A stretch of 64,000 bases of DNA from Aporrectodea caliginosa (Eukaryota > Annelida > Clitellata > Crassiclitellata > Lumbricidae): NCBI GenBank assembly GCA_020284085.1, contig JACEVL010000128.1, positions 2,747,829 to 2,811,828 on the forward strand. The letters are read 5' to 3'. Of the stretch, positions 1 to 64,000 are shown piece by piece. The notes under the pieces are model-generated. The model was given only the letters and a program-made list of their open reading frames with translations. It searched no databases and was not told the DNA's origin. Numbering within the stretch: position 1 is the first letter of the stretch; each line of letters begins with the position of its first letter. A program made the translations under genes and the position numbers.

Positions 1-408
1 CATGTATCTGTATACTTCTGATGCTATCCTGAATTTATACAGGCTCCATGCCTACTGGGTGGCATACTATCTCTACCCGAATTAACTCAGGATCCACGCC
101 ATGGGAACAGATTATTCCCCACAGGATCTACACTAAAGGAGTTAAAATGGCAATTCACAGCATTTTATTAACTGAAGTCTTAATCATATAATTGAAATTA
201 CAAGTTTCCGTTTAACTCTTTCATAATTATCAACTATTTAACTTCACATTTAATACAAAATTTGTTCACATTTTTTATAAATTGGATTTTTTAGTATTCA
301 ACTTAATTTAAGCCTTTTAATTACCAAAGCAATAGCACGTTTCAATCAATGAATTTTGACTTTATAAGGCTTTCTAATGACAATACTAGGTATATTTCAG
401 TAACTGAC

Positions 409-495
409 CAGGATCAGGAGCTACCCCAACTTCTTCTTTAAAATATTTCTCATCATCTTCTGATTCTGACTGGTTTTTGTTGTTGGAGTCAACAT
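409..495 (-). CDS. PPAN: PPAN exon: acidic C-terminal motif
   Basis: The acceptor is tttatttcag. The exon encodes (D)VDSNNKNQSESEDDEKYFK followed by EEVGVAPDP. The family C terminus carries an acidic run, then DD.EYF...VGE.P.EDLF. I end the exon at CCTG|gtcagt; reading through would reach a TAG about eight codons on, which would truncate the normal basic C terminus. The final exon should lie below coordinate 409 or outside the window. Confidence 0.82.
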
Positions 496-1430
496 CTGAA
501 ATAAAAAAATACCATCTGTAATGTTGTGCCTACAAAACAAGAAAAAAGGAAAGAAGAAAAAGATCAGTGTTTAATATCTAACTGCAGCTCTATCAGTCAA
601 TATATTATCCCTGGATTCGTTCAGCTATATCAGGTACAGAACCAAGTACTAGTTATTGTAAAATGATAACATACAGCATAGGTTTTAATGCTTAATTTCA
701 AAATAACTAAACTACAATAATATTGTAACAAACACCAAATGTTGAAAAAAAATTATTCCAAAAGTGCATAAAATGTAATTTTTAACAAAAGGTTACTTTT
801 TAGTAAGTATTTGCTAATAATGGCCATATATTTACGGTTGCTGACCGCACACACGCCTTTACGTATTTTACTATCTGTGTATGGCTGCTCCATATCTGCC
901 TGCCTGTGCAACCTATGTACTGATCTTACAATGTCCCTGTATCTGTTCATTCTGCTCAGTTTTGCATCTCTGTGGCTTGTACAAAGGAGCAACATATACA
1001 AAGGAGCGACATATTTTCTATGAAAATACGGTAGACATTATTATGCATTGTTTCAAAGGTCAATCTTCATTTAAAAATTCAACCGACAATTATTTTCCCA
1101 GGCATTAGCAAATGAGAAGGCATTATTTACATGTAAGACTTAGTAATATAGGTCAGAGTAAACACCTATATGTTAACCTAGAATCATGTGAGAAAATATA
1201 TTCTTCACATTTGAGCTCTGCTAAAGTTGATGAGAAAGCAATCCCTGCTAACCCTGAAAGGCAACCAGGATAAGAAGGAATAGTTAGCAACTTCATTTTC
1301 TTGGCAGTGGCCTAAAAAGCAGGTGGGTAGTTCTCTCCCACACGGTTTGATCTTCCTACTAACAGTGCATTGTAGTATATTCAGAATAGCTTGGCTGATT
1401 TGACGAGCAGAAATCTCACAACACATTTCT
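496..1430. other. PPAN intron, no recognised element
   Basis: AT-rich sequence with no coding pattern that I could recognise. A 31-bp segment beginning atgtccctgtatctgttcat at about 931-961 recurs identically near 2363-2393, so part of it is a dispersed or duplicated repeat. Confidence 0.5.
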
Positions 1431-1506
1431 GTTCTGGCAGGGATTTGAATCCTGACCTGACGGTTGACAGCCAGGCATAATAACCACTAGACTACTGTGC
1501 ACCCCA
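1431..1506 (-). repeat. tRNA-derived SINE head
   Basis: On the minus strand the sequence has a box-A-like gtctagtggttattatg and a box-B-like ggattcaaatccc spaced as in a tRNA, with a tRNA-Asp-like centre (CCTGGCTGTCA). The ends do not pair into an acceptor stem, so this is a SINE promoter or tRNA pseudogene and not a working tRNA. The SINE body probably continues to about 1310. Confidence 0.6.
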
Positions 1507-1604
1507 CATTGATACGAACTGAGGTTTGTTTGCATCAGATTCTACAGCAGATTTATATGCTCTCTGCAATCCAGAGACTTTGTTATGTTACGTTCCCTAT
1601 TGTA

Positions 1605-1830
1605 CAAGTATTGTATTTAGGCATTTGTAAAGCGCCTCTAGTAGGATGAACCGTTCAGAAGCGCTTCCAGTGCGTAAGGTAGAGATGCGAAAGTACTGGG
1701 TAAGGCGGGCTATCAGTCTAGCAGCTGTGTTGAGCACTGACTGACGAGGGAAGAGACGAACCTTAGGAAGACCAATGAGAAGGAAATTGCAGTAGTCAAT
1801 TTGACAACATATAAAAGCATGAACTAAAGC
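1605..1830 (-). mobile_element. L2/CR1-type LINE 3' fragment
   Basis: Minus-strand translation gives DYCNFLLIGLPKVRLFPRQS followed by VLNTAARLIARL. This is the segment downstream of the reverse transcriptase core seen in the better-preserved copy at 12475-14065. The 3' end shows the same gcgctt...tacaata type tail. The fragment is truncated and is not a gene. Confidence 0.7.
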
Positions 1831-2994
1831 AGTGAAAATGGATGAGGAGACAACCTTGTAGGGCTGTAGTTGGTTTGAAACAGAGAAGGCAGTGATTGAG
1901 AAGCAGATGGTGAGGTCAAGGTGGAGTCATGCGATAGTGATAAAAACCATAGCAAAGTCATGGGCTCTCTCATTTTTGGCACTGGTTCGTCTGTAATTGG
2001 CTGGTGGTGGTCTTGTTGTAGTGGATAAAGGATGGTGTTATTGTGATAGTCGTCTAAAAGAGGCACAAGAGGACACCCCATGTGTCATAAATAGTCCAAT
2101 GATGTTGAGGCTGCTGAGTATGTAAATAGGGATTTGAAAAGAGACACCACCCCAGCAACAGAACAATAATTTTGGCATCTCTGGAACTGCTGGCTTGAAC
2201 ATTGAACTGTGGCCAACCACATTACTTAAAATCAGTTTGTTATACCCCAGACTTATCATTATAATTATTCAACCACATAGGACAATCATACATGAACTAT
2301 TTAGAACGATAGATCACTTGGTGAAAGAAGTTTTTAGTTTGCTGGACCTTGATTTTGAAACTATGTCCCTGTATCTGTTCATTCTGCTCAGTTGCTTATG
2401 TCAATTACTGCTCAAAATATTTGGTTTTCAAATTACTTATCCAAAATAAGCTGCCTCTCTGTCTTAATGGGCCGATTTTCTTGATATTAATCTAATTTAC
2501 AGCTTGGTTTTCTGTGCCATCAATGGGTGCTTTGTGCATTAGACATCGGCGTGATAGAAATTACTAATCAGTTCATCAACCCAATTATTCAGCACTTCTA
2601 TCCTAATCCATTGCAATCTCAAACCAAATTTAGAATTTCTCCTACTGCGGGCAGGTTTTCTCACGAACCATAACAAATATGAGCAGCAACAGTTGGAAAA
2701 ATTACCTAAGTTTGATGTAAACTATAATTTTATTTAATGGCTAACAAAGACAATATACCACCACATGTTTGGTTCCATTGGTTGATCGACATATTGGAAA
2801 AATTACCTAAGTTTGAACACCTGTTCAACAAAGTAACTTCTTCCATGTCACGAGATGCATTACTAGGCTTAAATTTAAATAAAGCCTTCTCTTAATTAGT
2901 GCCTGAGATAATAACTGCGTCAGTTGAATGTTTTAAAATTGGCAGAAAATGAACCTTAAGTATGCCTAAGCAGCAGAGGTTGACAAAAAGGCTA
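1831..2994. other. PPAN intron, no gene seen
   Basis: No exon or element was identified. A 23-bp direct repeat (ttggaaaaattacctaagtt plus three bases) occurs near 2695 and 2792. The second copy of the 31-bp repeat shared with about 931 is here. Confidence 0.45.
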
Positions 2995-2999
2995 TTTAA

Positions 3000-3024
3000 A
3001 TCATCATCATCATCATCATCATCA
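3000..3024. repeat. (ATC)n microsatellite
   Basis: About eight consecutive tca/atc triplets in the PPAN intron. Confidence 0.9.
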
Positions 3025-3284
3025 CATATTCGTTTATTTTTTGGAGTTAACAACAACAAAAATGCTGTAGGTGTACAATGAAAAAAATTGATGGTATAAA
3101 GTAACATCTTAGTAAAGTTGAGGAATAATATACGAGACATAAATCTCCATTTGTCACTCTACTCAAACAATTTGGCAAACACATTATTTTCATGACTATA
3201 GTGCATTTAATTCATCACGCAATCAAACAAAGTACTTGTGAGACAGTTAAGTTCTTGATTTCAAGATAAATTTTTTTTTATTAC

Positions 3285-3373
3285 CAGGATCTTCCATTAT
3301 CGCCTTTTCTTTCAGGGCCGACTTGCGTTTTATGTTTTCGCCTTGCTGTTTTTTCCTTTGCTCTTTGAGTTTC
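3285..3373 (-). CDS. PPAN: PPAN exon: lysine-rich tail
   Basis: The exon runs from acceptor tttctag to CCTG|gtaata: 89 bases, with one base completing the preceding arginine codon and one base left over. It encodes KLKEQRKKQQGENIKRKSAL followed by KEKAIMEDP. PPAN proteins have a charged helix of the type LK.QR..QQ.N..RK at this position, probably a coiled coil that also carries nucleolar targeting. The remaining G plus the first AT of the next exon gives aspartate, so the phase agrees. Confidence 0.87.
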
Positions 3374-3879
3374 CTAGAAATCCAGAGAGAAAGTAATGAA
3401 CTCATCTCGTGAGTAGACAACAATAGTAAAACTAAAACCTAATACCCAACCTATGGATCACACGTGCCACAAAAAACTTCGCCTATCTTAGCATATGAAA
3501 ACTAGCAAATAAGGACATTTCACAACCTACAAAACAGCTCATTTTCAATCTTAGGGACACTGCCAATATCTTATGAATAAAATTTCAAGGATTACCACAT
3601 CATCACAACTCTGGGTTACTTGCTTACAACACACTGAAATTTGATAACCAAATTAACTGTTTGCGCTTCTGAGTAGCTTCTTAGGCGCTATATAAATGCC
3701 CTGAATGAATGAATGACCTAGTATCTTTTGTAGGCAACATCTTGAAGGCAAGAACACCATGACAATTTGGCCAAGGACGAACAGAGAAATTGTCTGAGCC
3801 CTTGATCGCCGATCAATATGATTCTCATAATGCCAAATTACTGAGCAACTCTGCCTTTAGACAAAATAATCCGTCAAAA

Positions 3880-4123
3880 TGATGGTACCCAGATCTATCT
3901 CAGTATCCCTGCCTACGATGCTCCATCAGCTGTTGAGCAATTTACAGAGGATTGGATGGGTCACAATTGCTTAAAAATTAATGCCGACAAGACGCGACTT
4001 ATTTGGATTGAAATGAGACACCAACTCAGGAAGGACACTGTTACAACCGGACAGCTCCAGTTACAGTCTTCAAACGTTCTGCTATCTTCAAAAGTGCCCA
4101 ACTTAGGGGTCATTATTGATTAG
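3880..4123 (+). mobile_element. LINE reverse transcriptase fragment, interrupted by a hAT
   Basis: A clean reading frame encodes PAYDAPSAVEQFTEDWMGHN, then LKINADKTRLIWI and finally VPNLGVIID. These are the residues after the catalytic FADD box of L2/CR1-type LINEs (LN..KT..IW, ...LGV.LD). The frame stops where the hAT element begins. About 130 bp of related LINE sequence (ending DYCNSLL) resumes beyond that element near 4966, with material missing between. Confidence 0.75.
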
Positions 4124-4962
4124 CGTTAAAAAATTTTGCGATTAATTATTTTAACGCAAAATTAACGCGTTAAAAATCTCTTGATAAAAAGTCTCAAATA
4201 AAAATGTCTAATAACAAATTTAAGTTCTTACAATCAATATTTCTCAAATAATCCGTTATCGATTATCGTCCAATTCTGTTGAGTCACTGATCAGCACTAC
4301 TCTCCCTGTCTCCTACATGCGTACATTTGGTACTCCGGTGCATGTTATCTTCATTCATTTGTTGGCATCGAAGACATGCGTCGATTTAAAAAAAATTAAG
4401 GTTGATCTGTGTCGAACATTGTGGAGTCAAAGAAAATACGCAAAACAGTTATGGATGAACAATTTAGATTTAAAACTGATAAAGTAGTGGTCGATACTGC
4501 AATCGAGGATTTCTATACCACCAGAGTACTGCGTCGTTGTCTTACCACATGCCTTCTTAGCATGTGGCTCGGAAAATCGAAGGAAGGTGAATTTTTATCT
4601 GATGATGACAATGATGATAAGCCGTTGATTCCCGGGCAAAATCAAATTCAGATGCACTTCTTTGCTACGAATCATGTGGAAATATGAAATATCTAGCTTC
4701 TGCGGCCACAAGTGTTCCTTCCGAACGTGTTCTCTGTTTACGGGACTATTTTGTATTCATAAAAGAAAGCATCCTAGACTGTAAAAGATTGAGACACATG
4801 TTTTAAAATCTTGATTGAATTACCGGTATTTAAATTCTAGACCCTTAATAATAAACATTAAAAAAGTCAATGTATGTGCGATTAATCGCGTTAATTTTTG
4901 CGTTAATTTTTTTAATCGTGCGATTAATCGCGATTAAAAAAATTAATCGAAATGCAGCCCTA
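4124..4962 (+). mobile_element. hAT non-autonomous element, TTAATCGCG family, copy 1
   Basis: Both ends carry runs of taatcgcg/gcgttaa motifs and the right end closes with cagccctA. Inside, plus-strand fragments read KYLASAATSVPSERV, which is the hAT C-terminal dimerisation motif (.LAS..TSVPSERVFS), followed by degenerate sequence. It is the inverted relative of 7773-8701. The left terminus is blurred and no target duplication could be read here. Confidence 0.75.
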
Positions 4963-5163
4963 CTGTAAACAGGTACTAACTTCGCCATCCTCAACTCCAG
5001 AAAGCTCTGGCTCAAGCTCTAAGGAGACTACTGGACTACTGCAACAGCCTGCTATAGTATGTAACTCAACCTTGTCATTTCCTGACAGTGTTCAAGACCA
5101 TATGCAAATCAGTCCACTTTAACATACAGAATCGATCTTACGACTCAAACTGTCATAGTTTAA

Positions 5164-7279
5164 CTAGCATATGCACATAGTTTTTATCCACTAATAGACA
5201 AGCCTACCCGTATTACTCCTGATTCTTCGACTCTAATAGATAACATTCTTACAAATGTCCATCCTTCAAGTATTAAGAACTCATCAATATGGATTACAGA
5301 TATCTCCGACCATTTGCCTGTCTGTTGCACGACCTATGTCTCACAGAATAAGCCAAAACCAGAAATGAACTCATTACTCTTTAAAAGAATAACTACTGAT
5401 GACTCTCTGGCAAGATTTAAGCAAAAACTGGCACTTATCGAATGGGACTTGACTGAGAATTCTGAGGTTAATGTATCTTTTGATGATTTCCTGAATAAGT
5501 TTACTCATTGTTATAATCTCTGCTTCCCTCTTAGTCGGGTAGGAGGTAAATCGAAGTCAACTGATCTACCGTGGTTAACTTCTGCACTGAAGAAATCTAT
5601 TAAAAAGAAAAATGTAATGTATAGAGAATGTGTAAAAGCTAAAAATGGTAATAGCAAGATTCTATTCAATAAATACAAAACCTACCGGAATAAGCTGACC
5701 TCACTGTTGAGAGCAGCTGAGAAAGGATATTATGCAAACAAACTCCAACTCCATAGAAATAGTCTGCACAAAGTTTGGCAAACTATCAACACAATCATTG
5801 GTAAAAGTGCGTGTACTCCTAAAATAACTGAAATAGACCATGGTGGGTGTAGGGTTACTGACTCTAAACTTATAGCTGAGAACTTTAACAATTATTTTAG
5901 TAACATAGGTCCCAAGTTAGCTCAGTCTATTGTTCCAGTTAGTAATAAGCCAAACGACTACCTTAAGTCTCGAACCCTGCAATCTATTTTCTTCGCCCCG
6001 GTGACGCCCCCTGAAATCATAGACTGTATTGCTCTGATGAACAATTCTCATAGTAGGGGTTATGATGAAGTCTCGACAATGGTTTTAAAACAATGCTCCC
6101 TTGAAGTTTCTTCTGTTTTAGCAAACTTATTTAACCAGTCTTTAACTCAAGGTGTTTTTCCCGATCAGCTCAAACTAGCAAAGCTCATTCCAATTTTTAA
6201 AACGGGGGATAAATTAAAGATTTCTAATTATCGTCCAATTTCTATCTTGTCACCCTTTGCCAAGTTGTTGGAAAAAATTATCTATAATAGGCTTATCACC
6301 TTTGTGGAGCAAAATAACCTCCTTGCAGATACCCAGTATGGGTTTAGGAAAAATTTGTCCACAGAGCTGGCTTTACTTGATCTCACTAACCAAATCAGCA
6401 AAACCTTAGATGACCACCAAACCACAATTGGAATTTTTCTAGATCTATCAAAGGCCTTTGATACTGTGAATCATGCAATACTCTTGGATAAACTCGAGCA
6501 CTATGGAATACGGGGTACCCCCCTCAGTTGGTTTGCGAGCTACTTATCAAATAGATATCAATATGTTGCCCTCAATAACGCTTGCTCATCCTTCTTACCA
6601 ATAACGTGTGGTGTGCCGCAGGGCTCAGTCCTTGGGCCTCTTTTATTCCTCCTGTATGTAAATGATATTCAATCAGTAACCAATCTGAGCTTGATTATGT
6701 TTGCAGATGATACAAACATCTTTACAACTGGATATTGTCCTCTCCTGTTAGCTGCATCATTAAATGATAAATTGAAAGATATAAGTCATTGGTTCTCAGC
6801 GAATCTACTTTCTCTAAACTTAAAAAAACATGTTTTATGATATTTGCCAAAAAAAGTACTTGGATATTGATATCAATATTACTATAGATGGAGTACCTCT
6901 GACACAGGTGCATGAAATTAAATTTCTTGGTGTTGTACTTACTGATGACCTCAAATGGAGGAAGCATAGCGACATGGTAGTTAATAAAATATCTAAAATA
7001 GTGGGTATACTCTACAGGATTAACCATATCCTTGATCTCGACAAACTAAAACTACTATACCACACCCTACTTGAACCGCATATGACATACTGCTGCTCTG
7101 TATGGTCGTCGCCACACAGAACCGGGAATTTAGACCGGATATTGAAACTTCAGAAAGCTGCTGTTAGAATAATCACCCACTCTTCTTACTTATCTCATTC
7201 CAATCCTTTATTCTGCACCTTAAGTATAATAAAAATTTATGAGTTATCGCATCTGGATCTGTGTGACACTAAACGTTGA
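5164..7279 (+). pseudogene. LINE ORF2 remnant: endonuclease C terminus plus reverse transcriptase
   Basis: The frame opens after a stop at 5161 with FYPLIDKPTRITPDSSTLID and ITDISDHLPV, the C-terminal part of an apurinic-like endonuclease with its catalytic SDH. It continues into a nearly intact reverse transcriptase: YRPISILSPFAKLLEK, YGFRKNLSTE, FLDLSKAFDTVNH, GVPQGSVLGPLLF and the catalytic FADD at 6700-6711. The C-terminal thumb (KFLGVVLTDDLKWRKH) lies in another frame after 6830. Two runs of seven A (about 6822 and 6847) each need a -1 shift to restore the protein. It belongs to the Jockey/CR1 group of non-LTR elements. It is 5'-truncated and dead as it stands. Confidence 0.9.
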
Positions 7280-7432
7280 CTGAAATGAACCAGGTACTAG
7301 GGGCCAGGGTGATATAAGCTTTTAGCTTTTTCCTGGCTTCCTGTTGCACAGTGACTGAACTGTTTCTGTCTTGATGTATATTGTTATCTGTTCTGTTGTC
7401 TGATGCAATAAATAAATAAATAAATAAATAAA
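7280..7432 (+). mobile_element. 3' UTR and (AATA)n tail of the preceding LINE
   Basis: About 130 bp of non-coding sequence after the ORF2 stop, ending in six aata/aaat units. A short simple-repeat tail is typical for a Jockey/CR1-type insertion. LINE-like sequence of another family resumes immediately after, so this copy inserted into an older LINE. Confidence 0.75.
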
Positions 7433-7764
7433 TATACCCTGACTTTCCGCTGACTAGATTACTGCAACTCACTTGTCGTTGGTATCATTAAGGGAGATTC
7501 GCACAAATAACTCAAACTTCTCTGACTGGAGCTATGACAAAGACCAGTAAATATCAACAAGTCACACCACACCTATCTTGCATTTATTTTGAAGTAATAT
7601 TTTCTAAACTGGATTCTTTGTTCAACAGACAACCAGTGCCGTGTGGCTGTCTGCTGAGCAAAGAATCCAACTTAAAATCCGTCTTATTGATTATCAGGCA
7701 TTTCACTACATCAGCTAACCTGTTTCTGCTCCTTGCTGACTCCTTAGTCTGTTATCTGTCATGT
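7433..7764 (+). mobile_element. Degenerate LINE fragment
   Basis: Short plus-strand stretches resemble LINE 3' coding sequence (DYCNSLV, and AEQRIQLKIRLIDYQAF matching the W.P...RI.FKI..L.YK module), broken by stops. It is cut off by the hAT copy that begins at 7773. Confidence 0.55.
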
Positions 7765-7772
7765 CTATACAT

Positions 7773-8701
7773 TAGGGCTGCATTTCGATTAATTTTTTTA
7801 ATCGCGTTAATCTCACAATTAAAAAAATTAATGCAAAATTAACGCGATCAATTGCACATTCATTGACTTTTTTATGTTTCTTTTTAAGGGTCTAGAATTC
7901 GAAGAATTCAGTCAAAATTCTAAAACAAGTGTCTCAATCTTTAACTGTAGCAGTCTATGATGCTCGCCTTTTATTCAAAATAGTCCTGTAGACAGAGAAC
8001 ACATTCGGAAGGAACACTTGTGGCCGCAGAAGCTAGGTATTTCCTTGCTACAGAAGCTAGGACTTTGTGGGCTCCAGCATGATCCTTCCACCACTGCAGT
8101 GGACAAGAGTCCACGTCATTCTCCAGCGCATCTTTGCAGCGAAGAAGTGCGTCTGAATTTGATTTTGCCTGGGGGAATCAACAGCTTATGATGATGAAAA
8201 TTCACCGTTCTTCGATTTTCTGAGCCACACGCTAAGAAGGCATGTGGTAAGACAACGACGAATTATTCCGGTGGTATAGAAATTCTCGGTTGCAGTATCG
8301 CAACTACTTTATCAGTTTTAAATCTAAATTGTTCATCGTCTCGAGACTGTTTTGCGTATTTTCTTTGACTCCAAAATTCGACACAAATCAACCTTGGTTT
8401 TTTTTAAACGATACGTTTCTTTGATGTCAACAAACGAATGAAAAGAACATGCACCGAAGGACCAACTGTACGCATGCAGGAGAGAGAATAGTGCCGAGTG
8501 ACTCAACAGAATTGGACAATAACCGATAACTGATTATTTGAGAAATATTGATTATACGAACTTACATTTTTTTATTAGACTTTTTTATATTAGACTTTTA
8601 TCCAGAGATTTTTAACGCATTTTTCTGCATTAAAAATAATTAATCGCAAAATTGTTAACGCGTTACTAGCGGGCGTTAACGCCGATTAACACGCAACCCT
8701 A
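7773..8701 (-). mobile_element. hAT non-autonomous element, TTAATCGCG family, copy 2
   Basis: The element starts tagggctgcatttcgatta and ends with the imperfect inverse (acgcaaccctA). It is flanked by an 8-bp duplication with one mismatch (ctatacat / ctaaacat), the size typical of hAT. On the minus strand it keeps PLQWWKDHAGAHKVLASVAR and KYLASAATSVPSERVFSV, the hAT dimerisation region, so it derives from an autonomous hAT by internal deletion. It lies about 2.8 kb from the inverted copy 1, with a LINE between them. Confidence 0.85.
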
Positions 8702-8785
8702 CTAAACATCTTTTAACTCACTTTCACCTAAAGCAACCATCGACTGATGACTTCTGTATTATGACAATGGTTCTACAGAAATCAT

Positions 8786-8942
8786 TTGTTGGCCTCCCTA
8801 AAGTGCGCCTCACCCCTCTGCAATCGGCTCTTAATGCAGCTGCCAGACTTATTGCCTGTCTCCCACGATTCTTCCATATCTGTACGTTCATGTTTAAACA
8901 TCGACATTGGCTTCCCCTTACTGCACGCATTCAGTTAAAGGT
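8786..8942 (+). mobile_element. L2-type LINE fragment, left half
   Basis: Plus-strand translation gives VGLPKVRLTPLQSALNAAAR, then FKHRHWLPLTARIQLKVL. The same LINE resumes at 10381, with the hAT at 8951-10372 inserted between. Confidence 0.8.
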
Positions 8943-9347
8943 ACTTATCCCACAGTTGGATTGTCTCGAGACACTGTCTCGGTCTCGAGACAGGTTTTTT
9001 GATGTCTCGGTCTCGGACCCCACTGTCTCGGTCTCGGGATCGTTTCTTGACTTTTGGAAACTGTCTCAAGCGAAAGTCTTGTCATTTTGGAAACTGTCTC
9101 GAAGCGCAAGTCTTATTCTCGTGTAGAAGTGGTCTCCAAAGTTCTCGTAGAAACTGTATTTTGTTCGGAACTTCGTACAGTATTGCGCTATAAAATTGTC
9201 TTGTGCCGAACGGATAACTAGTTAATCGGAAGTGCCAAACAGACAGGAAGTTTTTAAAAACGGTGTTTCTGGTATTAAGATTTAAGAGTATTGAAAAAAG
9301 CAGTCTTAAGTTTGCACTTTTAGTCCAAAATTTCCAAATATCTTAAA

Positions 9348-9490
9348 ATGTCTCAAAAAGAACCTGAAATCGTGAAATTTGCATTCACTCAGTTTGAAAT
9401 CAATGAAAAACAAAATAAATGACATGCCGTTCGTCGTTTGTGTAATGCCAACATAACCGAAACGCTTGGAACAACATCTAGTTTCTCAAG
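9348..9490 (+). pseudogene. BED zinc-finger exon of a hAT transposase, broken
   Basis: Translation reads MSQKEPEIVKFAFTQFEINE, then a TGA stop, then LCNANITETLGTTSSFSR, ending at a good donor (CAAG|gtgagt). This fits the hAT BED finger (F........A.C..C...I.....TS...RHL...H). The first zinc-binding cysteine appears changed to arginine, and the HL..H end would lie in the next exon. The exon shows that the element at 8951-10372 descends from an intron-containing transposase gene. Confidence 0.65.
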
Positions 9491-9540
9491 GTGAGTGATG
9501 TGACTTATGTCGCTAAGTCGCTAATAGGCCTAGGGCCATT

Positions 9541-10104
9541 CGTACCCTAGTACAGGCCCTTGTCATTTCTAGAATTGACTACTGCAACTCAGTCCTTTGT
9601 GGTCTTCCTGCATCTACCCTTCAACCTCTTACAGCTGTTCTTCATTACGCTGCTAAGCTTATCAAGAACCAAAATCCTCGGGATCATGTCACACCGACCC
9701 TCCGTGAACTACACTGGCTTCCCATACAAGCTCGCATCAATTTCAAAATCTGTCTTCTAATGTACAGAATCTACACAAACTGTTCTCCTGCATAACTTTC
9801 TTCACTTGTTACACCATGTTCCTCTCTCCAATCCAGACGAGGGCTACGTTCATCGTCTCAAGGTGATTTTGTTGTGACAAGATCACTCAAAAAACTTGGT
9901 AACAGGGCATTTGCGCTAGCCGGCTGGGCTGAATGGAACAAACTCCCTGTTTTTATCCGCAAATCCTCAACTTTATCGATTTTCAAAACTAACCTTAAAA
10001 CACATCTGTTTAAGATTTACTATGATTGATTTTTCTGTTACGCACTTTTGTGCAAGATTCCAATTTTGTTTAGGCGCACTATAAATAACAGTAATAATAA
10101 TAAT
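9541..10104 (+). mobile_element. CR1-like LINE 3' end with (AAT)n tail
   Basis: Plus-strand translation gives IDYCNSVLCGLPASTLQPL, LHYAAKLIKN, LRELHWLPIQARINFKICLL, and near the end GNRAFALAGWAEWNKLPVFI and FKTNLKTHLFKIYYD before a stop. A short UTR with GGCGCACTATAAATA and (aat)n follows. It is nested within the hAT element. One in-frame stop follows NCSPA. Confidence 0.8.
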
Positions 10105-10380
10105 AATATATGGAATTTTGGTGGTTTAAATATTAGAATCATTTAGAAGATTCAGAATGGCTGAAATATTTAATTTCTTTATAGTTTATACAATTCAGGT
10201 GATCGGCTAATTTCAGTGACTTCAAAAGTTGAGAAAAATTGTTTCTGGACTTGGGTGCATTGTGCATTTCACTCGTTTTGAACTGTCTCGAACTGTCTCG
10301 GACCTGCTGTCTCGTCTCGGTCTCAGACCCCACTGTCTCGGTCTCGAGTTTTATGTCTCATATACAAGTCTGACTTATCC

Positions 10381-10720
10381 TCATTTACCGATCCTACCTG
10401 GACCTTGCCCCTAAATACGTCTGTGACTCCATACGACTCCCCACTTCGGCTGCTTCCCTTCACCTACACTGCCCTTCGGATCGTCTTGACCGCTTTTTTG
10501 TTTCTCATGTGAGAACGGCTATAGCCCAGTCCCGTTCCATTGCCTGCATTGGCCCTTCACTATGGAATCAACTTCCCTCCTTAGTTCGCACCACCATACT
10601 ATCTACAGCTTTTCGCTACCTCAAAACTTTGTTCTCGGGGACTTTCGCACTGGGAGCGCCTCTGATTGGTGTGCACTGTCAGAGGTGCATTATACATCTT
10701 TAAATACAATACAATAAAAT
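10381..10720 (+). mobile_element. L2-type LINE, right half and tail
   Basis: This continues the LINE cut at 8942: LDLAPKYVCDSIRLPTSAA, VRTAIAQSRSIACIGPSLWN, QLPSLVRTTILSTAFRYLKT. It ends in the family 3' sequence with aaatacaatacaat. Excision of the hAT and one duplication copy would restore continuity. Confidence 0.8.
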
Positions 10721-10870
10721 AAGATTTGCCTATAGATGATTAAGTTGATTAAGTATATAAAAATGGCAGCCAATACTAAAGCCAACTGTAAAGGAGTTTA
10801 GATAAGAGTTAAATAAAATTAAATTCAACAGACGAAACTCAAACACCGAAATTGACATATAAGTGAAAAC

Positions 10871-11014
10871 CTTTTAATTTCTTTTTCATCTTTCAGTTTC
10901 TTAATCTCGTCTTCTGTTTTATGGAACAAATCATGATACAGGACTTCACCTTCACAGATGCCTTCTTCAATTTTATGAAGCATCATTGTGATTCGAGGTC
11001 CAATCTCATTCATT
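10871..11014 (-). CDS. PPAN: PPAN exon: NEIGPR motif
   Basis: The exon is 144 bases, with acceptor tttacag. It reads (R)MNEIGPRITMMLHKIEEGIC, then EGEVLYHDLFHKTEDEIKKL and KDEKEIK. The family motif is L.EIGPRMTL.L.K.QEG...G.V..H....KTEEE. The donor is AAAAG|gttttc, non-ideal after GT, but it splits an arginine codon exactly as needed by the next exon. The exon lies a few hundred bases from a truncated hAT copy on the same strand, which belongs to the intron. Confidence 0.9.
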
Positions 11015-11089
11015 CTGTAAAGGTATGTTGCAAAATAAATTTAACAGCCATCAGTTTTATCACAATTATTAAAATGAAAGATTAAAACA

Positions 11090-11775
11090 ATTATTCTAAA
11101 ATTGAATGAACTATGGAAATGTTGTGGATATTTGTGGTACACGCAAACCCTGAGGAATGATGAGGAATGATTAAAAGTCTTTTAAAGTGTGGTCTACGGA
11201 AACCAAAAAATAAATGCGTTTTTTCTAGTAACAGAGGTTTACAAATTTGGGTAGGTAGGAAATTTTTGTTGGTAAAATATTTGTATCCAGTGCTATAATT
11301 AAAAGGCAATTTGAAGACACAAAAACTGCATGCTGTACAGTAGGCAAGTTGATAACGTCTAGGAGCTGGTGTTGTAAATTCACTTGAACAGTCCCATACA
11401 TAGTTGCTACTTCTTTGATGGCTTGTTTAATTGAATGCTCCACTATGTGACTCTGCTCCTCGTTTAGAGAAAATCCTTTTCAACACGTTGAAGGGTTATT
11501 GTAATTGGGTAATATTGACGGCACTGACCGGATCTCATTAGAAGGTTCTAGCATGTAAATTAGTATAGAATTTCAGCGTTAGATAAATTGATACAATACA
11601 TGTAGGCCAAAGCTGGGCTCACAAAAAATGTTTTTATTGTTGTCTGTTATTGTTAATTTAAAAAATAATAAATTTATGCTGAAACTCTGCACACAATTTT
11701 TTTAGACAGTCGTTTTGGTGTCACCCCTACGAGGGTGACACCCGGTGCGGCCCGCACCCCCTAGTGACGCCACTG
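11090..11775 (-). mobile_element. Truncated hAT, CAGTGGCGTCACTAG family
   Basis: The right end is ctagtgacgccactg, the exact inverse of the terminus of the complete copy at 46784-49503. The adjoining 350 bp is colinear with that copy, including a minus-strand transposase remnant (HSIKQAIKEVATM). The other terminus was not found, so this copy is 5'-truncated or rearranged within the PPAN intron. Confidence 0.75.
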
Positions 11776-12474
11776 TTTTTGTGATTTTATCATAATATGG
11801 TAAGTACTACATGTATTCTATACATCAACCAGGTAAACGACATCCATGGATATTATATCAAATTATAGAGCCAGTGTTAGCATAACAACTAATCAGTTCA
11901 GACTACAATTATTATTATTAGTGAAATATAAATTAATCAAATAAACTGATGGAAATGTTCATTCAACGTCATTATCTGAGATGCCATCCAAGTCCTCGTA
12001 TTCGGTGTCAATTTTAAATAGTTCAGCTAGGGCAGCTGGAATACTTTATGACACTTCTTCACTATCGTCATCTGTGTCACTGTTATGCGCGGCTTCCGCA
12101 TCTGGGTATTATTTGTTCCTTTCTAAGTCCGAGGTAAATACCTGCGGATTAATAGTTTCCGAGGCTTCAGAAAAGCCAAGTGGTACCATTGACCAGCCAT
12201 TGGTTCCACACATATTCTTATTATTGATTAGTAACTTTTATAACACCACTGTAGAAATGCACAAGGCATCAACTGATAGCACATTAAAACAAAGCCATAA
12301 TCCGATCAACAATCAGATCATAACGATAGTGCACTTGGCAATGCACTCAGAATTTCCTTCCCATAAAATGACCGACACAATGCTCCCAAAATGGCGGCGT
12401 TGTTTCTGAAAACCATGAAGCAATCGGCCTGCCCATGTTCCCACCAGTGTTCTTAATTAGTAACTTTTAGTGCT
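11776..12474. other. Intron with possible acidic coding remnant
   Basis: Minus-strand sequence at about 11970-12185 has an open stretch reading GFSEASETINPQVFTSDLER, then SDTDDDSEEV and DTEYEDLDGISDNDVE before a stop. It resembles the acidic C-terminal tail of a DNA transposase, but I cannot assign a family. Nothing else was recognised. Confidence 0.35.
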
Positions 12475-14065
12475 GTGGTAGAATTCAAGCAGCATCAACC
12501 ATCAACTCTTCTTTCTGACATCTACTCTGCTATTGATAAATCTCATGTCACTCTCTTGGCTCTCTTTGATGCTTCTTCAGCATTTGACATGGTAGATTAT
12601 GAGATCCTCTTACGGCGTCTTGAAATCTCCTTTGGTCTCAGTGGATCTCCTTTACACTGGTTTCGTTCTTATCTCACTGGTCGCTCTCAAATGGTCATTC
12701 TTGGTGACACTCACACCAAATGGGTACCTGTTAAATTTGGGGTGCCACAGGGCTCTGTGCTGGGCCCACTACTTTCATTTCGTTCATTCATTTCGGATAT
12801 TTATATAGCGCCCCTTCAAGATTTCTACTCAGAGGCGCTCCCGACTACACAGCGGACACTGAATCGGAGTTTCACGCCGAAGCGCATGAGCAATTGCGAG
12901 TGAAGGACTTGCCCAGGGTCCCTACGGCGGCGGCTTGAGGTAGATTCGAACCCGCAACCCTTCGGCTGCAATGCACCGAATATATCCGCTTGAGGTGGAT
13001 TCGAACCCCGCAACCCTCCGGTTGCAAGGCACCGAACATACCTCTACACCACCGCGCCCCAATACTATAGATTTTATTTACTGCTGATATTCCTCTTCTT
13101 TTTGCGAAACACTCTGCCTTTGGTCATCTCTTTGCTGATGATGTTCAAGCCTTTGTTCATGGTCCTCCTGTCAATCAACTTGTCCTTTCTCAATTCATTG
13201 AGTCTCTCTCCTCTGACCTTCATTGTTGGATGTCATCCAACCGCCTTTCTCTCAATTCTGCGAAGACTCAGTTGATATGGTTCGGCACACACCAACAGCT
13301 CCTTAAATTAGACTTTACTATTCTTGCTCAGCGGTTCCCCTTGTTTACCTTCTCTAATGCTGTTCGCGACCTGGGTGTTACTCTGGATAGTACTCTCTCA
13401 TTTGCTGCCCACATATCTAACCTTTCTCGGTCTAGCTTCTATCATCTGAGACGTCTTCGAGCGATTAGGCGATCTGTTTCCTCCTCTATTTTCACTACTA
13501 TGGTTCATGCATTCGTTTGCACACGTATTGACTACTGCAATTCTCTACTTGCTGGTCTTTCGAAATGTCGGCTGTCTCCACTGCAATCAGTGCTTAATGC
13601 AGCTGCCCGCTTGATAGCCCGTCTTCCTCGCTTCTCTCACATTTCGACCTTCATGACAGAGCATTTACATTGGCTTCCCCTCATCGCCCGAATTCGGTTC
13701 AAAATTCTATTTCTTACATCCAGGGTGCTCTTAGGTCTGGCCCCTCGCTATCTCTGTGATTCAATTCGCCGACCCCTTTCGGCTGCCTCTGGTCGCTCAC
13801 TCCGCTCCTTAGACCGGCATGACCTTCTCGTACCTCGGTCGCGGACTGCTACTGCCCAGACTAATGCATCTGTTGGTCCTATGCTCTGGAATGACCTTCC
13901 CTCTACGATTCGATCTGTGATCCTAACTGGGGGTATTTCGGCCTCTTCTCGTTGTCTTAAGACGTTTCTTTTTTCGCAGAGTTCTTCACACTGGGAGCGC
14001 TTCTGATTGCGTATTACTGTGAGAAGCGCTTTATAAATTTCTAAATACAATACAATACAATACAA
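12475..14065 (+). mobile_element. L2/CR1-clade LINE, reverse transcriptase to 3' tail
   Basis: This is the best-preserved copy of the window's dominant LINE. In order it encodes SDIYSAIDKSHVTLLALFDA, SSAFDMVDYEILLRRL, FGVPQGSVLGPLL, then a SINE insertion, then the catalytic FADD at 13130-13141, LSLNSAKTQLIWFG, DLGVTLDSTLSF, RIDYCNSLLAGLSKCRLSPL and WNDLPSTIRSV. The last 258 codons (13230-14006) are open. The 3' end GCGCTTTATAAATTTC plus aaatacaatacaat is shared with the SINE family described below. Confidence 0.9.
12783..13063 (-). mobile_element. tRNA-derived SINE inserted in the LINE reverse transcriptase
   Basis: Minus strand: head gggcgcggtggtgtagaggt (box A region), then box B ggttcgaatccacctc, then a conserved body and a tail ending ggggcgctatataaa. 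The promoter part is partly duplicated, giving two box B copies. It splits the LINE between GPLL and the FADD box. Confidence 0.85.
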
Positions 14066-14083
14066 TTGCTCTTAATAAGCTTT

Positions 14084-15228
14084 AGGCCAAAACAAAATAA
14101 TGGTGTGTTTCCGGTAACGCGACCGAGTCACTTTTTTGCCGCGACTCGGAAAATTTTGTAAAAAATTTTTTTTAACGGAAATTTTTTTTTTAAATTTTTT
14201 ACGGAAAATTTAAAAAAAATTTATTTTGTTTTACTTCACATACATTAAGCCTTTGCATGCCGGAGATGCAGAATCGCGACATTATAGGTGCATTCACTAA
14301 AGCAGAGACGTTCGGAAACTAGCGGTCTTTCAATGGAAATAATGGTGCAGTAAATTAGGGCCTACAGCAATAAAAAGGGCTAAAGTGTGGAGTTTGGGAG
14401 AGGAAGGTATTAGACCCGAAAGTGGTGGATTTTCTCACGGTAATTTGACAGGGTTATTTCACAAATCTGACCGCCATATTCATTGTTCATTTCATTTCGG
14501 ATATTTATATAGCGCCCCTTTAAGATTTCTACTCAGAGGCGCTCCCGACTACAGCGCGGACACTGAATCGGAGTTTCACGCCGAAGCGCACGAGCAACTG
14601 CGAGTGAAGGACTTGCCCAGGGTCCCTACGCGGCGGCTTGAGGTGCATTCGAACCCGCAACCCTCCGGCTGCAAGGCACCGAACATACCCCCACACCACC
14701 GCGCCCCACATTGTATCAGAAATACCTTTTATCGTACGTGCCATTATAAAAGTAAAGCCTCCTTAGCAATCAGCCTACTTAACAACCTCTGTAGCATACT
14801 ACTTTCATAGCAACCAGCCTTCTTAACAACCAAGCTTTGAAGCAACCAACCTCTGTGTCAACCTCATTAGCAACCAGTTTCAAAGTCAGACTTGGCCCCT
14901 TTAGCAACCGCCTTCCTTAGCAACAGTTAGCAACCCCTGCCCCTTCCATTTCACCTTGCAAGAAAAACGATGTCAACAAAAATGAAATAAATAAGATTGT
15001 TTTCTACAGCTGTTTGTAGGTACATTCTGCAAATAGGCATTTTTAATACTTGCATAGAAAATACATACTTTGGTACAGCATGTACCGCTGTGCATAAATG
15101 GGCGGTGGCTTAATTTTCGGAAATCACTGCATAAAATTATTTTAACAAAATAAAATTATTTTCCTACCAACCTACCCAGTTTTTTTTAACTCTGTTACCG
15201 GAAACACACCATTATTTTTTTTTGGCCT
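14084..15228. mobile_element. DNA transposon with ~38-bp TIRs (aggccaaaa...ccggtaac)
   Basis: The left end aggccaaaacaaaataatgg tgtgtttccggtaac is repeated inverted at the right end with about two differences. Inside, near the right end, ttagcaacc is iterated many times. A SINE is inserted at 14488-14708. No transposase was recognised and no clear target duplication could be read, so the superfamily is open. Confidence 0.7.
14488..14708 (-). mobile_element. tRNA-derived SINE
   Basis: Same family as 12783-13063: a minus-strand head (gggcgcggtggtgtgggggt), box B ggttcgaatgcacctc, and tail gcgctatataaat. The flanks share cattgt, a possible short target duplication. It is nested in the DNA transposon. 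Confidence 0.85.
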
Positions 15229-15299
15229 TATCTATAAACATATTCACAAATTAAGCATTCGCATTTCAGGTTTAGTTTTACATAGAAGTGTCAGATACT

Positions 15300-15890
15300 T
15301 CAAATAAATAATTAACCCGGTGCTTTGATGCAAGCATGAATAAATAATAATCGGATAACTTACGTGGGTAGGACTTTGTCTGCCGTTAAATAATTGTGTC
15401 CAATTGTATATCCAATATTGCTCATTAGGTAGAATTTATTTATGTTTAATGTGTAGGATAAATAAACACATGTTTAAATACATGCTTGAAATAATTTGGT
15501 TTATAGTTAAATAACAAAATAATTACCCATGCTCTACAAGAGAATCATGAACAATAACACGAATGAATGAATTAATTAAATGAAAACAAATGCGTCCGAT
15601 AACATAGACGCTGCGTCGTAGGTACGATACGGTTATATGTACTAGTGCTATACTTCAAAAAAATAATTAACCAGGTCTGCGAGACAAGCATGAATATTAA
15701 TATGAATTAATGAAATTGAAACAACTGCATCCGATAACATACGCTGCGTCTAGGTACAGTTCTACGTACCTGTGTTATACTTCAAACAAATAATTACCCA
15801 AATGCAGAGAAGCATGAACAGGCCTAATAATATAAAAGAATGAATTAATTGTGCCCGATCACATATTAGACTTGGTCTGATATGCGAGTC
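15300..15890. repeat. Imperfect tandem repeat, unit roughly 140 bp
   Basis: The motifs tacttcaaataaataatta, caagcatgaata and atccgataacat...gctgcgtc recur at least three times in the same order with growing divergence. There is no coding potential. Confidence 0.55.
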
Positions 15891-16074
15891 TTAGAGCGGA
15901 TTTTTGCCTAATACTTATATAAAATTTTAATTATCTGCAATGAGACAATTGTGCCTGATTATATATCGGATATTGTGTATTAGGTCAAAATAAATTTTAT
16001 TTATGTTAAGCTATTAAAGCCAGTACTAATTAAACATGCTGTAGATCTAAATGATTAGCGATTGCTAGTGTATT

Positions 16075-16486
16075 GTATTGTATTGTATTTGAACACTTGT
16101 TATAGCGCCTCAACCAGATTTCCCATTCAGAGGCGCTCCCGACTACTGCGCGAACGCTGAATCGGAGTTTCACGCCCAAGCGCATGAGCAATTGCAGTGA
16201 AGGACTTGCCCAGGGTCCCTACGCGGCGACTTTGAGGTGGATCCGAACCCGCAACCCTCCAGCTGCAAGGCACCGAACATACCCCTACACCACCGCGCCC
16301 CAGTATATTGTGATGTGTTGTATTGTGTGTTGTATTGTACTCCACGTTTATAATGCGACCGAGCCACCCGCAGTAAAGATCCGAGAAATTAATCTCTGAT
16401 AATCCGACCCGACCGGGAAGCGAACCCGGGGCGTCGGCGCGGCGAGCGGGCACCAACCCACTCGGCCACTTGTAGCCCTGTTTATG
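16075..16486 (-). mobile_element. Dimeric tRNA-derived SINE
   Basis: Read on the minus strand, a first tRNA-like unit (box A ggccgagtgggttggt, box B gggttcgcttcccggtc) is followed by a linker ending tacaatacaac. A second unit identical in type to the SINE at 14488-14708 (gggcgcggtggtgtaggggt ... ggttcggatccacctc) follows, then a gcgctataacaagtgttcaa end and an aatacaatac tail. The same two-unit arrangement recurs at 31580-31975. Confidence 0.85.
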
Positions 16487-16710
16487 GGGGGGCCTTGGAT
16501 AGCGCATTGGATAACATCTGGCACAGAGACCGAGAGGTAACGAGTTCGAGCCCCAGTTGGGCGGATATGTTTGTAGGCTGCTATTAGCGCCGTTGTATTA
16601 CAGGCTGTCTGTTCTGTTAGTAGTTAAGATTTAAATTGCATAACATGTAAATGTACAGCGCAGTGCGTTTGTCAGGCGCTTATTAAAGAAAAGATATTAT
16701 TATTATTATT
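16487..16710 (+). mobile_element. Third SINE type, (ATT)n tail
   Basis: The plus-strand head cttggatagcgcattggata has a tRNA-like box A and is followed by gagttcgagcccc (box B). A body ends with ggcgcttattaaagaaaag and (att)n. It abuts the dimeric SINE head to head. Confidence 0.75.
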
Positions 16711-17373
16711 CTTACCAAAATTGATAACGTCGTCGGTATTTATCTGTCTATGGTGAGCATAGAAATACTTTCAGGGCATAGTTTCGCATTAAAGAAATGG
16801 GATTTAATTTGTTCAGAATTTGCCGAAAATAACCGCTTCGAAATTTTTTAAAAATTTCAATACATACGTCGCATCTTGAAACAAGTTGCAACTGCCGACC
16901 AGTGTTTCCATTAATGCCCAAACGACCGTTTTTACGTCCATGACAAATGTCCAAAATTCACAGGCTAGGCGTAAAATTCCAAAGAGCTACGTCTATAATT
17001 CAAGGTCAGGACGTAAGTATACACCCTCTTTTTGGACTCTAACGGAACCGCTGCTGTCGACGCTCAAGTAAAAACTTTCGGACTTATAGTCCGGAAAATA
17101 CAGTAAACTTATTTCACTGCCAAATCTGCATATTTCATTAATTTAATCACCAAAAGTACTACATCATAGGGAAGGATTTGGGCGAATGGTAACACTCCAG
17201 CATGAAGAGCAGAAGATCAGCATGGATGTGGGATAGATTCCCACTACCCTTCCAAAGGTCCACTCAGCCTTCCATTCGCCAGATGGCATTGGTAAAATGA
17301 GCAGTAGGACAGATGGGCGCCTTGCATGGCTGCCATACAGTTAAAATTCGACTTCTGTAAGAACTTGTAATCA
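16711..17373. other. Intron, nothing recognised
   Basis: No exon of PPAN and no TE signature could be recognised here. Confidence 0.4.
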
Positions 17374-17504
17374 TACATTCATACTATGACTTGTAATCAT
17401 ACTGTGGTGTGTCAGTTTGAATTTATAATGTAATGTAATGTACATTACATTATAAATTCAAACTGACACACCACAGTATGATTACAAGTCATAGTATGAA
17501 TGTA
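17374..17504. repeat. 131-bp near-perfect palindrome
   Basis: The sequence tacattcatactatgacttg ... to the centre near 17439 (aatgtacatt) is mirrored base for base on the other side. It lies exactly at the 3' end of the minus-strand LINE fragment that follows, whose tail is taatgtaatgta. Confidence 0.9.
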
Positions 17505-17886
17505 GCACCACTTAACAGTCTCACAGAAGCGCTCAACACGTGGCCATCAAACAGCTGAAAAAGTGCGTCTTTAAGAGTCTAGAGAAAATCATATAGCCGC
17601 GTGCAGCACGCATAGATGGCGGAAGAGTATTCCAGATCCGTGGGGCCGCAATCGAGAAGTCCCGACAAGCACAGGTGGTGGTTCGAAACGAAGGTAAAAT
17701 CAAGTCATTTCGCGAGGCAGACCAGAGAGCCCGCCGACCAGTTTGCGTGACAACTGGAAAGCACAGTTCAGCAATGTAGTCCGGAGCAGTGCCAGTCGTA
17801 GCCTTCCAAACCACTGAAACTAGCTTAGCGATCTTGAATTTAACACGATCAGCAACTGGAAGCCAGTGTAGCTCACGCCGCATGTA
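17505..17886 (-). mobile_element. LINE C-terminal fragment
   Basis: Open on the minus strand for about 116 codons: RRELHWLPVADRVKFKIAKL, TGTAPDYIAELC, RDFSIAAPRIWNTLPPSMRA, FSRLLKTHFF. These are the typical last residues of a CR1/L2-type ORF2. It is a different subfamily from the (AATAC)-tailed LINE. Confidence 0.85.
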
Positions 17887-18056
17887 GTCAGATATGGTTG
17901 TGGTTGGCCTTAAATAAATTTATATATTGCAGTTGCAAACTTGAAACTACTTCCACTTTCTTCTGTCTATTTATCTAAATCAGGTCCAGTGCACTTGCAA
18001 GCTCTTGGTTGGCATGCCATAAGTGACACACTGGTCTAAAATCAACTGCTACTAAC

Positions 18057-18170
18057 CTGATGGCACTTTTTGCTAACTCAATGTTTCCTCTGCCAGACAT
18101 TTTCTGAGGCAGTGTAACTTCATTGGCTGGTCCATCCAACTCTGCTTCACCATCTGACATATTTCCATCT
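18057..18170 (-). CDS. PPAN: PPAN exon: acidic linker and GRGN motif
   Basis: The exon has acceptor ttcttag, donor ATCAG|gttagt, and length 114. It enters needing one base to complete a codon and leaves two. It encodes DGNMSDGEAELDGPANEVTL, then PQKMSGRGNI and ELAKSAI(R). PPAN proteins have an acidic SE.E.DG stretch followed by LPQ...GRGN....SAVRL at this site. The split AG codon is completed by the first base of the exon at 10871-11014, giving arginine. Confidence 0.88.
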
Positions 18171-18889
18171 CTAAGAAAAATGAAATTACAATTCAATGTC
18201 AGTTCACTTTGGAACTTGTCAAAGTAGTTTAAGTATGTCATAAAAGCTTGGGCCACGCTAGCCTAGATTATGTTGAAGTCATTAAGAACAAAGAGTTTAT
18301 CTATAATAAGTTAAGAGTACTCCAATAACCAAGAGTCACCACTGGTGAGCTGCCAAGCTGAACTGATGGATTCCCACCCAGAGTTGACAGCAGACCATAC
18401 ATAGTTCCTGGACCACATAGCGTTGAAGAAAAGGTGTAATGACAGGCGATAAACCTGCAACACACAAACTCCAACACCAACCAGTGATAGAAGACACTGC
18501 ATCCACACATACCTGAGTCACCAGTCTGTGAAGAATGATATTCGTCAGCAGCAGGCCACCACTTCTAAACAATGTCTGGTCATAAAACTTCGTTGCAGTA
18601 CAATATACGCATCAATGCAAGCCTTTTACAACTGGAGCTTGATACCGTCCAGTTAATAACCTCAAACCTCTAACAGTGGACATGTCAATTGGCAAAGCAA
18701 GAGACTTCAATAGTGCCCCAATACCACCCAAAAAACACTCAAAAGCATATGTGACTGTGCCTAAGAAGAACCTCACAAAGTCATAAAAAAATAAAAAAAA
18801 TTGCTTAATATTGTATAGGATTGGGTTGATCCATCAACATAAAGAACTCCCAGAAAACTTGATAGAATAATAATCATCCCAGATTACAC
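18171..18889. other. PPAN intron, nothing recognised
   Basis: I searched the minus strand here for the missing Brix exon and did not find it. Confidence 0.4.
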
Positions 18890-18894
18890 AGCAT

Positions 18895-19090
18895 GGGAAT
18901 TCTGCAAAATGCAAGAATTACACAGGTATCAGTCTACAGAGCATACTACGAAAATGTTCACCAAAACGACACAAAATAGAATGTTCAGAAAGCACATGGT
19001 CACATGGAGAAGAACAAGTCAGGTTGGGAGCAGGAAGAAGCACAATTGGCCAACTATTCACAGAAAGACAGAAACTTAATACGCATCAAG
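18895..19090 (+). mobile_element. Reverse transcriptase fragment of a second LINE clade
   Basis: The plus-strand reading NYTGISLQSILRKCSPK ... EEQVRLGAGRSTIGQLFTER fits the N..GISLLS..GK ... EEQ.GFR.GRST.DQ.F.L.Q block of RTE-like and similar reverse transcriptases. It is degenerate and isolated. Confidence 0.65.
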
Positions 19091-19429
19091 CACAATGAGA
19101 AAGTTATCATCAATTTCAGACTTTCAAACGACAATAAAAAGGTTCATATCTTTCTTTCGGCCTTACTGCTACTGACTCAGTTTTTAGAATCCATCATTTT
19201 ATTTAAAATGAATCAGCAAAAAAATCTAAGATTTAAGGCAATACGGGTCTTACTTTGTGATATATTCGCTGATATCAGAGTATTTCGACATGTCAGGAAC
19301 TTTAGCTTTTAGCAGCTTTTTAATTGGCCTTGAAATACCAACAGGAGTCACCTGAATGTTGCTGGAACACATAAGAGCACATGGTCACATAAAGAAATTA
19401 GTAGCTGGGCAAATGTTGCAATGCAATCT

Positions 19430-19890
19430 GGCTTCAGGACTTGGGCCATTCTACCAAGACAGTTTGCGGCTGATCTCAGACTTCTCTACTGCCATCAACT
19501 CTGGTCATGTGACACTGCTAGCTCTTCTTGACGTAAGCATGGTGTTTGACATGGTCGACCATGACATACTATCAACACGTCTCAATAAATCATATGGATA
19601 AATGTTAATTATTGAAATGGCTTCAATCACTTCTTGAGAAGTGGATGACTATGATAGCTATTGAATCAGCCTGCTCAGATTGGGCCCATTCTCATCAGCG
19701 TCTCCCAGGGTTCGGTCCTTTGATTGCTACTATACATTCTTTATACAGCAGATCTGACTCAAATTATCACAATACTTGGACCCCATGTCAGTCAATACGG
19801 CGACGATGTCCAGCTTTACTCCAGTCTTTACTCCTTCTGATTCTTTCGCTACTAAGACCAATCAATCAATCAGTCAATCAATCAAATAAA
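19430..19890 (+). mobile_element. L2-type LINE reverse transcriptase fragment
   Basis: Contains INSGHVTLLALLDVSMVFDM followed by VDHDIL, a broken VSQGSVL box, and a degraded catalytic box (Q.ADDVQLYSS) spread over several frames. It ends in an (aatc)n stretch that meets a minus-strand LINE end. Confidence 0.75.
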
Positions 19891-19892
19891 AC

Positions 19893-20460
19893 TTGATATA
19901 GCGCCCCTTCAAGATATCTACTCAGAGGTGCTCCCAACCCATACATGGCTTTCAGAGAATTACAGAACACAGATGAAGAGTTCCTAGGTAGGAGACACAA
20001 CTCTAGAGGAAGCCCATTTCAGACATCATGCCAACAACCGAGAAGGCCCGATGCTGCATTATAGAAGTGTGAGGAAAAGGGACAATCAGGTCACCGCAAA
20101 CCACAGAGTGAAGAGGTTGGCAGCCACTATTGGCAGAAATAGGGCGACAGGAGCTCCTGCAGATAGGCAGGCGCAGTACCAAAGAGGCAAAGCCAAACGA
20201 ATGCGGAGATCCTAAGAGATGCGTTGGGGTAGCACTAGCAGCAGCCAATGCAGGACATCCAACATATAGTCGGAAACATGACCCAACCTAGGGATGCCAC
20301 CAATCAGTCATGCAGCAGCATGCAAAACTCGCTCCAAGCGCCCAATCCGACATTGTGGAAGGCCAGCATATATTGAGGAATAATAGTCAAGGCTCCTGGT
20401 AACGAAGGCATGAACTAGAGTATTTGCAGCTCACAAGATAACGGAGCTTGTACATAAGAC
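19893..20460 (-). mobile_element. L2-type LINE 3' fragment
   Basis: The minus-strand 3' end (gcgctatatcaag) and coding residues CGDLIVPFPHTSIMQHRAFS followed by VVG and LPICRSSCRPIS place it in the same LINE group. It is tail to tail with the plus-strand fragment. Confidence 0.7.
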
Positions 20461-20544
20461 CGTTCGCATAGTTTTACTCGACGATGTAGAAATACAGCTC
20501 ACACCTTGAGTTCGTACAGCGTCTGCTTCGATTCGATCGACAAT

Positions 20545-20700
20545 GAAATGTTATTTCTCCAATTAAACGTTAAGTCCCTTTGGTAGGACAAACGATCCCT
20601 TGAGATCGTAGAACGTTTGCAACAATTCACTTGACGATTAAACCTAATTTCTTCAGTTAAACACTTGGTCCCTTTGGTAGGACGAACCCTACTACCGTTG
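20545..20700. repeat. Direct repeat around ccctttggtaggac
   Basis: Two blocks about 105 bp apart each read aattaaac...(t/g)tccctttggtaggacaaac or a close variant. They may be the edge of an unrecognised element. No terminal structure was seen. Confidence 0.45.
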
Positions 20701-21189
20701 TAGACAAAACACCGATCGTCTCAATCACAAACTTATCGAAATAATGTTCAATCACGACGCGATCATTTTTTTCACAACATCCATTACCGACAACAGACGA
20801 CATCGCTCTCTTCCTCCATCCTCCCGAAGTCATTCAGAGCACATGCGCAGCAGACGATAATTCATCACTTGGCAGTTGAACTTTAAATTAGCCAATTAAA
20901 GGGCTCCAACACCTCATTTGTAACCACGCATCAAGGTAAACGTCCCCAATTTATTTGATTATGTCCCTCTATGCGTTGGTTTCTCATTAATTCAGAGTCC
21001 CTAATTGCTAAGGATAATTATCCACTTAACAACAACTCAGTTCAGTGCTATAACACATACACATACATAGTCACAGATAGAAGTGTATGTAAGTAATGAG
21101 GATATCGCTACAGGGTTGTAGGGCCACGAGATGACGTGACAGAGACAGCCAAGATCTCGAAGGTGACCAGCTTGTCACGCAGCATTATC

Positions 21190-21560
21190 CTTCTAGTGCG
21201 GAGGCGATATCTGTGGTAGATGATGATACCCCGCCTCGACGCTCCGGATGAGAAGAATCGGACCTCTGGCAGTCCAGAAGAGAATAGCCAGGAGTCGTCG
21301 AGAGATGTCTGAAGACGATGAATGCCAGGACTTCGTTATGGCAAGGATATTCAAAGTGTTGTCAATAATGGCATCAGGCACTACAAGGTACTTAGCCCCC
21401 AGGGAATGAATGCTCCACGTTGCGATGTGAAGGCCAGTTGAAGACAAGGGAGACGTGGACAGAGAGAAATATCATCGATGGCGGTAGTTTGGAAGAAGAT
21501 TCGAGAAATAGATAATTCCGTTAATCTACCAGGTGCAATCCTCGAGCATCTCTCATCGTT
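21190..21560 (-). mobile_element. LINE endonuclease fragment
   Basis: The minus strand reads LHIATWSIHSLGAKYLVVPD, AIIDNTLNILAITKSWH and SSSDISRR. This is the N-terminal AP-like endonuclease of CR1/L2 elements, where TWNIRS and ITESWH are expected; the catalytic N and E are replaced by S and K. A broken, inactive remnant. Confidence 0.8.
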
Positions 21561-22826
21561 GAGATAAACTGCTTTCTCTTCAGTAGACAGATGCTGAGAG
21601 AACAGAAAGATGGTCGTTAGGTCTTGGTTTAGGAACAAGAATGACGCTGCATCATCTTCAGACATGTGGTCTGCATAGCGGCAGCATCATAGTTGTGCAG
21701 CCTTTGGATTAGTTGAATGTCATTGAAGCCAGCAGCGACTTCACATGATAACCACGATTGGATGTAGATGTTAACAACAAATCTATTAAATTAAGATGAC
21801 GAGAATGAGCAGTTCCTGGTAATCTTCTCATGGCTGTGTTTCCTGAAGTTGTTGTTCAACAAAGTTCAATGGATCTTCCATCTCTTTTGCCTGGTGTGAT
21901 CTTTCTTGTGAGTTCATCTAAACCTGTACGGAAAGTAGCATGATCAATATCGGCCCAGGGATTTGAAACGACTTAAAGCATCTGTATATCATTATCTGGT
22001 CCGAAAGAAGAAGCTAAGTAGACTGTCAGTGAGTAGACACTTTCCAGAATTACTTCAAGAATACGATTTGCTACCCCAATCTTCGATTGATGCAACTACT
22101 GCAGCAGCTGTTATTTCTTCTGTCCCACCTGGTAGGTATGGAACTTCAAGTAGCTGAGTAGATAAGGTTTTACATAGCATGAAAAATGCATTGGCTACTC
22201 ATTACTACATGTGCCACAAGGTAGTATTTCCACGAAAATTTTACCACGATATGCACATTAGCTACTCATATACACATGAAATGTACCTTAGCTACTCAGT
22301 ATATATGATGTCCTAAGGTACACTTTTACACGATATATATGAATATTCTTGTACCCATAGCTACTCTTTCTGGGTTAAAATATGTACTCGAATTTTTACT
22401 TTTGCCTCTAAAAATTATATATGTTTGCACAAAATTCAACATGAACGTTTATACCTGTTACTATTGGTGCTAAGTAAAGCCCAAAAATCTGTTCTCAAAA
22501 TAAGGCGCCTTATTTTATTAATATAATGCACAAAACAAGGTGATGAGCAAAGGTCCGCTTTCTCAGTAAGCCTGATATAGCAGGTCCAAATTCGCATCTA
22601 ATCACCTTTTAAACTACTTGCAATCTAGGTTGCTCCATTGGAAGACTGGTACCAGGCTACGCTAGCAGCCTGGTACCATGTGAATTTCTACTTAAAATCA
22701 TGCCTGACTATTTTTGCCAGGGCGGCAAACGCGAAGTACTCAGCAAATATGATGAGCTAACGTAAATGAGTAGATAGCATATAGATTTTCACCCACCAAC
22801 CGAGTAGCTACTACACGATTTGTACT

Positions 22827-22830
<4 letters not shown>
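21561..22830. other. PPAN intron, no element identified
   Basis: The motif tagctactcat/gtagctactc recurs at about 22190-22380 and once more near 22800, suggesting a decayed repeat. A short open stretch on the plus strand near 21963 was considered and not supported. Confidence 0.4.
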
Positions 22831-22860
<30 letters not shown>

Positions 22861-22862
22861 CA
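22828..22862. repeat. (TA)n microsatellite
   Basis: Alternating ta interrupted by ca. Confidence 0.85.
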
Positions 22863-22997
22863 CATTCATTTAATAGAACAGACTGACAAACTGCGAGTTA
22901 TATAATAGAAAGGCAGAGAAATCTAATATATGGGCACAGTTGCTGATGGGTACTTTACCGTTCGTTAAAAGGTCTAAACTCGCACATGTATGCTACC

Positions 22998-22998
<1 letters not shown>

Positions 22999-23053
<55 letters not shown>
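22999..23053. repeat. (TA)n microsatellite
   Basis: About 26 uninterrupted ta units. Confidence 0.95.
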
Positions 23054-23055
<2 letters not shown>

Positions 23056-23835
23056 TACCCCTATACACATGTTTGTGTGTCTATAAATACCTAAAAGTAC
23101 ATGAAATAGTAATAACATCTCTCACCATTATCGGCAATCTGAGAAATGTGTCCTGCACTGGATGTACATGTATTGCTTTTGCAATGAACAAGTCAGCTAA
23201 TATGCAGTACAAGTCTATTGTATTGTATTGTACTGTATTTAAAGATTTATTTATGTATGTGTGTTAACAAATTCCACATTAATTTGGCACCATTTGAATG
23301 CATGAAGTTTCCGCAATTGACAGAAAATTTATGCATAAATGAAACACGAGTTACTGGACATTTACTTGTACAAGTCCCTTGAGTAACGCTTTCTCCACGA
23401 CATGCACAAAATTGTTCTAGCATTTTCTCTCCAATCCCACTTCCGAACGTATGTTCTTCACAATTTTACAATCCAAACATATATAAATGATCAAATATAT
23501 TGGACACAAGATGAAGAAACTGTTAACTGACACAACTAGGCAAAATAAGTAGCCTTGGTAACCTGACAAAATAAGTAAACTTTCCAACAGCAACATAATA
23601 TTTGGTTGCAAACTTTGTTTCTGTTTTCCTGCACATGACTGATAAACTTTTAATTCTTAAGAAAAATATTATTTGAATAAAAACACTGATCACTAAATGA
23701 CTGTATACACACTTCAGCAGTGGGAAGATATTCACATCAAGAGTTCTTGATTTTGGTTCACCATTGTAACTTTATGTTATCACAAGACAAAATTCTTGAT
23801 GGAAAAATAAACAAGGAAACAAACTTGGTACTAAC

Positions 23836-23912
23836 CATTGAGTAAAATCAATCGTTTTATCCTCTGCATTGTAATTCAACACAAGACATCTTCTCAAATG
23901 GTTGAGGTTCAC
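23836..23912 (-). CDS. PPAN: PPAN exon: Brix domain continuation
   Basis: The exon runs from acceptor gctacag to CAATG|gttagt: 77 bases, entering in phase 0 and leaving two bases (TG) of a split codon. It encodes VNLNHLRRCLVLNYNAEDKT followed by IDFTQ. This follows directly on PSINVGK of the previous exon, where PPAN proteins have VNLNTIKRCLL.(I/D)YN. The exon expected next (family pattern HY.I...PVG.SR..KKL) could not be found in the roughly 5.7 kb before the next visible exon. Confidence 0.85.
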
Positions 23913-24350
23913 CTGTAGCAAAAGAAACACTAACCATCAGAAACAACATTTAACCAAAACTTAAAAGATAACAAAACAAAGACTGGCCATTAACACTACA
24001 ACAAAAAACGGTATGCTGTTAAACCGAGCGTAATAAAATTTAAAGCTTGCTATAGAAATATCAGCATTTTAAATACAATTCTTTTTTATTTCTTGGTTGT
24101 TGCTGTAAAAATGTTGTAGGTGAAAGAAAAAAATACTCTGACACCAAATGGAAGAAAAAAATTTAAAGATAAACCAAAATCTGCAGAGCCACCTAAATTA
24201 AATCACATTTGTATAGTTCCTCTTCAAAACAAAATGTCTTTGCTCAGTCCTGTGCCTGAAGCACAAAACAGTGAGCAGAGGATAATTTCAATCCCTCATA
24301 GAATACAGATGAAATTAAGCTGCAGTACATTGTAACTGGATTCTCATTAC

Positions 24351-24665
24351 CTTTCCAACATTGATTGATGGAAACATATTTTGAAACATGGTTGCCATCA
24401 ACCGAAACTCCATTCCTTCACCACTGAAATTGTTTAGAACTACAAGTGGATGATGCAAAAACTGTTTTGGATCCATGTGTGGGTCCTTCAACATAGCCAT
24501 TACATCTCGGCTCAAAGAGTATGAACATATTCTGAATGTAATCGTTGGTCCCCTTGGTAGCCTTATCAACTTCATGTATATGCCCGATATTGTCTGGGTA
24601 AATGCCACTAGATGTGACACATTAAATATGCCTGCAGCACTGACAAAATCTTTGATCACATTATT
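24351..24665 (-). CDS. PPAN: PPAN exon: core of the Brix domain
   Basis: This is the longest PPAN exon, 105 codons, phase 0 at both ends, with acceptor gttcgacag and donor AAG|gtaatg. It reads NNVIKDFVSAAGIFNVSHLV, then IRLPRGPTITFRI, then YSLSRDVMAML, and ends RLMATMFQNMFPSINVGK. GPT.TF is the hallmark Brix motif of the Imp4/Rpf/Ssf family. The combination of KDFV..AG, YSL.RDV and LMATMFQN.FPSINV is specific to SSF1/PPAN. The region binds pre-60S RNA and proteins in the family. No stops or frameshifts interrupt it, so it looks like a live gene and not a retrocopy. Confidence 0.95.
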
Positions 24666-25162
24666 CTGTCGAACCTACAACAGTATCAATAAAAAAATTA
24701 ATGAATATTTAACTCTCATAGATCTACTGCATAATATTAAAGATAAATCAAAGCTTCTAAAATTCTTTTGTACTAATAAATATATCAGAATGAATAGTGC
24801 ATACGGGTTGAAGTTAATCAAAATATTCAACAACAAGAACAAATAAACTAATAAACATCAATGAAGTTAAGAAACAAATAGCAGTGTACAAATATATAAT
24901 TTGATCCACATATAACAAGTCTTAGATGTAGAAAAGTTAGAATACGATGCTGTTTTTATTGTTTTTATACTTTACCAAGAAAATAAATTCTTTAGTGAAG
25001 GTAAAAACAATCAAAGAAGTACTTTCACTGTTTTTCATTACTTCTCTTGTAATAGAGGCCAAAATTTTAAATGATTGCATTTAAGTTAAGAAATCAATAT
25101 AACATGCTCAGTTGCATCTTGTAATTAATAATTTATAGCTATGGTTGTACCAAACAGATCAC

Positions 25163-25333
25163 CTTCAAACGTGATGCAGTATATGGTTCCATCAAGCAGC
25201 GCATATCTCTCACAAGCTGTAGTACATTTTTCGACACTTTACCTCGATGAAAGACAAATGTTGCTGGACCCTCACTTGTCTCTCCGGTTATCTTCATCCC
25301 TGCACGAGCTTTTTTAGTAGCCCGACCTTTGCC
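25163..25333 (-). CDS. PPAN: PPAN exon: N-terminal part of the Brix domain
   Basis: This 57-codon exon runs from an acceptor ending ttag to AAG|gtgatc, with phase 0 at both ends. It starts GKGRATKKARAG, a basic segment, continues with GPATFVFHRGKVSKNVLQLV and ends with MEPYTASRLK. SSF1/PPAN proteins have a basic N terminus, then a FVF.RG motif and a RRVMEP.TA.RL motif at this point. The start codon is not in this exon; a short upstream exon encoding a few basic residues is expected at higher coordinates and was not identified. The next exon (24351-24665) continues in phase. Confidence 0.9.
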
Positions 25334-25494
25334 CTAAGTGACAAAAATTTACAGTCATCTTTGGATTCCCTACTGTAAAGACGACTCTGTTTTGTCAAAC
25401 ACTCTTAAGCCAAGATTGAGTAGTATGTGATAGTGTGCAGATAAACCATCAAAAATCGAAAAAATCAATACGTGAGAAATTGACTCCAAAACTC

Positions 25495-25563
25495 ATTCAT
25501 TCAATCATTCAGAGAATTTATGTAGCGCCTCTTCAAGATATCTACTCAGAGGCGCTCTCTGCT
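25495..25563 (-). mobile_element. SINE/LINE 3'-end fragment
   Basis: Carries the shared gcgcctct...tatctactcagaggcgct 3' domain only, on the minus strand. Confidence 0.6.
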
Positions 25564-26182
25564 ATAGGCTACTATGATGATTACGAACGAAAATATTACA
25601 TCAGTTAGCAAAACAATGCACAGTAAGCTAGAAGAGTCACCTTGGCGGGCCAACGCACAAGCGTGGAACCAACCAATGGATTCCAGTCAACAGCTGAAGA
25701 TGGCATGGATGTTCAAAGTCTCTGAGCCAAGTTGCATCGACAGAGTAGAGTGGCCAACATGGTGGTGACGCAGACGAACAGTCCCTCACTGGTGAAAGAT
25801 GATGCACGCCCGGATATTCGTCGAGGCACCGAGGGGTACATAGAAAAGGCATTTGTTGTGTCAGTCTGTAGATTGAAGCACCTCCAGTGACGAAATGTCA
25901 AGGTCACTTCAATAGCTTTTGATCTTTCCAAACTTAATCTACGCATATAGTTGCAAAGTTGTAACTTTTCTTAACCGTGACAAAACATGTGGTTTTCACC
26001 AGAATATGAAGAACTTTCAGTCCAAACCAACACGCATGGGCGGATGCGTTTATATATATGTCTACACGTTGAATGGTGGTACTGTAGCAGAGTGACATTT
26101 TATGATTGCTTTGATATTGCAGCGTATTGTGTAATATGGTGGCCGAAATGAAGCTGGAAAGACAAAGTGGAGCAAATCGTAT
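25564..26182. other. Upstream of PPAN, nothing recognised
   Basis: The missing first PPAN exon might lie here, but no convincing start plus donor was found. Confidence 0.35.
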
Positions 26183-27139
26183 GGGGTCATTGCATAATTA
26201 CGTAACGCCGAAAATGACCGTTTTGGACCCACCCACCCACCCTGTAACGCTTCGTAACGTTTCCCTAGACCCACCCACCCACCCCAGCGTTACGTAATTA
26301 TTGGTACAAAAAATCATTTTAGATTTACTATGTGAAAGCACAAATAATTCATATTTTTTAGCGAATTTTATATGGTATGTGAATTTGACAGTATGCCTAA
26401 AATATACATAGTGTTTCATTTATATAAATGACAGTCATGTTTGAAATGCAATTTTGTTTTTGTTTAAGTTTTACATTAAGAGTTAAAAGTTTTACACAGT
26501 ACACACGGCTGAAAAGTGTCATGTAGTTAATAATTAATCAAAAGTAAGATGAAATAATTATTTGCCTAGTCTTAGCACTTTGATAATTATTATTAATACA
26601 AATATCGCCCAGTTTTTATCGGGCATCAATTTTAAATGTTTTAAATTCGTGTCCACGAAGTAAAATATGCTTTAGAGTCTGTCTCAGGAATCGAAGGAGA
26701 ATTACCACGTTCCGACGGTAAAACTATGATAGGGCCTAGATCCAAACAATTCGAACAACGATTTCCAGGTTAAACAAACGGGAGAACAGATATGTTGATC
26801 TGAACTTTTGCTGGTGTCTGCTACCGGATATTCTTTGGCTACTTCGGCACCTGTCGGTATTGGATCCTTCGGCAGCGGTTTATTAAACACTAACTTAGTG
26901 TTGATTTATACTATTGCGTGTTTTAGTTAAGTTTTAAGTCAATGGTACGAAGTTTGAACTTTGAACACATCGTGTCTAAGGTGTCATTCGATGTTAATTA
27001 AAAATTCATTTACAACTAAATTTTTGGTAAAAGCGTTACGTAACGTTCAGCTCGACCCACCCACCGTCGTAACGTTTCGTAACGTTTTCAAGACCCCACC
27101 CACCCACCCTGGAGCGTTACGTAATTATGCAATGACCCC
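26183..27139. mobile_element. DNA transposon/MITE with ggggtcattgcataattacg ends
   Basis: Perfect inverted termini of at least 25 bp (ggggtcattgcataattacg plus taacgc), then on each side acccacccacccac blocks and cgtaacgtt motifs. Flanking tat on both sides may be a 3-bp duplication. The minus strand has a 62-codon open stretch that I cannot assign. The ends resemble those at 53591-54042 in style (gggg..., then a cgtaac/cgtcac block). Confidence 0.75.
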
Positions 27140-27709
27140 TATTTTGTTCCACATGTATCTGCAGGAATTTATGTGGCACACCGCCTTTCGATGTGAAAAC
27201 ATGTTTTCAAATTTTATAATCTCTATTTTCTACAAGAACACATTAAATTAAATTTGTATCTGATAGCAGTTCATTTCTGATGTCATTATTATACTCCTTT
27301 ATTTTTGGCACACAAGAAAAGCTGACACGCAACTGATTACAGCTAGTTCGAAAGAATAATACAGATAGAGATCAAAATATAAAACTAAAGTTAACAGAAA
27401 GGTTGAACAGAAGGAATTAGTGCTAACTGGTACATTTTGATGAAGACTCTCATATTGATTCACATCAATATCCGGTAAAGGACACGAGGAATATAATTTC
27501 TATTGTCCTTAACAGGTAGTACATAATCATGAGGTCGGGCCGCAATATATATTGGTGTATATGAGTAGGCGGAAAAAGCTCCATCAGAATGTGTAAACTG
27601 TTCCATTGGACCGCAGATAGCAATATATCCTCAGCTTTACCAACCATCAGGAATGTCATTAGATATAAAACCAGCCTGCCAAGCTCTGAAAAGGACCTTC
27701 TTGGGCCTA

Positions 27710-28090
27710 CACCGTTGGTCTGCATTGGTTAGACCTCACCAGTGCCCACCACGTAGGTATGACGTAAAGCATTCTTGCAACTAACATAGCCCAAGCGACC
27801 TCTTGGACAGCACACGCTGGAAATCCATGAATCCTGAGTATGAAGAGCGCATGAGGTCTCCCTTGCACTTGGCCAAGAGATCTGCCGAGACTTTCAGGTT
27901 GGCTTGGATGGTGATGCCTAAAATCTTTACTGCCGGCACCCTGCTTACTTCCTGGAGCGTCTCAGGGAGCATGACAACACGTCAACGAGAAATCATCATC
28001 TCTCTGGTCTTACTTCGATTTAGCTTCAGGTTGTTACATTCAGCCCAGCAAGATAATTGGTCTCAAACTCTTCAAGCATCATTGCTCTCA
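27710..28090 (-). mobile_element. LINE reverse transcriptase fragment
   Basis: The minus strand reads WAECNNLKLNRSKTREMMIS, then a gap, then LQEVSRVPAVKILGITIQAN and LKVSADLL. This is the NNLKLN..KT.E / V..VKILGV.I...L..S segment after the catalytic box of RTE/CR1-like LINEs. Confidence 0.75.
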
Positions 28091-28099
28091 TTGTAAAAC

Positions 28100-28760
28100 C
28101 CACCAGTAGATAAGGCTCATCTGCATATTTTGATATTTGTAAATATTGGTTTCATCGAAAGTTCATTTTGGATGTTCGCAAACAGTGTTTGCGTAAATAT
28201 TGTTGTGACGAATAGCGGTTATAATTAGTAATGGTTGGGCCCTGAATGAGCAGTTAGGCCCTTTGCACCTGCAAATAGGTGCTTATGATTGTGCGCCTAG
28301 TTGCGTGCCATTTATGTATAATTGTTACCAATTACTCATCGTGGCAGGTGGTCCACCGGAAGTGTGGTGCTGTGGGACACGCAGGAGGAATTAGGTTGAA
28401 ACGAGTCAATGTTTAGCTCTTGTCGGCATAGGTTTTCAGGGCTCAGCTCAGCGCACAGAAAAGAGAGGCCAATGTTACATCTCAATGGACCGAGATTAAC
28501 AAACGTGTATAAAGTGTAAATAGTTGACTAGAGCTGTTAGATCTGCGTCGATGTGTGAAGTCAAGTGTTGTTTTGCTGAAATAAAACTCGGAAAAATCTT
28601 CATAATTGTGTTCATCGACAGTTCACTTTTGACGTTTATAAACATTGTGTTCGCTGAACAGTTAATTCTTGACCTATATAAATATTGTCAGTTTACCTAA
28701 TAAAATTTCATTTTTTACCTTAAATATTCTTTTATTGAACCATTACTTACCTACTTGAAC
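28100..28760. other. Intergenic block with a duplicated segment
   Basis: A 45-bp segment (ttcatcgaaagttcatttt...) near 28150 recurs in variant form near 28610, each followed by aaatattgt. The sequence between contains an aataaaactcgg polyadenylation-like site. A solo LTR was considered, but the ends are not convincing. Confidence 0.35.
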
Positions 28761-28779
28761 AGAAGTAGTGGACTGTCTT

Positions 28780-29003
28780 ATGTCGCAGCACTCTATCCAA
28801 CTATGGGACGGCCATATTGTTTATTCTGATTATGGCCCCCACCAAACTGATCGAAAAACTGCTACCAAAAAGGATATCTTTACACCAAGTCCTGTGGGAT
28901 GCAAAATGGAACTGATGCCAAAGTCAAGTGGTCATTCTTATGAAAACCATCATAGCCCAGAAAGAGCAGAGACAGATGGACTATACCAGCAGCCTTCTGG
29001 TGA
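28780..29003 (+). CDS. Candidate first coding exon, unknown protein
   Basis: An open frame begins ATG at 28780 and reads MSQHSIQLWDGHIVYSDYGP, then HQTDRKTATKKDIF and GHSYENHHSPERAETDG, ending QQPSG at a strong donor (CTG|gtgagt). The upstream end could instead be an exon acceptor (acttgaacag just before). The composition, rich in H, S, K, D and Y without low complexity, looks protein-like, but I do not recognise the family. The following exon at 29060-29129 joins in phase and closes the frame. Confidence 0.4.
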
Positions 29004-29059
29004 GTTCAAATTCTGTTGCTTACTTTTTTAAAATCACATTTTTTCAAATTCTATTCTAG

Positions 29060-29129
29060 GCAATAGAAAGTGGTCTGCTACACTTTTGCACACGTAATGC
29101 CTGGCTGGATGTTGTGAGGTGAGTTTCAT
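29060..29129 (+). CDS. Candidate second exon of the same unknown gene
   Basis: It starts after a good polypyrimidine acceptor (ttctattctag) and ends at TGTGAG|gtgagt. In the phase set by the preceding exon it reads GNRKWSATLLHT and then TAA, giving a total product of about 85 residues. The second donor could mean the stop is followed by a spliced 3' UTR or that the true phase differs. Confidence 0.35.
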
Positions 29130-30349
29130 GCCAAGGATGCGAACCATCACACTTTGTACAAATTTGATAATGCAGTGCATAACACAATGTCAAAAAGTTG
29201 TTATTTGTGCATGTTATTTATGTTAGATATGTTCATATATTCCATATTTCTATAGCGCTAATCTTTAATAAGAATTCCGCTGTAAATTTCGATCTTAGAT
29301 ATATATATATAAGTCAAGATTTTTACCAATCAACGTATAATCATATATTATCTATGACAATATATTATGTACAAGCTTATTAGATCTGACAGTCAACTCT
29401 TGGTCTGGGGCTGCAGTTGAGGGCCTGGCTCCCATGTACCTGCAGGAACTTTGCTGACCCACCTCAAGCAGCGCAGGTCAGCTAGGCTGTGAGTGCCATG
29501 GCATGGTGCATTATTATAATGGTGGTAAAGAAATTTGGGTGTGCCAGTATTATTATAGACTGCGAATTTCTATATGCATAGGAAGGCTGAATCTTCCACC
29601 GCATAAGTAAAATTTTGTAAAAATTACGAAGGAAGCTTCCACTGCATTAGTAATTTCTGCGGTTAAAGTGAACATTGCCTCGGTCGTCGATATGACCTAC
29701 GTAAACAATATGGTCGCCCCAGATTCGCAAAGAACAGAGCACTCTCATCTAACTCGTACAACAGCATATTTCTGTGAAAGCAAGTAAGTAATTGAGTAAG
29801 AGACCATAAATTCTATGAATTTTAAAATTTTAATGTAAACGAACATAATATTACAAACGTAAAAAAATTAACTTATGAGTTTAACTTTGAAACTGATTGC
29901 TAGCATGTATTAGACTACATTATATGTTTGGGATATATAGAAATTACAAAATTCGAGAGCAGGTTCTCACGTCGGAAGGCGCATCGCCACATAAACTCGT
30001 TTCGATACGTATCAAACAACTCCAGCGCAACACATAGTAATTCAAACACATATTAGCGCTATACTCTTCATTGACCCTTTATAGAGAATGTTTTATGAAA
30101 ACTTACTCGCTTACTTACTTTCGCAGAAATATACGAGGTAGATGACAGCGCTTTATTATTTGCTAATCTGGCACGGCTATATATTTAAGTAGGTCATATT
30201 GGCGACCGAGCTGATGTACATTCTTAACCATTTCTGCATACATTGCGTGCCAAAATCTTCCGGCAAAGCACTATGCAATTTTATAATACGTCCCTGACGT
30301 TAGCGGAACCCAAGCATTACATTCATGCCTGTCATGATATTGGCTAAAG
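29130..30349. other. Intergenic, no gene seen
   Basis: A short stretch near 29430 (atgtacctgcaggaactttgctgacccacct) resembles LINE coding debris also seen near 27150. Otherwise AT-rich with nothing supported. Confidence 0.4.
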
Positions 30350-31265
30350 CAGTGTCTCGCAAACTTTTTTACCTCCCGGCACACTCGGCAGAGCAAATTT
30401 TTATCGCGGCACACCAATTCAAATTGATTATACTTATAAAACCACCAGCAATAATTTCATTTTGTCATATTTTAAGCTTGTCATTTTAGCAATGGTTTTT
30501 TGTCAGATGTTGTTCAAGCTTACTTGGCACCACTGACTCGTTTGAAAGCGTTGTTAAGCAAATCAAACAATGCGGAAGCGAGCTGTCTTTTTCTGATGAA
30601 ATGAAACCAAATCCGATATAATCTTGATTATGATAATTTATGTTTCGATAAACTGGATGGTTTGATTATCTGTAAATATTCCCCTCTACTCAGTCTACTG
30701 TCGTCTATTCCATCATTTTTTCGGTTCTTGCAAAGAATTTATCCATGTTTCGGCAAATAAAAAACAAATTCATATTTTAAGCTTGAACTAAATATTTTGA
30801 TTTTGTTTTTTGTTAGAACTAATAAATAACTATAAAATCATGTGGATATATTATTTAATAATATATCCACATGATTTTATAGTTTATTATTAGTTCTATA
30901 TTTGAGTAATAATAATTAGAAAAGTAGAAGAACATATCTTATTCAGTTAGCCTACAGTTATATTATGCTGGTTTCTTCGTAATAGGCCTACTGACGTGAG
31001 AGGAGGGGTGAACACATAAATAACATAGAATAGATAATTGTCACTAGAGTTTTTACGTTTGATCACATGACATCGAATAGCCTAACTGTGAATGAGAAAC
31101 TACGCTTAACAATTAAAACATTAAAAAAACCGAAAAATGTTTTAACGAAATAATTTCTTAAAAAGTCAATTAAAGAGACTAGCGAATTTTAGGTTTCTCT
31201 CGCGGCACACCTGAAATCTCGCGCGGCACACTAGTGTGCCGCGGCACACAGTTTGCGATACACTG
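30350..31265. mobile_element. hAT MITE (cagtgtctcgcaaac)
   Basis: Bounded by a perfect 8-bp duplication, ggctaaag. The ends are imperfect inverted repeats (cagtgtctcgcaaactttt / cagtgtatcgcaaactgtgt), followed by cggcacac motifs. The CAG.G.(T/A)..CAAAC terminus is typical of hAT elements of the Charlie type. No transposase is left. Confidence 0.9.
30822..30890. repeat. Perfect hairpin inside the hAT MITE
   Basis: aactataaaatcatgtggat plus atatta is mirrored immediately downstream, with a centre at about 30855; the arms are close to 30 bp. Confidence 0.85.
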
Positions 31266-31579
31266 GGCTAAAGCGTGTCACATTAGCTTGCTAACTTCCG
31301 TCGGTATTCTGAAATGGCGGACATCGAAGTAGGCGCCGTTTTCGCAAATTTTAAGGTTTAAGGTGTCGTGAGGCTCGGTTAGGGTCAGGTTAGGCATCAT
31401 GTGGGTCAGAGTTAGGATCGTCATCAGAAACTCTTTCCGCCACATTAGTAATTTTTTTATGCGTTAATATCCCGCCCGACGTTAGCGCATCCTCGACAAT
31501 ATAACTCACGCACATCAGCATTGACCAATTGCGTAGCGGGCGTTATTCGAGTACCATGTACTTAATAATAAGGATCCTG

Positions 31580-31975
31580 ATTGGCCAAGTGGGTTGGTAG
31601 CCTGCTCATCACGCCGGCGCCCCGGGTTCGCTTCCCGGTCGGGTCGGTTTATCAGAGATTAATTTCTCGGATCTTTACTGCGGGTGGCTCGGTCGCATTA
31701 TAAACGTGGAGTACAATACAACACATCACAATACAACTGGGGCGCGGTGGTTTGGGGTATGTTCGGTGCCTTGCAGCTGGAGGGTTGCGGGTTCGAATCC
31801 ACCTCAAAGTCGCCGCGTAGGGACCCTGGGCAAGTCCTTCACTCGCAATTGCTCATGCGCTTCGGCGTGAAACTCCGATTCAGCGTTCGCGCAGTAGTCG
31901 GGAGCGCCTCTGAATGGGAAATCTGGTAGGGGCGCTATAACAAGTGTTCAAATACAATACAATACAATGTATAGG
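31580..31975 (+). mobile_element. Dimeric tRNA-derived SINE, plus strand
   Basis: First unit ggccaagtgggttggt ... gggttcgcttcccggtc, linker tacaatacaac, second unit gggcgcggtggtttggggt ... ggttcgaatccacctc, 3' end gggcgctataacaagtgttc and an aatacaatacaat tail. It has the same architecture as the minus-strand copy at 16075-16486. Confidence 0.9.
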
Positions 31976-32153
31976 CTCACGGGCAAGCTTATAGATTCGG
32001 GGACCCAAAAATATAGTGCGTATGTTTACGGAACTTTACGCCAACGATTATACACGACATGTTTAGGCATGTTGCCATTGGACGCAAGAAAATGGGCGCG
32101 CTGCGCTCTGATTGGCCGATTTAAATTGAACATAGAGTATACATAACCGCGAC

Positions 32154-32923
32154 CAGGGTTGGGTTGGGACAGTGGCAATAACCGGTTATTGCCAGTTGTT
32201 GCCGGCCGGTTATTGCCAGTTGTTGCCCATTTTCTCCAAAGTAAGGGCTAGGCAAATGAAAATCATATTTCACTGTACAGACTGCATAGTAATAATAAAT
32301 GTTTCTTGTGGGAAATTAAAACTACTGTAGTAAATCTATATTATAGTATAAATGTAGTTAAAGTCAACTATATGAGATTAAGATAAAAAATTCTGACATA
32401 CAGTTCAACTACTCCAAAATAAACTGCCATTTGCACTGTGTAACCATATTCAGGTCAACAGGGTCATTGCCTTTTCTATATACTTACCTGGCAGTATATA
32501 ATTTATTAGTAGTGTATAGAAGCCAATGGTTTGCCAAATTTCTAATTCATAATTACACAATTCGATATTGACTGTACTTAATATGTAAAATTTGTAAATG
32601 TCTTTTATTAGGAAGAAATTATATGGTTATTTAAATCAGGTGATTTTTATTTGGAAAAACGTGATTGATTTAAAGCATGATTTATTTAAATCAGTGAACT
32701 AGGTGTAAAGTAGCCAGCCAGAAGAAATAAAAAATGAAGCTAACTGTGAAGATTCCATATTTTATTACCACAATAATTAATAGTTTCTATTTTTCTCAAA
32801 AGGTTTTTGCCATTTTTCTGCCAAGAGGTTGTTGCCATTATTGCCAAGAGGTTGATGCCGGGATGGTTATAGCCATGGCAATAACCGGTTATAACTGGCG
32901 GTGGCAACAACTTGCCAACCCTG
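32154..32923. mobile_element. hAT MITE, ggcaataaccgg family, copy 1
   Basis: Perfect 8-bp duplication accgcgac, TIR cagggttgg at both ends, and subterminal ggcaataaccggttattgcc-type palindromes. It is homologous to 54771-55576 in opposite orientation. Confidence 0.93.
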
Positions 32924-33416
32924 ACCGCGACCACCCAAACGGCCCTTTTCAGGGCTACCAAAAGCATAAAAAAGGATACGACGAAATACGTCGCGTTTGC
33001 GCTGTGTTCTTAGCCATAGTGTAATGACAATAGATGAATTTTTTATTTTGATTTAAATTGGGTAGCAGATGAACATTGACGGATTGTAGCTGGGAGACTG
33101 TTCCATTACGCCATTTCTTGAGTTTCATTCAAAAACATGGCTAACATAACCCTAAACGACCGTCACGGCGCGACAGATAAACGCTACGACATAATGCGTC
33201 TTATGAAACAGTTACCTCTACCCATTTATAGTCCGCGTTCATTTTAGGTCATAGCCTGCTTTACTTTTACGTCATAGTCCTCCTTTATTTTGGGTCAACC
33301 AATCTCGCAGCGCGCCTGTTTTCTTGCAGCCAATGGCAACATGCCTAAATATGCTGCGTATAAGACGAAACGTTGTGGTATATCGGAAAACTGATGTAAC
33401 CGATTCTATAAGCTTA

Positions 33417-33792
33417 CCGGTATCATGAAATAGAGTATCCAATATCCATCCTAAGACTATTCGGGGGGGGGATGTATGAATTTATCCCCCAGATGGAATA
33501 AACCAGTTAAGAGTATCCAGGGGGATAAACCCTTCTATCCCCCATCATCATACGCATCACAATAGCCTCCACGAAAATCCACTCAAAATCACCAAAAACG
33601 AAGTAAATTAATTTCAGGTCGACGTACAAACTAAAGATAAGCAACTTAAAATATTTTATGTGTACAATAAATCCAAACAGTACGACTGAATACACTTAGA
33701 AATCGCCAAAAATGCAAACTAAACCGAATACTCCATTTCGCTAAGGGGGATGGATACTCATGTATGGGGGATACTCTATTTCGTGACACCGG
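33417..33792. mobile_element. MITE with ccggt(a/g)tca.gaaatagagta ends
   Basis: Inverted termini of about 25 bp with two mismatches (ccggtatcatgaaatagagt / ccggtgtcacgaaatagagt), followed by tatccccc-rich subterminal sequence. No transposase. Confidence 0.75.
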
Positions 33793-36300
33793 CTCACGTC
33801 GGGCGTGAAGGTATCCACGACCTTTAGAATAAGCTATTCAGGATATTGGTCGACGTGTCTCCATACTAGTTATCTGAATTCGGTCAATTTTGCACTTTCA
33901 CTATTTTCGAGGATTCGGGTAGACCCTCAGAGATTCTAACACAACATTTGACTAGCACCAGACCGCACTTGAAAAATAAAACAAAAACTTTCCGCTAATT
34001 AAAAAAATACAAAATTATATTTTAACTCTGGTGAACATACCGCCTTCTGCTTTCCCATTTGATATGATTAACAATTTAAAACAAATGCCTCAATTAACAC
34101 AAACTGCGATTGTTCAGAACTAACTCAACTCAACTGATCAAAACCACGCTTATAGCTGCAAGAGACACACAACTACTCCTCCGGAAATTGCCTCACAACT
34201 TCACAAGTAGATCTTTCGGGTGTGCTCCAGTCCTGCTCCGAGTATGGGTGGAGCTTCATCGGAGTGTACTGGTTTTCGTTTATTAGGCCAACCTGGAATA
34301 GTGGGGGCAATAAATGAGAATTACAATAAAAGAGCCAATGGGCCAAGAAAAATGAAATACATTAAAAACACTAAGACGTCAGCGGCCATAGTTGCCAAAG
34401 GACGTCGTTAAGCAACTGGAATCATCATCGTGGGGGGCAATAAAAGACAGCAAACTACTGCATTGTTCATCTTATATGTACAAGCAACAAACTTTCTATA
34501 TTGAAATATTGAAAAATATAAAAAATAACCTGATATACTAACACCTTTGAATATATTTGTAAATAATGAAATTTAGTCACTTTTGTAAAAGATGACAACG
34601 TCGTCTTTTGGGCTAAGTTGTGCACAATTGGGCTAATGGCGGTTTATGATATCTATGCCTTTGCTTGCTTTTGCGTTGATATGGGTTACCAACTTTGTTT
34701 TTATTCCGCTTACGCTGTCGTTAATAATTATAATTATAAAACATATTACAATTATATTAGTGATATAACAATTTCGGGAGTTAATCGTTCAGTTAGCGCT
34801 GTTATCATCGGCTTGCCTTCGTCAACATAATGACACTCGAAGAGTGCAATCTACGAAACTGGGATATCTACCCATTGACAGCCCAGCCTTTGACCAGCTA
34901 TGACGGCAGGCTGATACCGGTCTCTTCACAGCTGTTCTAATTAACCCGGGACATGCATGTTTTACTACCTATGACCTACGCCCACGGTCTCATGACAGGG
35001 TCTTGACTCTTATTGACAATAACATGAGGAACACTTATGTGTGGATAATGCTGTTCTCCTATTGATTTTATATTTGTCTTAAGATGTCTGTACAGTGTAC
35101 ACCGTCTGTACTTACTTACTTTTTACTTGCTTAGCAATGGAATTCCCTCGGGTGGGTACTATTCATTGGCGTATTAAAGTGTATATATTGGCAGAGAGTG
35201 CTTAACAGGGTCAAAACCATTTGTCCCGCTAATTGTAAAAGAGAAAATATTGACACTTGGTATATCAGCCTTGTAACCACTTGGGATGAGGGTGACTGCT
35301 GGAGTTGTAGAGGCTTTCATTCATGTGTCACATGTGAAACGTACTCGCTTCTCTGTATATATTTCTCTTAGGCAAGCATACACAAATTTCTGTGAATAGG
35401 TGTCAGACGATGGTCGAATGCCATTTGATGAATGGCGGACAGTGGGAAATTCTTCTGTACAATATTGTTTTAGAAGTTGAGCTATTGGTTCTCACATGTG
35501 TATGATCATTGCGAGAAGTCACTTTTGATCTGTATGTCGATTCCCTGCAGAAATTAGCTCTATGAATGGTTTGTTGTGCTGGACCAGACTTAAGGTTGGC
35601 AGACGTCCGGCAAAAGAAGGACATGTCCTCCTCTTTGGCCTCGTTTCCTCTTTCCGGCACGCAAAGCTAAAACACTGGAAAATATCCGGCTTTTTGTATG
35701 TTTGTTGCATTGGGCTATTATTTCATGGCAGTTTTTAACAACTTTACACATGCATGGTGTCCCTAAGTTACCCATCAGGCCCTACAAGACTAACAGTTAA
35801 ACAGTCCACTCTACTTATTTGTTTGACCAATAGGCCTACTGTAATCTGAAATTATTGATGCAAGGCAAGAATGAGCAGTTCCTTGAAAGTCTCCTGCATG
35901 AACAGTGGCATTAATTTTTCCAAAGTTGCCAAATGCAAGTTCTTTCTCAGATTTACTTAAAATTTGAGCATTTTTGCTCAAAAAAATGGCGACGTTGAAA
36001 GAGTGTTCTGCTTGATGAATGCCCAATGCACAAAGGAAAGGAACAGACTGTAAAGGAATCATTCTTACCAGGTACAAAATGAAGAAAGTTTCAACGTCCT
36101 GCCCAAACTGATTCCCAAAAAATTGCCATAAGAACAGTTGATACTGATGTTGTCGTTATGGCAGTTGCATATATTTCAAAGCCCAACAAATTGAGCATCC
36201 GCTGGTTAATCGTTGCTCCTTTGAGTCCTTTCGATGTGACCATACATAGAACGACTGAACCTTCTGCTAAATTAAAATTCAGTTTTAGCGCCACTGTGAA
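33793..36300. other. Intergenic, no gene supported
   Basis: Several short open stretches exist on both strands, but none has recognisable motifs or good splice signals. Confidence 0.4.
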
Positions 36301-36302
36301 AA

Positions 36303-36368
36303 CCAAAGATTTTAACAGATTTAACAGATTTTAACAGATTTAAGATTTTAACTGTTAAAATCTTTGGT
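36303..36368. repeat. Short hairpin
   Basis: ccaaagattttaacag at the left is mirrored by ctgttaaaatctttgg at the right, with repeats of aacagattt between. Confidence 0.8.
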
Positions 36369-36419
36369 GAGAACTGGTTATTATCAAACACGGACTTCGT
36401 ATTATCAGTTTCTGTCTTA

Positions 36420-36515
36420 GGGGCCGTCCATAAATGACGTCACGCAATTTTGGCCGATTTTTAACCGCCCCTCCCCCTCGTTACACTTCGTAACAAAATG
36501 TAACAAAATATGTTT
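36420..36515. mobile_element. Single end of a ggggccgtccataaa element
   Basis: ggggccgtccataaatgacg tcacgc matches the terminus of 53591-54042 closely. The opposite end was not found, so the element is truncated or longer than I can trace. Confidence 0.55.
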
Positions 36516-37015
36516 CAAATGAAGTTTAACTAATTATAATGAAACAGAAATGAACGTGTGTCTTTCTGTCTTAAAGTGTCACTTCTCACTGCATCATTCG
36601 CCAGATGGCGACAAACAGAGGGCCACGCCAGAGTAGTAGAAGGGTCTGGGCCACGCCAAACGCCGATAGACGGCGACAAACAGTGAACCACCGAAGGTGG
36701 TCAGTACCTTCCGTAACGCACAGAAATGTTTGTCGCGTGTGTAATTTGTATGCGCGTGTGAGCCGTGTGACGCGACACGGCCGCGCAGCGGCAAGACTAT
36801 ATTGTGACGTCACACAAAGGACGTCTGTAGGGTCACGAAGGAGGGGAGGGGAGGCGAGGGCACGTGCGCTCTAATATTGAGACTGGCACAGCCAGCGGGT
36901 AGTCGTCGTTATAAGTGGCTCGAGTGAGAACGACACCGCTAGGGGTTGCTTGAGACTGGCGCAGCCAGCGAGTAGTAACCGCTAGAGTTCGCAAGATTTC
37001 TTTTGTTCCTCAGTA

Positions 37016-37230
37016 TAGGCGCTGCTATCAAATTTAAACCGTCACGTTGATTCCAATTTGCTGTCTAGTGAAAGTCGGTAGGTGGCGCTGCTATCAAATT
37101 TAAACTGTCACACGGATCCCATTTTGCGTGTAGCCTAATGATATCGGTAAGTGGCGCTGCTATGTGGTAGGTGGCGCTGCTATCAAATTTAAACCGTCAC
37201 GTTGATTCCAATTTGCGTCTAATGAAAGTC
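37016..37230. repeat. Tandem repeat, ~65-80 bp unit, three copies
   Basis: gtggcgctgctatcaaattt aaac(c/t)gtcac(g/a)..gat.cca.tttgcg is repeated three times with partial deletions. A GC-rich stretch with agactggc(a/g)cagccagcg duplicated lies just upstream (36880-36980). Confidence 0.8.
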
Positions 37231-37234
37231 AGTA

Positions 37235-37418
37235 ACATGTAAGATGTAACGTGCTGTTACTTAATATACTTTATTGTTACTATTATTATTATACACACTA
37301 TAGCCTAACAGTCCGTGGGCATTCGGTATAGAGGCATACGGACAGATACCTATAGGCCGTTAGTGTGTATTAATAGTAATAATAAAGTATATTAAGTAAC
37401 AGCACGTTACATCATCGT
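37235..37418. repeat. Long hairpin, ~60-bp arms
   Basis: gtaacgtgctgttacttaat through cacacta is mirrored from tagtgtgtattaatagtaat to acagcacgttac with few differences. The loop is about 55 bp. Confidence 0.85.
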
Positions 37419-37782
37419 TACAGTAGTATTCAAATTGCCGTGTGATAAAATTTTTGCGCTGCACGAGTCTATTGCCCTGTAGCCTATGGGCCCGCAGGCT
37501 GCCGGTCATGCGATTTTAAGTGGAGCGTGCGACGGTGCGAGATCCCTAAACTTCACCGTCTTAGGACGGGCAAACATCTAGTCACATATGTAATAAGTAT
37601 TTAATGTGGCACTGCACTCTGATGTAATGATGTATTAAAGAAGAAAGTCAGTTATTAAAAAGGAGTCGATGAGAAGCTGATAATATTAGCATAAAATTAA
37701 CTTGAATATTCATTGTCTAACCAATTATTATAGATGTTGAGAATATTTTGTAGTAGAACAAAGCAAAATTCATTCATTCATT

Positions 37783-38450
37783 CATAGGACTTATATTGCG
37801 CCCCTCCAAGATAACCTATTCAGGCGCTCCCAGCCCAACTTCGGCGATAAAGAACAGTTTTCAAATTCGTGTAAAAGGTGTATGCAGAGTCTGTAACTAA
37901 AAGAACACGCAGATCTGAAGGAATATTATTCCACGTGGTTGGCCCAACCACTGAGAAGGCACGAAGTTTCATCTTTGAAGTGCGCACAAAGGAAACAGCA
38001 AGTTCGCCACGAGATGCAGAACGAAGATTTCTGCGGGCAGCTAAACCTGATCGAGGTAGGGCAACAGAACTCGCGCAAGTAGGCTGGGGCGCTTAATTCC
38101 TAACTGGCACCGCCAGACCCAGAGCGAATCCTGAATTGAATGCGCTAGGAAACAGGAAGCCAGTGGAGTACGTCACGCATATAATGCGATATATAGGCTA
38201 TTATGGTCATATTTAGAGAAACCACACAGCCTAGCTAGCGAAGCACGCGCTCAAGCTGAGCAATGCGATCCAAGGGGAGGCAAGCATAGATGGCACTGCA
38301 CTGACTGCAGTATAGTCAAACCTACTACAAACGCATGAACAAGAGCAAGTGCAACATAAGGCCTAGGTGAAAGTGAACGGGAAATGACCCGTAATTGCCG
38401 CAACTGAAAAAAGCAAACACGGTATAAAAGATTTAGGTGTTCAGAGAAGG
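37783..38450 (-). mobile_element. L2-type LINE 3' remnant
   Basis: The minus-strand 3' end has the gcgc...ctattcaggcgctcc domain followed by decayed coding sequence; minus translation gives short pieces like ...VGPTTWNNIPSDLR. Element A was inserted into its continuation, which resumes at about 50194. Confidence 0.6.
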
Positions 38451-38471
38451 TAGGTTAGTAGTGTACAAATG

Positions 38472-38590
38472 GAGAGCCAGGCTACCAGGTCCTCACAGAC
38501 GACTGAGAGCCAGGCTACCAGGTCCTCACAGACGACTGAGAGCCAGCCTACCAGGTCCTCACAGACGACTGAGAGCCAGCCTACCAGTTC
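38472..38590. repeat. Subterminal 33-bp tandem repeat, left arm of A
   Basis: About 3.6 copies of a 33-bp unit beginning gagagccaggctaccaggtc. The inverse array lies at about 45372-45490. Confidence 0.92.
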
Positions 38591-39439
38591 AAAGGTCAAA
38601 TGATGTCATCGGCTGCTATGGCAAAGTTCATTTCAAGGGTCGCTCTTCTTTGAGGGGGGCGTGCGTAGGGCATGCGTGTGCCTACCCCTCACCTTCCAAA
38701 GTGGCAATTATTTTTGGGTGTGAGCCACAGCAGGTGCCTACATCAAATTTAGACCCCTTTGGGTGTGAGCCACAGCCGCTGCCTACATCAAATTTAGACC
38801 CCTCCATTGGCGCTACAAGGGCTTTGAATATTCCCTAAACACAAATTGAGAGATTTTTGTAATACACGCAACCAACTTGCATATTCTTTTGGGCCTTTCA
38901 TTGGGGGCATATTATTTTGTGCTACCGAATTTACACTTAGGGAGGAAGGGAGAGCCCTGCTAGGCAATTTTACGTGGCCACTCCATTTACACTTAGGCCA
39001 ACTTTAAGTGTGGAGGCCACTTTCGCAACGAATATTTAGTACTGGCATGTTGTTTTGAGCAGTACAAGCATTTACTCTTATACCTCAAGCTCATGTATTT
39101 AGCTTGAATTATAGAAAGAGGGGCGGAATTAGGGTTAACTAGGGTTAAGTAGGGTTCGCATAAAGAAGTGTTTAGTGAGTTCACACACAGCCACAAACCC
39201 TTGTAGTTAGTTTGAATTATAGAAAGAGGGGCTCTTGAAGGCGTAGCAAACATTCGCTTACTTAAAACTTGGATAAGTTCTCAGTCAATTTGAAAACTGA
39301 GCTTTTCTCATTGATTATTGAGCATTAAAATTAGCTTCATAGGTTTACTCTAGCCAACAGGAGGTTGATTCGACTTGCAATTTTGAAAGACGGCACACAA
39401 CTCTTGGTATTTGATTTTGAAAGACGATACAGAGCTCTT

Positions 39440-40690
39440 GGCATTTCATTTCGCGGTTTTCAAAATTTTAAGTTCTGAACTTCTCATTTGCTACTTTAAA
39501 ATTTCAGACCTGGTGGTTTTCAAAATTTTAAGTTCTGATCTTCTCGTTTACAAATTTTAAAATTTCAGTTCTTCTCTTTTGCAACATTAAAATTTCAGAC
39601 CTGGTGGTTTTCAAAATTTTAATTTCTGATCTTCTTCATTGCAACTTTAAAATTTCTTATCTTCTCGATTGCAAATTTAAAATTTCTGAACTTCTTCATT
39701 GCAACTTTAAAATTTCTGATCTTCTCGTTTGCAAATTTAAAATTTCTGAACTTCTTCATTGCAAGTTTAACATTTCTGATCTTCTCGATTGGAAATTTAA
39801 AATTTCTGAACTTCTTCATTGCAAGTTTAACATTTCTGATCTTCTCGTTTGCAAATTTAAAATTTCTGAACTTCTTCATTGCAAGTTTAACATTTCTGAT
39901 CTTCTCGTTTGCAAATTTAAAATTTCTGAACTTCTTCACTGCAACTTTAAAATTTCTGATCTTCTGGTTGCGACTTTAAAATTTCAGACCTGGTGGTTTT
40001 CAAAATTTTAATTTCTGATCTTCTTCATTGCAACTTTAAAATTTCTGATCTTCTCGATTGCAAATTTAAAATTTCTTAACTTCTTCATTGCAAGTTTAAC
40101 ATTTCTGATCTTCTCGTTTGCGAATTTAAAATTTCTGATCTTCTCGTTTGCGAATTTAAAATTTCTGAACTTCTTCACTGCAACTTTAAAATTTCTGATC
40201 TTCGCGTTTGCGAATTTAAAATCTTCGTTTGCGAATTTAAAATTTCTGATCTTCTCGTTTGCGAATTTAAAATTTCTGATCTTCTCGTTTGCAAATTTAA
40301 AATTTCTGATCTTTCGTTTGCAAATTTAAAAGTTCGGAACTTCTTCATTGCAACTTTAAAATTTGAGATCTTCTCGTTTGCAACTTTAAAATTTCGGATC
40401 TTCTCGTTTGGCAAATTTAAAATTTCTGTTTGCAAATTTAAAAGTTCGGAACTTCTTCATTGCAACATTAAAATTTGTGATCTTCTCATTTGCAACTTTA
40501 AACTTTGAGATCTTCTCCTTTGCAACTTTAAAATTTCTGATCTTCGCATTTGCGAATTTAAAATTTCTGATCATCTCATTTGCAACTTTAAAATTTGAGA
40601 TCTTCTCGTTTGCAACTTTAAAATTTCGGATCTTCTCGTTTGGCAAATTTAAAATTTAAGAACAGGTGGTTTTCCATCCTTTACATTTCA
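39440..40690. repeat. AT-rich repeat array, left arm of A
   Basis: Around 40 alternating variants of a ~30-bp unit (aaatttaaaatttctgatct tctcgtttgc; the partner variant has gaacttcttcattgcaac). Because the unit is close to a multiple of three, long open frames arise on both strands. These are a by-product of the repeat and I do not annotate them as genes. Confidence 0.9.
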
Positions 40691-40744
40691 GTCCTTGTGG
40701 ATTGTAAATTTAAAATTTCAGAATTTCAGCTTTGCATCGCTTAG

Positions 40745-40990
40745 CTTTCAGACTTTTAGATATCTCAGTTTGGTATGAGGGTGTCTTCTTTGAAAAGTTG
40801 CTGACAGTGAGTTAAAAATGTGATCTTTTAATGGACTCATCATTTTTCAAAGTTACATGAACGAGAGAAACTCACAAATTTTAGATCCAGAAACGGAGGC
40901 GAACTGGGCAAACTTAAGATTGTAGCTTGTATGGCATCATTTAAGACGGATTGCTCATCGAATTTACTTGTTTTTAGCTGAAATAAGCGA
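40745..40990. repeat. Module shared with the loop of element B (left arm of A)
   Basis: About 245 bp aligns, inverted, with 59995-60240 in element B, including ctcacaaattttaga, gcgaact..., atggc..catttaagac and cgaatttact.gtttttagc. Its inverse copy in A is at about 43000-43235. Confidence 0.8.
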
Positions 40991-41426
40991 ATGAATGAAA
41001 GCCTGTACAGGCCTTCTATTAGTTTTGGAAAGCTAAAGAGGAACGGCTATGAGATTGGTAATGTTGCATCTCTTAGGTTGAGCAATGGTATTTTTCTTAC
41101 TAAACCTCCAACTTGTGCGGTTTCAAGTGTTTCAAAATGAAGGTTTTAATCTATTTGCCGGTCGTTGTGTGCTTGCGCACAGAAGAGTGGCCGCGAAGCT
41201 GCCACTCTGTTACGGCGGTGGAGGCGGCGGCGGCGGCGGCGGCACGGGCCTCCCAGATCTTACCAATATCCATGGGCGACCATGTCGCTTTCACACTGAG
41301 AACATGTCCAAGTCTTTTAATTTTGGAGTTTATACTGCAAACAGAGTATCTTCAGAAAGAAGTCAACTGAGAGATGCGAACTTGAAACGTTGAACTGTGC
41401 ATTACAGAAACATTCAACTCAGTTGC

Positions 41427-42554
41427 TAGCAACTTCAAGAGGAGTTGGCATGCATTTTTAAACTGAACTTAACAAATTACAAATGACCAATAGAAATGGT
41501 ATGCATTAATCCTTTTCCATTAGCGACAGGGTTGGTTGCGCTGAACTTTAAGTCTATTTTTGCAACCATGAGCGTACACAAACTTTCATAGACTCTTCAT
41601 TTTTGGAGCGAGTGCTCTAGGAGCGGTTGTAGAAGCTGCAACTGTAGAAGCAGCAGCATGAGCATTCTGAATAGCAGCTGTGGCAGCAGCTTTAATGCAC
41701 ATGGAGCGTTGGCTCGCTCACCACTCAACTCAAAGCCGCTATCAGTTTTGGATGAGTATGAGTTGGTCGCTGCCATTAATCAAAGGTGTTTATGGGAATT
41801 GTGTGTGCCCCACAAAGGTGTAGGATTAGAACTTATAAGAACTTTTTGTGAGCCTGTTTAAGTGTAGTAGCTGTAGCTTATGCCTATACAGACGCAATGA
41901 TAGAACGTCTAAGAAGAAGAAGAGTTTAGCCTAGTGTTATTGTGCATAAGCGAAGAAACGAGTATATGTGATTAAAATTTTAATGAAGTTGTGCTCGTCT
42001 TGGTTTGTTCAGAACAAACCAACGGTATAATATTAAACCATGAATATTCTGAGGGTTTCGACAACCCTTTAGCCACTCAATGGGCCCTTATGTAAATGAC
42101 TGTGCATGTTGAACAGGTTACGACTTGTGCGCAACGCCAGAATTTCTACATTATTCGATTTGCATTTTCTACAAATCATAGACGTTTTAAACATTTTCGA
42201 CTCAGGCTTAAGAGTTAATAGACGATAGTTCGTTGATTTCTCTTCCTTTCGCTCAGCTTCTGCCATGCAAATTTCACATATACTCCCATAATTTCCACAG
42301 ACCTCGAAATGACAAGGCTGCATACGAACAAGATCAGACAACATTAATATATGCTCATCATTGCCTTTGATTTTGTCTACACTGATATGACAATTATCAT
42401 TTGATGATTGCTCACACATCTTGCTAAACTCCTCCATGTCTTGCTTAAAACACATTTTTGCATACAGTTGAGAAATAAACAAACGAGTGCTGAAGATGCA
42501 AATTTAATCATGTTGCAATGGTTTCTATCTTTCCGTTTTCACAACTTTGCATTC
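41427..42554. other. Unique loop of foldback element A
   Basis: Single-copy sequence between the arms. It contains a plus-strand open frame of 67 codons at 41658-41861 (serine-rich start, not recognised) and the minus-strand cysteine-rich frame described next. It also has a tagcagcag-type stretch near 41640 and a hairpin ggtttgttc...gaacaaacc near 42003. Confidence 0.8.
42069..42482 (-). CDS. Cysteine-rich hypothetical protein in the loop of element A
   Basis: A 137-codon open frame, the longest in the loop, starting ATG. It encodes an N-terminal MFISQLYAKMCFKQDMEEFS, a central CHFEVCGNYGSICEICMAEA and a later MICRKCKSNN. The pairs C..C (CEIC) and C..C (CRKC), 29 residues apart, plus upstream C-H and C residues could form a zinc ribbon or two-site zinc finger. 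Acidic and lysine-rich stretches lie between. It is the only protein-like unit in the foldback, so it may be cargo or a relic of the autonomous parent. I do not recognise the family. Splice sites were not resolved, and it could be an exon of a longer gene. Confidence 0.4.
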   Translation of the reverse strand: MFISQLYAKMCFKQDMEEFSKMCEQSSNDNCHISVDKIKGNDEHILMLSDLVRMQPCHFEVCGNYGSICEICMAEAERKEEKSTNYRLLTLKPESKMFKTSMICRKCKSNNVEILALRTSRNLFNMHSHLHKGPLSG

Positions 42555-45500
42555 GCAACTGAGTTGAATGTTTCTGTAATGCACAGTTCAACGTTTCAAG
42601 TTCGCATCTCTCAGTTGACTTCTTTCTGAAGATACTCTGTTTGCAGTATAAACTCCAAAATTAAAAGACTTGGACATGTTCTCAGTGTGAAAGCGACATG
42701 GTCGCCCATGGATATTGGTAAGATCTGGGAGGCCCGTGCCGCCGCCGCCGCCGCCGCCTCCACCGCCGTAACAGAGTGGCAGCTTCGCGGCCACTCTTCT
42801 GTGCGCAAGCACACAACGACCGGCAAATAGATTAAAACCTTCATTTTGAAACACTTGAAACCGCACAAGTTGGAGGTTTAGTAAGAAAAATACCATTGCT
42901 CAACCTAAGAGATGCAACATTACCAATCTCATAGCCGTTCCTCTTTAGCTTTCCAAAACTAATAGAAGGCCTGTACAGGCTTTCATTCATTCGCTTATTT
43001 CAGCTAAAAACAAGTAAATTCGATGAGCAATCCGTCTTAAATGATGCCATACAAGCTACAATCTTAAGTTTGCCCAGTTCGCCTCCGTTTCTGGATCTAA
43101 AATTTGTGAGTTTCTCTCGTTCATGTAACTTTGAAAAATGATGAGTCCATTAAAAGATCACATTTTTAACTCACTGTCCGCAACTTTTCAAAGAAGACAC
43201 CCTCATACCAAACTGAGATATCTAAAAGTCTGAAAGCTAAGCGATGCAAAGCTGAAATTCTGAAATTTTAAATTTACAATCCACAAGGACTGAAATGTAA
43301 AGGATGGAAAACCACCTGTTCTTAAATTTTAAATTTGCCAAACGAGAAGATCCGAAATTTTAAAGTTGCAAACGAGAAGATCTCAAATTTTAAAGTTGCA
43401 AATGAGATGATCAGAAATTTTAAATTCGCAAATGCGAAGATCAGAAATTTTAAAGTTGCAAAGGAGAAGATCTCAAAGTTTAAAGTTGCAAATGAGAAGA
43501 TCACAAATTTTAATGTTGCAATGAAGAAGTTCCGAACTTTTAAATTTGCAAACAGAAATTTTAAATTTGCCAAACGAGAAGATCCGAAATTTTAAAGTTG
43601 CAAACGAGAAGATCTCAAATTTTAAAGTTGCGATGAAGAAGTTCCGAACTTTTAAATTTGCAAACGAGAAGATCAGAAATTTTAAATTCGCAAACGAGAA
43701 GATCAGAAATTTTAAATTCGCAAACGCGAAGATCAGAAATTTTAAATTCGCAAACGCGAAGATCAGAAATTTTAAAGTTGCAGTGAAGAAGTTCAGAAAT
43801 TTTAAATTCGCAAACGAGAAGATCAGAAATTTTAAATTCGCAAACGAGTAGATCAGAAATGTTAAACTTGCAATGAAGAAGTTAAGAAATTTTAAATTTC
43901 CAATCGAGAAGATCAGAAATTTTAAAGTTGCAATGAAGAAGATCAGAAATTAAAATTTTGAAAACCACCAGGTCTGAAATTTTAAAGTCGCAACCAGAAG
44001 ATCAGAAATTTTAAAGTTGCAGTGAAGAAGTTCAGAAATTTTAAATTTGCAAACGAGAAGATCAGAAATGTTAAACTTGCAATGAAGAAGTTCAGAAATT
44101 TTAAATTTGCAAACGAGAAGATCAGAAATGTTAAACTTGCAATGAAGAAGTTCAGAAATTTTAAATTTCCAATCGAGAAGATCAGAAATGTTAAACTTGC
44201 AATGAAGAAGTTCAGAAATTTTAAATTTGCAAACGAGAAGATCAGAAATTTTAAAGTTGCAATGAAGAAGTTCAGAAATTTTAAATTTGCAATCGAGAAG
44301 ATAAGAAATTTTAAAGTTGCAATGAAGAAGATCAGAAATTAAAATTTTGAAAACCACCAGGTCTGAAATTTTAATGTTGCAAAAGAGAAGAACTGAAATT
44401 TTAAAATTTGTAAACGAGAAGATCAGAACTTAAAATTTTGAAAACCACCAGGTCTGAAATTTTAAAGTAGCAAATGAGAAGTTCAGAACTTAAAATTTTG
44501 AAAACCGCGAAATGAAATGCCAAGAGCTCTGTATCGTCTTTCAAAATCAAATACCAAGAGTTGTGTGCCGTCTTTCAAAATTGCAAGTCGAATCAACCTC
44601 CTGTTGGCTAGAGTAAACCTATGAAGCTAATTTTAATGCTCAATAATCAATGAGAAAAGCTCAGTTTTCAAATTGACTGAGAACTTATCCAAGTTTTAAG
44701 TAAGCGAATGTTTGCTACGCCTTCAAGAGCCCCTCTTTCTATAATTCAAACTAACTACAAGGGTTTGTGGCTGTGTGTGAACTCACTAAACACTTCTTTA
44801 TGCGAACCCTACTTAACCCTAGTTAACCCTAATTCCGCCCCCTCTTTCTATAATTCAAGCTAAATACATGAGCTTGAGGTATAAGAGTAAATGCTTGTAC
44901 TGCTCAAAACAACATGCCAGTACTAAATATTCGTTGCGAAAGTGGCCTCCACACTTAAAGTTGGCCTAAGTGTAAATGGAGTGGCCACGTAAAATTGCCT
45001 AGCAGGGCTCTCCCTTCCTCCCTAAGTGTAAATTCGGTAGCACAAAATAATATGCACCCAATGAAAGGCCCAAAAGAATATGCAAATTGATTGCGTGTAT
45101 TACAAAAATCTCTCAATTTGTGTTTAGGGAATATTCAAAGCCCTTGTAGCGCCAATGGAGGGGTCTAAATTTGATGTAGGCAGCGGCTGTGGCTCACACC
45201 CAAAGGGGTCTAAATTTGATGTAGGCACCTGCTGTGGCTCACACCCAAAAATAATTGCCACTTTGGAAGGTGAGGGGTAGGCACACGCATGCCCTACGCA
45301 CGCCCCCCTCAAAGAAGAGCGACCCTTGAAATGAACTTTGCCATAGCAGCCGATGACATCATTTGACCTTTGAACTGGTAGGCTGGCTCTCAGTCGTCTG
45401 TGAGGACCTGGTAGGCTGGCTCTCAGTCGTCTGTGAGGACCTGGTAGCCTGGCTCTCAGTCGTCTGTGAGGACCTGGTAGCCTGGCTCTCCATTTGTACA

Positions 45501-45940
45501 CTACTTAGGTTCCTGATCAACAGTGTTGTTCAGTAATTGAAATACATGTAATTGAATTACATGTTCTGTAATTGTAATTGAATTACATTTTAAGTCCAGT
45601 AATTGTAATTGTATTTCAATTACAATATTGCATGTAATTTGTAATTGAATGAAGTTTGAATTACAAATTACTTTCATAAAGTCAGCAAAGATGCCAGCCT
45701 GCAGTGTTGACCCGAGCCACCCGTTTAATTCAATAAACTGCTCTGCATTATGTTTGCATGGCAACATAATTTTCAACATTATTCTTTCCTTACACCCCTC
45801 TTACAATCTTACAGCGCACTTTGATAGGCCCCAAGGGCAAGGGCTGACCATCATTATCAGAGTATCCATGCAGTCATGCACTCATTCTTAGATAGCATAC
45901 TGTTACTGTATGATACTGCGTCTGCCTACAGAAAACAGAG

Positions 45941-46055
45941 CTTCCATCTTCAGCTCCAGTTGAGCGTCTCTTTAGCACTGCTGGACGAATTGACTAACTC
46001 ACCCAGGCGCAAACTAAGTTCTCTAACAGACTATCATTTTGAAAAACTTTACTGA
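45941..46055 (+). pseudogene. hAT transposase dimerisation-domain remnant
   Basis: The plus strand reads LPSSAPVERLFSTAGRID, then a stop, then after a frame change RRKLSSLTDYHFEKL. This is the C-terminal hATC block (.SSAPVERLFS.AG.I...RR..LS.......L). Stops and a shift show it is dead. It supports the hAT assignment of the enclosing element. Confidence 0.85.
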
Positions 46056-46648
46056 AAATCAAATAAACTCTAACTTGTTTTAATGGATCATAATTGTAAA
46101 TCGTAGGGGAGAGTCTGCACCCTTGATCCTATTTTGGAACTTTTCTCCTTTAATGAAAATGTGTTAACATGTTTTAACTTGGATCAAATGTGTCTAATAG
46201 ACAATTTTATTTTCAATCTAACTTTATATTCAATGTTCTATCATTCCATCATTTTTAATATGTTATGTGCCAAAAACGAAGGTGACTCAGATGGGATCAA
46301 GGGTGCATGTATGTATGCACCCTTGATCCCACTTATATGCACCCTTGATCCTATGTTTGCTCATTTGATCCTGGTGCTGGTTTATCCAACAAAAAGCTGT
46401 TTTGTTATTAACAGTAATATTTTAATGTTGATTACAAAAAGAAAATAACTATATTAGATCTTACACTGCCTGTACTGTCAGATGACTTAGTTATAGGCCT
46501 ACTCGAGATTCTGAACACCAAGATCTTCATGTTCGTCATCATCAGTGTTTTTCCAATTTCAAAACTAAGCACAAGTATGCTTAAAACTTACATTGTGTTT
46601 GTATTTTAACTGTAGTTTTTAACTTTAGCTTAACTTTTTAACATTTAA

Positions 46649-46732
46649 TAGAAATTAACTATAAATTTATCATATGCACCCTTGATCCCATAGGATCAAG
46701 GTGCATATGATAAATTTATAGTTAATTTCTAG
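46649..46732. repeat. Palindrome inside the iterated-TIR element
   Basis: agaaattaactataaattta...gatcc, centre cata, then the inverse. One base differs in the cccttg/aaggt part. Confidence 0.85.
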
Positions 46733-47154
46733 GATCAAGGGTGCATATGCACATGGGGATCAAGGGTGCAACACCCTACTATTCAGTGGCGTCACTAGGG
46801 TCGGTGTCACCCGGTGCGGTAACTCATGGTGGCACTGGCACTGGCACCCCATGTACAACCTCCCTTTCCAGACCAAGCAGAATCCTTAATGATTTTTGTA
46901 CTAATGTTACCGTAAATCGCAATTCCTGTATTTACCAGAATGTAATATTTAAAATAGTGATATTAACAACTAGCAGAATTAGAATTACAAATGCATATTT
47001 TGTTTATTTTATTTCTTATTTTAATCATTTACCATCAGGTCAGCAGTTATATAATTAAAAATCAAATTAGCAAATATTGGTGGACTGTGGAGGGCAATGA
47101 AGGTGCCTGCAGCCTCCTTATAAAATAATGTTTAAAGAATACAGAAAATTATAT

Positions 47155-47168
47155 TATAATATATATAT

Positions 47169-47220
<52 letters not shown>
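47155..47220. repeat. (TA)n microsatellite
   Basis: A long ta tract that was the target of the mariner insertion; a shorter ta tract continues at 48221-48231. Confidence 0.9.
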
Positions 47221-47221
<1 letters not shown>

Positions 47222-47223
<2 letters not shown>

Positions 47224-48220
47224 GGGTGGGCCATTAAAAATGAGAACATCGCGTTCAATCGTGTTTAATAAAATATCGGATTGTGTTTTCAGTAAATCTT
47301 AAACACGTAAATTATTCTCTGATGTACTAACTTACCAAATCAAGCCTTTTCGACGTAACGTGAAGAAAGATTTACAACTTATAGCGTACAATCGTGTGAT
47401 GGGGCAGGTGATAACGAAGGCTGTAAATTAAAACGCCTGCTACGAAGTCAGCAGCTATTTGAAATGTTTCCTAACGAAAGAAGAGCCCGAAGCATTTGGT
47501 CCACAGATTAAAAGACATTTATAATTGCCACACCAGTTAACTGTCCAATTGATCGCGTTTATTCTGATGTAAGAACGAAAAGCAAATTCCAGCACCAACT
47601 TAAGACTCGTATGCGAACATGAACATTTCAGTCGCAGCATCTTGGTTTCGGTCGGTGTGTCTCGGATGGGAAAACCAATGTAGTGTTTGCTGGACCCGGA
47701 GTCAAAGTAAACAGTAAATACTATTGTGATCAGTGCACGTTCTAGAAAAAGGTTTACTTCCTAAGCAAGATGTAGACCTAATCGTCACAATAATTATTGG
47801 ACGTTGCAAGAGGGCGGAGTTCCTTCACACACAGCAAGAGGCACTCAACTTCCATCATCGGGAGAAACTTAATCGAATCAGACATATGGCCTCCAAATTG
47901 CCCAGACCTAAACCCGGTAGACTATGCTGTTTGGGGTGCCCTTAAGCAAAAATCTACCTTCGTCGTAAATGTAAAGTAGAACAACTGACACTGGCCATTG
48001 TTGAGGAATGGCGAAAATTGTCCAAGAGATTTACCGACAGGAGCTTAATTATAACGATCGCGTGGCACAGGCGTTTAAAAGAAATTGTTGAAAATCGAGG
48101 CGGGCACATATATTATAACAGTTAGCAACAAATTACCTGCATTTTGAAAAGAAAAAAGATATTAATTAAATAAATAATTAAGATTGAACGCGATGTTCTC
48201 ATTTTTAATGGCCCACCCTG
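47222..48220 (+). mobile_element. mariner-like element, inactive
   Basis: Inverted termini (c)gggtgggccattaaaaatga plus gaacatcgcgttcaatc on both ends, flanked by TA in a (TA)n tract. Length is 999 bp. Transposase remnants read SDGKTNVVFAGPGVKVNSKY, VLEKGLLPKQDVD and WPPNCPDLNPVDYAVWGALK. The last is the conserved segment around the second catalytic aspartate of mariner (W.PNSPDLNP.DY..WG). Frames are broken, so it is non-functional. Confidence 0.92.
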
Positions 48221-48927
48221 TATATATATATACTTTATTTCGCACAAAGCAGAACAGAGAAACTAAGCAAACTTAGTAAAGACTAGAACAGAAATACAAA
48301 AATACAAAAACTCCTTCCAAACAGACTGGGAGATAACTCAAACTATTGCTTTTCTCGAAGCAAAAACGTAGTGGACCTGCGTTCTTATATAATACATGTA
48401 GTGTCAATAATTGGCAAATTTTATATAATAAAGAAAAAATAATTGGAAATTTTGGCTGATTAGGCCTATATATTAAAACATTGTAATATAGGAATATTAT
48501 CAATTAAAATCAGGTTAGCAATTGCAATTAAAAATTGCAATTAAAAATATTAATATACGCCTATGGCAATATACTCATAAATGAAATAATACAAAAAACA
48601 GGAACAAATACGCAAGCATTTCAGCACTTAGTGAACATCTCGACTAGATCAGAACTTTCCTTTCCTAGCTTTCAAGACTGCGAACTTGTGAAGTCGAAGT
48701 CAGTGCCTTTCGGCGACTTACTTTCAATTGATAATATCGCAAAATCGGAGAGCCTTGATTGTCCCATTGTAGATCGTAAATAGTTCTTTTATAAGTTTAA
48801 GCTTTGAAAAGCTTCTCTGACATAAAGCCAAAGACACACAGATCGTCAGAAATAATTTTAGGCTTACTGAAAGGGCGAGATTCCACGAAGCCCCATTCAG
48901 CAATGAATGTCAAAATGTCAAAACGTC

Positions 48928-49272
48928 TTAAATTGCCAAATCTTTGGCATACTTCAGATTAATCTCTGCTGCTTTCAGATGCCTTCTCAGCCTAGGTATT
49001 TCTATTAAAAGTGTACTCTCGGACACTTCATCATAGAAAGTAGTCAATTTTGGAATGGACACCTTCAACTCTTCTTCAGAGGCAGCTATCAGACCATTTA
49101 TTTGAACAGTCTTAGACATGGCTGCTACTTCTTTGATGGCTTGTTCAATTGAATGCTTCACCAGGTGACTGTGCTTCTCGTTTAGAGAAAGTCCTATAGT
49201 GCCTCTAGCTTTTTCACCAAGTTGAACCATTATTGTAATTGGGTAATATTGACCGCACTGACCGTAGCGCAT
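48928..49272 (-). pseudogene. hAT transposase fragment
   Basis: 114 open codons: SLNEKHSHLVKHSIEQAIKE, then FYDEVSESTLLIEIPRLRRH and LKAAEINLKYAKDLA. The E...S..L..EIPRLRRHLKAA.I block resembles the C-terminal part of hAT-derived ZMYM1/THAP12-like proteins. It lacks the catalytic core, so it is a remnant of the element at 46784-49503. The same region decays further at about 11225-11443. Confidence 0.65.
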
Positions 49273-50193
49273 TAGCAGGCTCTAACAAGTAAATTGCTTA
49301 AGGTAAGTTGATAAAATACATGTAAGCGGGGCTTACGAAAAATGTTTTTGTTGTCTGTTACTGTTAATTTAAAAATAATAAATTTCTGCTGAAACTCTGC
49401 ACAAAATATGTTTAGACAGTCATTTTGTCACTTTGGTGTCACCCCTACGATGGTGACACCCGGTGCGGTCCGCACCCCCCGCACCCCCCTAGTGACGCCA
49501 CTGCTACTATTTTTACATTATGCATAATAACTTTTTATAAACATAACCTAGAACCCTGCAAAGTTGTTTGTACTACACTGAAACACAATATGTTTAAAGC
49601 TATATCAGCAAAATTACTCCCCTAACGCAAATATCGAAACTGTGACTCTGTGAGGTTCGAAAAATCAGCGAAAAAATTACTTTTTACCCACAAAAACTAA
49701 CTTTTGCAATAGAAATAGAACAATTGCTCAAATCCTCTCTGAGACACATGAAGTGACGTCGAATTAAATTTTTTAATAGTTTTGCTCGCTGCTCGGTGAT
49801 ATTGAGTAAGTAAGTACGGAGAAAACCCATTAGGATCAAGGGTGCTTTAGGATCAAGGGTGCAGACTCTGCCATTGGATACCTGACAAACTTATAATACA
49901 ATTGAATGTATATATTACTACAATTTACAAGCCATATATTTTGGTTCATTGGATGTTTTAGTTTAAAAATAGAGTAAATTAAAAATTATCGAAAAAATTC
50001 TAAATCATCTGCCAATTTTAAAGGAATAATTGAAAAGTAATTGGTAATTGAATTACAATCAAAATGTAATTCAATTACTTTCACAATCAAGTAATTGTAG
50101 GCCTAATTGTAATTCAATTACATTTACAAGCATGTAATTGCAATTATAATTGAATTACATTTAGAATGTAATTGATACAACACTCCTGATCAA

Positions 50194-50500
50194 GAACATT
50201 GCAAAATATTGCGGACAGATGTCGAGAAGACAAAGTGAGGGAAGTCAGCAGTACGGCCTGAGGAATAATAGTGAGGATCTATTTTTCAGCTGCTGCCCAT
50301 TACCAAGCCATATAAATTGCGTTTTTGAAGCGTTGAGGCGCAGACGATTGGATGACATCCAATTGCCGAGAGCCTCTATAGCACGCTGCATTGTGGCTGC
50401 TGCAGGCAGAGCATTAGATGCCGGACAATGCAGATAAGCCTAAATAATCATCAGCGTAGAGCTGACTCAGAACACCACAGGAGGCCAGGACAGTTACAAA
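50194..50500 (-). mobile_element. Old LINE remnant, resumed after two insertions
   Basis: Continues sequence interrupted at 38456 by element A and at 45512 by the hAT. It is poorly conserved, and the assignment rests on continuity with 37783-38450. Confidence 0.4.
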
Positions 50501-50504
50501 AAAG

Positions 50505-51075
50505 GCTTATGTGTAAGTATACATATGTATGAATAATGTATTCATGTATATATACACATGTATGTATGTAGTTATACATATATACATACATAAATGTATA
50601 TATACTTACATGTAAGTATAGATATGTGTATATTCATTTATATATACAGGCATGTATGTATTCAAACACATATACAATTATACATGCATAAATATATATT
50701 TACTTACACATACCTATACATACATATATACACATATACATATGTACATATATACACACATATAATTATAAATTTACATAAGTACATTTATATACGTATA
50801 TATACATATATATATACATGTACATATAGCCTACACATACATCTATATACATATATACATACATATATACACATAGATACACACATCACATATATGGATA
50901 TACATATATATACAAATATACATATATATCATAAATATACACACTTATATCCAAATATATAACATATGTACATGTATATAGATATAAATACATATATATA
51001 AAAACATACATATACAAACATACATATACATGCATATATATAATATATATACATATATGTACATACACATATATG
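50505..51075. repeat. (TATACA)n-type long AT/AC microsatellite
   Basis: About 570 bp of irregular tata-cata-tgta units, open on both strands by chance. Confidence 0.92.
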
Positions 51076-51189
51076 TTTTACCATGAAACCTCCGGACTAT
51101 CTAACCTTCGGACTATCGATACGTAACCAATCACAATATCACATGACGGTAAAACCGTAGTTGCTCAATCATTTTATATCGTCATTCAA

Positions 51190-51510
51190 AAATGGAAGCT
51201 GGATTGATGAAAATAATTGTTGACCTAAATGAAAGTTGGATTGGTGAAACTAATTCTTTATTTAAAAAGAAGCTGTATTGATGAAAAATAATGTTTCTAT
51301 AAATTATAGAAGCTGGAATGATGAAAGAAATTTTCTGCTTCAATAGAAGCTGGATCTAAAAAATTTTCCTTAAGTAGAAGTGGGAGTGACAGGAAAAATT
51401 CCTGCATAGATAGAAGTTGGATTGATGAAAAAATTCTTGGGGTTAGATAGAAGTTGGAATGATGACACTAATTCTTGCTTTAACAGAAGTCCGATTGATG
51501 AAATTTTGTT
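51190..51510. repeat. Minisatellite, ~43-bp unit, about 7-8 copies
   Basis: agaagctggattgatgaaa followed by a variable A/T/C tail recurs with drift (gaagttggattgatgaaa, gaagctggaatgatgaaa and so on). Confidence 0.85.
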
Positions 51511-52758
51511 CTCTTAAAGGGAAGATGAACATTGGTAGACTGCTTGCTTACCAACGTCAAGTACGGCAATGAAGACATTGAAATAATTTAGTAACGTAAA
51601 CTTAGGATAACCCAGATGACTTTCTTGAATAATGATAAGTCAAAGGAATAAGAACTGATTGTTATTGTGGCTGGCAAGATTATTTCTAAGTGTTAGAAAC
51701 TATGAAACCCAATTTGAAATTAATTATTTGTTCAACAGGAAGCCAAAGATTTAAGCACAGGGGTTATATGTTAAAATTTAGAGGTACTAGTTATGGCTCT
51801 AAAATGAATGGGCCTAAGCCAGATTCACAAAGAAACCAGATTGCAGTAATGCACGAGTGATATCAGTGACAGAGTTGTCTCCACTAGAATTGGCAAAGAG
51901 CAGAAACATGAACAATATACATATACATGTACAATGATTGATTGAACTGAACTTGGATGAACTATTTACTGCACCAAACAAATGCTACAGTTATTCATAA
52001 ATTGACGAGTATTGTGTAACAAGAGCCAAGAATAGCTGATAGCTTACATTAGCCTTGCGTCCTTGACCCCCTACTTCTTGATTATTGATCATACGTGTTT
52101 ATTACTTATTTAGTACATATATAGGTAATCAATCAATAGTAGTAATGACAATAAAAGTAATAATGACAGCCTAATAGGAACCACGATAATAATACTAATA
52201 ATAATTAGAATAACAATTGTAACGGTAGTAACAATAATAATAATAATGATAATAATAATAATAATGAAATGAATAAATATTAATAATCGTAATCATAAAC
52301 TCGAAACTTTACAGCGCCCACAAAAGCGAAGTCGCTGGAACCAGCTTATTCACGGCGCTCAATGAAAACAAAATGATCAAAACCTATAGGCATGAGGTCA
52401 AAATCCAGAGTCAGACAGGCAAACAGCTAAGGTGGCAATATAACATACTAAATGCAGAATGTGAATTAGTTACAGCAACAGTTGAGATAATAGTAATGAG
52501 CAGCAGGATTAGATTAAGAATAAGCTAGTAATACTAACACACTGAAATGCAGTGAGTGTAGTAGTTAGAATCAGTTGTAACAAGAGTGCTGAAGTTAGAG
52601 TAATATTGAAGACGTTTTTACATATCGACCCTAGAAATATTGGAAAATCGTCAAGCAAATCCCATCACAATTTCCGATTAGAGACTCGTAAAACAGTCAA
52701 CTGCAATTGTCAAACACACACACAGCGATATTAATCCACAGCAGTAACAGTAAACTTT
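51511..52758. other. Intergenic with (AAT)n tracts and a LINE 3' end
   Basis: (ata/aat)n lies at 52190-52270. Next to it, on the minus strand, a gagcgccgtgaataagctgg ... gggcgctgtaaagtttcgag end looks like a LINE 3' terminus of another subfamily. The rest was not recognised. Confidence 0.45.
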
Positions 52759-53043
52759 TCAACAGAAGTTGTGAACGACGTGTGCGATAGCTCTCCAGTA
52801 AATGCCGACATTCCAACGCCCATTGTTGTAACTCTCTTGCAAGCTTTCAATGCGCCGTTGCAGTCGTCGGGATGACCGTTTACGCGCGGGCGGCGAGTCA
52901 CCACGTTCAACTGCATGTTTAAGACTTCGACATTGTATCTCCTCGTCCTTTAGGCTAATTTTCGGATGAAAATCCACAAGTTCGTGTAGTAGTACAAACC
53001 ACCTCTCCTCTGCAGGTACAATGCGTTCATTAATCCTACTCAT
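52759..53043 (-). CDS. Hypothetical 94-codon open frame, possible first exon
   Basis: Starts ATG and reads MSRINERIVPAEERWFVLLH, then ELVDFHPKISLKDEEIQCRS, then a basic RGDSPPARKRSSRRLQRRIE. The balanced, charged, non-repetitive composition resembles a real N terminus, possibly the DNA-binding end of a transposase or a host exon. Upstream on the minus strand there is gtccactatt/gtccgctatt iteration typical of the edge of a pogo/Tigger-like DNA element. Family not recognised. Confidence 0.35.
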   Translation of the reverse strand: MSRINERIVPAEERWFVLLHELVDFHPKISLKDEEIQCRSLKHAVERGDSPPARKRSSRRLQRRIESLQESYNNGRWNVGIYWRAIAHVVHNFC

Positions 53044-53590
53044 TATTATAAATGGAGCCCAGAACCAAAATGGCGGACCCCCAGAATAGTGGACCCAACT
53101 AAATAGTGGACCCCCGGAATAGCGGACCGGTACCTTTCAAACAACCATTTTAAAGAGAAAATCCAGCAAAAAACAAGAAAACGTGAAATTGTCTATTACT
53201 TAGAATTTTGCTGATCAATTTGCCCTCAAATTTACACACATGGTAAGTGAACTGTTTTGCTGCTCAACACATCTGCAAATAATCACCTAGAAATTGATAT
53301 AATAAAGCGTGAAGACCAAAACACAGTAAAGTACTGGGTCATTCAGTCTCAACTCAACAAATGTTTTGAAAGTTTCCCACTTGACCATCTCAGAGTTTGA
53401 TGAAATTTGCATAGAATGTGCATTAATGTATTAGAACATGCTGTGCAAAAGTTTACAGCAACATTCTTAGCATTTTATTTTTGACAGAATTTTAAGGACG
53501 TCTGCGGTGACCCTGTTTATCGATTTAGAAATGTGAATATGTGATTTAGAAATCGTGTCTTAATTTGCTGCCATATTCAGAAGGCGGTAA

Positions 53591-54042
53591 GGGGCCGTCC
53601 ATAAAGTACGTCACGCTATTTTTGACCATTTTACCCCCCCTCCCCCTGTCACAAACTGTCACAAAACTCGGACCCCCTAAAGTACGTCACACTTTCAACA
53701 TAGAAATAATAATACTTCCGAAAGCAAGGCTAATACATAAACAAGGCTTCGCAACAGCATTATTACTAGCGCTCCAAGCGAGAGGAATCGTGAAAAACAC
53801 ATTCAGGAGATATGCATTTCATGCTATTTTGACATAAAACTAATTAAAATGTTTCAGAAAATTTTTGAAAATTATTTTTAAAGCTATGAAATTCTACTAA
53901 AAAAATTAAAAATAAATTATAAATAAAATAAAAAAAAAATAAATGTGACGTCACACATGGCCTGACCCCCTCCCCTGTCACAAACTGTCACACTTTCTTA
54001 AACCCCCTCCCCTGGAGCGTGACGTACTTTATTGACGGCCCC
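53591..54042. mobile_element. MITE with ggggccgtccataaagtacg ends
   Basis: Inverted termini ggggccgtcca(t/a)taaagtac gtcacgc at both ends, flanked by taa on each side. Internally cccctcccc(c)tgtcacaaactgtcaca is repeated. The 3-bp TAA duplication would fit PIF/Harbinger-like integration, but superfamily is inferred from ends only. Confidence 0.85.
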
Positions 54043-54519
54043 TAAATCCACTATTATTGCAGATAAATTGATGAAATTTGCAGGACACCTAGCTAATGTG
54101 GTGCTAATAAACAGGGCTGTTAAAATCGCGATAAAGTATCGCAATACTTAGTATCGCCGATACGTTTTTCAGTATCACAGCGAGTATCGCGATAGTTTTT
54201 TTTAGCCTGTCGGCGATACTCGATACCAATACTTTTTTCCACTGTAATTTATATATTTTCTCGTTCGCTTGAGTTAAGTTGCGATCAAGAAATACTGAGA
54301 TATAATTCTTTACGCTTCGAAAATTGCCTCTTTCTTTGAAAATAGCCTCTTTCTGCCATCTATGATCGTTGGTGTGAATGGAAAGAATCTACATGTATTT
54401 CACGTGATTAAACGGAAACTGACTTACAAATGTGTAAGAACAAAGAAATAGGTCCTTTGTGTGATGTTCTGGAATCAGAGAGCACATCCAATGAAGATAT
54501 TAGAGTCGCCGGCTTAAAA

Positions 54520-54719
54520 TTGATGGCACTGTTGCAATGGGAAGCCAGCGTAGGACATAGTCATGTAGGTAGACATGTGGGAGAAGCAAGGGAGATGAGC
54601 TGTCAAGTTCAGAACAAACGGAAAGGAAGATAAGCTTGTCTTGGGAAGCACAGCAGATAGTGAAGCCCAGCAAATAGTGAGTTGCAGTAGTCGATGCGAC
54701 AACAAATGAAAGCATGGAC
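54520..54719 (-). mobile_element. L2-type LINE fragment, minus copy
   Basis: The minus strand reads HAFICCRIDYCNSLF and further PLLLPHVYLHDYVLRWLPIA. It is head to head with a plus-strand fragment at 54722 (HAFIYCCIDYCKLLIAGLPK), forming an inverted LINE pair. Confidence 0.7.
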
Positions 54720-54721
54720 TA

Positions 54722-55625
54722 TTTATTGTTATCCATGCTTTCATATATTGCTGCATTGACTACTGCAAATCAGGGTTGGCAAGTTGCCACCGCCGGTTAT
54801 AACCGGTTATTGCCAAGGCTATAACCGTCCCGGCAACAACCTCTTGGCAATAATGGCAACAGCCTCATGGCAAAAATCATTTGGCAAAAATAGAAACCAT
54901 TAATTATTGTGGTAATAAAATATGTAATCTTCACAGTTAGCTTAATTTTTTATTTCTTCTGGCTTGCTACTTTACAGAGTTCATTAATTTAAATATATAT
55001 CATGCTTTAAATCAATCAAGTTTTTCCAAATAAAAATCACCTAATTTAAATAACCATATAATTTCTTCCTAATAAAAGACATTTACAAGTTTTACATATT
55101 AAGTACAGTCAATATCGAATTGTGTAATTTATTAATATGAATTAGAAATTTTACCAAACCATTAGCTTCTATACACTACTAATAAGTTATAATAATTATA
55201 TACTACTGGTCAGGCAAGTATACAGAAAAGGCAATGACCCTGTTGACCTGAATAGACTACTGCAGTGCAAATGGCAGTTTATTTTAGAGTAGTTGAACTG
55301 TAGGTCAGAATTTTTTTATCTTAATCTCATATAGTTGACTTTAACTACATTTATACTAAGGGGTAATGTAGATTTAGTACAGTAGTTTTAATTTCCCACA
55401 AGAAACATTTATTATAACTATGCAGTCTGTGCAGTGAAATATGATTTTCTTTTGCCTTGTCCTTACTTTGGAGAAAATGGACAACTGGCAATAACCGGCC
55501 GGCAACAACTGGCAATAACCGGTTATTGCCACTGTCCCGGCAACAATAGGTTGTTGCCGGCATTAACCCAACCCTGCTGCAAATTATTAATTGCTGGGCT
55601 TCCCAAGGTGAGCTTATTTTCCCTT
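54722..55625 (+). mobile_element. L2-type LINE fragment, plus copy, split by a MITE
   Basis: HAFIYCCIDYCK precedes 54770; LLIAGLPKVSLFSLQ follows 55585. The hAT MITE and one duplication copy lie between. Confidence 0.75.
54771..55576. mobile_element. hAT MITE, ggcaataaccgg family, copy 2
   Basis: Perfect 8-bp duplication ctgcaaat, TIR cagggttgg, palindromic ggcaataaccggttattgcc subterminal motifs. It is colinear with 32154-32923 in the opposite orientation. Confidence 0.95.
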
Positions 55626-56149
55626 CAGTGATGTGGATAATGCAGAACTGTATAGTTGCGAGTACATGGAATCCGATGTCACGTGGATTAATGAAGAAAT
55701 TATCAAGTAACTCCTCAGTTTCAGCTAGGTTTAAGCCAGATATTACAATATTTAGTATTTAATACAAGTTTGTCACTACTCTATTATTAGTGCTCCATAG
55801 CTTTGAAAGTGGCAGCAGTTTTGGCTGATAGCAAAGGATTTTGTATTATTTCAGTGCTAATTACATGCATTTTTCTCAATATAAATTGTCTTACGTAACT
55901 TTTTTCCCCGAAGTGGATTTCTACCAGCTTCTTCAGTAGACTGAAAGTTACAAAAAACGAGAAATTTGGCTTGTAGCACAATTTTGCCTTGGTCCATGAG
56001 TTCCACTCTCTGACTATATCGAAAAGTATTGGTAAAAGTATTGGTATCGGTATTGCAATACTTTTCAGAAACAGTATTGCAATACTTTTACTATGATGTA
56101 TTGGTATTGGCATTACCAATACTTTTTTCCAGTATTGTTAACAGCCCTG

Positions 56150-57208
56150 CTAAACAAGGGCTGTTGAAGAACTAGATATCTGATGGATAGTTTTTTCTAG
56201 CTGCGGATTGAAAATTGGAAAAAACAACGACCCTGTCTGGCACCAGTACTTTACTGCTCCACTATGACCAAATGGGTTGATTAACAGAGAAATTGTGAAC
56301 CATTTGCTGTAATAGTCCACATTATGTGCACAAATAAGCAATTAGGTTGGCTTTATCTATTGCATTATATGGCCATCTGAAATTGACAAAAACCTAATTT
56401 TTGTGTTTTGACGACCATTTTCAAGGCCTAATATGGGCACGTGGGATAGGTGATACAGCTGTAAAATTAGCACCATTGGAAAGAGCAGCTCAAATACTAT
56501 ACTACCGTATTAACTGCAACACGAATTGGTTTTTTAGACTCCTATAGTTCAATCAATGTAGTTGTTTCCATTATAGTAGAGTTTTAAGCATTCGCAAGCT
56601 GATACCAGGCTGACATAATGCAGACCATGTCCTTAATTAGCCTACAAAATAGGTCTGAGAAATAGAGCAATGACAAATGACTGTACTGAGATGAAATAAT
56701 GTTCTTTAAGATTGTATTTATGTCTTAAAGTGACTATTTAATACATAATTTTTAAACGAACTGTAGAAGCATGTTGAGTCATCTGCAAATGTCCAACAAT
56801 AGCTAAGTACTAAGCAGAGGATTTAATTTTGTATTACACGGATGTCCATGTTAAATGAATAATTCATATCTTTACATATACCGGTAATTGTAAAATTTAC
56901 TAGTGAGGCCCATCTAGTCTGAAGATAAGGCGAATTTCTGGTCAGGAAACACAACTTCACATGAATCGACAAGTGAAGATTCACGGGGGATCATGCACCA
57001 TTTAGTCAATGATCAACTCAACCAAAAGACTGCACTGCCTGTCTCTATCATGGCCACTGGCAGATTGGCTCATCTGAAGAACGTGATGATGCGCAAGTGA
57101 ATTTCATGCATTCTGATATCAGCCACTGGAGGAAACTTACCTAATTCAGAGTTGTTATTTGTATATTTCTTCAAACAGTTACCATGAACGTAGACAGGAT
57201 TAGGTCTC
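56150..57208. other. Intergenic, no gene supported
   Basis: No conserved coding pattern or repeat termini were recognised. Confidence 0.4.
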
Positions 57209-57223
57209 AGTAGTAAAGGATAG

Positions 57224-57298
57224 GCGGGTTAATCCATAATTCCATAAGGCGGGTTCAAGCATAATTCCATAAGGCGGGTTCAAGCATAATTTTACTTG
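57224..57298. repeat. Subterminal 25-bp tandem repeat, left arm of B
   Basis: Three copies of a 25-bp unit starting gcgggttcaagcataattcc; the inverse array is at about 62797-62871. Confidence 0.92.
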
Positions 57299-59217
57299 GC
57301 TGTTACAAGCATAATGTAGTCCAAGTACAGTTCAAAGTTCAAACGACGACCTCAGCCAAAAACAGACATCCATTAAAGCTGGCCAAAGATCATTTCAAGG
57401 GTCCCTCTTCTTGGGTGGGGCGTGCGTGTGCCTACCCCTCCCCATTCTTCTTCATTCGCACTACATCACTTAGCAAAGCTCAATGAATATTCATTATTTG
57501 CAAGTTCCGCATTCCATTTGGGCATTTCACACGGGCACGCTGCCAATTTTTATACGCGCAAGATGACAATTCGTTCAAGCAATACAATCTTTTCACCTAG
57601 GCAAGCACTCAATTTTTACTCCATAGCATTCATCTAGCGCCCATACGCATCATCCATCTTTGCTCAAGCGTTGCAAGGCGCCTTTTTGCAAGCTTTCTTA
57701 GTACAATCAAGCCGCGTATGTCAATACATTATGCGTTTATACTTGCAACCAATGACAGTACAAGCCAGTGAATTATAAAATTATCCAATAAGGGGCTCTT
57801 TAGGGTTTGACGTCACACACACTCACAGCGACATGCTCTAGTAGCCACCTCGAATTATAGAGAAATGGGCTGAGTTAGGTTTCACTTACTTGAAACTCGG
57901 CTAATTTGACGGACATTATTGCCTGACTGTATAATTTTGAGTAGTTGTACATAGCTTTAACTTTAAGAATGAACAATGTTGGGCATAGGCTTACAGTTTA
58001 AGGGCGTTTTCTCATTGTAATTTATATTTTAAGCGTACAACCCTCACATTAGCCTTCTATAGCACATTACTAAGAAGCAAAGTTATCAAATTATGTTTAA
58101 TCTAGCATTGAGTGGGCTGAGTTGACATTTATTTTGAATCACTATACAGATCGCTACGAATATTTTGCATCAACCGAGTACATGAGCGCGACATATTCCA
58201 TCTTACTAAGAGTTAGCTTTAGCCTAGCGAGTGGCGGAGTGAATAAGAGCTAATGCAAGGAGGGTTCAACATCTCTTGCTACGCTTTTGAAATTTGTGAA
58301 AATCGTGAATTATAAAACACTCATCAACGTTCAGTGCTTATATTCGCCCGAATTTAGTTTTTCTATAGCTCAAAACCTACTTTTATACTCTCAGTAAGCA
58401 TATTATTGACATATTCTAGAGCAAACATACCAATTGTAGGCGTTTATATTATAGAATGAGTGATTTTACATGACACACTTATCAGTTTCTAGCCGACTTG
58501 TAGAGTTAAGTTGAGTGGTTTCTTAGCGAACCTAGTGTTTTCATTGTTATATGGAGGGGTCTTTCAAGAGCTCGCTTGGCATGCTTTTACAACAGTTGTC
58601 TTACACTTATACTATTTTACGGTTTTCGCAATTCATTAGACCTTTACTCAATAGAAAATCCTAAGTAGGCTTCGCATATTTAGTCGTGAAGAGGCTGTTT
58701 TGTCGTGCATTTTTGAATGAATATAAATTTTATCCTCGATTAATCCTTATAGACATGGCACCTTATCATTCATTACCAAGACACTTAGGCTTAAACTTAT
58801 CACATTGTGTATAATCTAGACATGGCCATGCTGAGGTGACGTGCATTTTGAAACACGATACAATTATTTGCATCTTCTTTACGACTTTACCTAAAACTCG
58901 CATTCAAAGCTAGCTTGACAGTAGAATATTGAGATGGTATGCCCTCCAGAAACTTCATTCTCGCGGAGTTTTTCCCTTAAACATTCATATAATTCAATTC
59001 AGCCTTATAAAGTTTCTTAGCTAACTTCTTTATTGTGCGAATTAGCATCTTTAGTTTTTCACGAGACGATGACAGTAATGGCAATCAACAGTTTTTAGTT
59101 CTCCAAAAATTTCAACAAATGGTTCGTAATTCTGTAAAATCTCAAATTCTTTGAGATTCATGTGGCATGGAAAAACCTCAATTGGGTAATTTTTTGCTTA
59201 GCAAGCGACATTTACAG

Positions 59218-59220
<3 letters not shown>

Positions 59221-59275
<55 letters not shown>

Positions 59276-59460
59276 TGCGGGAGGGAGAGAGTGAGAGGGT
59301 GATGGAGAGCGAGCGAGAGAGAGAGAGAGATAGAGATGGAGTGCTGGAGGGAGAGAGCGAGAGGGTGATGGAGAGAGAGAGAGCGAGAGAGAGAGAGATG
59401 GAGTGCGGGAGGGAGAGAGCGAGAGGGTGATGGAGCGAGAGCGAGAGAGAGAGAGAGCGA
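59221..59460. repeat. (GA)n-rich block, left arm of B
   Basis: A pure (ga)n tract of about 50 bp, then three ~65-bp units (gatggagtgcgggagggaga...). The inverse is at 60650-60873, with a shorter pure tract. Confidence 0.92.
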
Positions 59461-59908
59461 GTTACTCTCAATTCTTACCCAATAGAAACAACATTACTAG
59501 AGAAAGTGAACGTGGGACAATGTAGAATCTAACACATTTCTTAAATTTTGCGAAAAGTACAGGAAGGAACATGTACATTTCGAGTAAGAGGCTTAGAATT
59601 AGCGTTAGCGACTTATGCTTAGGCTTTACATATCCATAGAAGGCTGAGTTGCATCGCATTTTTGCAAGACGTGACTGACTGAGCAATTCTCAATGAATAT
59701 CCTATACTTACAATTCTGGTTTTTCTTCTCTTAGTGGTTTCTGATATTGTGGGTTTCATCGCGTAGCTTTCTCAGTTTCAACTCTAAGCTTAGCTTTCAT
59801 ATCCTGTGGTTTTTCAGCTCATACATTTCTTATCGTGTGGTTTTCAACTCGTAGGTTTCACATCATATGGTTTTCAACTGCTAGGTTTCACACGTTTAGA
59901 TAACTCGA

Positions 59909-60215
59909 CCCACGTCGCTGCATCAGCTCTGAGAATAATCGCAATCGTGGTATGGCAATGTGAAACGTGTCAGAAAATACATCATCCGTTATTTCCGCTA
60001 AAAACCTGTAAATTCGAAGAGTGATCTGTCTTAAATGGGGCCATACAAGTTACCGTCTTAAGTTTACCATGTTCGCCTCTGTTTCAGCGTCTAAAATTTG
60101 TGAGTTTCGCTCTCAGTCACATACCTTTGCAACGCTGAAAAACGACGTGTCCCTTAAAAGAACTCATTTTGACGCACAGTCAGCATCTTTTCACTGATGA
60201 CTCCATCTTATCAAA
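59909..60215. other. Loop of element B, homologous to an arm module of A
   Basis: About 220 bp (from about 59995) aligns with 43000-43235 of element A in the same orientation and continues into the right arm. No open frame of note. Confidence 0.8.
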
Positions 60216-60829
60216 TCGAGTTATCTAAACGTGTGAAACCTAGCAGTTGAAAACCATATGATGTGAAACCTACGAGTTGAAAACCACACGATAAGAAATG
60301 TATGAGCTGAAAAACCACAGGATATGAAAGCTAAGCTTAGAGTTGAAACTGAGAAAGCTACGCGATGAAACCCACAATATCAGAAACCACTAAGAGAAGA
60401 AAAACCAGAATTGTAAGTATAGGATATTCATTGAGAATTGCTCAGCAAAAATGCGATGCAACTCAGCCTTCTATGGATATGTAAAGCCTAAGCATAAGTC
60501 GCTAACGCTAATTCTAAGCCTCTTACTCGAAATGTACATGTTCCTTTCTGTACTTTTCGCAAAATTTAAGAAATTTGTTAGATTCTACACTGTCCCACGT
60601 TCGCTTTCTCTAGTAATGTTGTTTCTATTGGGTAAGAATTGAGAGTAACTCGCTCTCTCTCTCTCTCGCTCTCGCTCCATCACCCTCTCGCTCTCTCCCT
60701 CCCGCACTCCATCTCTCTCTCTCTCGCTCTCTCTCTCTCCATCACCCTCTCGCTCTCTCCCTCCAGCACTCCATCTCTATCTCTCTCTCTCTCGCTCGCT
60801 CTCCATCACCCTCTCACTCTCTCCCTCCC

Positions 60830-60875
<46 letters not shown>

Positions 60876-63009
60876 CTGTAAATGTCGCTTGCTAAGCAAA
60901 AAATTACCCAATTGAGGTTTTTCCATGCCACATGAATCTCAAAGAATTTGAGATTTTACAGAATTACGAACCATTTGTTGAAATTTTTGGAGAACTAAAA
61001 ACTGTTGATTGCCATTACTGTCATCGTCTCGTGAAAAACTAAAGATGCTAATTCGCACAATAAAGAAGTTAGCTAAGAAACTTTATAAGGCTGAATTGAA
61101 TTATATGAATGTTTAAGGGAAAAACTCCGCGAGAATGAAGTTTCTGGAGGGCATACCATCTCAATATTCTACTGTCAAGCTAGCTTTGAATGCGAGTTTT
61201 AGGTAAAGTCGTAAAGAAGATGCAAATAATTGTATCGTGTTTCAAAATGCACGTCACCTCAGCATGGCCATGTCTAGATTATACACAATGTGATAAGTTT
61301 AAGCCTAAGTGTCTTGGTAATGAATGATAAGGTGCCATGTCTATAAGGATTAATCGAGGATAAAATTTATATTCATTCAAAAATGCACGACAAAACAGCC
61401 TCTTCACGACTAAATATGCGAAGCCTACTTAGGATTTTCTATTGAGTAAAGGTCTAATGAATTGCGAAAACCGTAAAATAGTATAAGTGTAAGACAACTG
61501 TTGTAAAAGCATGCCAAGCGAGCTCTTGAAAGACCCCTCCATACAACAATGAAAACACTAGGTTCGCTAAGAAACCACTCAACTTAACTCTACAAGTCGG
61601 CTAGAAACTGATAAGTGTGTCATGTAAAATCACTCATTCTATAATATAAACGCCTACAATTGGTATGTTTGCTCTAGAATATGTCAATAATATGCTTACT
61701 GAGAGTATAAAAGTAGGTTTTGAGCTATAGAAAAACTAAATTCGGGCGAATATAAACACTGAACGTTGACGAGTGTTTTATAATTCACGATTTTCACAAA
61801 TTTCAAAAGCGTAGCAAGAGATGTTGAACCCTCCTTGCATTAGCGCTTATTCACTCCGCCACTCGCTAGGCTAAAGCTAACTCTTAGTAAGATGGAATAT
61901 GTCGCGCTCATGTACTCGGTTGATGCAAAAATATTCGTAGCGATCTGTATAGTGATTCAAAATAAATGTCAACTCAGCCCACTCAATGCTAGATTAAACA
62001 TAATTTGATAACTTTGCTTCTTAGTAATGTGCTATAGAAGGCTAATGTGAGGGTTGTACGCTTAAAATATAAATTACAATGAGAAAACGCCCTTAAACTG
62101 TAAGCCTATGCCCAACATTGTTCATTCTTAAAGTTAAAGCTATGTACAACTACTCAAAATTATACAGTCAGGCAATAATGTCCGTCAAATTAGCCGAGTT
62201 TCAAGTAAGTGAAACCTAACTCAGCCCATTTCTCTATAATTCGAGGTGGCTACTAGAGCATGTCGCTGTGAGTGTGTGTGACGTCAAACCCTAAAGAGCC
62301 CCTTATTGGATAATTTTATAATTCACTGGCTTGTACTGTCATTGGTTGCAAGTATAAACGCATAATGTATTGACATACGCGGCTTGATTGTACTAAGAAA
62401 GCTTGCAAAAAGGGCGCCTTGCAACGCTTGAGCAAAGATGGATGATGCGTATGGGCGCTAGATGAATGCTATGGAGTAAAAATTGAGTGCTTGCCTAGGT
62501 GAAAAGATTGTATTGCTTGAACGAATTGTCATCTTGCGCGTATAAAAATTGGCAGCGTGCCCGTGTGAAATGCCCAAATGGAATGCGGAACTTGCAAATA
62601 ATGAATATTCATTGAGCTTTGCTAAGTGATGTAGTGCGAATGAAGAAGAATGGGGAGGGGTAGGCACACGCACGCCCCACCCAAGAAGAGGGACCCTTGA
62701 AATGATCTTTGGCCAGCTTTAATGGATGTCTGTTTTTGGCTGAGGTCGTCGTTTGAACTTTGAACTGTACTTGGACTACATTATGCTTGTAACAGCCAAG
62801 TAAAATTATGCTTGAACCCGCCTTATGGAATTATGCTTGAACCCGCCTTATGGAATTATGGATTAACCCGCCTATCCTTTACTACTGGTCTCCCTCTTAA
62901 ATATTGGGTAAACTCTTCATCATTACACAACTCACTATATCCCAGGAGTGTTTCTATTCCTTTGTCAGACATTGCTACCGTACTTTTGCATCACTCACCT
63001 TAACTATCA

Positions 63010-63375
63010 TAAAATTCAATCCGTCATATCAGGCAGGGTAAAATGCTGATTTGCTGATTGGCGACGGTAAAATGCTGATTAGAAAATGCTGATTGGTGAG
63101 GATTTTACCCAACAGCCAAATCAGCAAATCAAAGGGTAAAATGCTGATCAAAGAAGACAACACACTTTTTTTCAATTATTGTTTTAATTAACAAATGCTG
63201 ATTGAAATCCAGGAAAGTATAGTGGTCAAGAAAGACAATACACTCTGTTGTTTTCAGTATTGTTTTAATTAACAAATGCTAAACTGTAATGAAGACGAAA
63301 TCCCAGCAAGTAGTGCTCAAAGAAGACAATACACTTGGTTGTACTCAACAGGGTATTTTAATCAACAAATGCAAA
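63010..63375. repeat. Short tandem repeats (aaatgctgatt; ~100-bp caaagaagacaa unit)
   Basis: taaaatgctgatt is iterated four to five times, then about three copies of a longer unit with caaagaagacaa.acac and ttaattaacaaatgc. Confidence 0.75.
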
Positions 63376-63479
63376 ACTTGTAAAGCACTATAAATACCCA
63401 AAATAATTGTATAGCTTATTATAAATTTTGAATTTTGGAGAGTTCACGTACATTGGATTGGAATAATTGCAGTCATGAG

Positions 63480-64000
63480 TGATATCTATTCTATTTACGA
63501 CTTATAAAGCACCTCTCAAAGTACAGACTTATCAGAGGCACGTCCAGAGAGAAGGGCCCTTGAAAACAGAAAAGTCTTAGGAGAACGAGCAGAAACGAGA
63601 ACGAGCAGATAACATCACAGCACAAGTTATAGCAGGAAGGTCATTCCACAGCAAAGGGCCAACATAGTCCTCTGTTGGCCCTGTTGTGCTTTGGCAGTCC
63701 AAGACCGAGGAACTAGAATTTCATGATAGCCTAAAGAGCGGAGAGGACGTCCAGATTTAGCTGAGATAGGATCACAGAGGTAGAGGGGAGCTTGACTCAA
63801 AAACGTTTTACATGTAAGAAAGAGAATTTTTAACTGAAACCGAGCAGCTAAGGGAAGCCAATAAGTGTTCAGTCACAAAAGTCAAAATATGGGAGAAACG
63901 AGGAAGGCGGGCGATCAAATGAGCAGCAGCATTAAGTACTGATTTGAGTGCAACAAGACGAGTTTTGGTAGGCATATCAGTAACGAGTTACAGTAGTCAA
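63480..64000 (-). mobile_element. L2-type LINE 3' fragment
   Basis: The minus-strand end has a gcctctgataagtctgtac / gtgctttataagtcg domain and, further in, WNDLPAIT-like and QNLFLTCKTFLSQAPLYLCD-like residues, ending in DYCN near the window edge. It is degenerate and runs out of the window. Confidence 0.65.

Follow-up and report, generated by a model that had tools for sequence, protein, structure and literature searches.

Two giant palindromic insertions in Aporrectodea caliginosa are probably non-autonomous foldback elements that depend on Polintons

The DNA analysed here, a 64,000-nucleotide stretch of contig JACEVL010000128.1 of Aporrectodea caliginosa (referred to as the window), carries two very long inverted-repeat structures, and the question is what kind of mobile element they are and whose enzymes moved them. 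The preliminary description had left two answers open, a non-autonomous Polinton-dependent foldback family or a distinct superfamily. Element A (38457-45505, 7049 bp) and element B (57209-62886, 5678 bp) are both near-perfect palindromes with AGTAGT...ACTACT ends, and the sharp boundaries and perfect 6-bp duplications (TAGGTT; GGTCTC) reported for them were exact in both cases (Table 1). Each of the two is best read as one whole insertion of a giant palindromic element. In B the bases flanking the ends are also complementary (C...G), which allows an alternative reading in which the ends are CAGTAGT...ACTACTG and the 4-bp duplication is GTCT, whereas A is compatible with the 6-bp reading only. 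The arms were described as 2.7-3.0 kb long and nearly identical, and the alignment indicated the same: 2972 columns with 9 mismatches and 3 gap events for A (about 2.97 kb), and 2702 columns with 8 mismatches and 5 gap events for B (about 2.70 kb). Over ungapped columns the mismatches were 9/2949 and 8/2669, which means about 0.30% divergence. These mismatches were clustered rather than evenly spread (P 0.0018 for A, 0.0004 for B), and five of the nine in A fell within its 30-bp-period array. With very long inverted repeats that contain tandem arrays and enclose a short central part, both have the structure of foldback elements.

Table 1 Features of elements A and B, in window positions
Feature	Position	Strand	Remark
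A left target-site duplication	38451..38456	.	TAGGTT
A left arm	38457..41426	+	AGTAGT start; arm alignment
A subterminal 33-bp tandem repeat, left	38472..38587	+	x 3.5
A subterminal box, left copy	38622..38693	+	common to B; 75% over 72 columns, E 8e-10
A 30-bp-period array, left	39473..40657	+	about 40 units; resembles B array
A ~260-bp module, left copy	40742..40994	+	77% over 263 columns vs B, E 1e-52
A loop	41427..42554	.	1128 bp
A loop, open part of broken gene	42069..42503	-	relative ends in IAP-type RING
A right arm	42555..45505	-	ACTACT end; arm alignment
A ~260-bp module, right copy	42987..43239	-	
A 30-bp-period array, right	43324..44488	-	
A subterminal box, right copy	45269..45340	-	common to B
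A subterminal 33-bp tandem repeat, right	45375..45490	-	
A right target-site duplication	45506..45511	.	TAGGTT
B left target-site duplication	57203..57208	.	GGTCTC
B left arm	57209..59908	+	AGTAGT start; arm alignment
B subterminal 25-bp tandem repeat, left	57222..57291	+	x 2.8
B subterminal box, left copy	57384..57443	+	common to A
B GA-rich array, left	59222..59461	+	
B 30-bp-period array, left	59791..59892	+	resembles A array
B loop	59909..60215	.	307 bp; contains most of the single ~260-bp module
B ~260-bp module, single copy across apex	59982..60242	-	
B right arm	60216..62886	-	ACTACT end; arm alignment
B 30-bp-period array, right	60234..60333	-	
B GA-rich array, right	60649..60871	-	
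B subterminal box, right copy, matched part	62668..62711	-	
B subterminal 25-bp tandem repeat, right	62804..62873	-	
B right target-site duplication	62887..62892	.	GGTCTC

Chance is unlikely to account for this combination of ends and duplications. The window has 23 AGTAGT and 28 ACTACT sites, and of the ordered pairs that these can form, just those of A and B have identical flanks of 6 bp; 500 order-1 Markov shuffles gave 12 equal-flank pairs in total, and in none of these did the ends match inversely over 14 nt, compared with two such pairs in the window. A looser scan (AG..CT ends, a 6-bp flank match and 13/16 end bases inverted) returned 10 rows, namely A, B and eight within their arms, in all eight of which the matching 6-mer was self-reverse-complementary. 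As a control, the whole window was scanned for perfect 14-nt inverted ends flanked by direct repeats of 2-10 bp with rows inside A and B removed, and this gave 8, 1, 3, 2, 2, 0, 2, 0 and 1 rows for repeats of 2 to 10 bp; A was recovered at 6 bp and B at 4 bp (its alternative reading), and many of the rows listed came from AT repeats. The same scan also picked up a likely hAT element at its expected 8 bp. When an empty insertion site was sought within the window, the matches were only partial, each confined to a single flank.

The two elements are otherwise unlike, and what they have in common is arranged in the same order from the ends inward: the six terminal bases, a subterminal box, an array with a 30-bp period and a noncoding module of about 260 bp. 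The preliminary description had counted two common internal modules; the sharing stands and the count becomes three (box, array and module), and the subterminal tandem repeats that it listed are present in both elements, with a different unit in each. At the tips the first 6/6 bases are identical and 22/60 of the following bases match without gaps, a weak excess (null mean 15.2, reached by 30/1000 shuffles), so the doubled terminal AGT is the sole tip stretch kept exactly between A and B. Single-strand structure of the tips and box was nothing special (z-scores -1.00, -0.55, -0.08 and 0.55). The resemblance of the A and B arrays was gauged only against single-base shuffles. A coding origin of the ~260-bp module was rejected after its best frame, which shows some amino-acid similarity, was examined: the A/B differences there were 8/10/10 by codon position, with no bias, the frame had nothing in Pfam, and its homologue search was empty.

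Then, the gene content was considered. Pfam comparison of 19 of the 24 listed stop-free frames revealed no integrase, polymerase or capsid gene above cut-off, so the reported absence of Polinton genes (rve integrase, protein-primed PolB, capsid) holds across the frames tested. The two matches of the loop frame were far below cut-off, one to the Y1_Tnp transposase family (E 0.37) and one to a polymerase zinc finger (E 0.65). The A loop holds a broken gene whose relatives end in an IAP-type RING; in A this part is out of frame and interrupted. Because Polinton genes were not detected in them, A and B were filed as non-autonomous dependants and not as Polintons. Neither a Polinton gene nor a partner came to light, and exact-pattern scans of viral_contigs with the end repeats, the box, the module and the protein family of the loop turned up no related locus in that collection, which may omit the source genome.

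Which group the elements depend on is indicated by their ends. A 6-bp target duplication is stated for Polinton/Maverick elements (PMC8969392; PMC10045372), and among the several ends of vertebrate Mavericks, (AGT)2//(ACT)2 together with 6-bp duplications occurs most often (PMC8097293). Both A and B have this full end, a motif published for vertebrate Mavericks, and both have the 6-bp duplication, with a 4-bp reading also possible in B. The preliminary description had taken 5'-AG ends and 6-bp duplications as the Polinton sign; the match of the duplication to Polintons was borne out, and the full six-base end is a more specific sign than 5'-AG. Long terminal inverted repeats are likewise common to A, B and the vertebrate elements, but the latter are 12.7-24.6 kb long with inverted repeats of 46-1447 bp, compared with 5.7-7.0 kb and arms of 2.7-3.0 kb here (PMC8097293). 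A and B also differ from Polinton/Maverick in being almost wholly palindromic and in that integrase, protein-primed polymerase and capsid genes were not found in the 19 frames. Taken together, the full end and the 6-bp duplication support well the first of the two earlier answers, and we consider A and B to be probably (roughly 0.7) non-autonomous, Polinton-dependent foldback elements, a foldback form of the Polinton/Maverick group. The known sample of this element type is two copies, A and B.

Since no mobilising gene was found in A or B, the two probably owe their integration to the integrase of a Polinton at another place in the genome, and probably their copying to the protein-primed DNA polymerase of that Polinton. 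At their termini and in their duplications they agree with Mavericks. In the cycle proposed here, the end would be recognised by a Polinton integrase and inserted with a 6-bp stagger. Protein-primed systems rely on terminal repetition, and adenovirus ends bear a doubled triplet that is used in jumping back (PMC4974454); the doubled terminal AGT would serve initiation in the same way. The palindrome may have arisen from a displaced single strand, or from a molecule left with one end, that folded in the neighbourhood of the 30-bp array and module and was copied as far as the end that survived. Both arms would then derive from one end, and repeated rounds or later conversion between the arms would maintain their near-identity. 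The box, array and module may be cis signals, because two otherwise unlike elements have kept them in the same order, and the broken gene in the A loop may be former cargo. A precedent for regenerated ends comes from complete endogenous mavirus-like elements, 3/33 of which are truncated, yet their inverted repeats 'must have regenerated' (PMC8547959). These EMALEs resemble A and B as shortened integrating elements with inverted repeats thought to be regenerated (complete ones are 5.5-21.5 kb, with inverted repeats of 0.2-2.3 kb), but they are protist virophages, mostly coding, with duplications predominantly of 3-5 bp, and a foldback form is not described in the part of that source drawn on here. 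That the palindrome arose by fold-back copying during protein-primed replication is a tentative proposal, which we rate at somewhat under even odds.

A somewhat unlikely alternative is that Polintons mobilised the elements while the palindrome came from ordinary chromosomal processes of the kind discussed for Galileo, namely inverted duplication, unequal exchange, and conversion of one arm by the other. Long terminal inverted repeats are reported to arise in unrelated transposons via inward recruitment and tandem repeats (PMC3573991; PMC4079207), and the clustering of arm mismatches in A and B is what conversion tracts would leave. However, A and B have unlike arms and both are near-complete palindromes at the same divergence of about 0.30%, for which copying of the element would be the simpler explanation.

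It is improbable that A and B are members of a different DDE transposase superfamily with 6-bp duplications and carry AGTAGT ends by coincidence. The lack of Polinton genes in the 19 frames would fit such a superfamily, as would the usual assignment of foldback elements, which with exceptions goes to Mutator and not to Polinton (PMC4079207), but the match to the full six-base Maverick end argues against it. In Tetris (PMC4079207) and Galileo (PMC3573991), too, the inverted repeats are long and contain tandem repeats, and the long-armed copies of both, like A and B, are without a working transposase; Tetris, however, makes duplications of 8-10 bp with arms up to 1735 bp, and Galileo 7 bp with arms up to about 1.26 kb, whereas the duplication of A is exactly 6 bp and neither A nor B has one of 7 bp. 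IS3EU and GingerRoot share the 6-bp duplication and were excluded by their termini, which are TA..TA (in GingerRoot occasionally TG..CA) and not the AG..CT of A and B (PMC10045372). Dada was excluded by the kb-long inverted repeats of A and B: its U1 and U6 families lack terminal inverted repeats and are inserted in small RNA genes with a 6-7 bp duplication (PMC3706591), and the sole match to Rfam that reaches the gathering score in the window lies elsewhere. The distinct superfamily offered as the second earlier answer is thus not needed, as the other 6-bp superfamilies considered differ in their ends.

Amplification and long-read libraries are known to yield inverted chimeras, but an assembly or library origin of the palindromes is very improbable and was rejected. 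Each palindrome lies between paired 6-bp duplications, the two unlike palindromes share one end motif and stop at the same six bases, their otherwise different flanks begin with the perfect direct repeat, and their arms differ by 9 and 8 substitutions plus indels.

Among the literature matches listed, we found no description of non-autonomous or foldback Polintons in the open-licence literature, nothing on point for snap-back adenovirus genomes, and nothing used here on a link between adintoviruses and IAP. Protein-primed viruses such as adenovirus produce defective snap-back genomes. It is a rather unlikely reading that A and B are animal Polinton satellites, that is, self-complementary replicons without movement genes, copied by a Polinton's protein-primed polymerase by way of fold-back (snap-back) molecules, inserted by the Polinton integrase and perhaps packaged. 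If so, a single end would supply both origins and both integration sites, and A and B would be the genome-fixed counterpart of such defective genomes. For annotation, (AGT)2//(ACT)2 ends with a 6-bp duplication and a near-complete palindrome are offered as a signature. A class of foldback elements riding on Polintons would tie the elongation of kb-long arms to protein-primed replication and would show that animal Polintons support satellites.

The preliminary description of two long inverted-repeat structures with sharp ends and 6-bp duplications was confirmed when each half of A and B was aligned to the reverse complement of the other, and the observation is sound. The arms (inverted halves) of A had 9 mismatches and 3 gap events over 2972 aligned columns, those of B had 8 mismatches and 5 gap events over 2702, and divergence was about 0.30% in both; the loop between the arms was 1128 bp in A and 307 bp in B. 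Perfect 6-bp direct repeats flanked A (TAGGTT) and B (GGTCTC). For A, 6 bp was the only possible duplication length, but in B the bases adjoining the ends are complementary, which allows one more base per end and a 4-bp duplication; the 6-bp reading is preferred because it agrees with A and accounts for more matched bases.

Coordinates of elements A and B and their internal features
Feature	Position in window	Length or strand	Remark	Method
Element A	38457-45505	7049 bp		half aligned to reverse complement of the other half
Element B	57209-62886	5678 bp		half aligned to reverse complement of the other half
Module in A	40742-40994 and 42987-43239		one per arm	blastn
Module in B	59982-60242		single copy across apex	blastn
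Loop frame of A	42069-42503	minus strand	stop-free frame with relatives	

The window holds 23 AGTAGT and 28 ACTACT sites, and only A and B were ordered AGTAGT/ACTACT pairs whose 6-bp flanks are the same. Across 500 first-order Markov shuffles, equal 6-bp flanks occurred in a total of 12 pairs at spacings of 200-25000 bp, never together with a 14-nt inverted match; the combination occurs twice in the window. Elsewhere in the window blastn detected no additional A or B copy, and the viral_contigs scans gave no related locus.

Other repeats were also seen. The 2720-bp element at 46784-49503, probably a hAT-type transposon, has inverted ends of 17 bp, CAGTGGCGTCACTAGGG, and a duplication of 8 bp, CTACTATT, and its stretch 49096-49195 is 86% alike to 11378-11477. 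A 2878-bp stretch (4929-7806) has perfect inverted ends of 34 bp, beginning CGCGATTAAAAAAATTAATCG, with the 5-bp sequence TTAAT as direct repeat, and contains a reverse transcriptase frame (RVT_1, 5164-6840). In a 957-bp element (26183-27139) the inverted ends are 26 bp long, GGGGTCATTGCATAATTACGTAACGC, the direct repeat is the 3-bp sequence TAT, and internal repeats bear CCCACCCACCC. At 12787-16305 a unit of about 140 bp occurs three times in direct orientation (96% and 61% to the first); these may, at a guess, be SINE copies. A minus-strand Brix-domain frame (24318-24674, E 8e-18) may be an exon or a copy of a ribosome-assembly gene of the host, and a histone 3' UTR stem-loop (Rfam RF00032) lies at 32936-32980 (34.1 bits; gathering score 34). 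The reverse transcriptase frames, Brix frame and stem-loop suggest an animal host.

Judged by their sequences, A and B are relatives. They share the module (263 columns, 77%, E 1e-52) and a subterminal box about 170 bp from the ends (75% over 72 columns, 89% over 45; E 8e-10), both by blastn. Just outside the module lie 30-bp-period arrays, about 40 units in A and about 3 in B, which also resemble each other: their best score was 38.3 bits, while 100 single-base shuffles of the array in B never exceeded 25.4. The inward order is identical: AGTAGT, tandem repeat, box, array, module. Module differences by codon position, in the best frame, were 8/10/10, from which the module looks noncoding. Blastn gave no match between the terminal tandem repeats of A (33 bp) and those of B (25 bp). 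At the tips the first 6 of 6 bases were identical and then 22 of the next 60 (ungapped; null mean 15.2, with 22 reached in 30 of 1000 shuffles), which means that the exactly kept stretch is the doubled trinucleotide.

One arm plus loop per element, outside A's 30-bp array, gave 24 stop-free frames of at least 55 aa. Among the 19 run against Pfam there was no match to an integrase, protein-primed polymerase or capsid family, so for these frames the earlier statement that no Polinton gene is present holds. The Pfam matches shown were all below curated cut-offs: DUF6431, SCAMP, DUF1030 and, for the stop-free frame in A's loop, Y1_Tnp (E 0.37) and a polymerase-delta zinc finger (E 0.65). Seven of eight candidates were relatives of this loop frame, two at 98% identity (JGI contigs) and five at 63-76%. 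One of them, P0005, has a RING domain (PF13920), and the solved structures most closely related to it are those of XIAP and other IAPs (E 3e-10). Because the RING tail in A is out of frame and interrupted, the loop gene is, on its reading frame, a relic, which either arrived with the element or was of host origin.

How the palindromes arose may be linked to replication. Adenovirus initiates by jumping back on a doubled terminal triplet, and repetition at the termini is regarded as common in protein-primed replication (PMC4974454). It is suggestive that the doubled triplet is the sole exactly kept tip stretch. A displaced strand, or a strand missing one end, would have folded back and been copied as far as the surviving end. 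A precedent for such end regeneration is described for endogenous mavirus-like elements, where 3 of 33 complete elements are truncated yet retain inverted repeats, which "must have regenerated" (PMC8547959). B is the clearer case, because its left arm ends about 27 bp into the module-matching stretch and its right arm continues through the module, as in A; this pattern is expected had the left arm been copied from the right following a turn in the module region. Chromosomal duplication and conversion are a somewhat less likely origin, which the clustering of arm mismatches would also fit (P 0.0018 in A, P 0.0004 in B), with five of the nine in A inside its 30-bp-period array.

As for classification, vertebrate Mavericks (the same group as Polintons) are described with (AGT)2//(ACT)2 as the commonest end, serving with perfect 6-bp duplications for recognition (PMC8097293); A and B are alike in both, although this motif was described for vertebrate Mavericks. 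A curation guide likewise gives Mavericks 6-bp duplications and long inverted repeats (PMC8969392). Foldback elements are reported as mostly assigned to Mutator, and Tetris has duplications of 8-10 bp (PMC4079207); Galileo, a P element, has 7 bp (PMC3573991), against 6 bp in A and B. The preliminary description had also offered a distinct superfamily, which is unnecessary: IS3EU and GingerRoot share the 6-bp duplication but have TA..TA ends (GingerRoot occasionally TG..CA) (PMC10045372), and Dada-U1 and -U6, unlike A and B, are described without terminal inverted repeats (PMC3706591). From these comparisons, A and B combine foldback anatomy with the Polinton integration signature, and the other option of the preliminary description, Polinton-dependent foldback elements, is the best supported.
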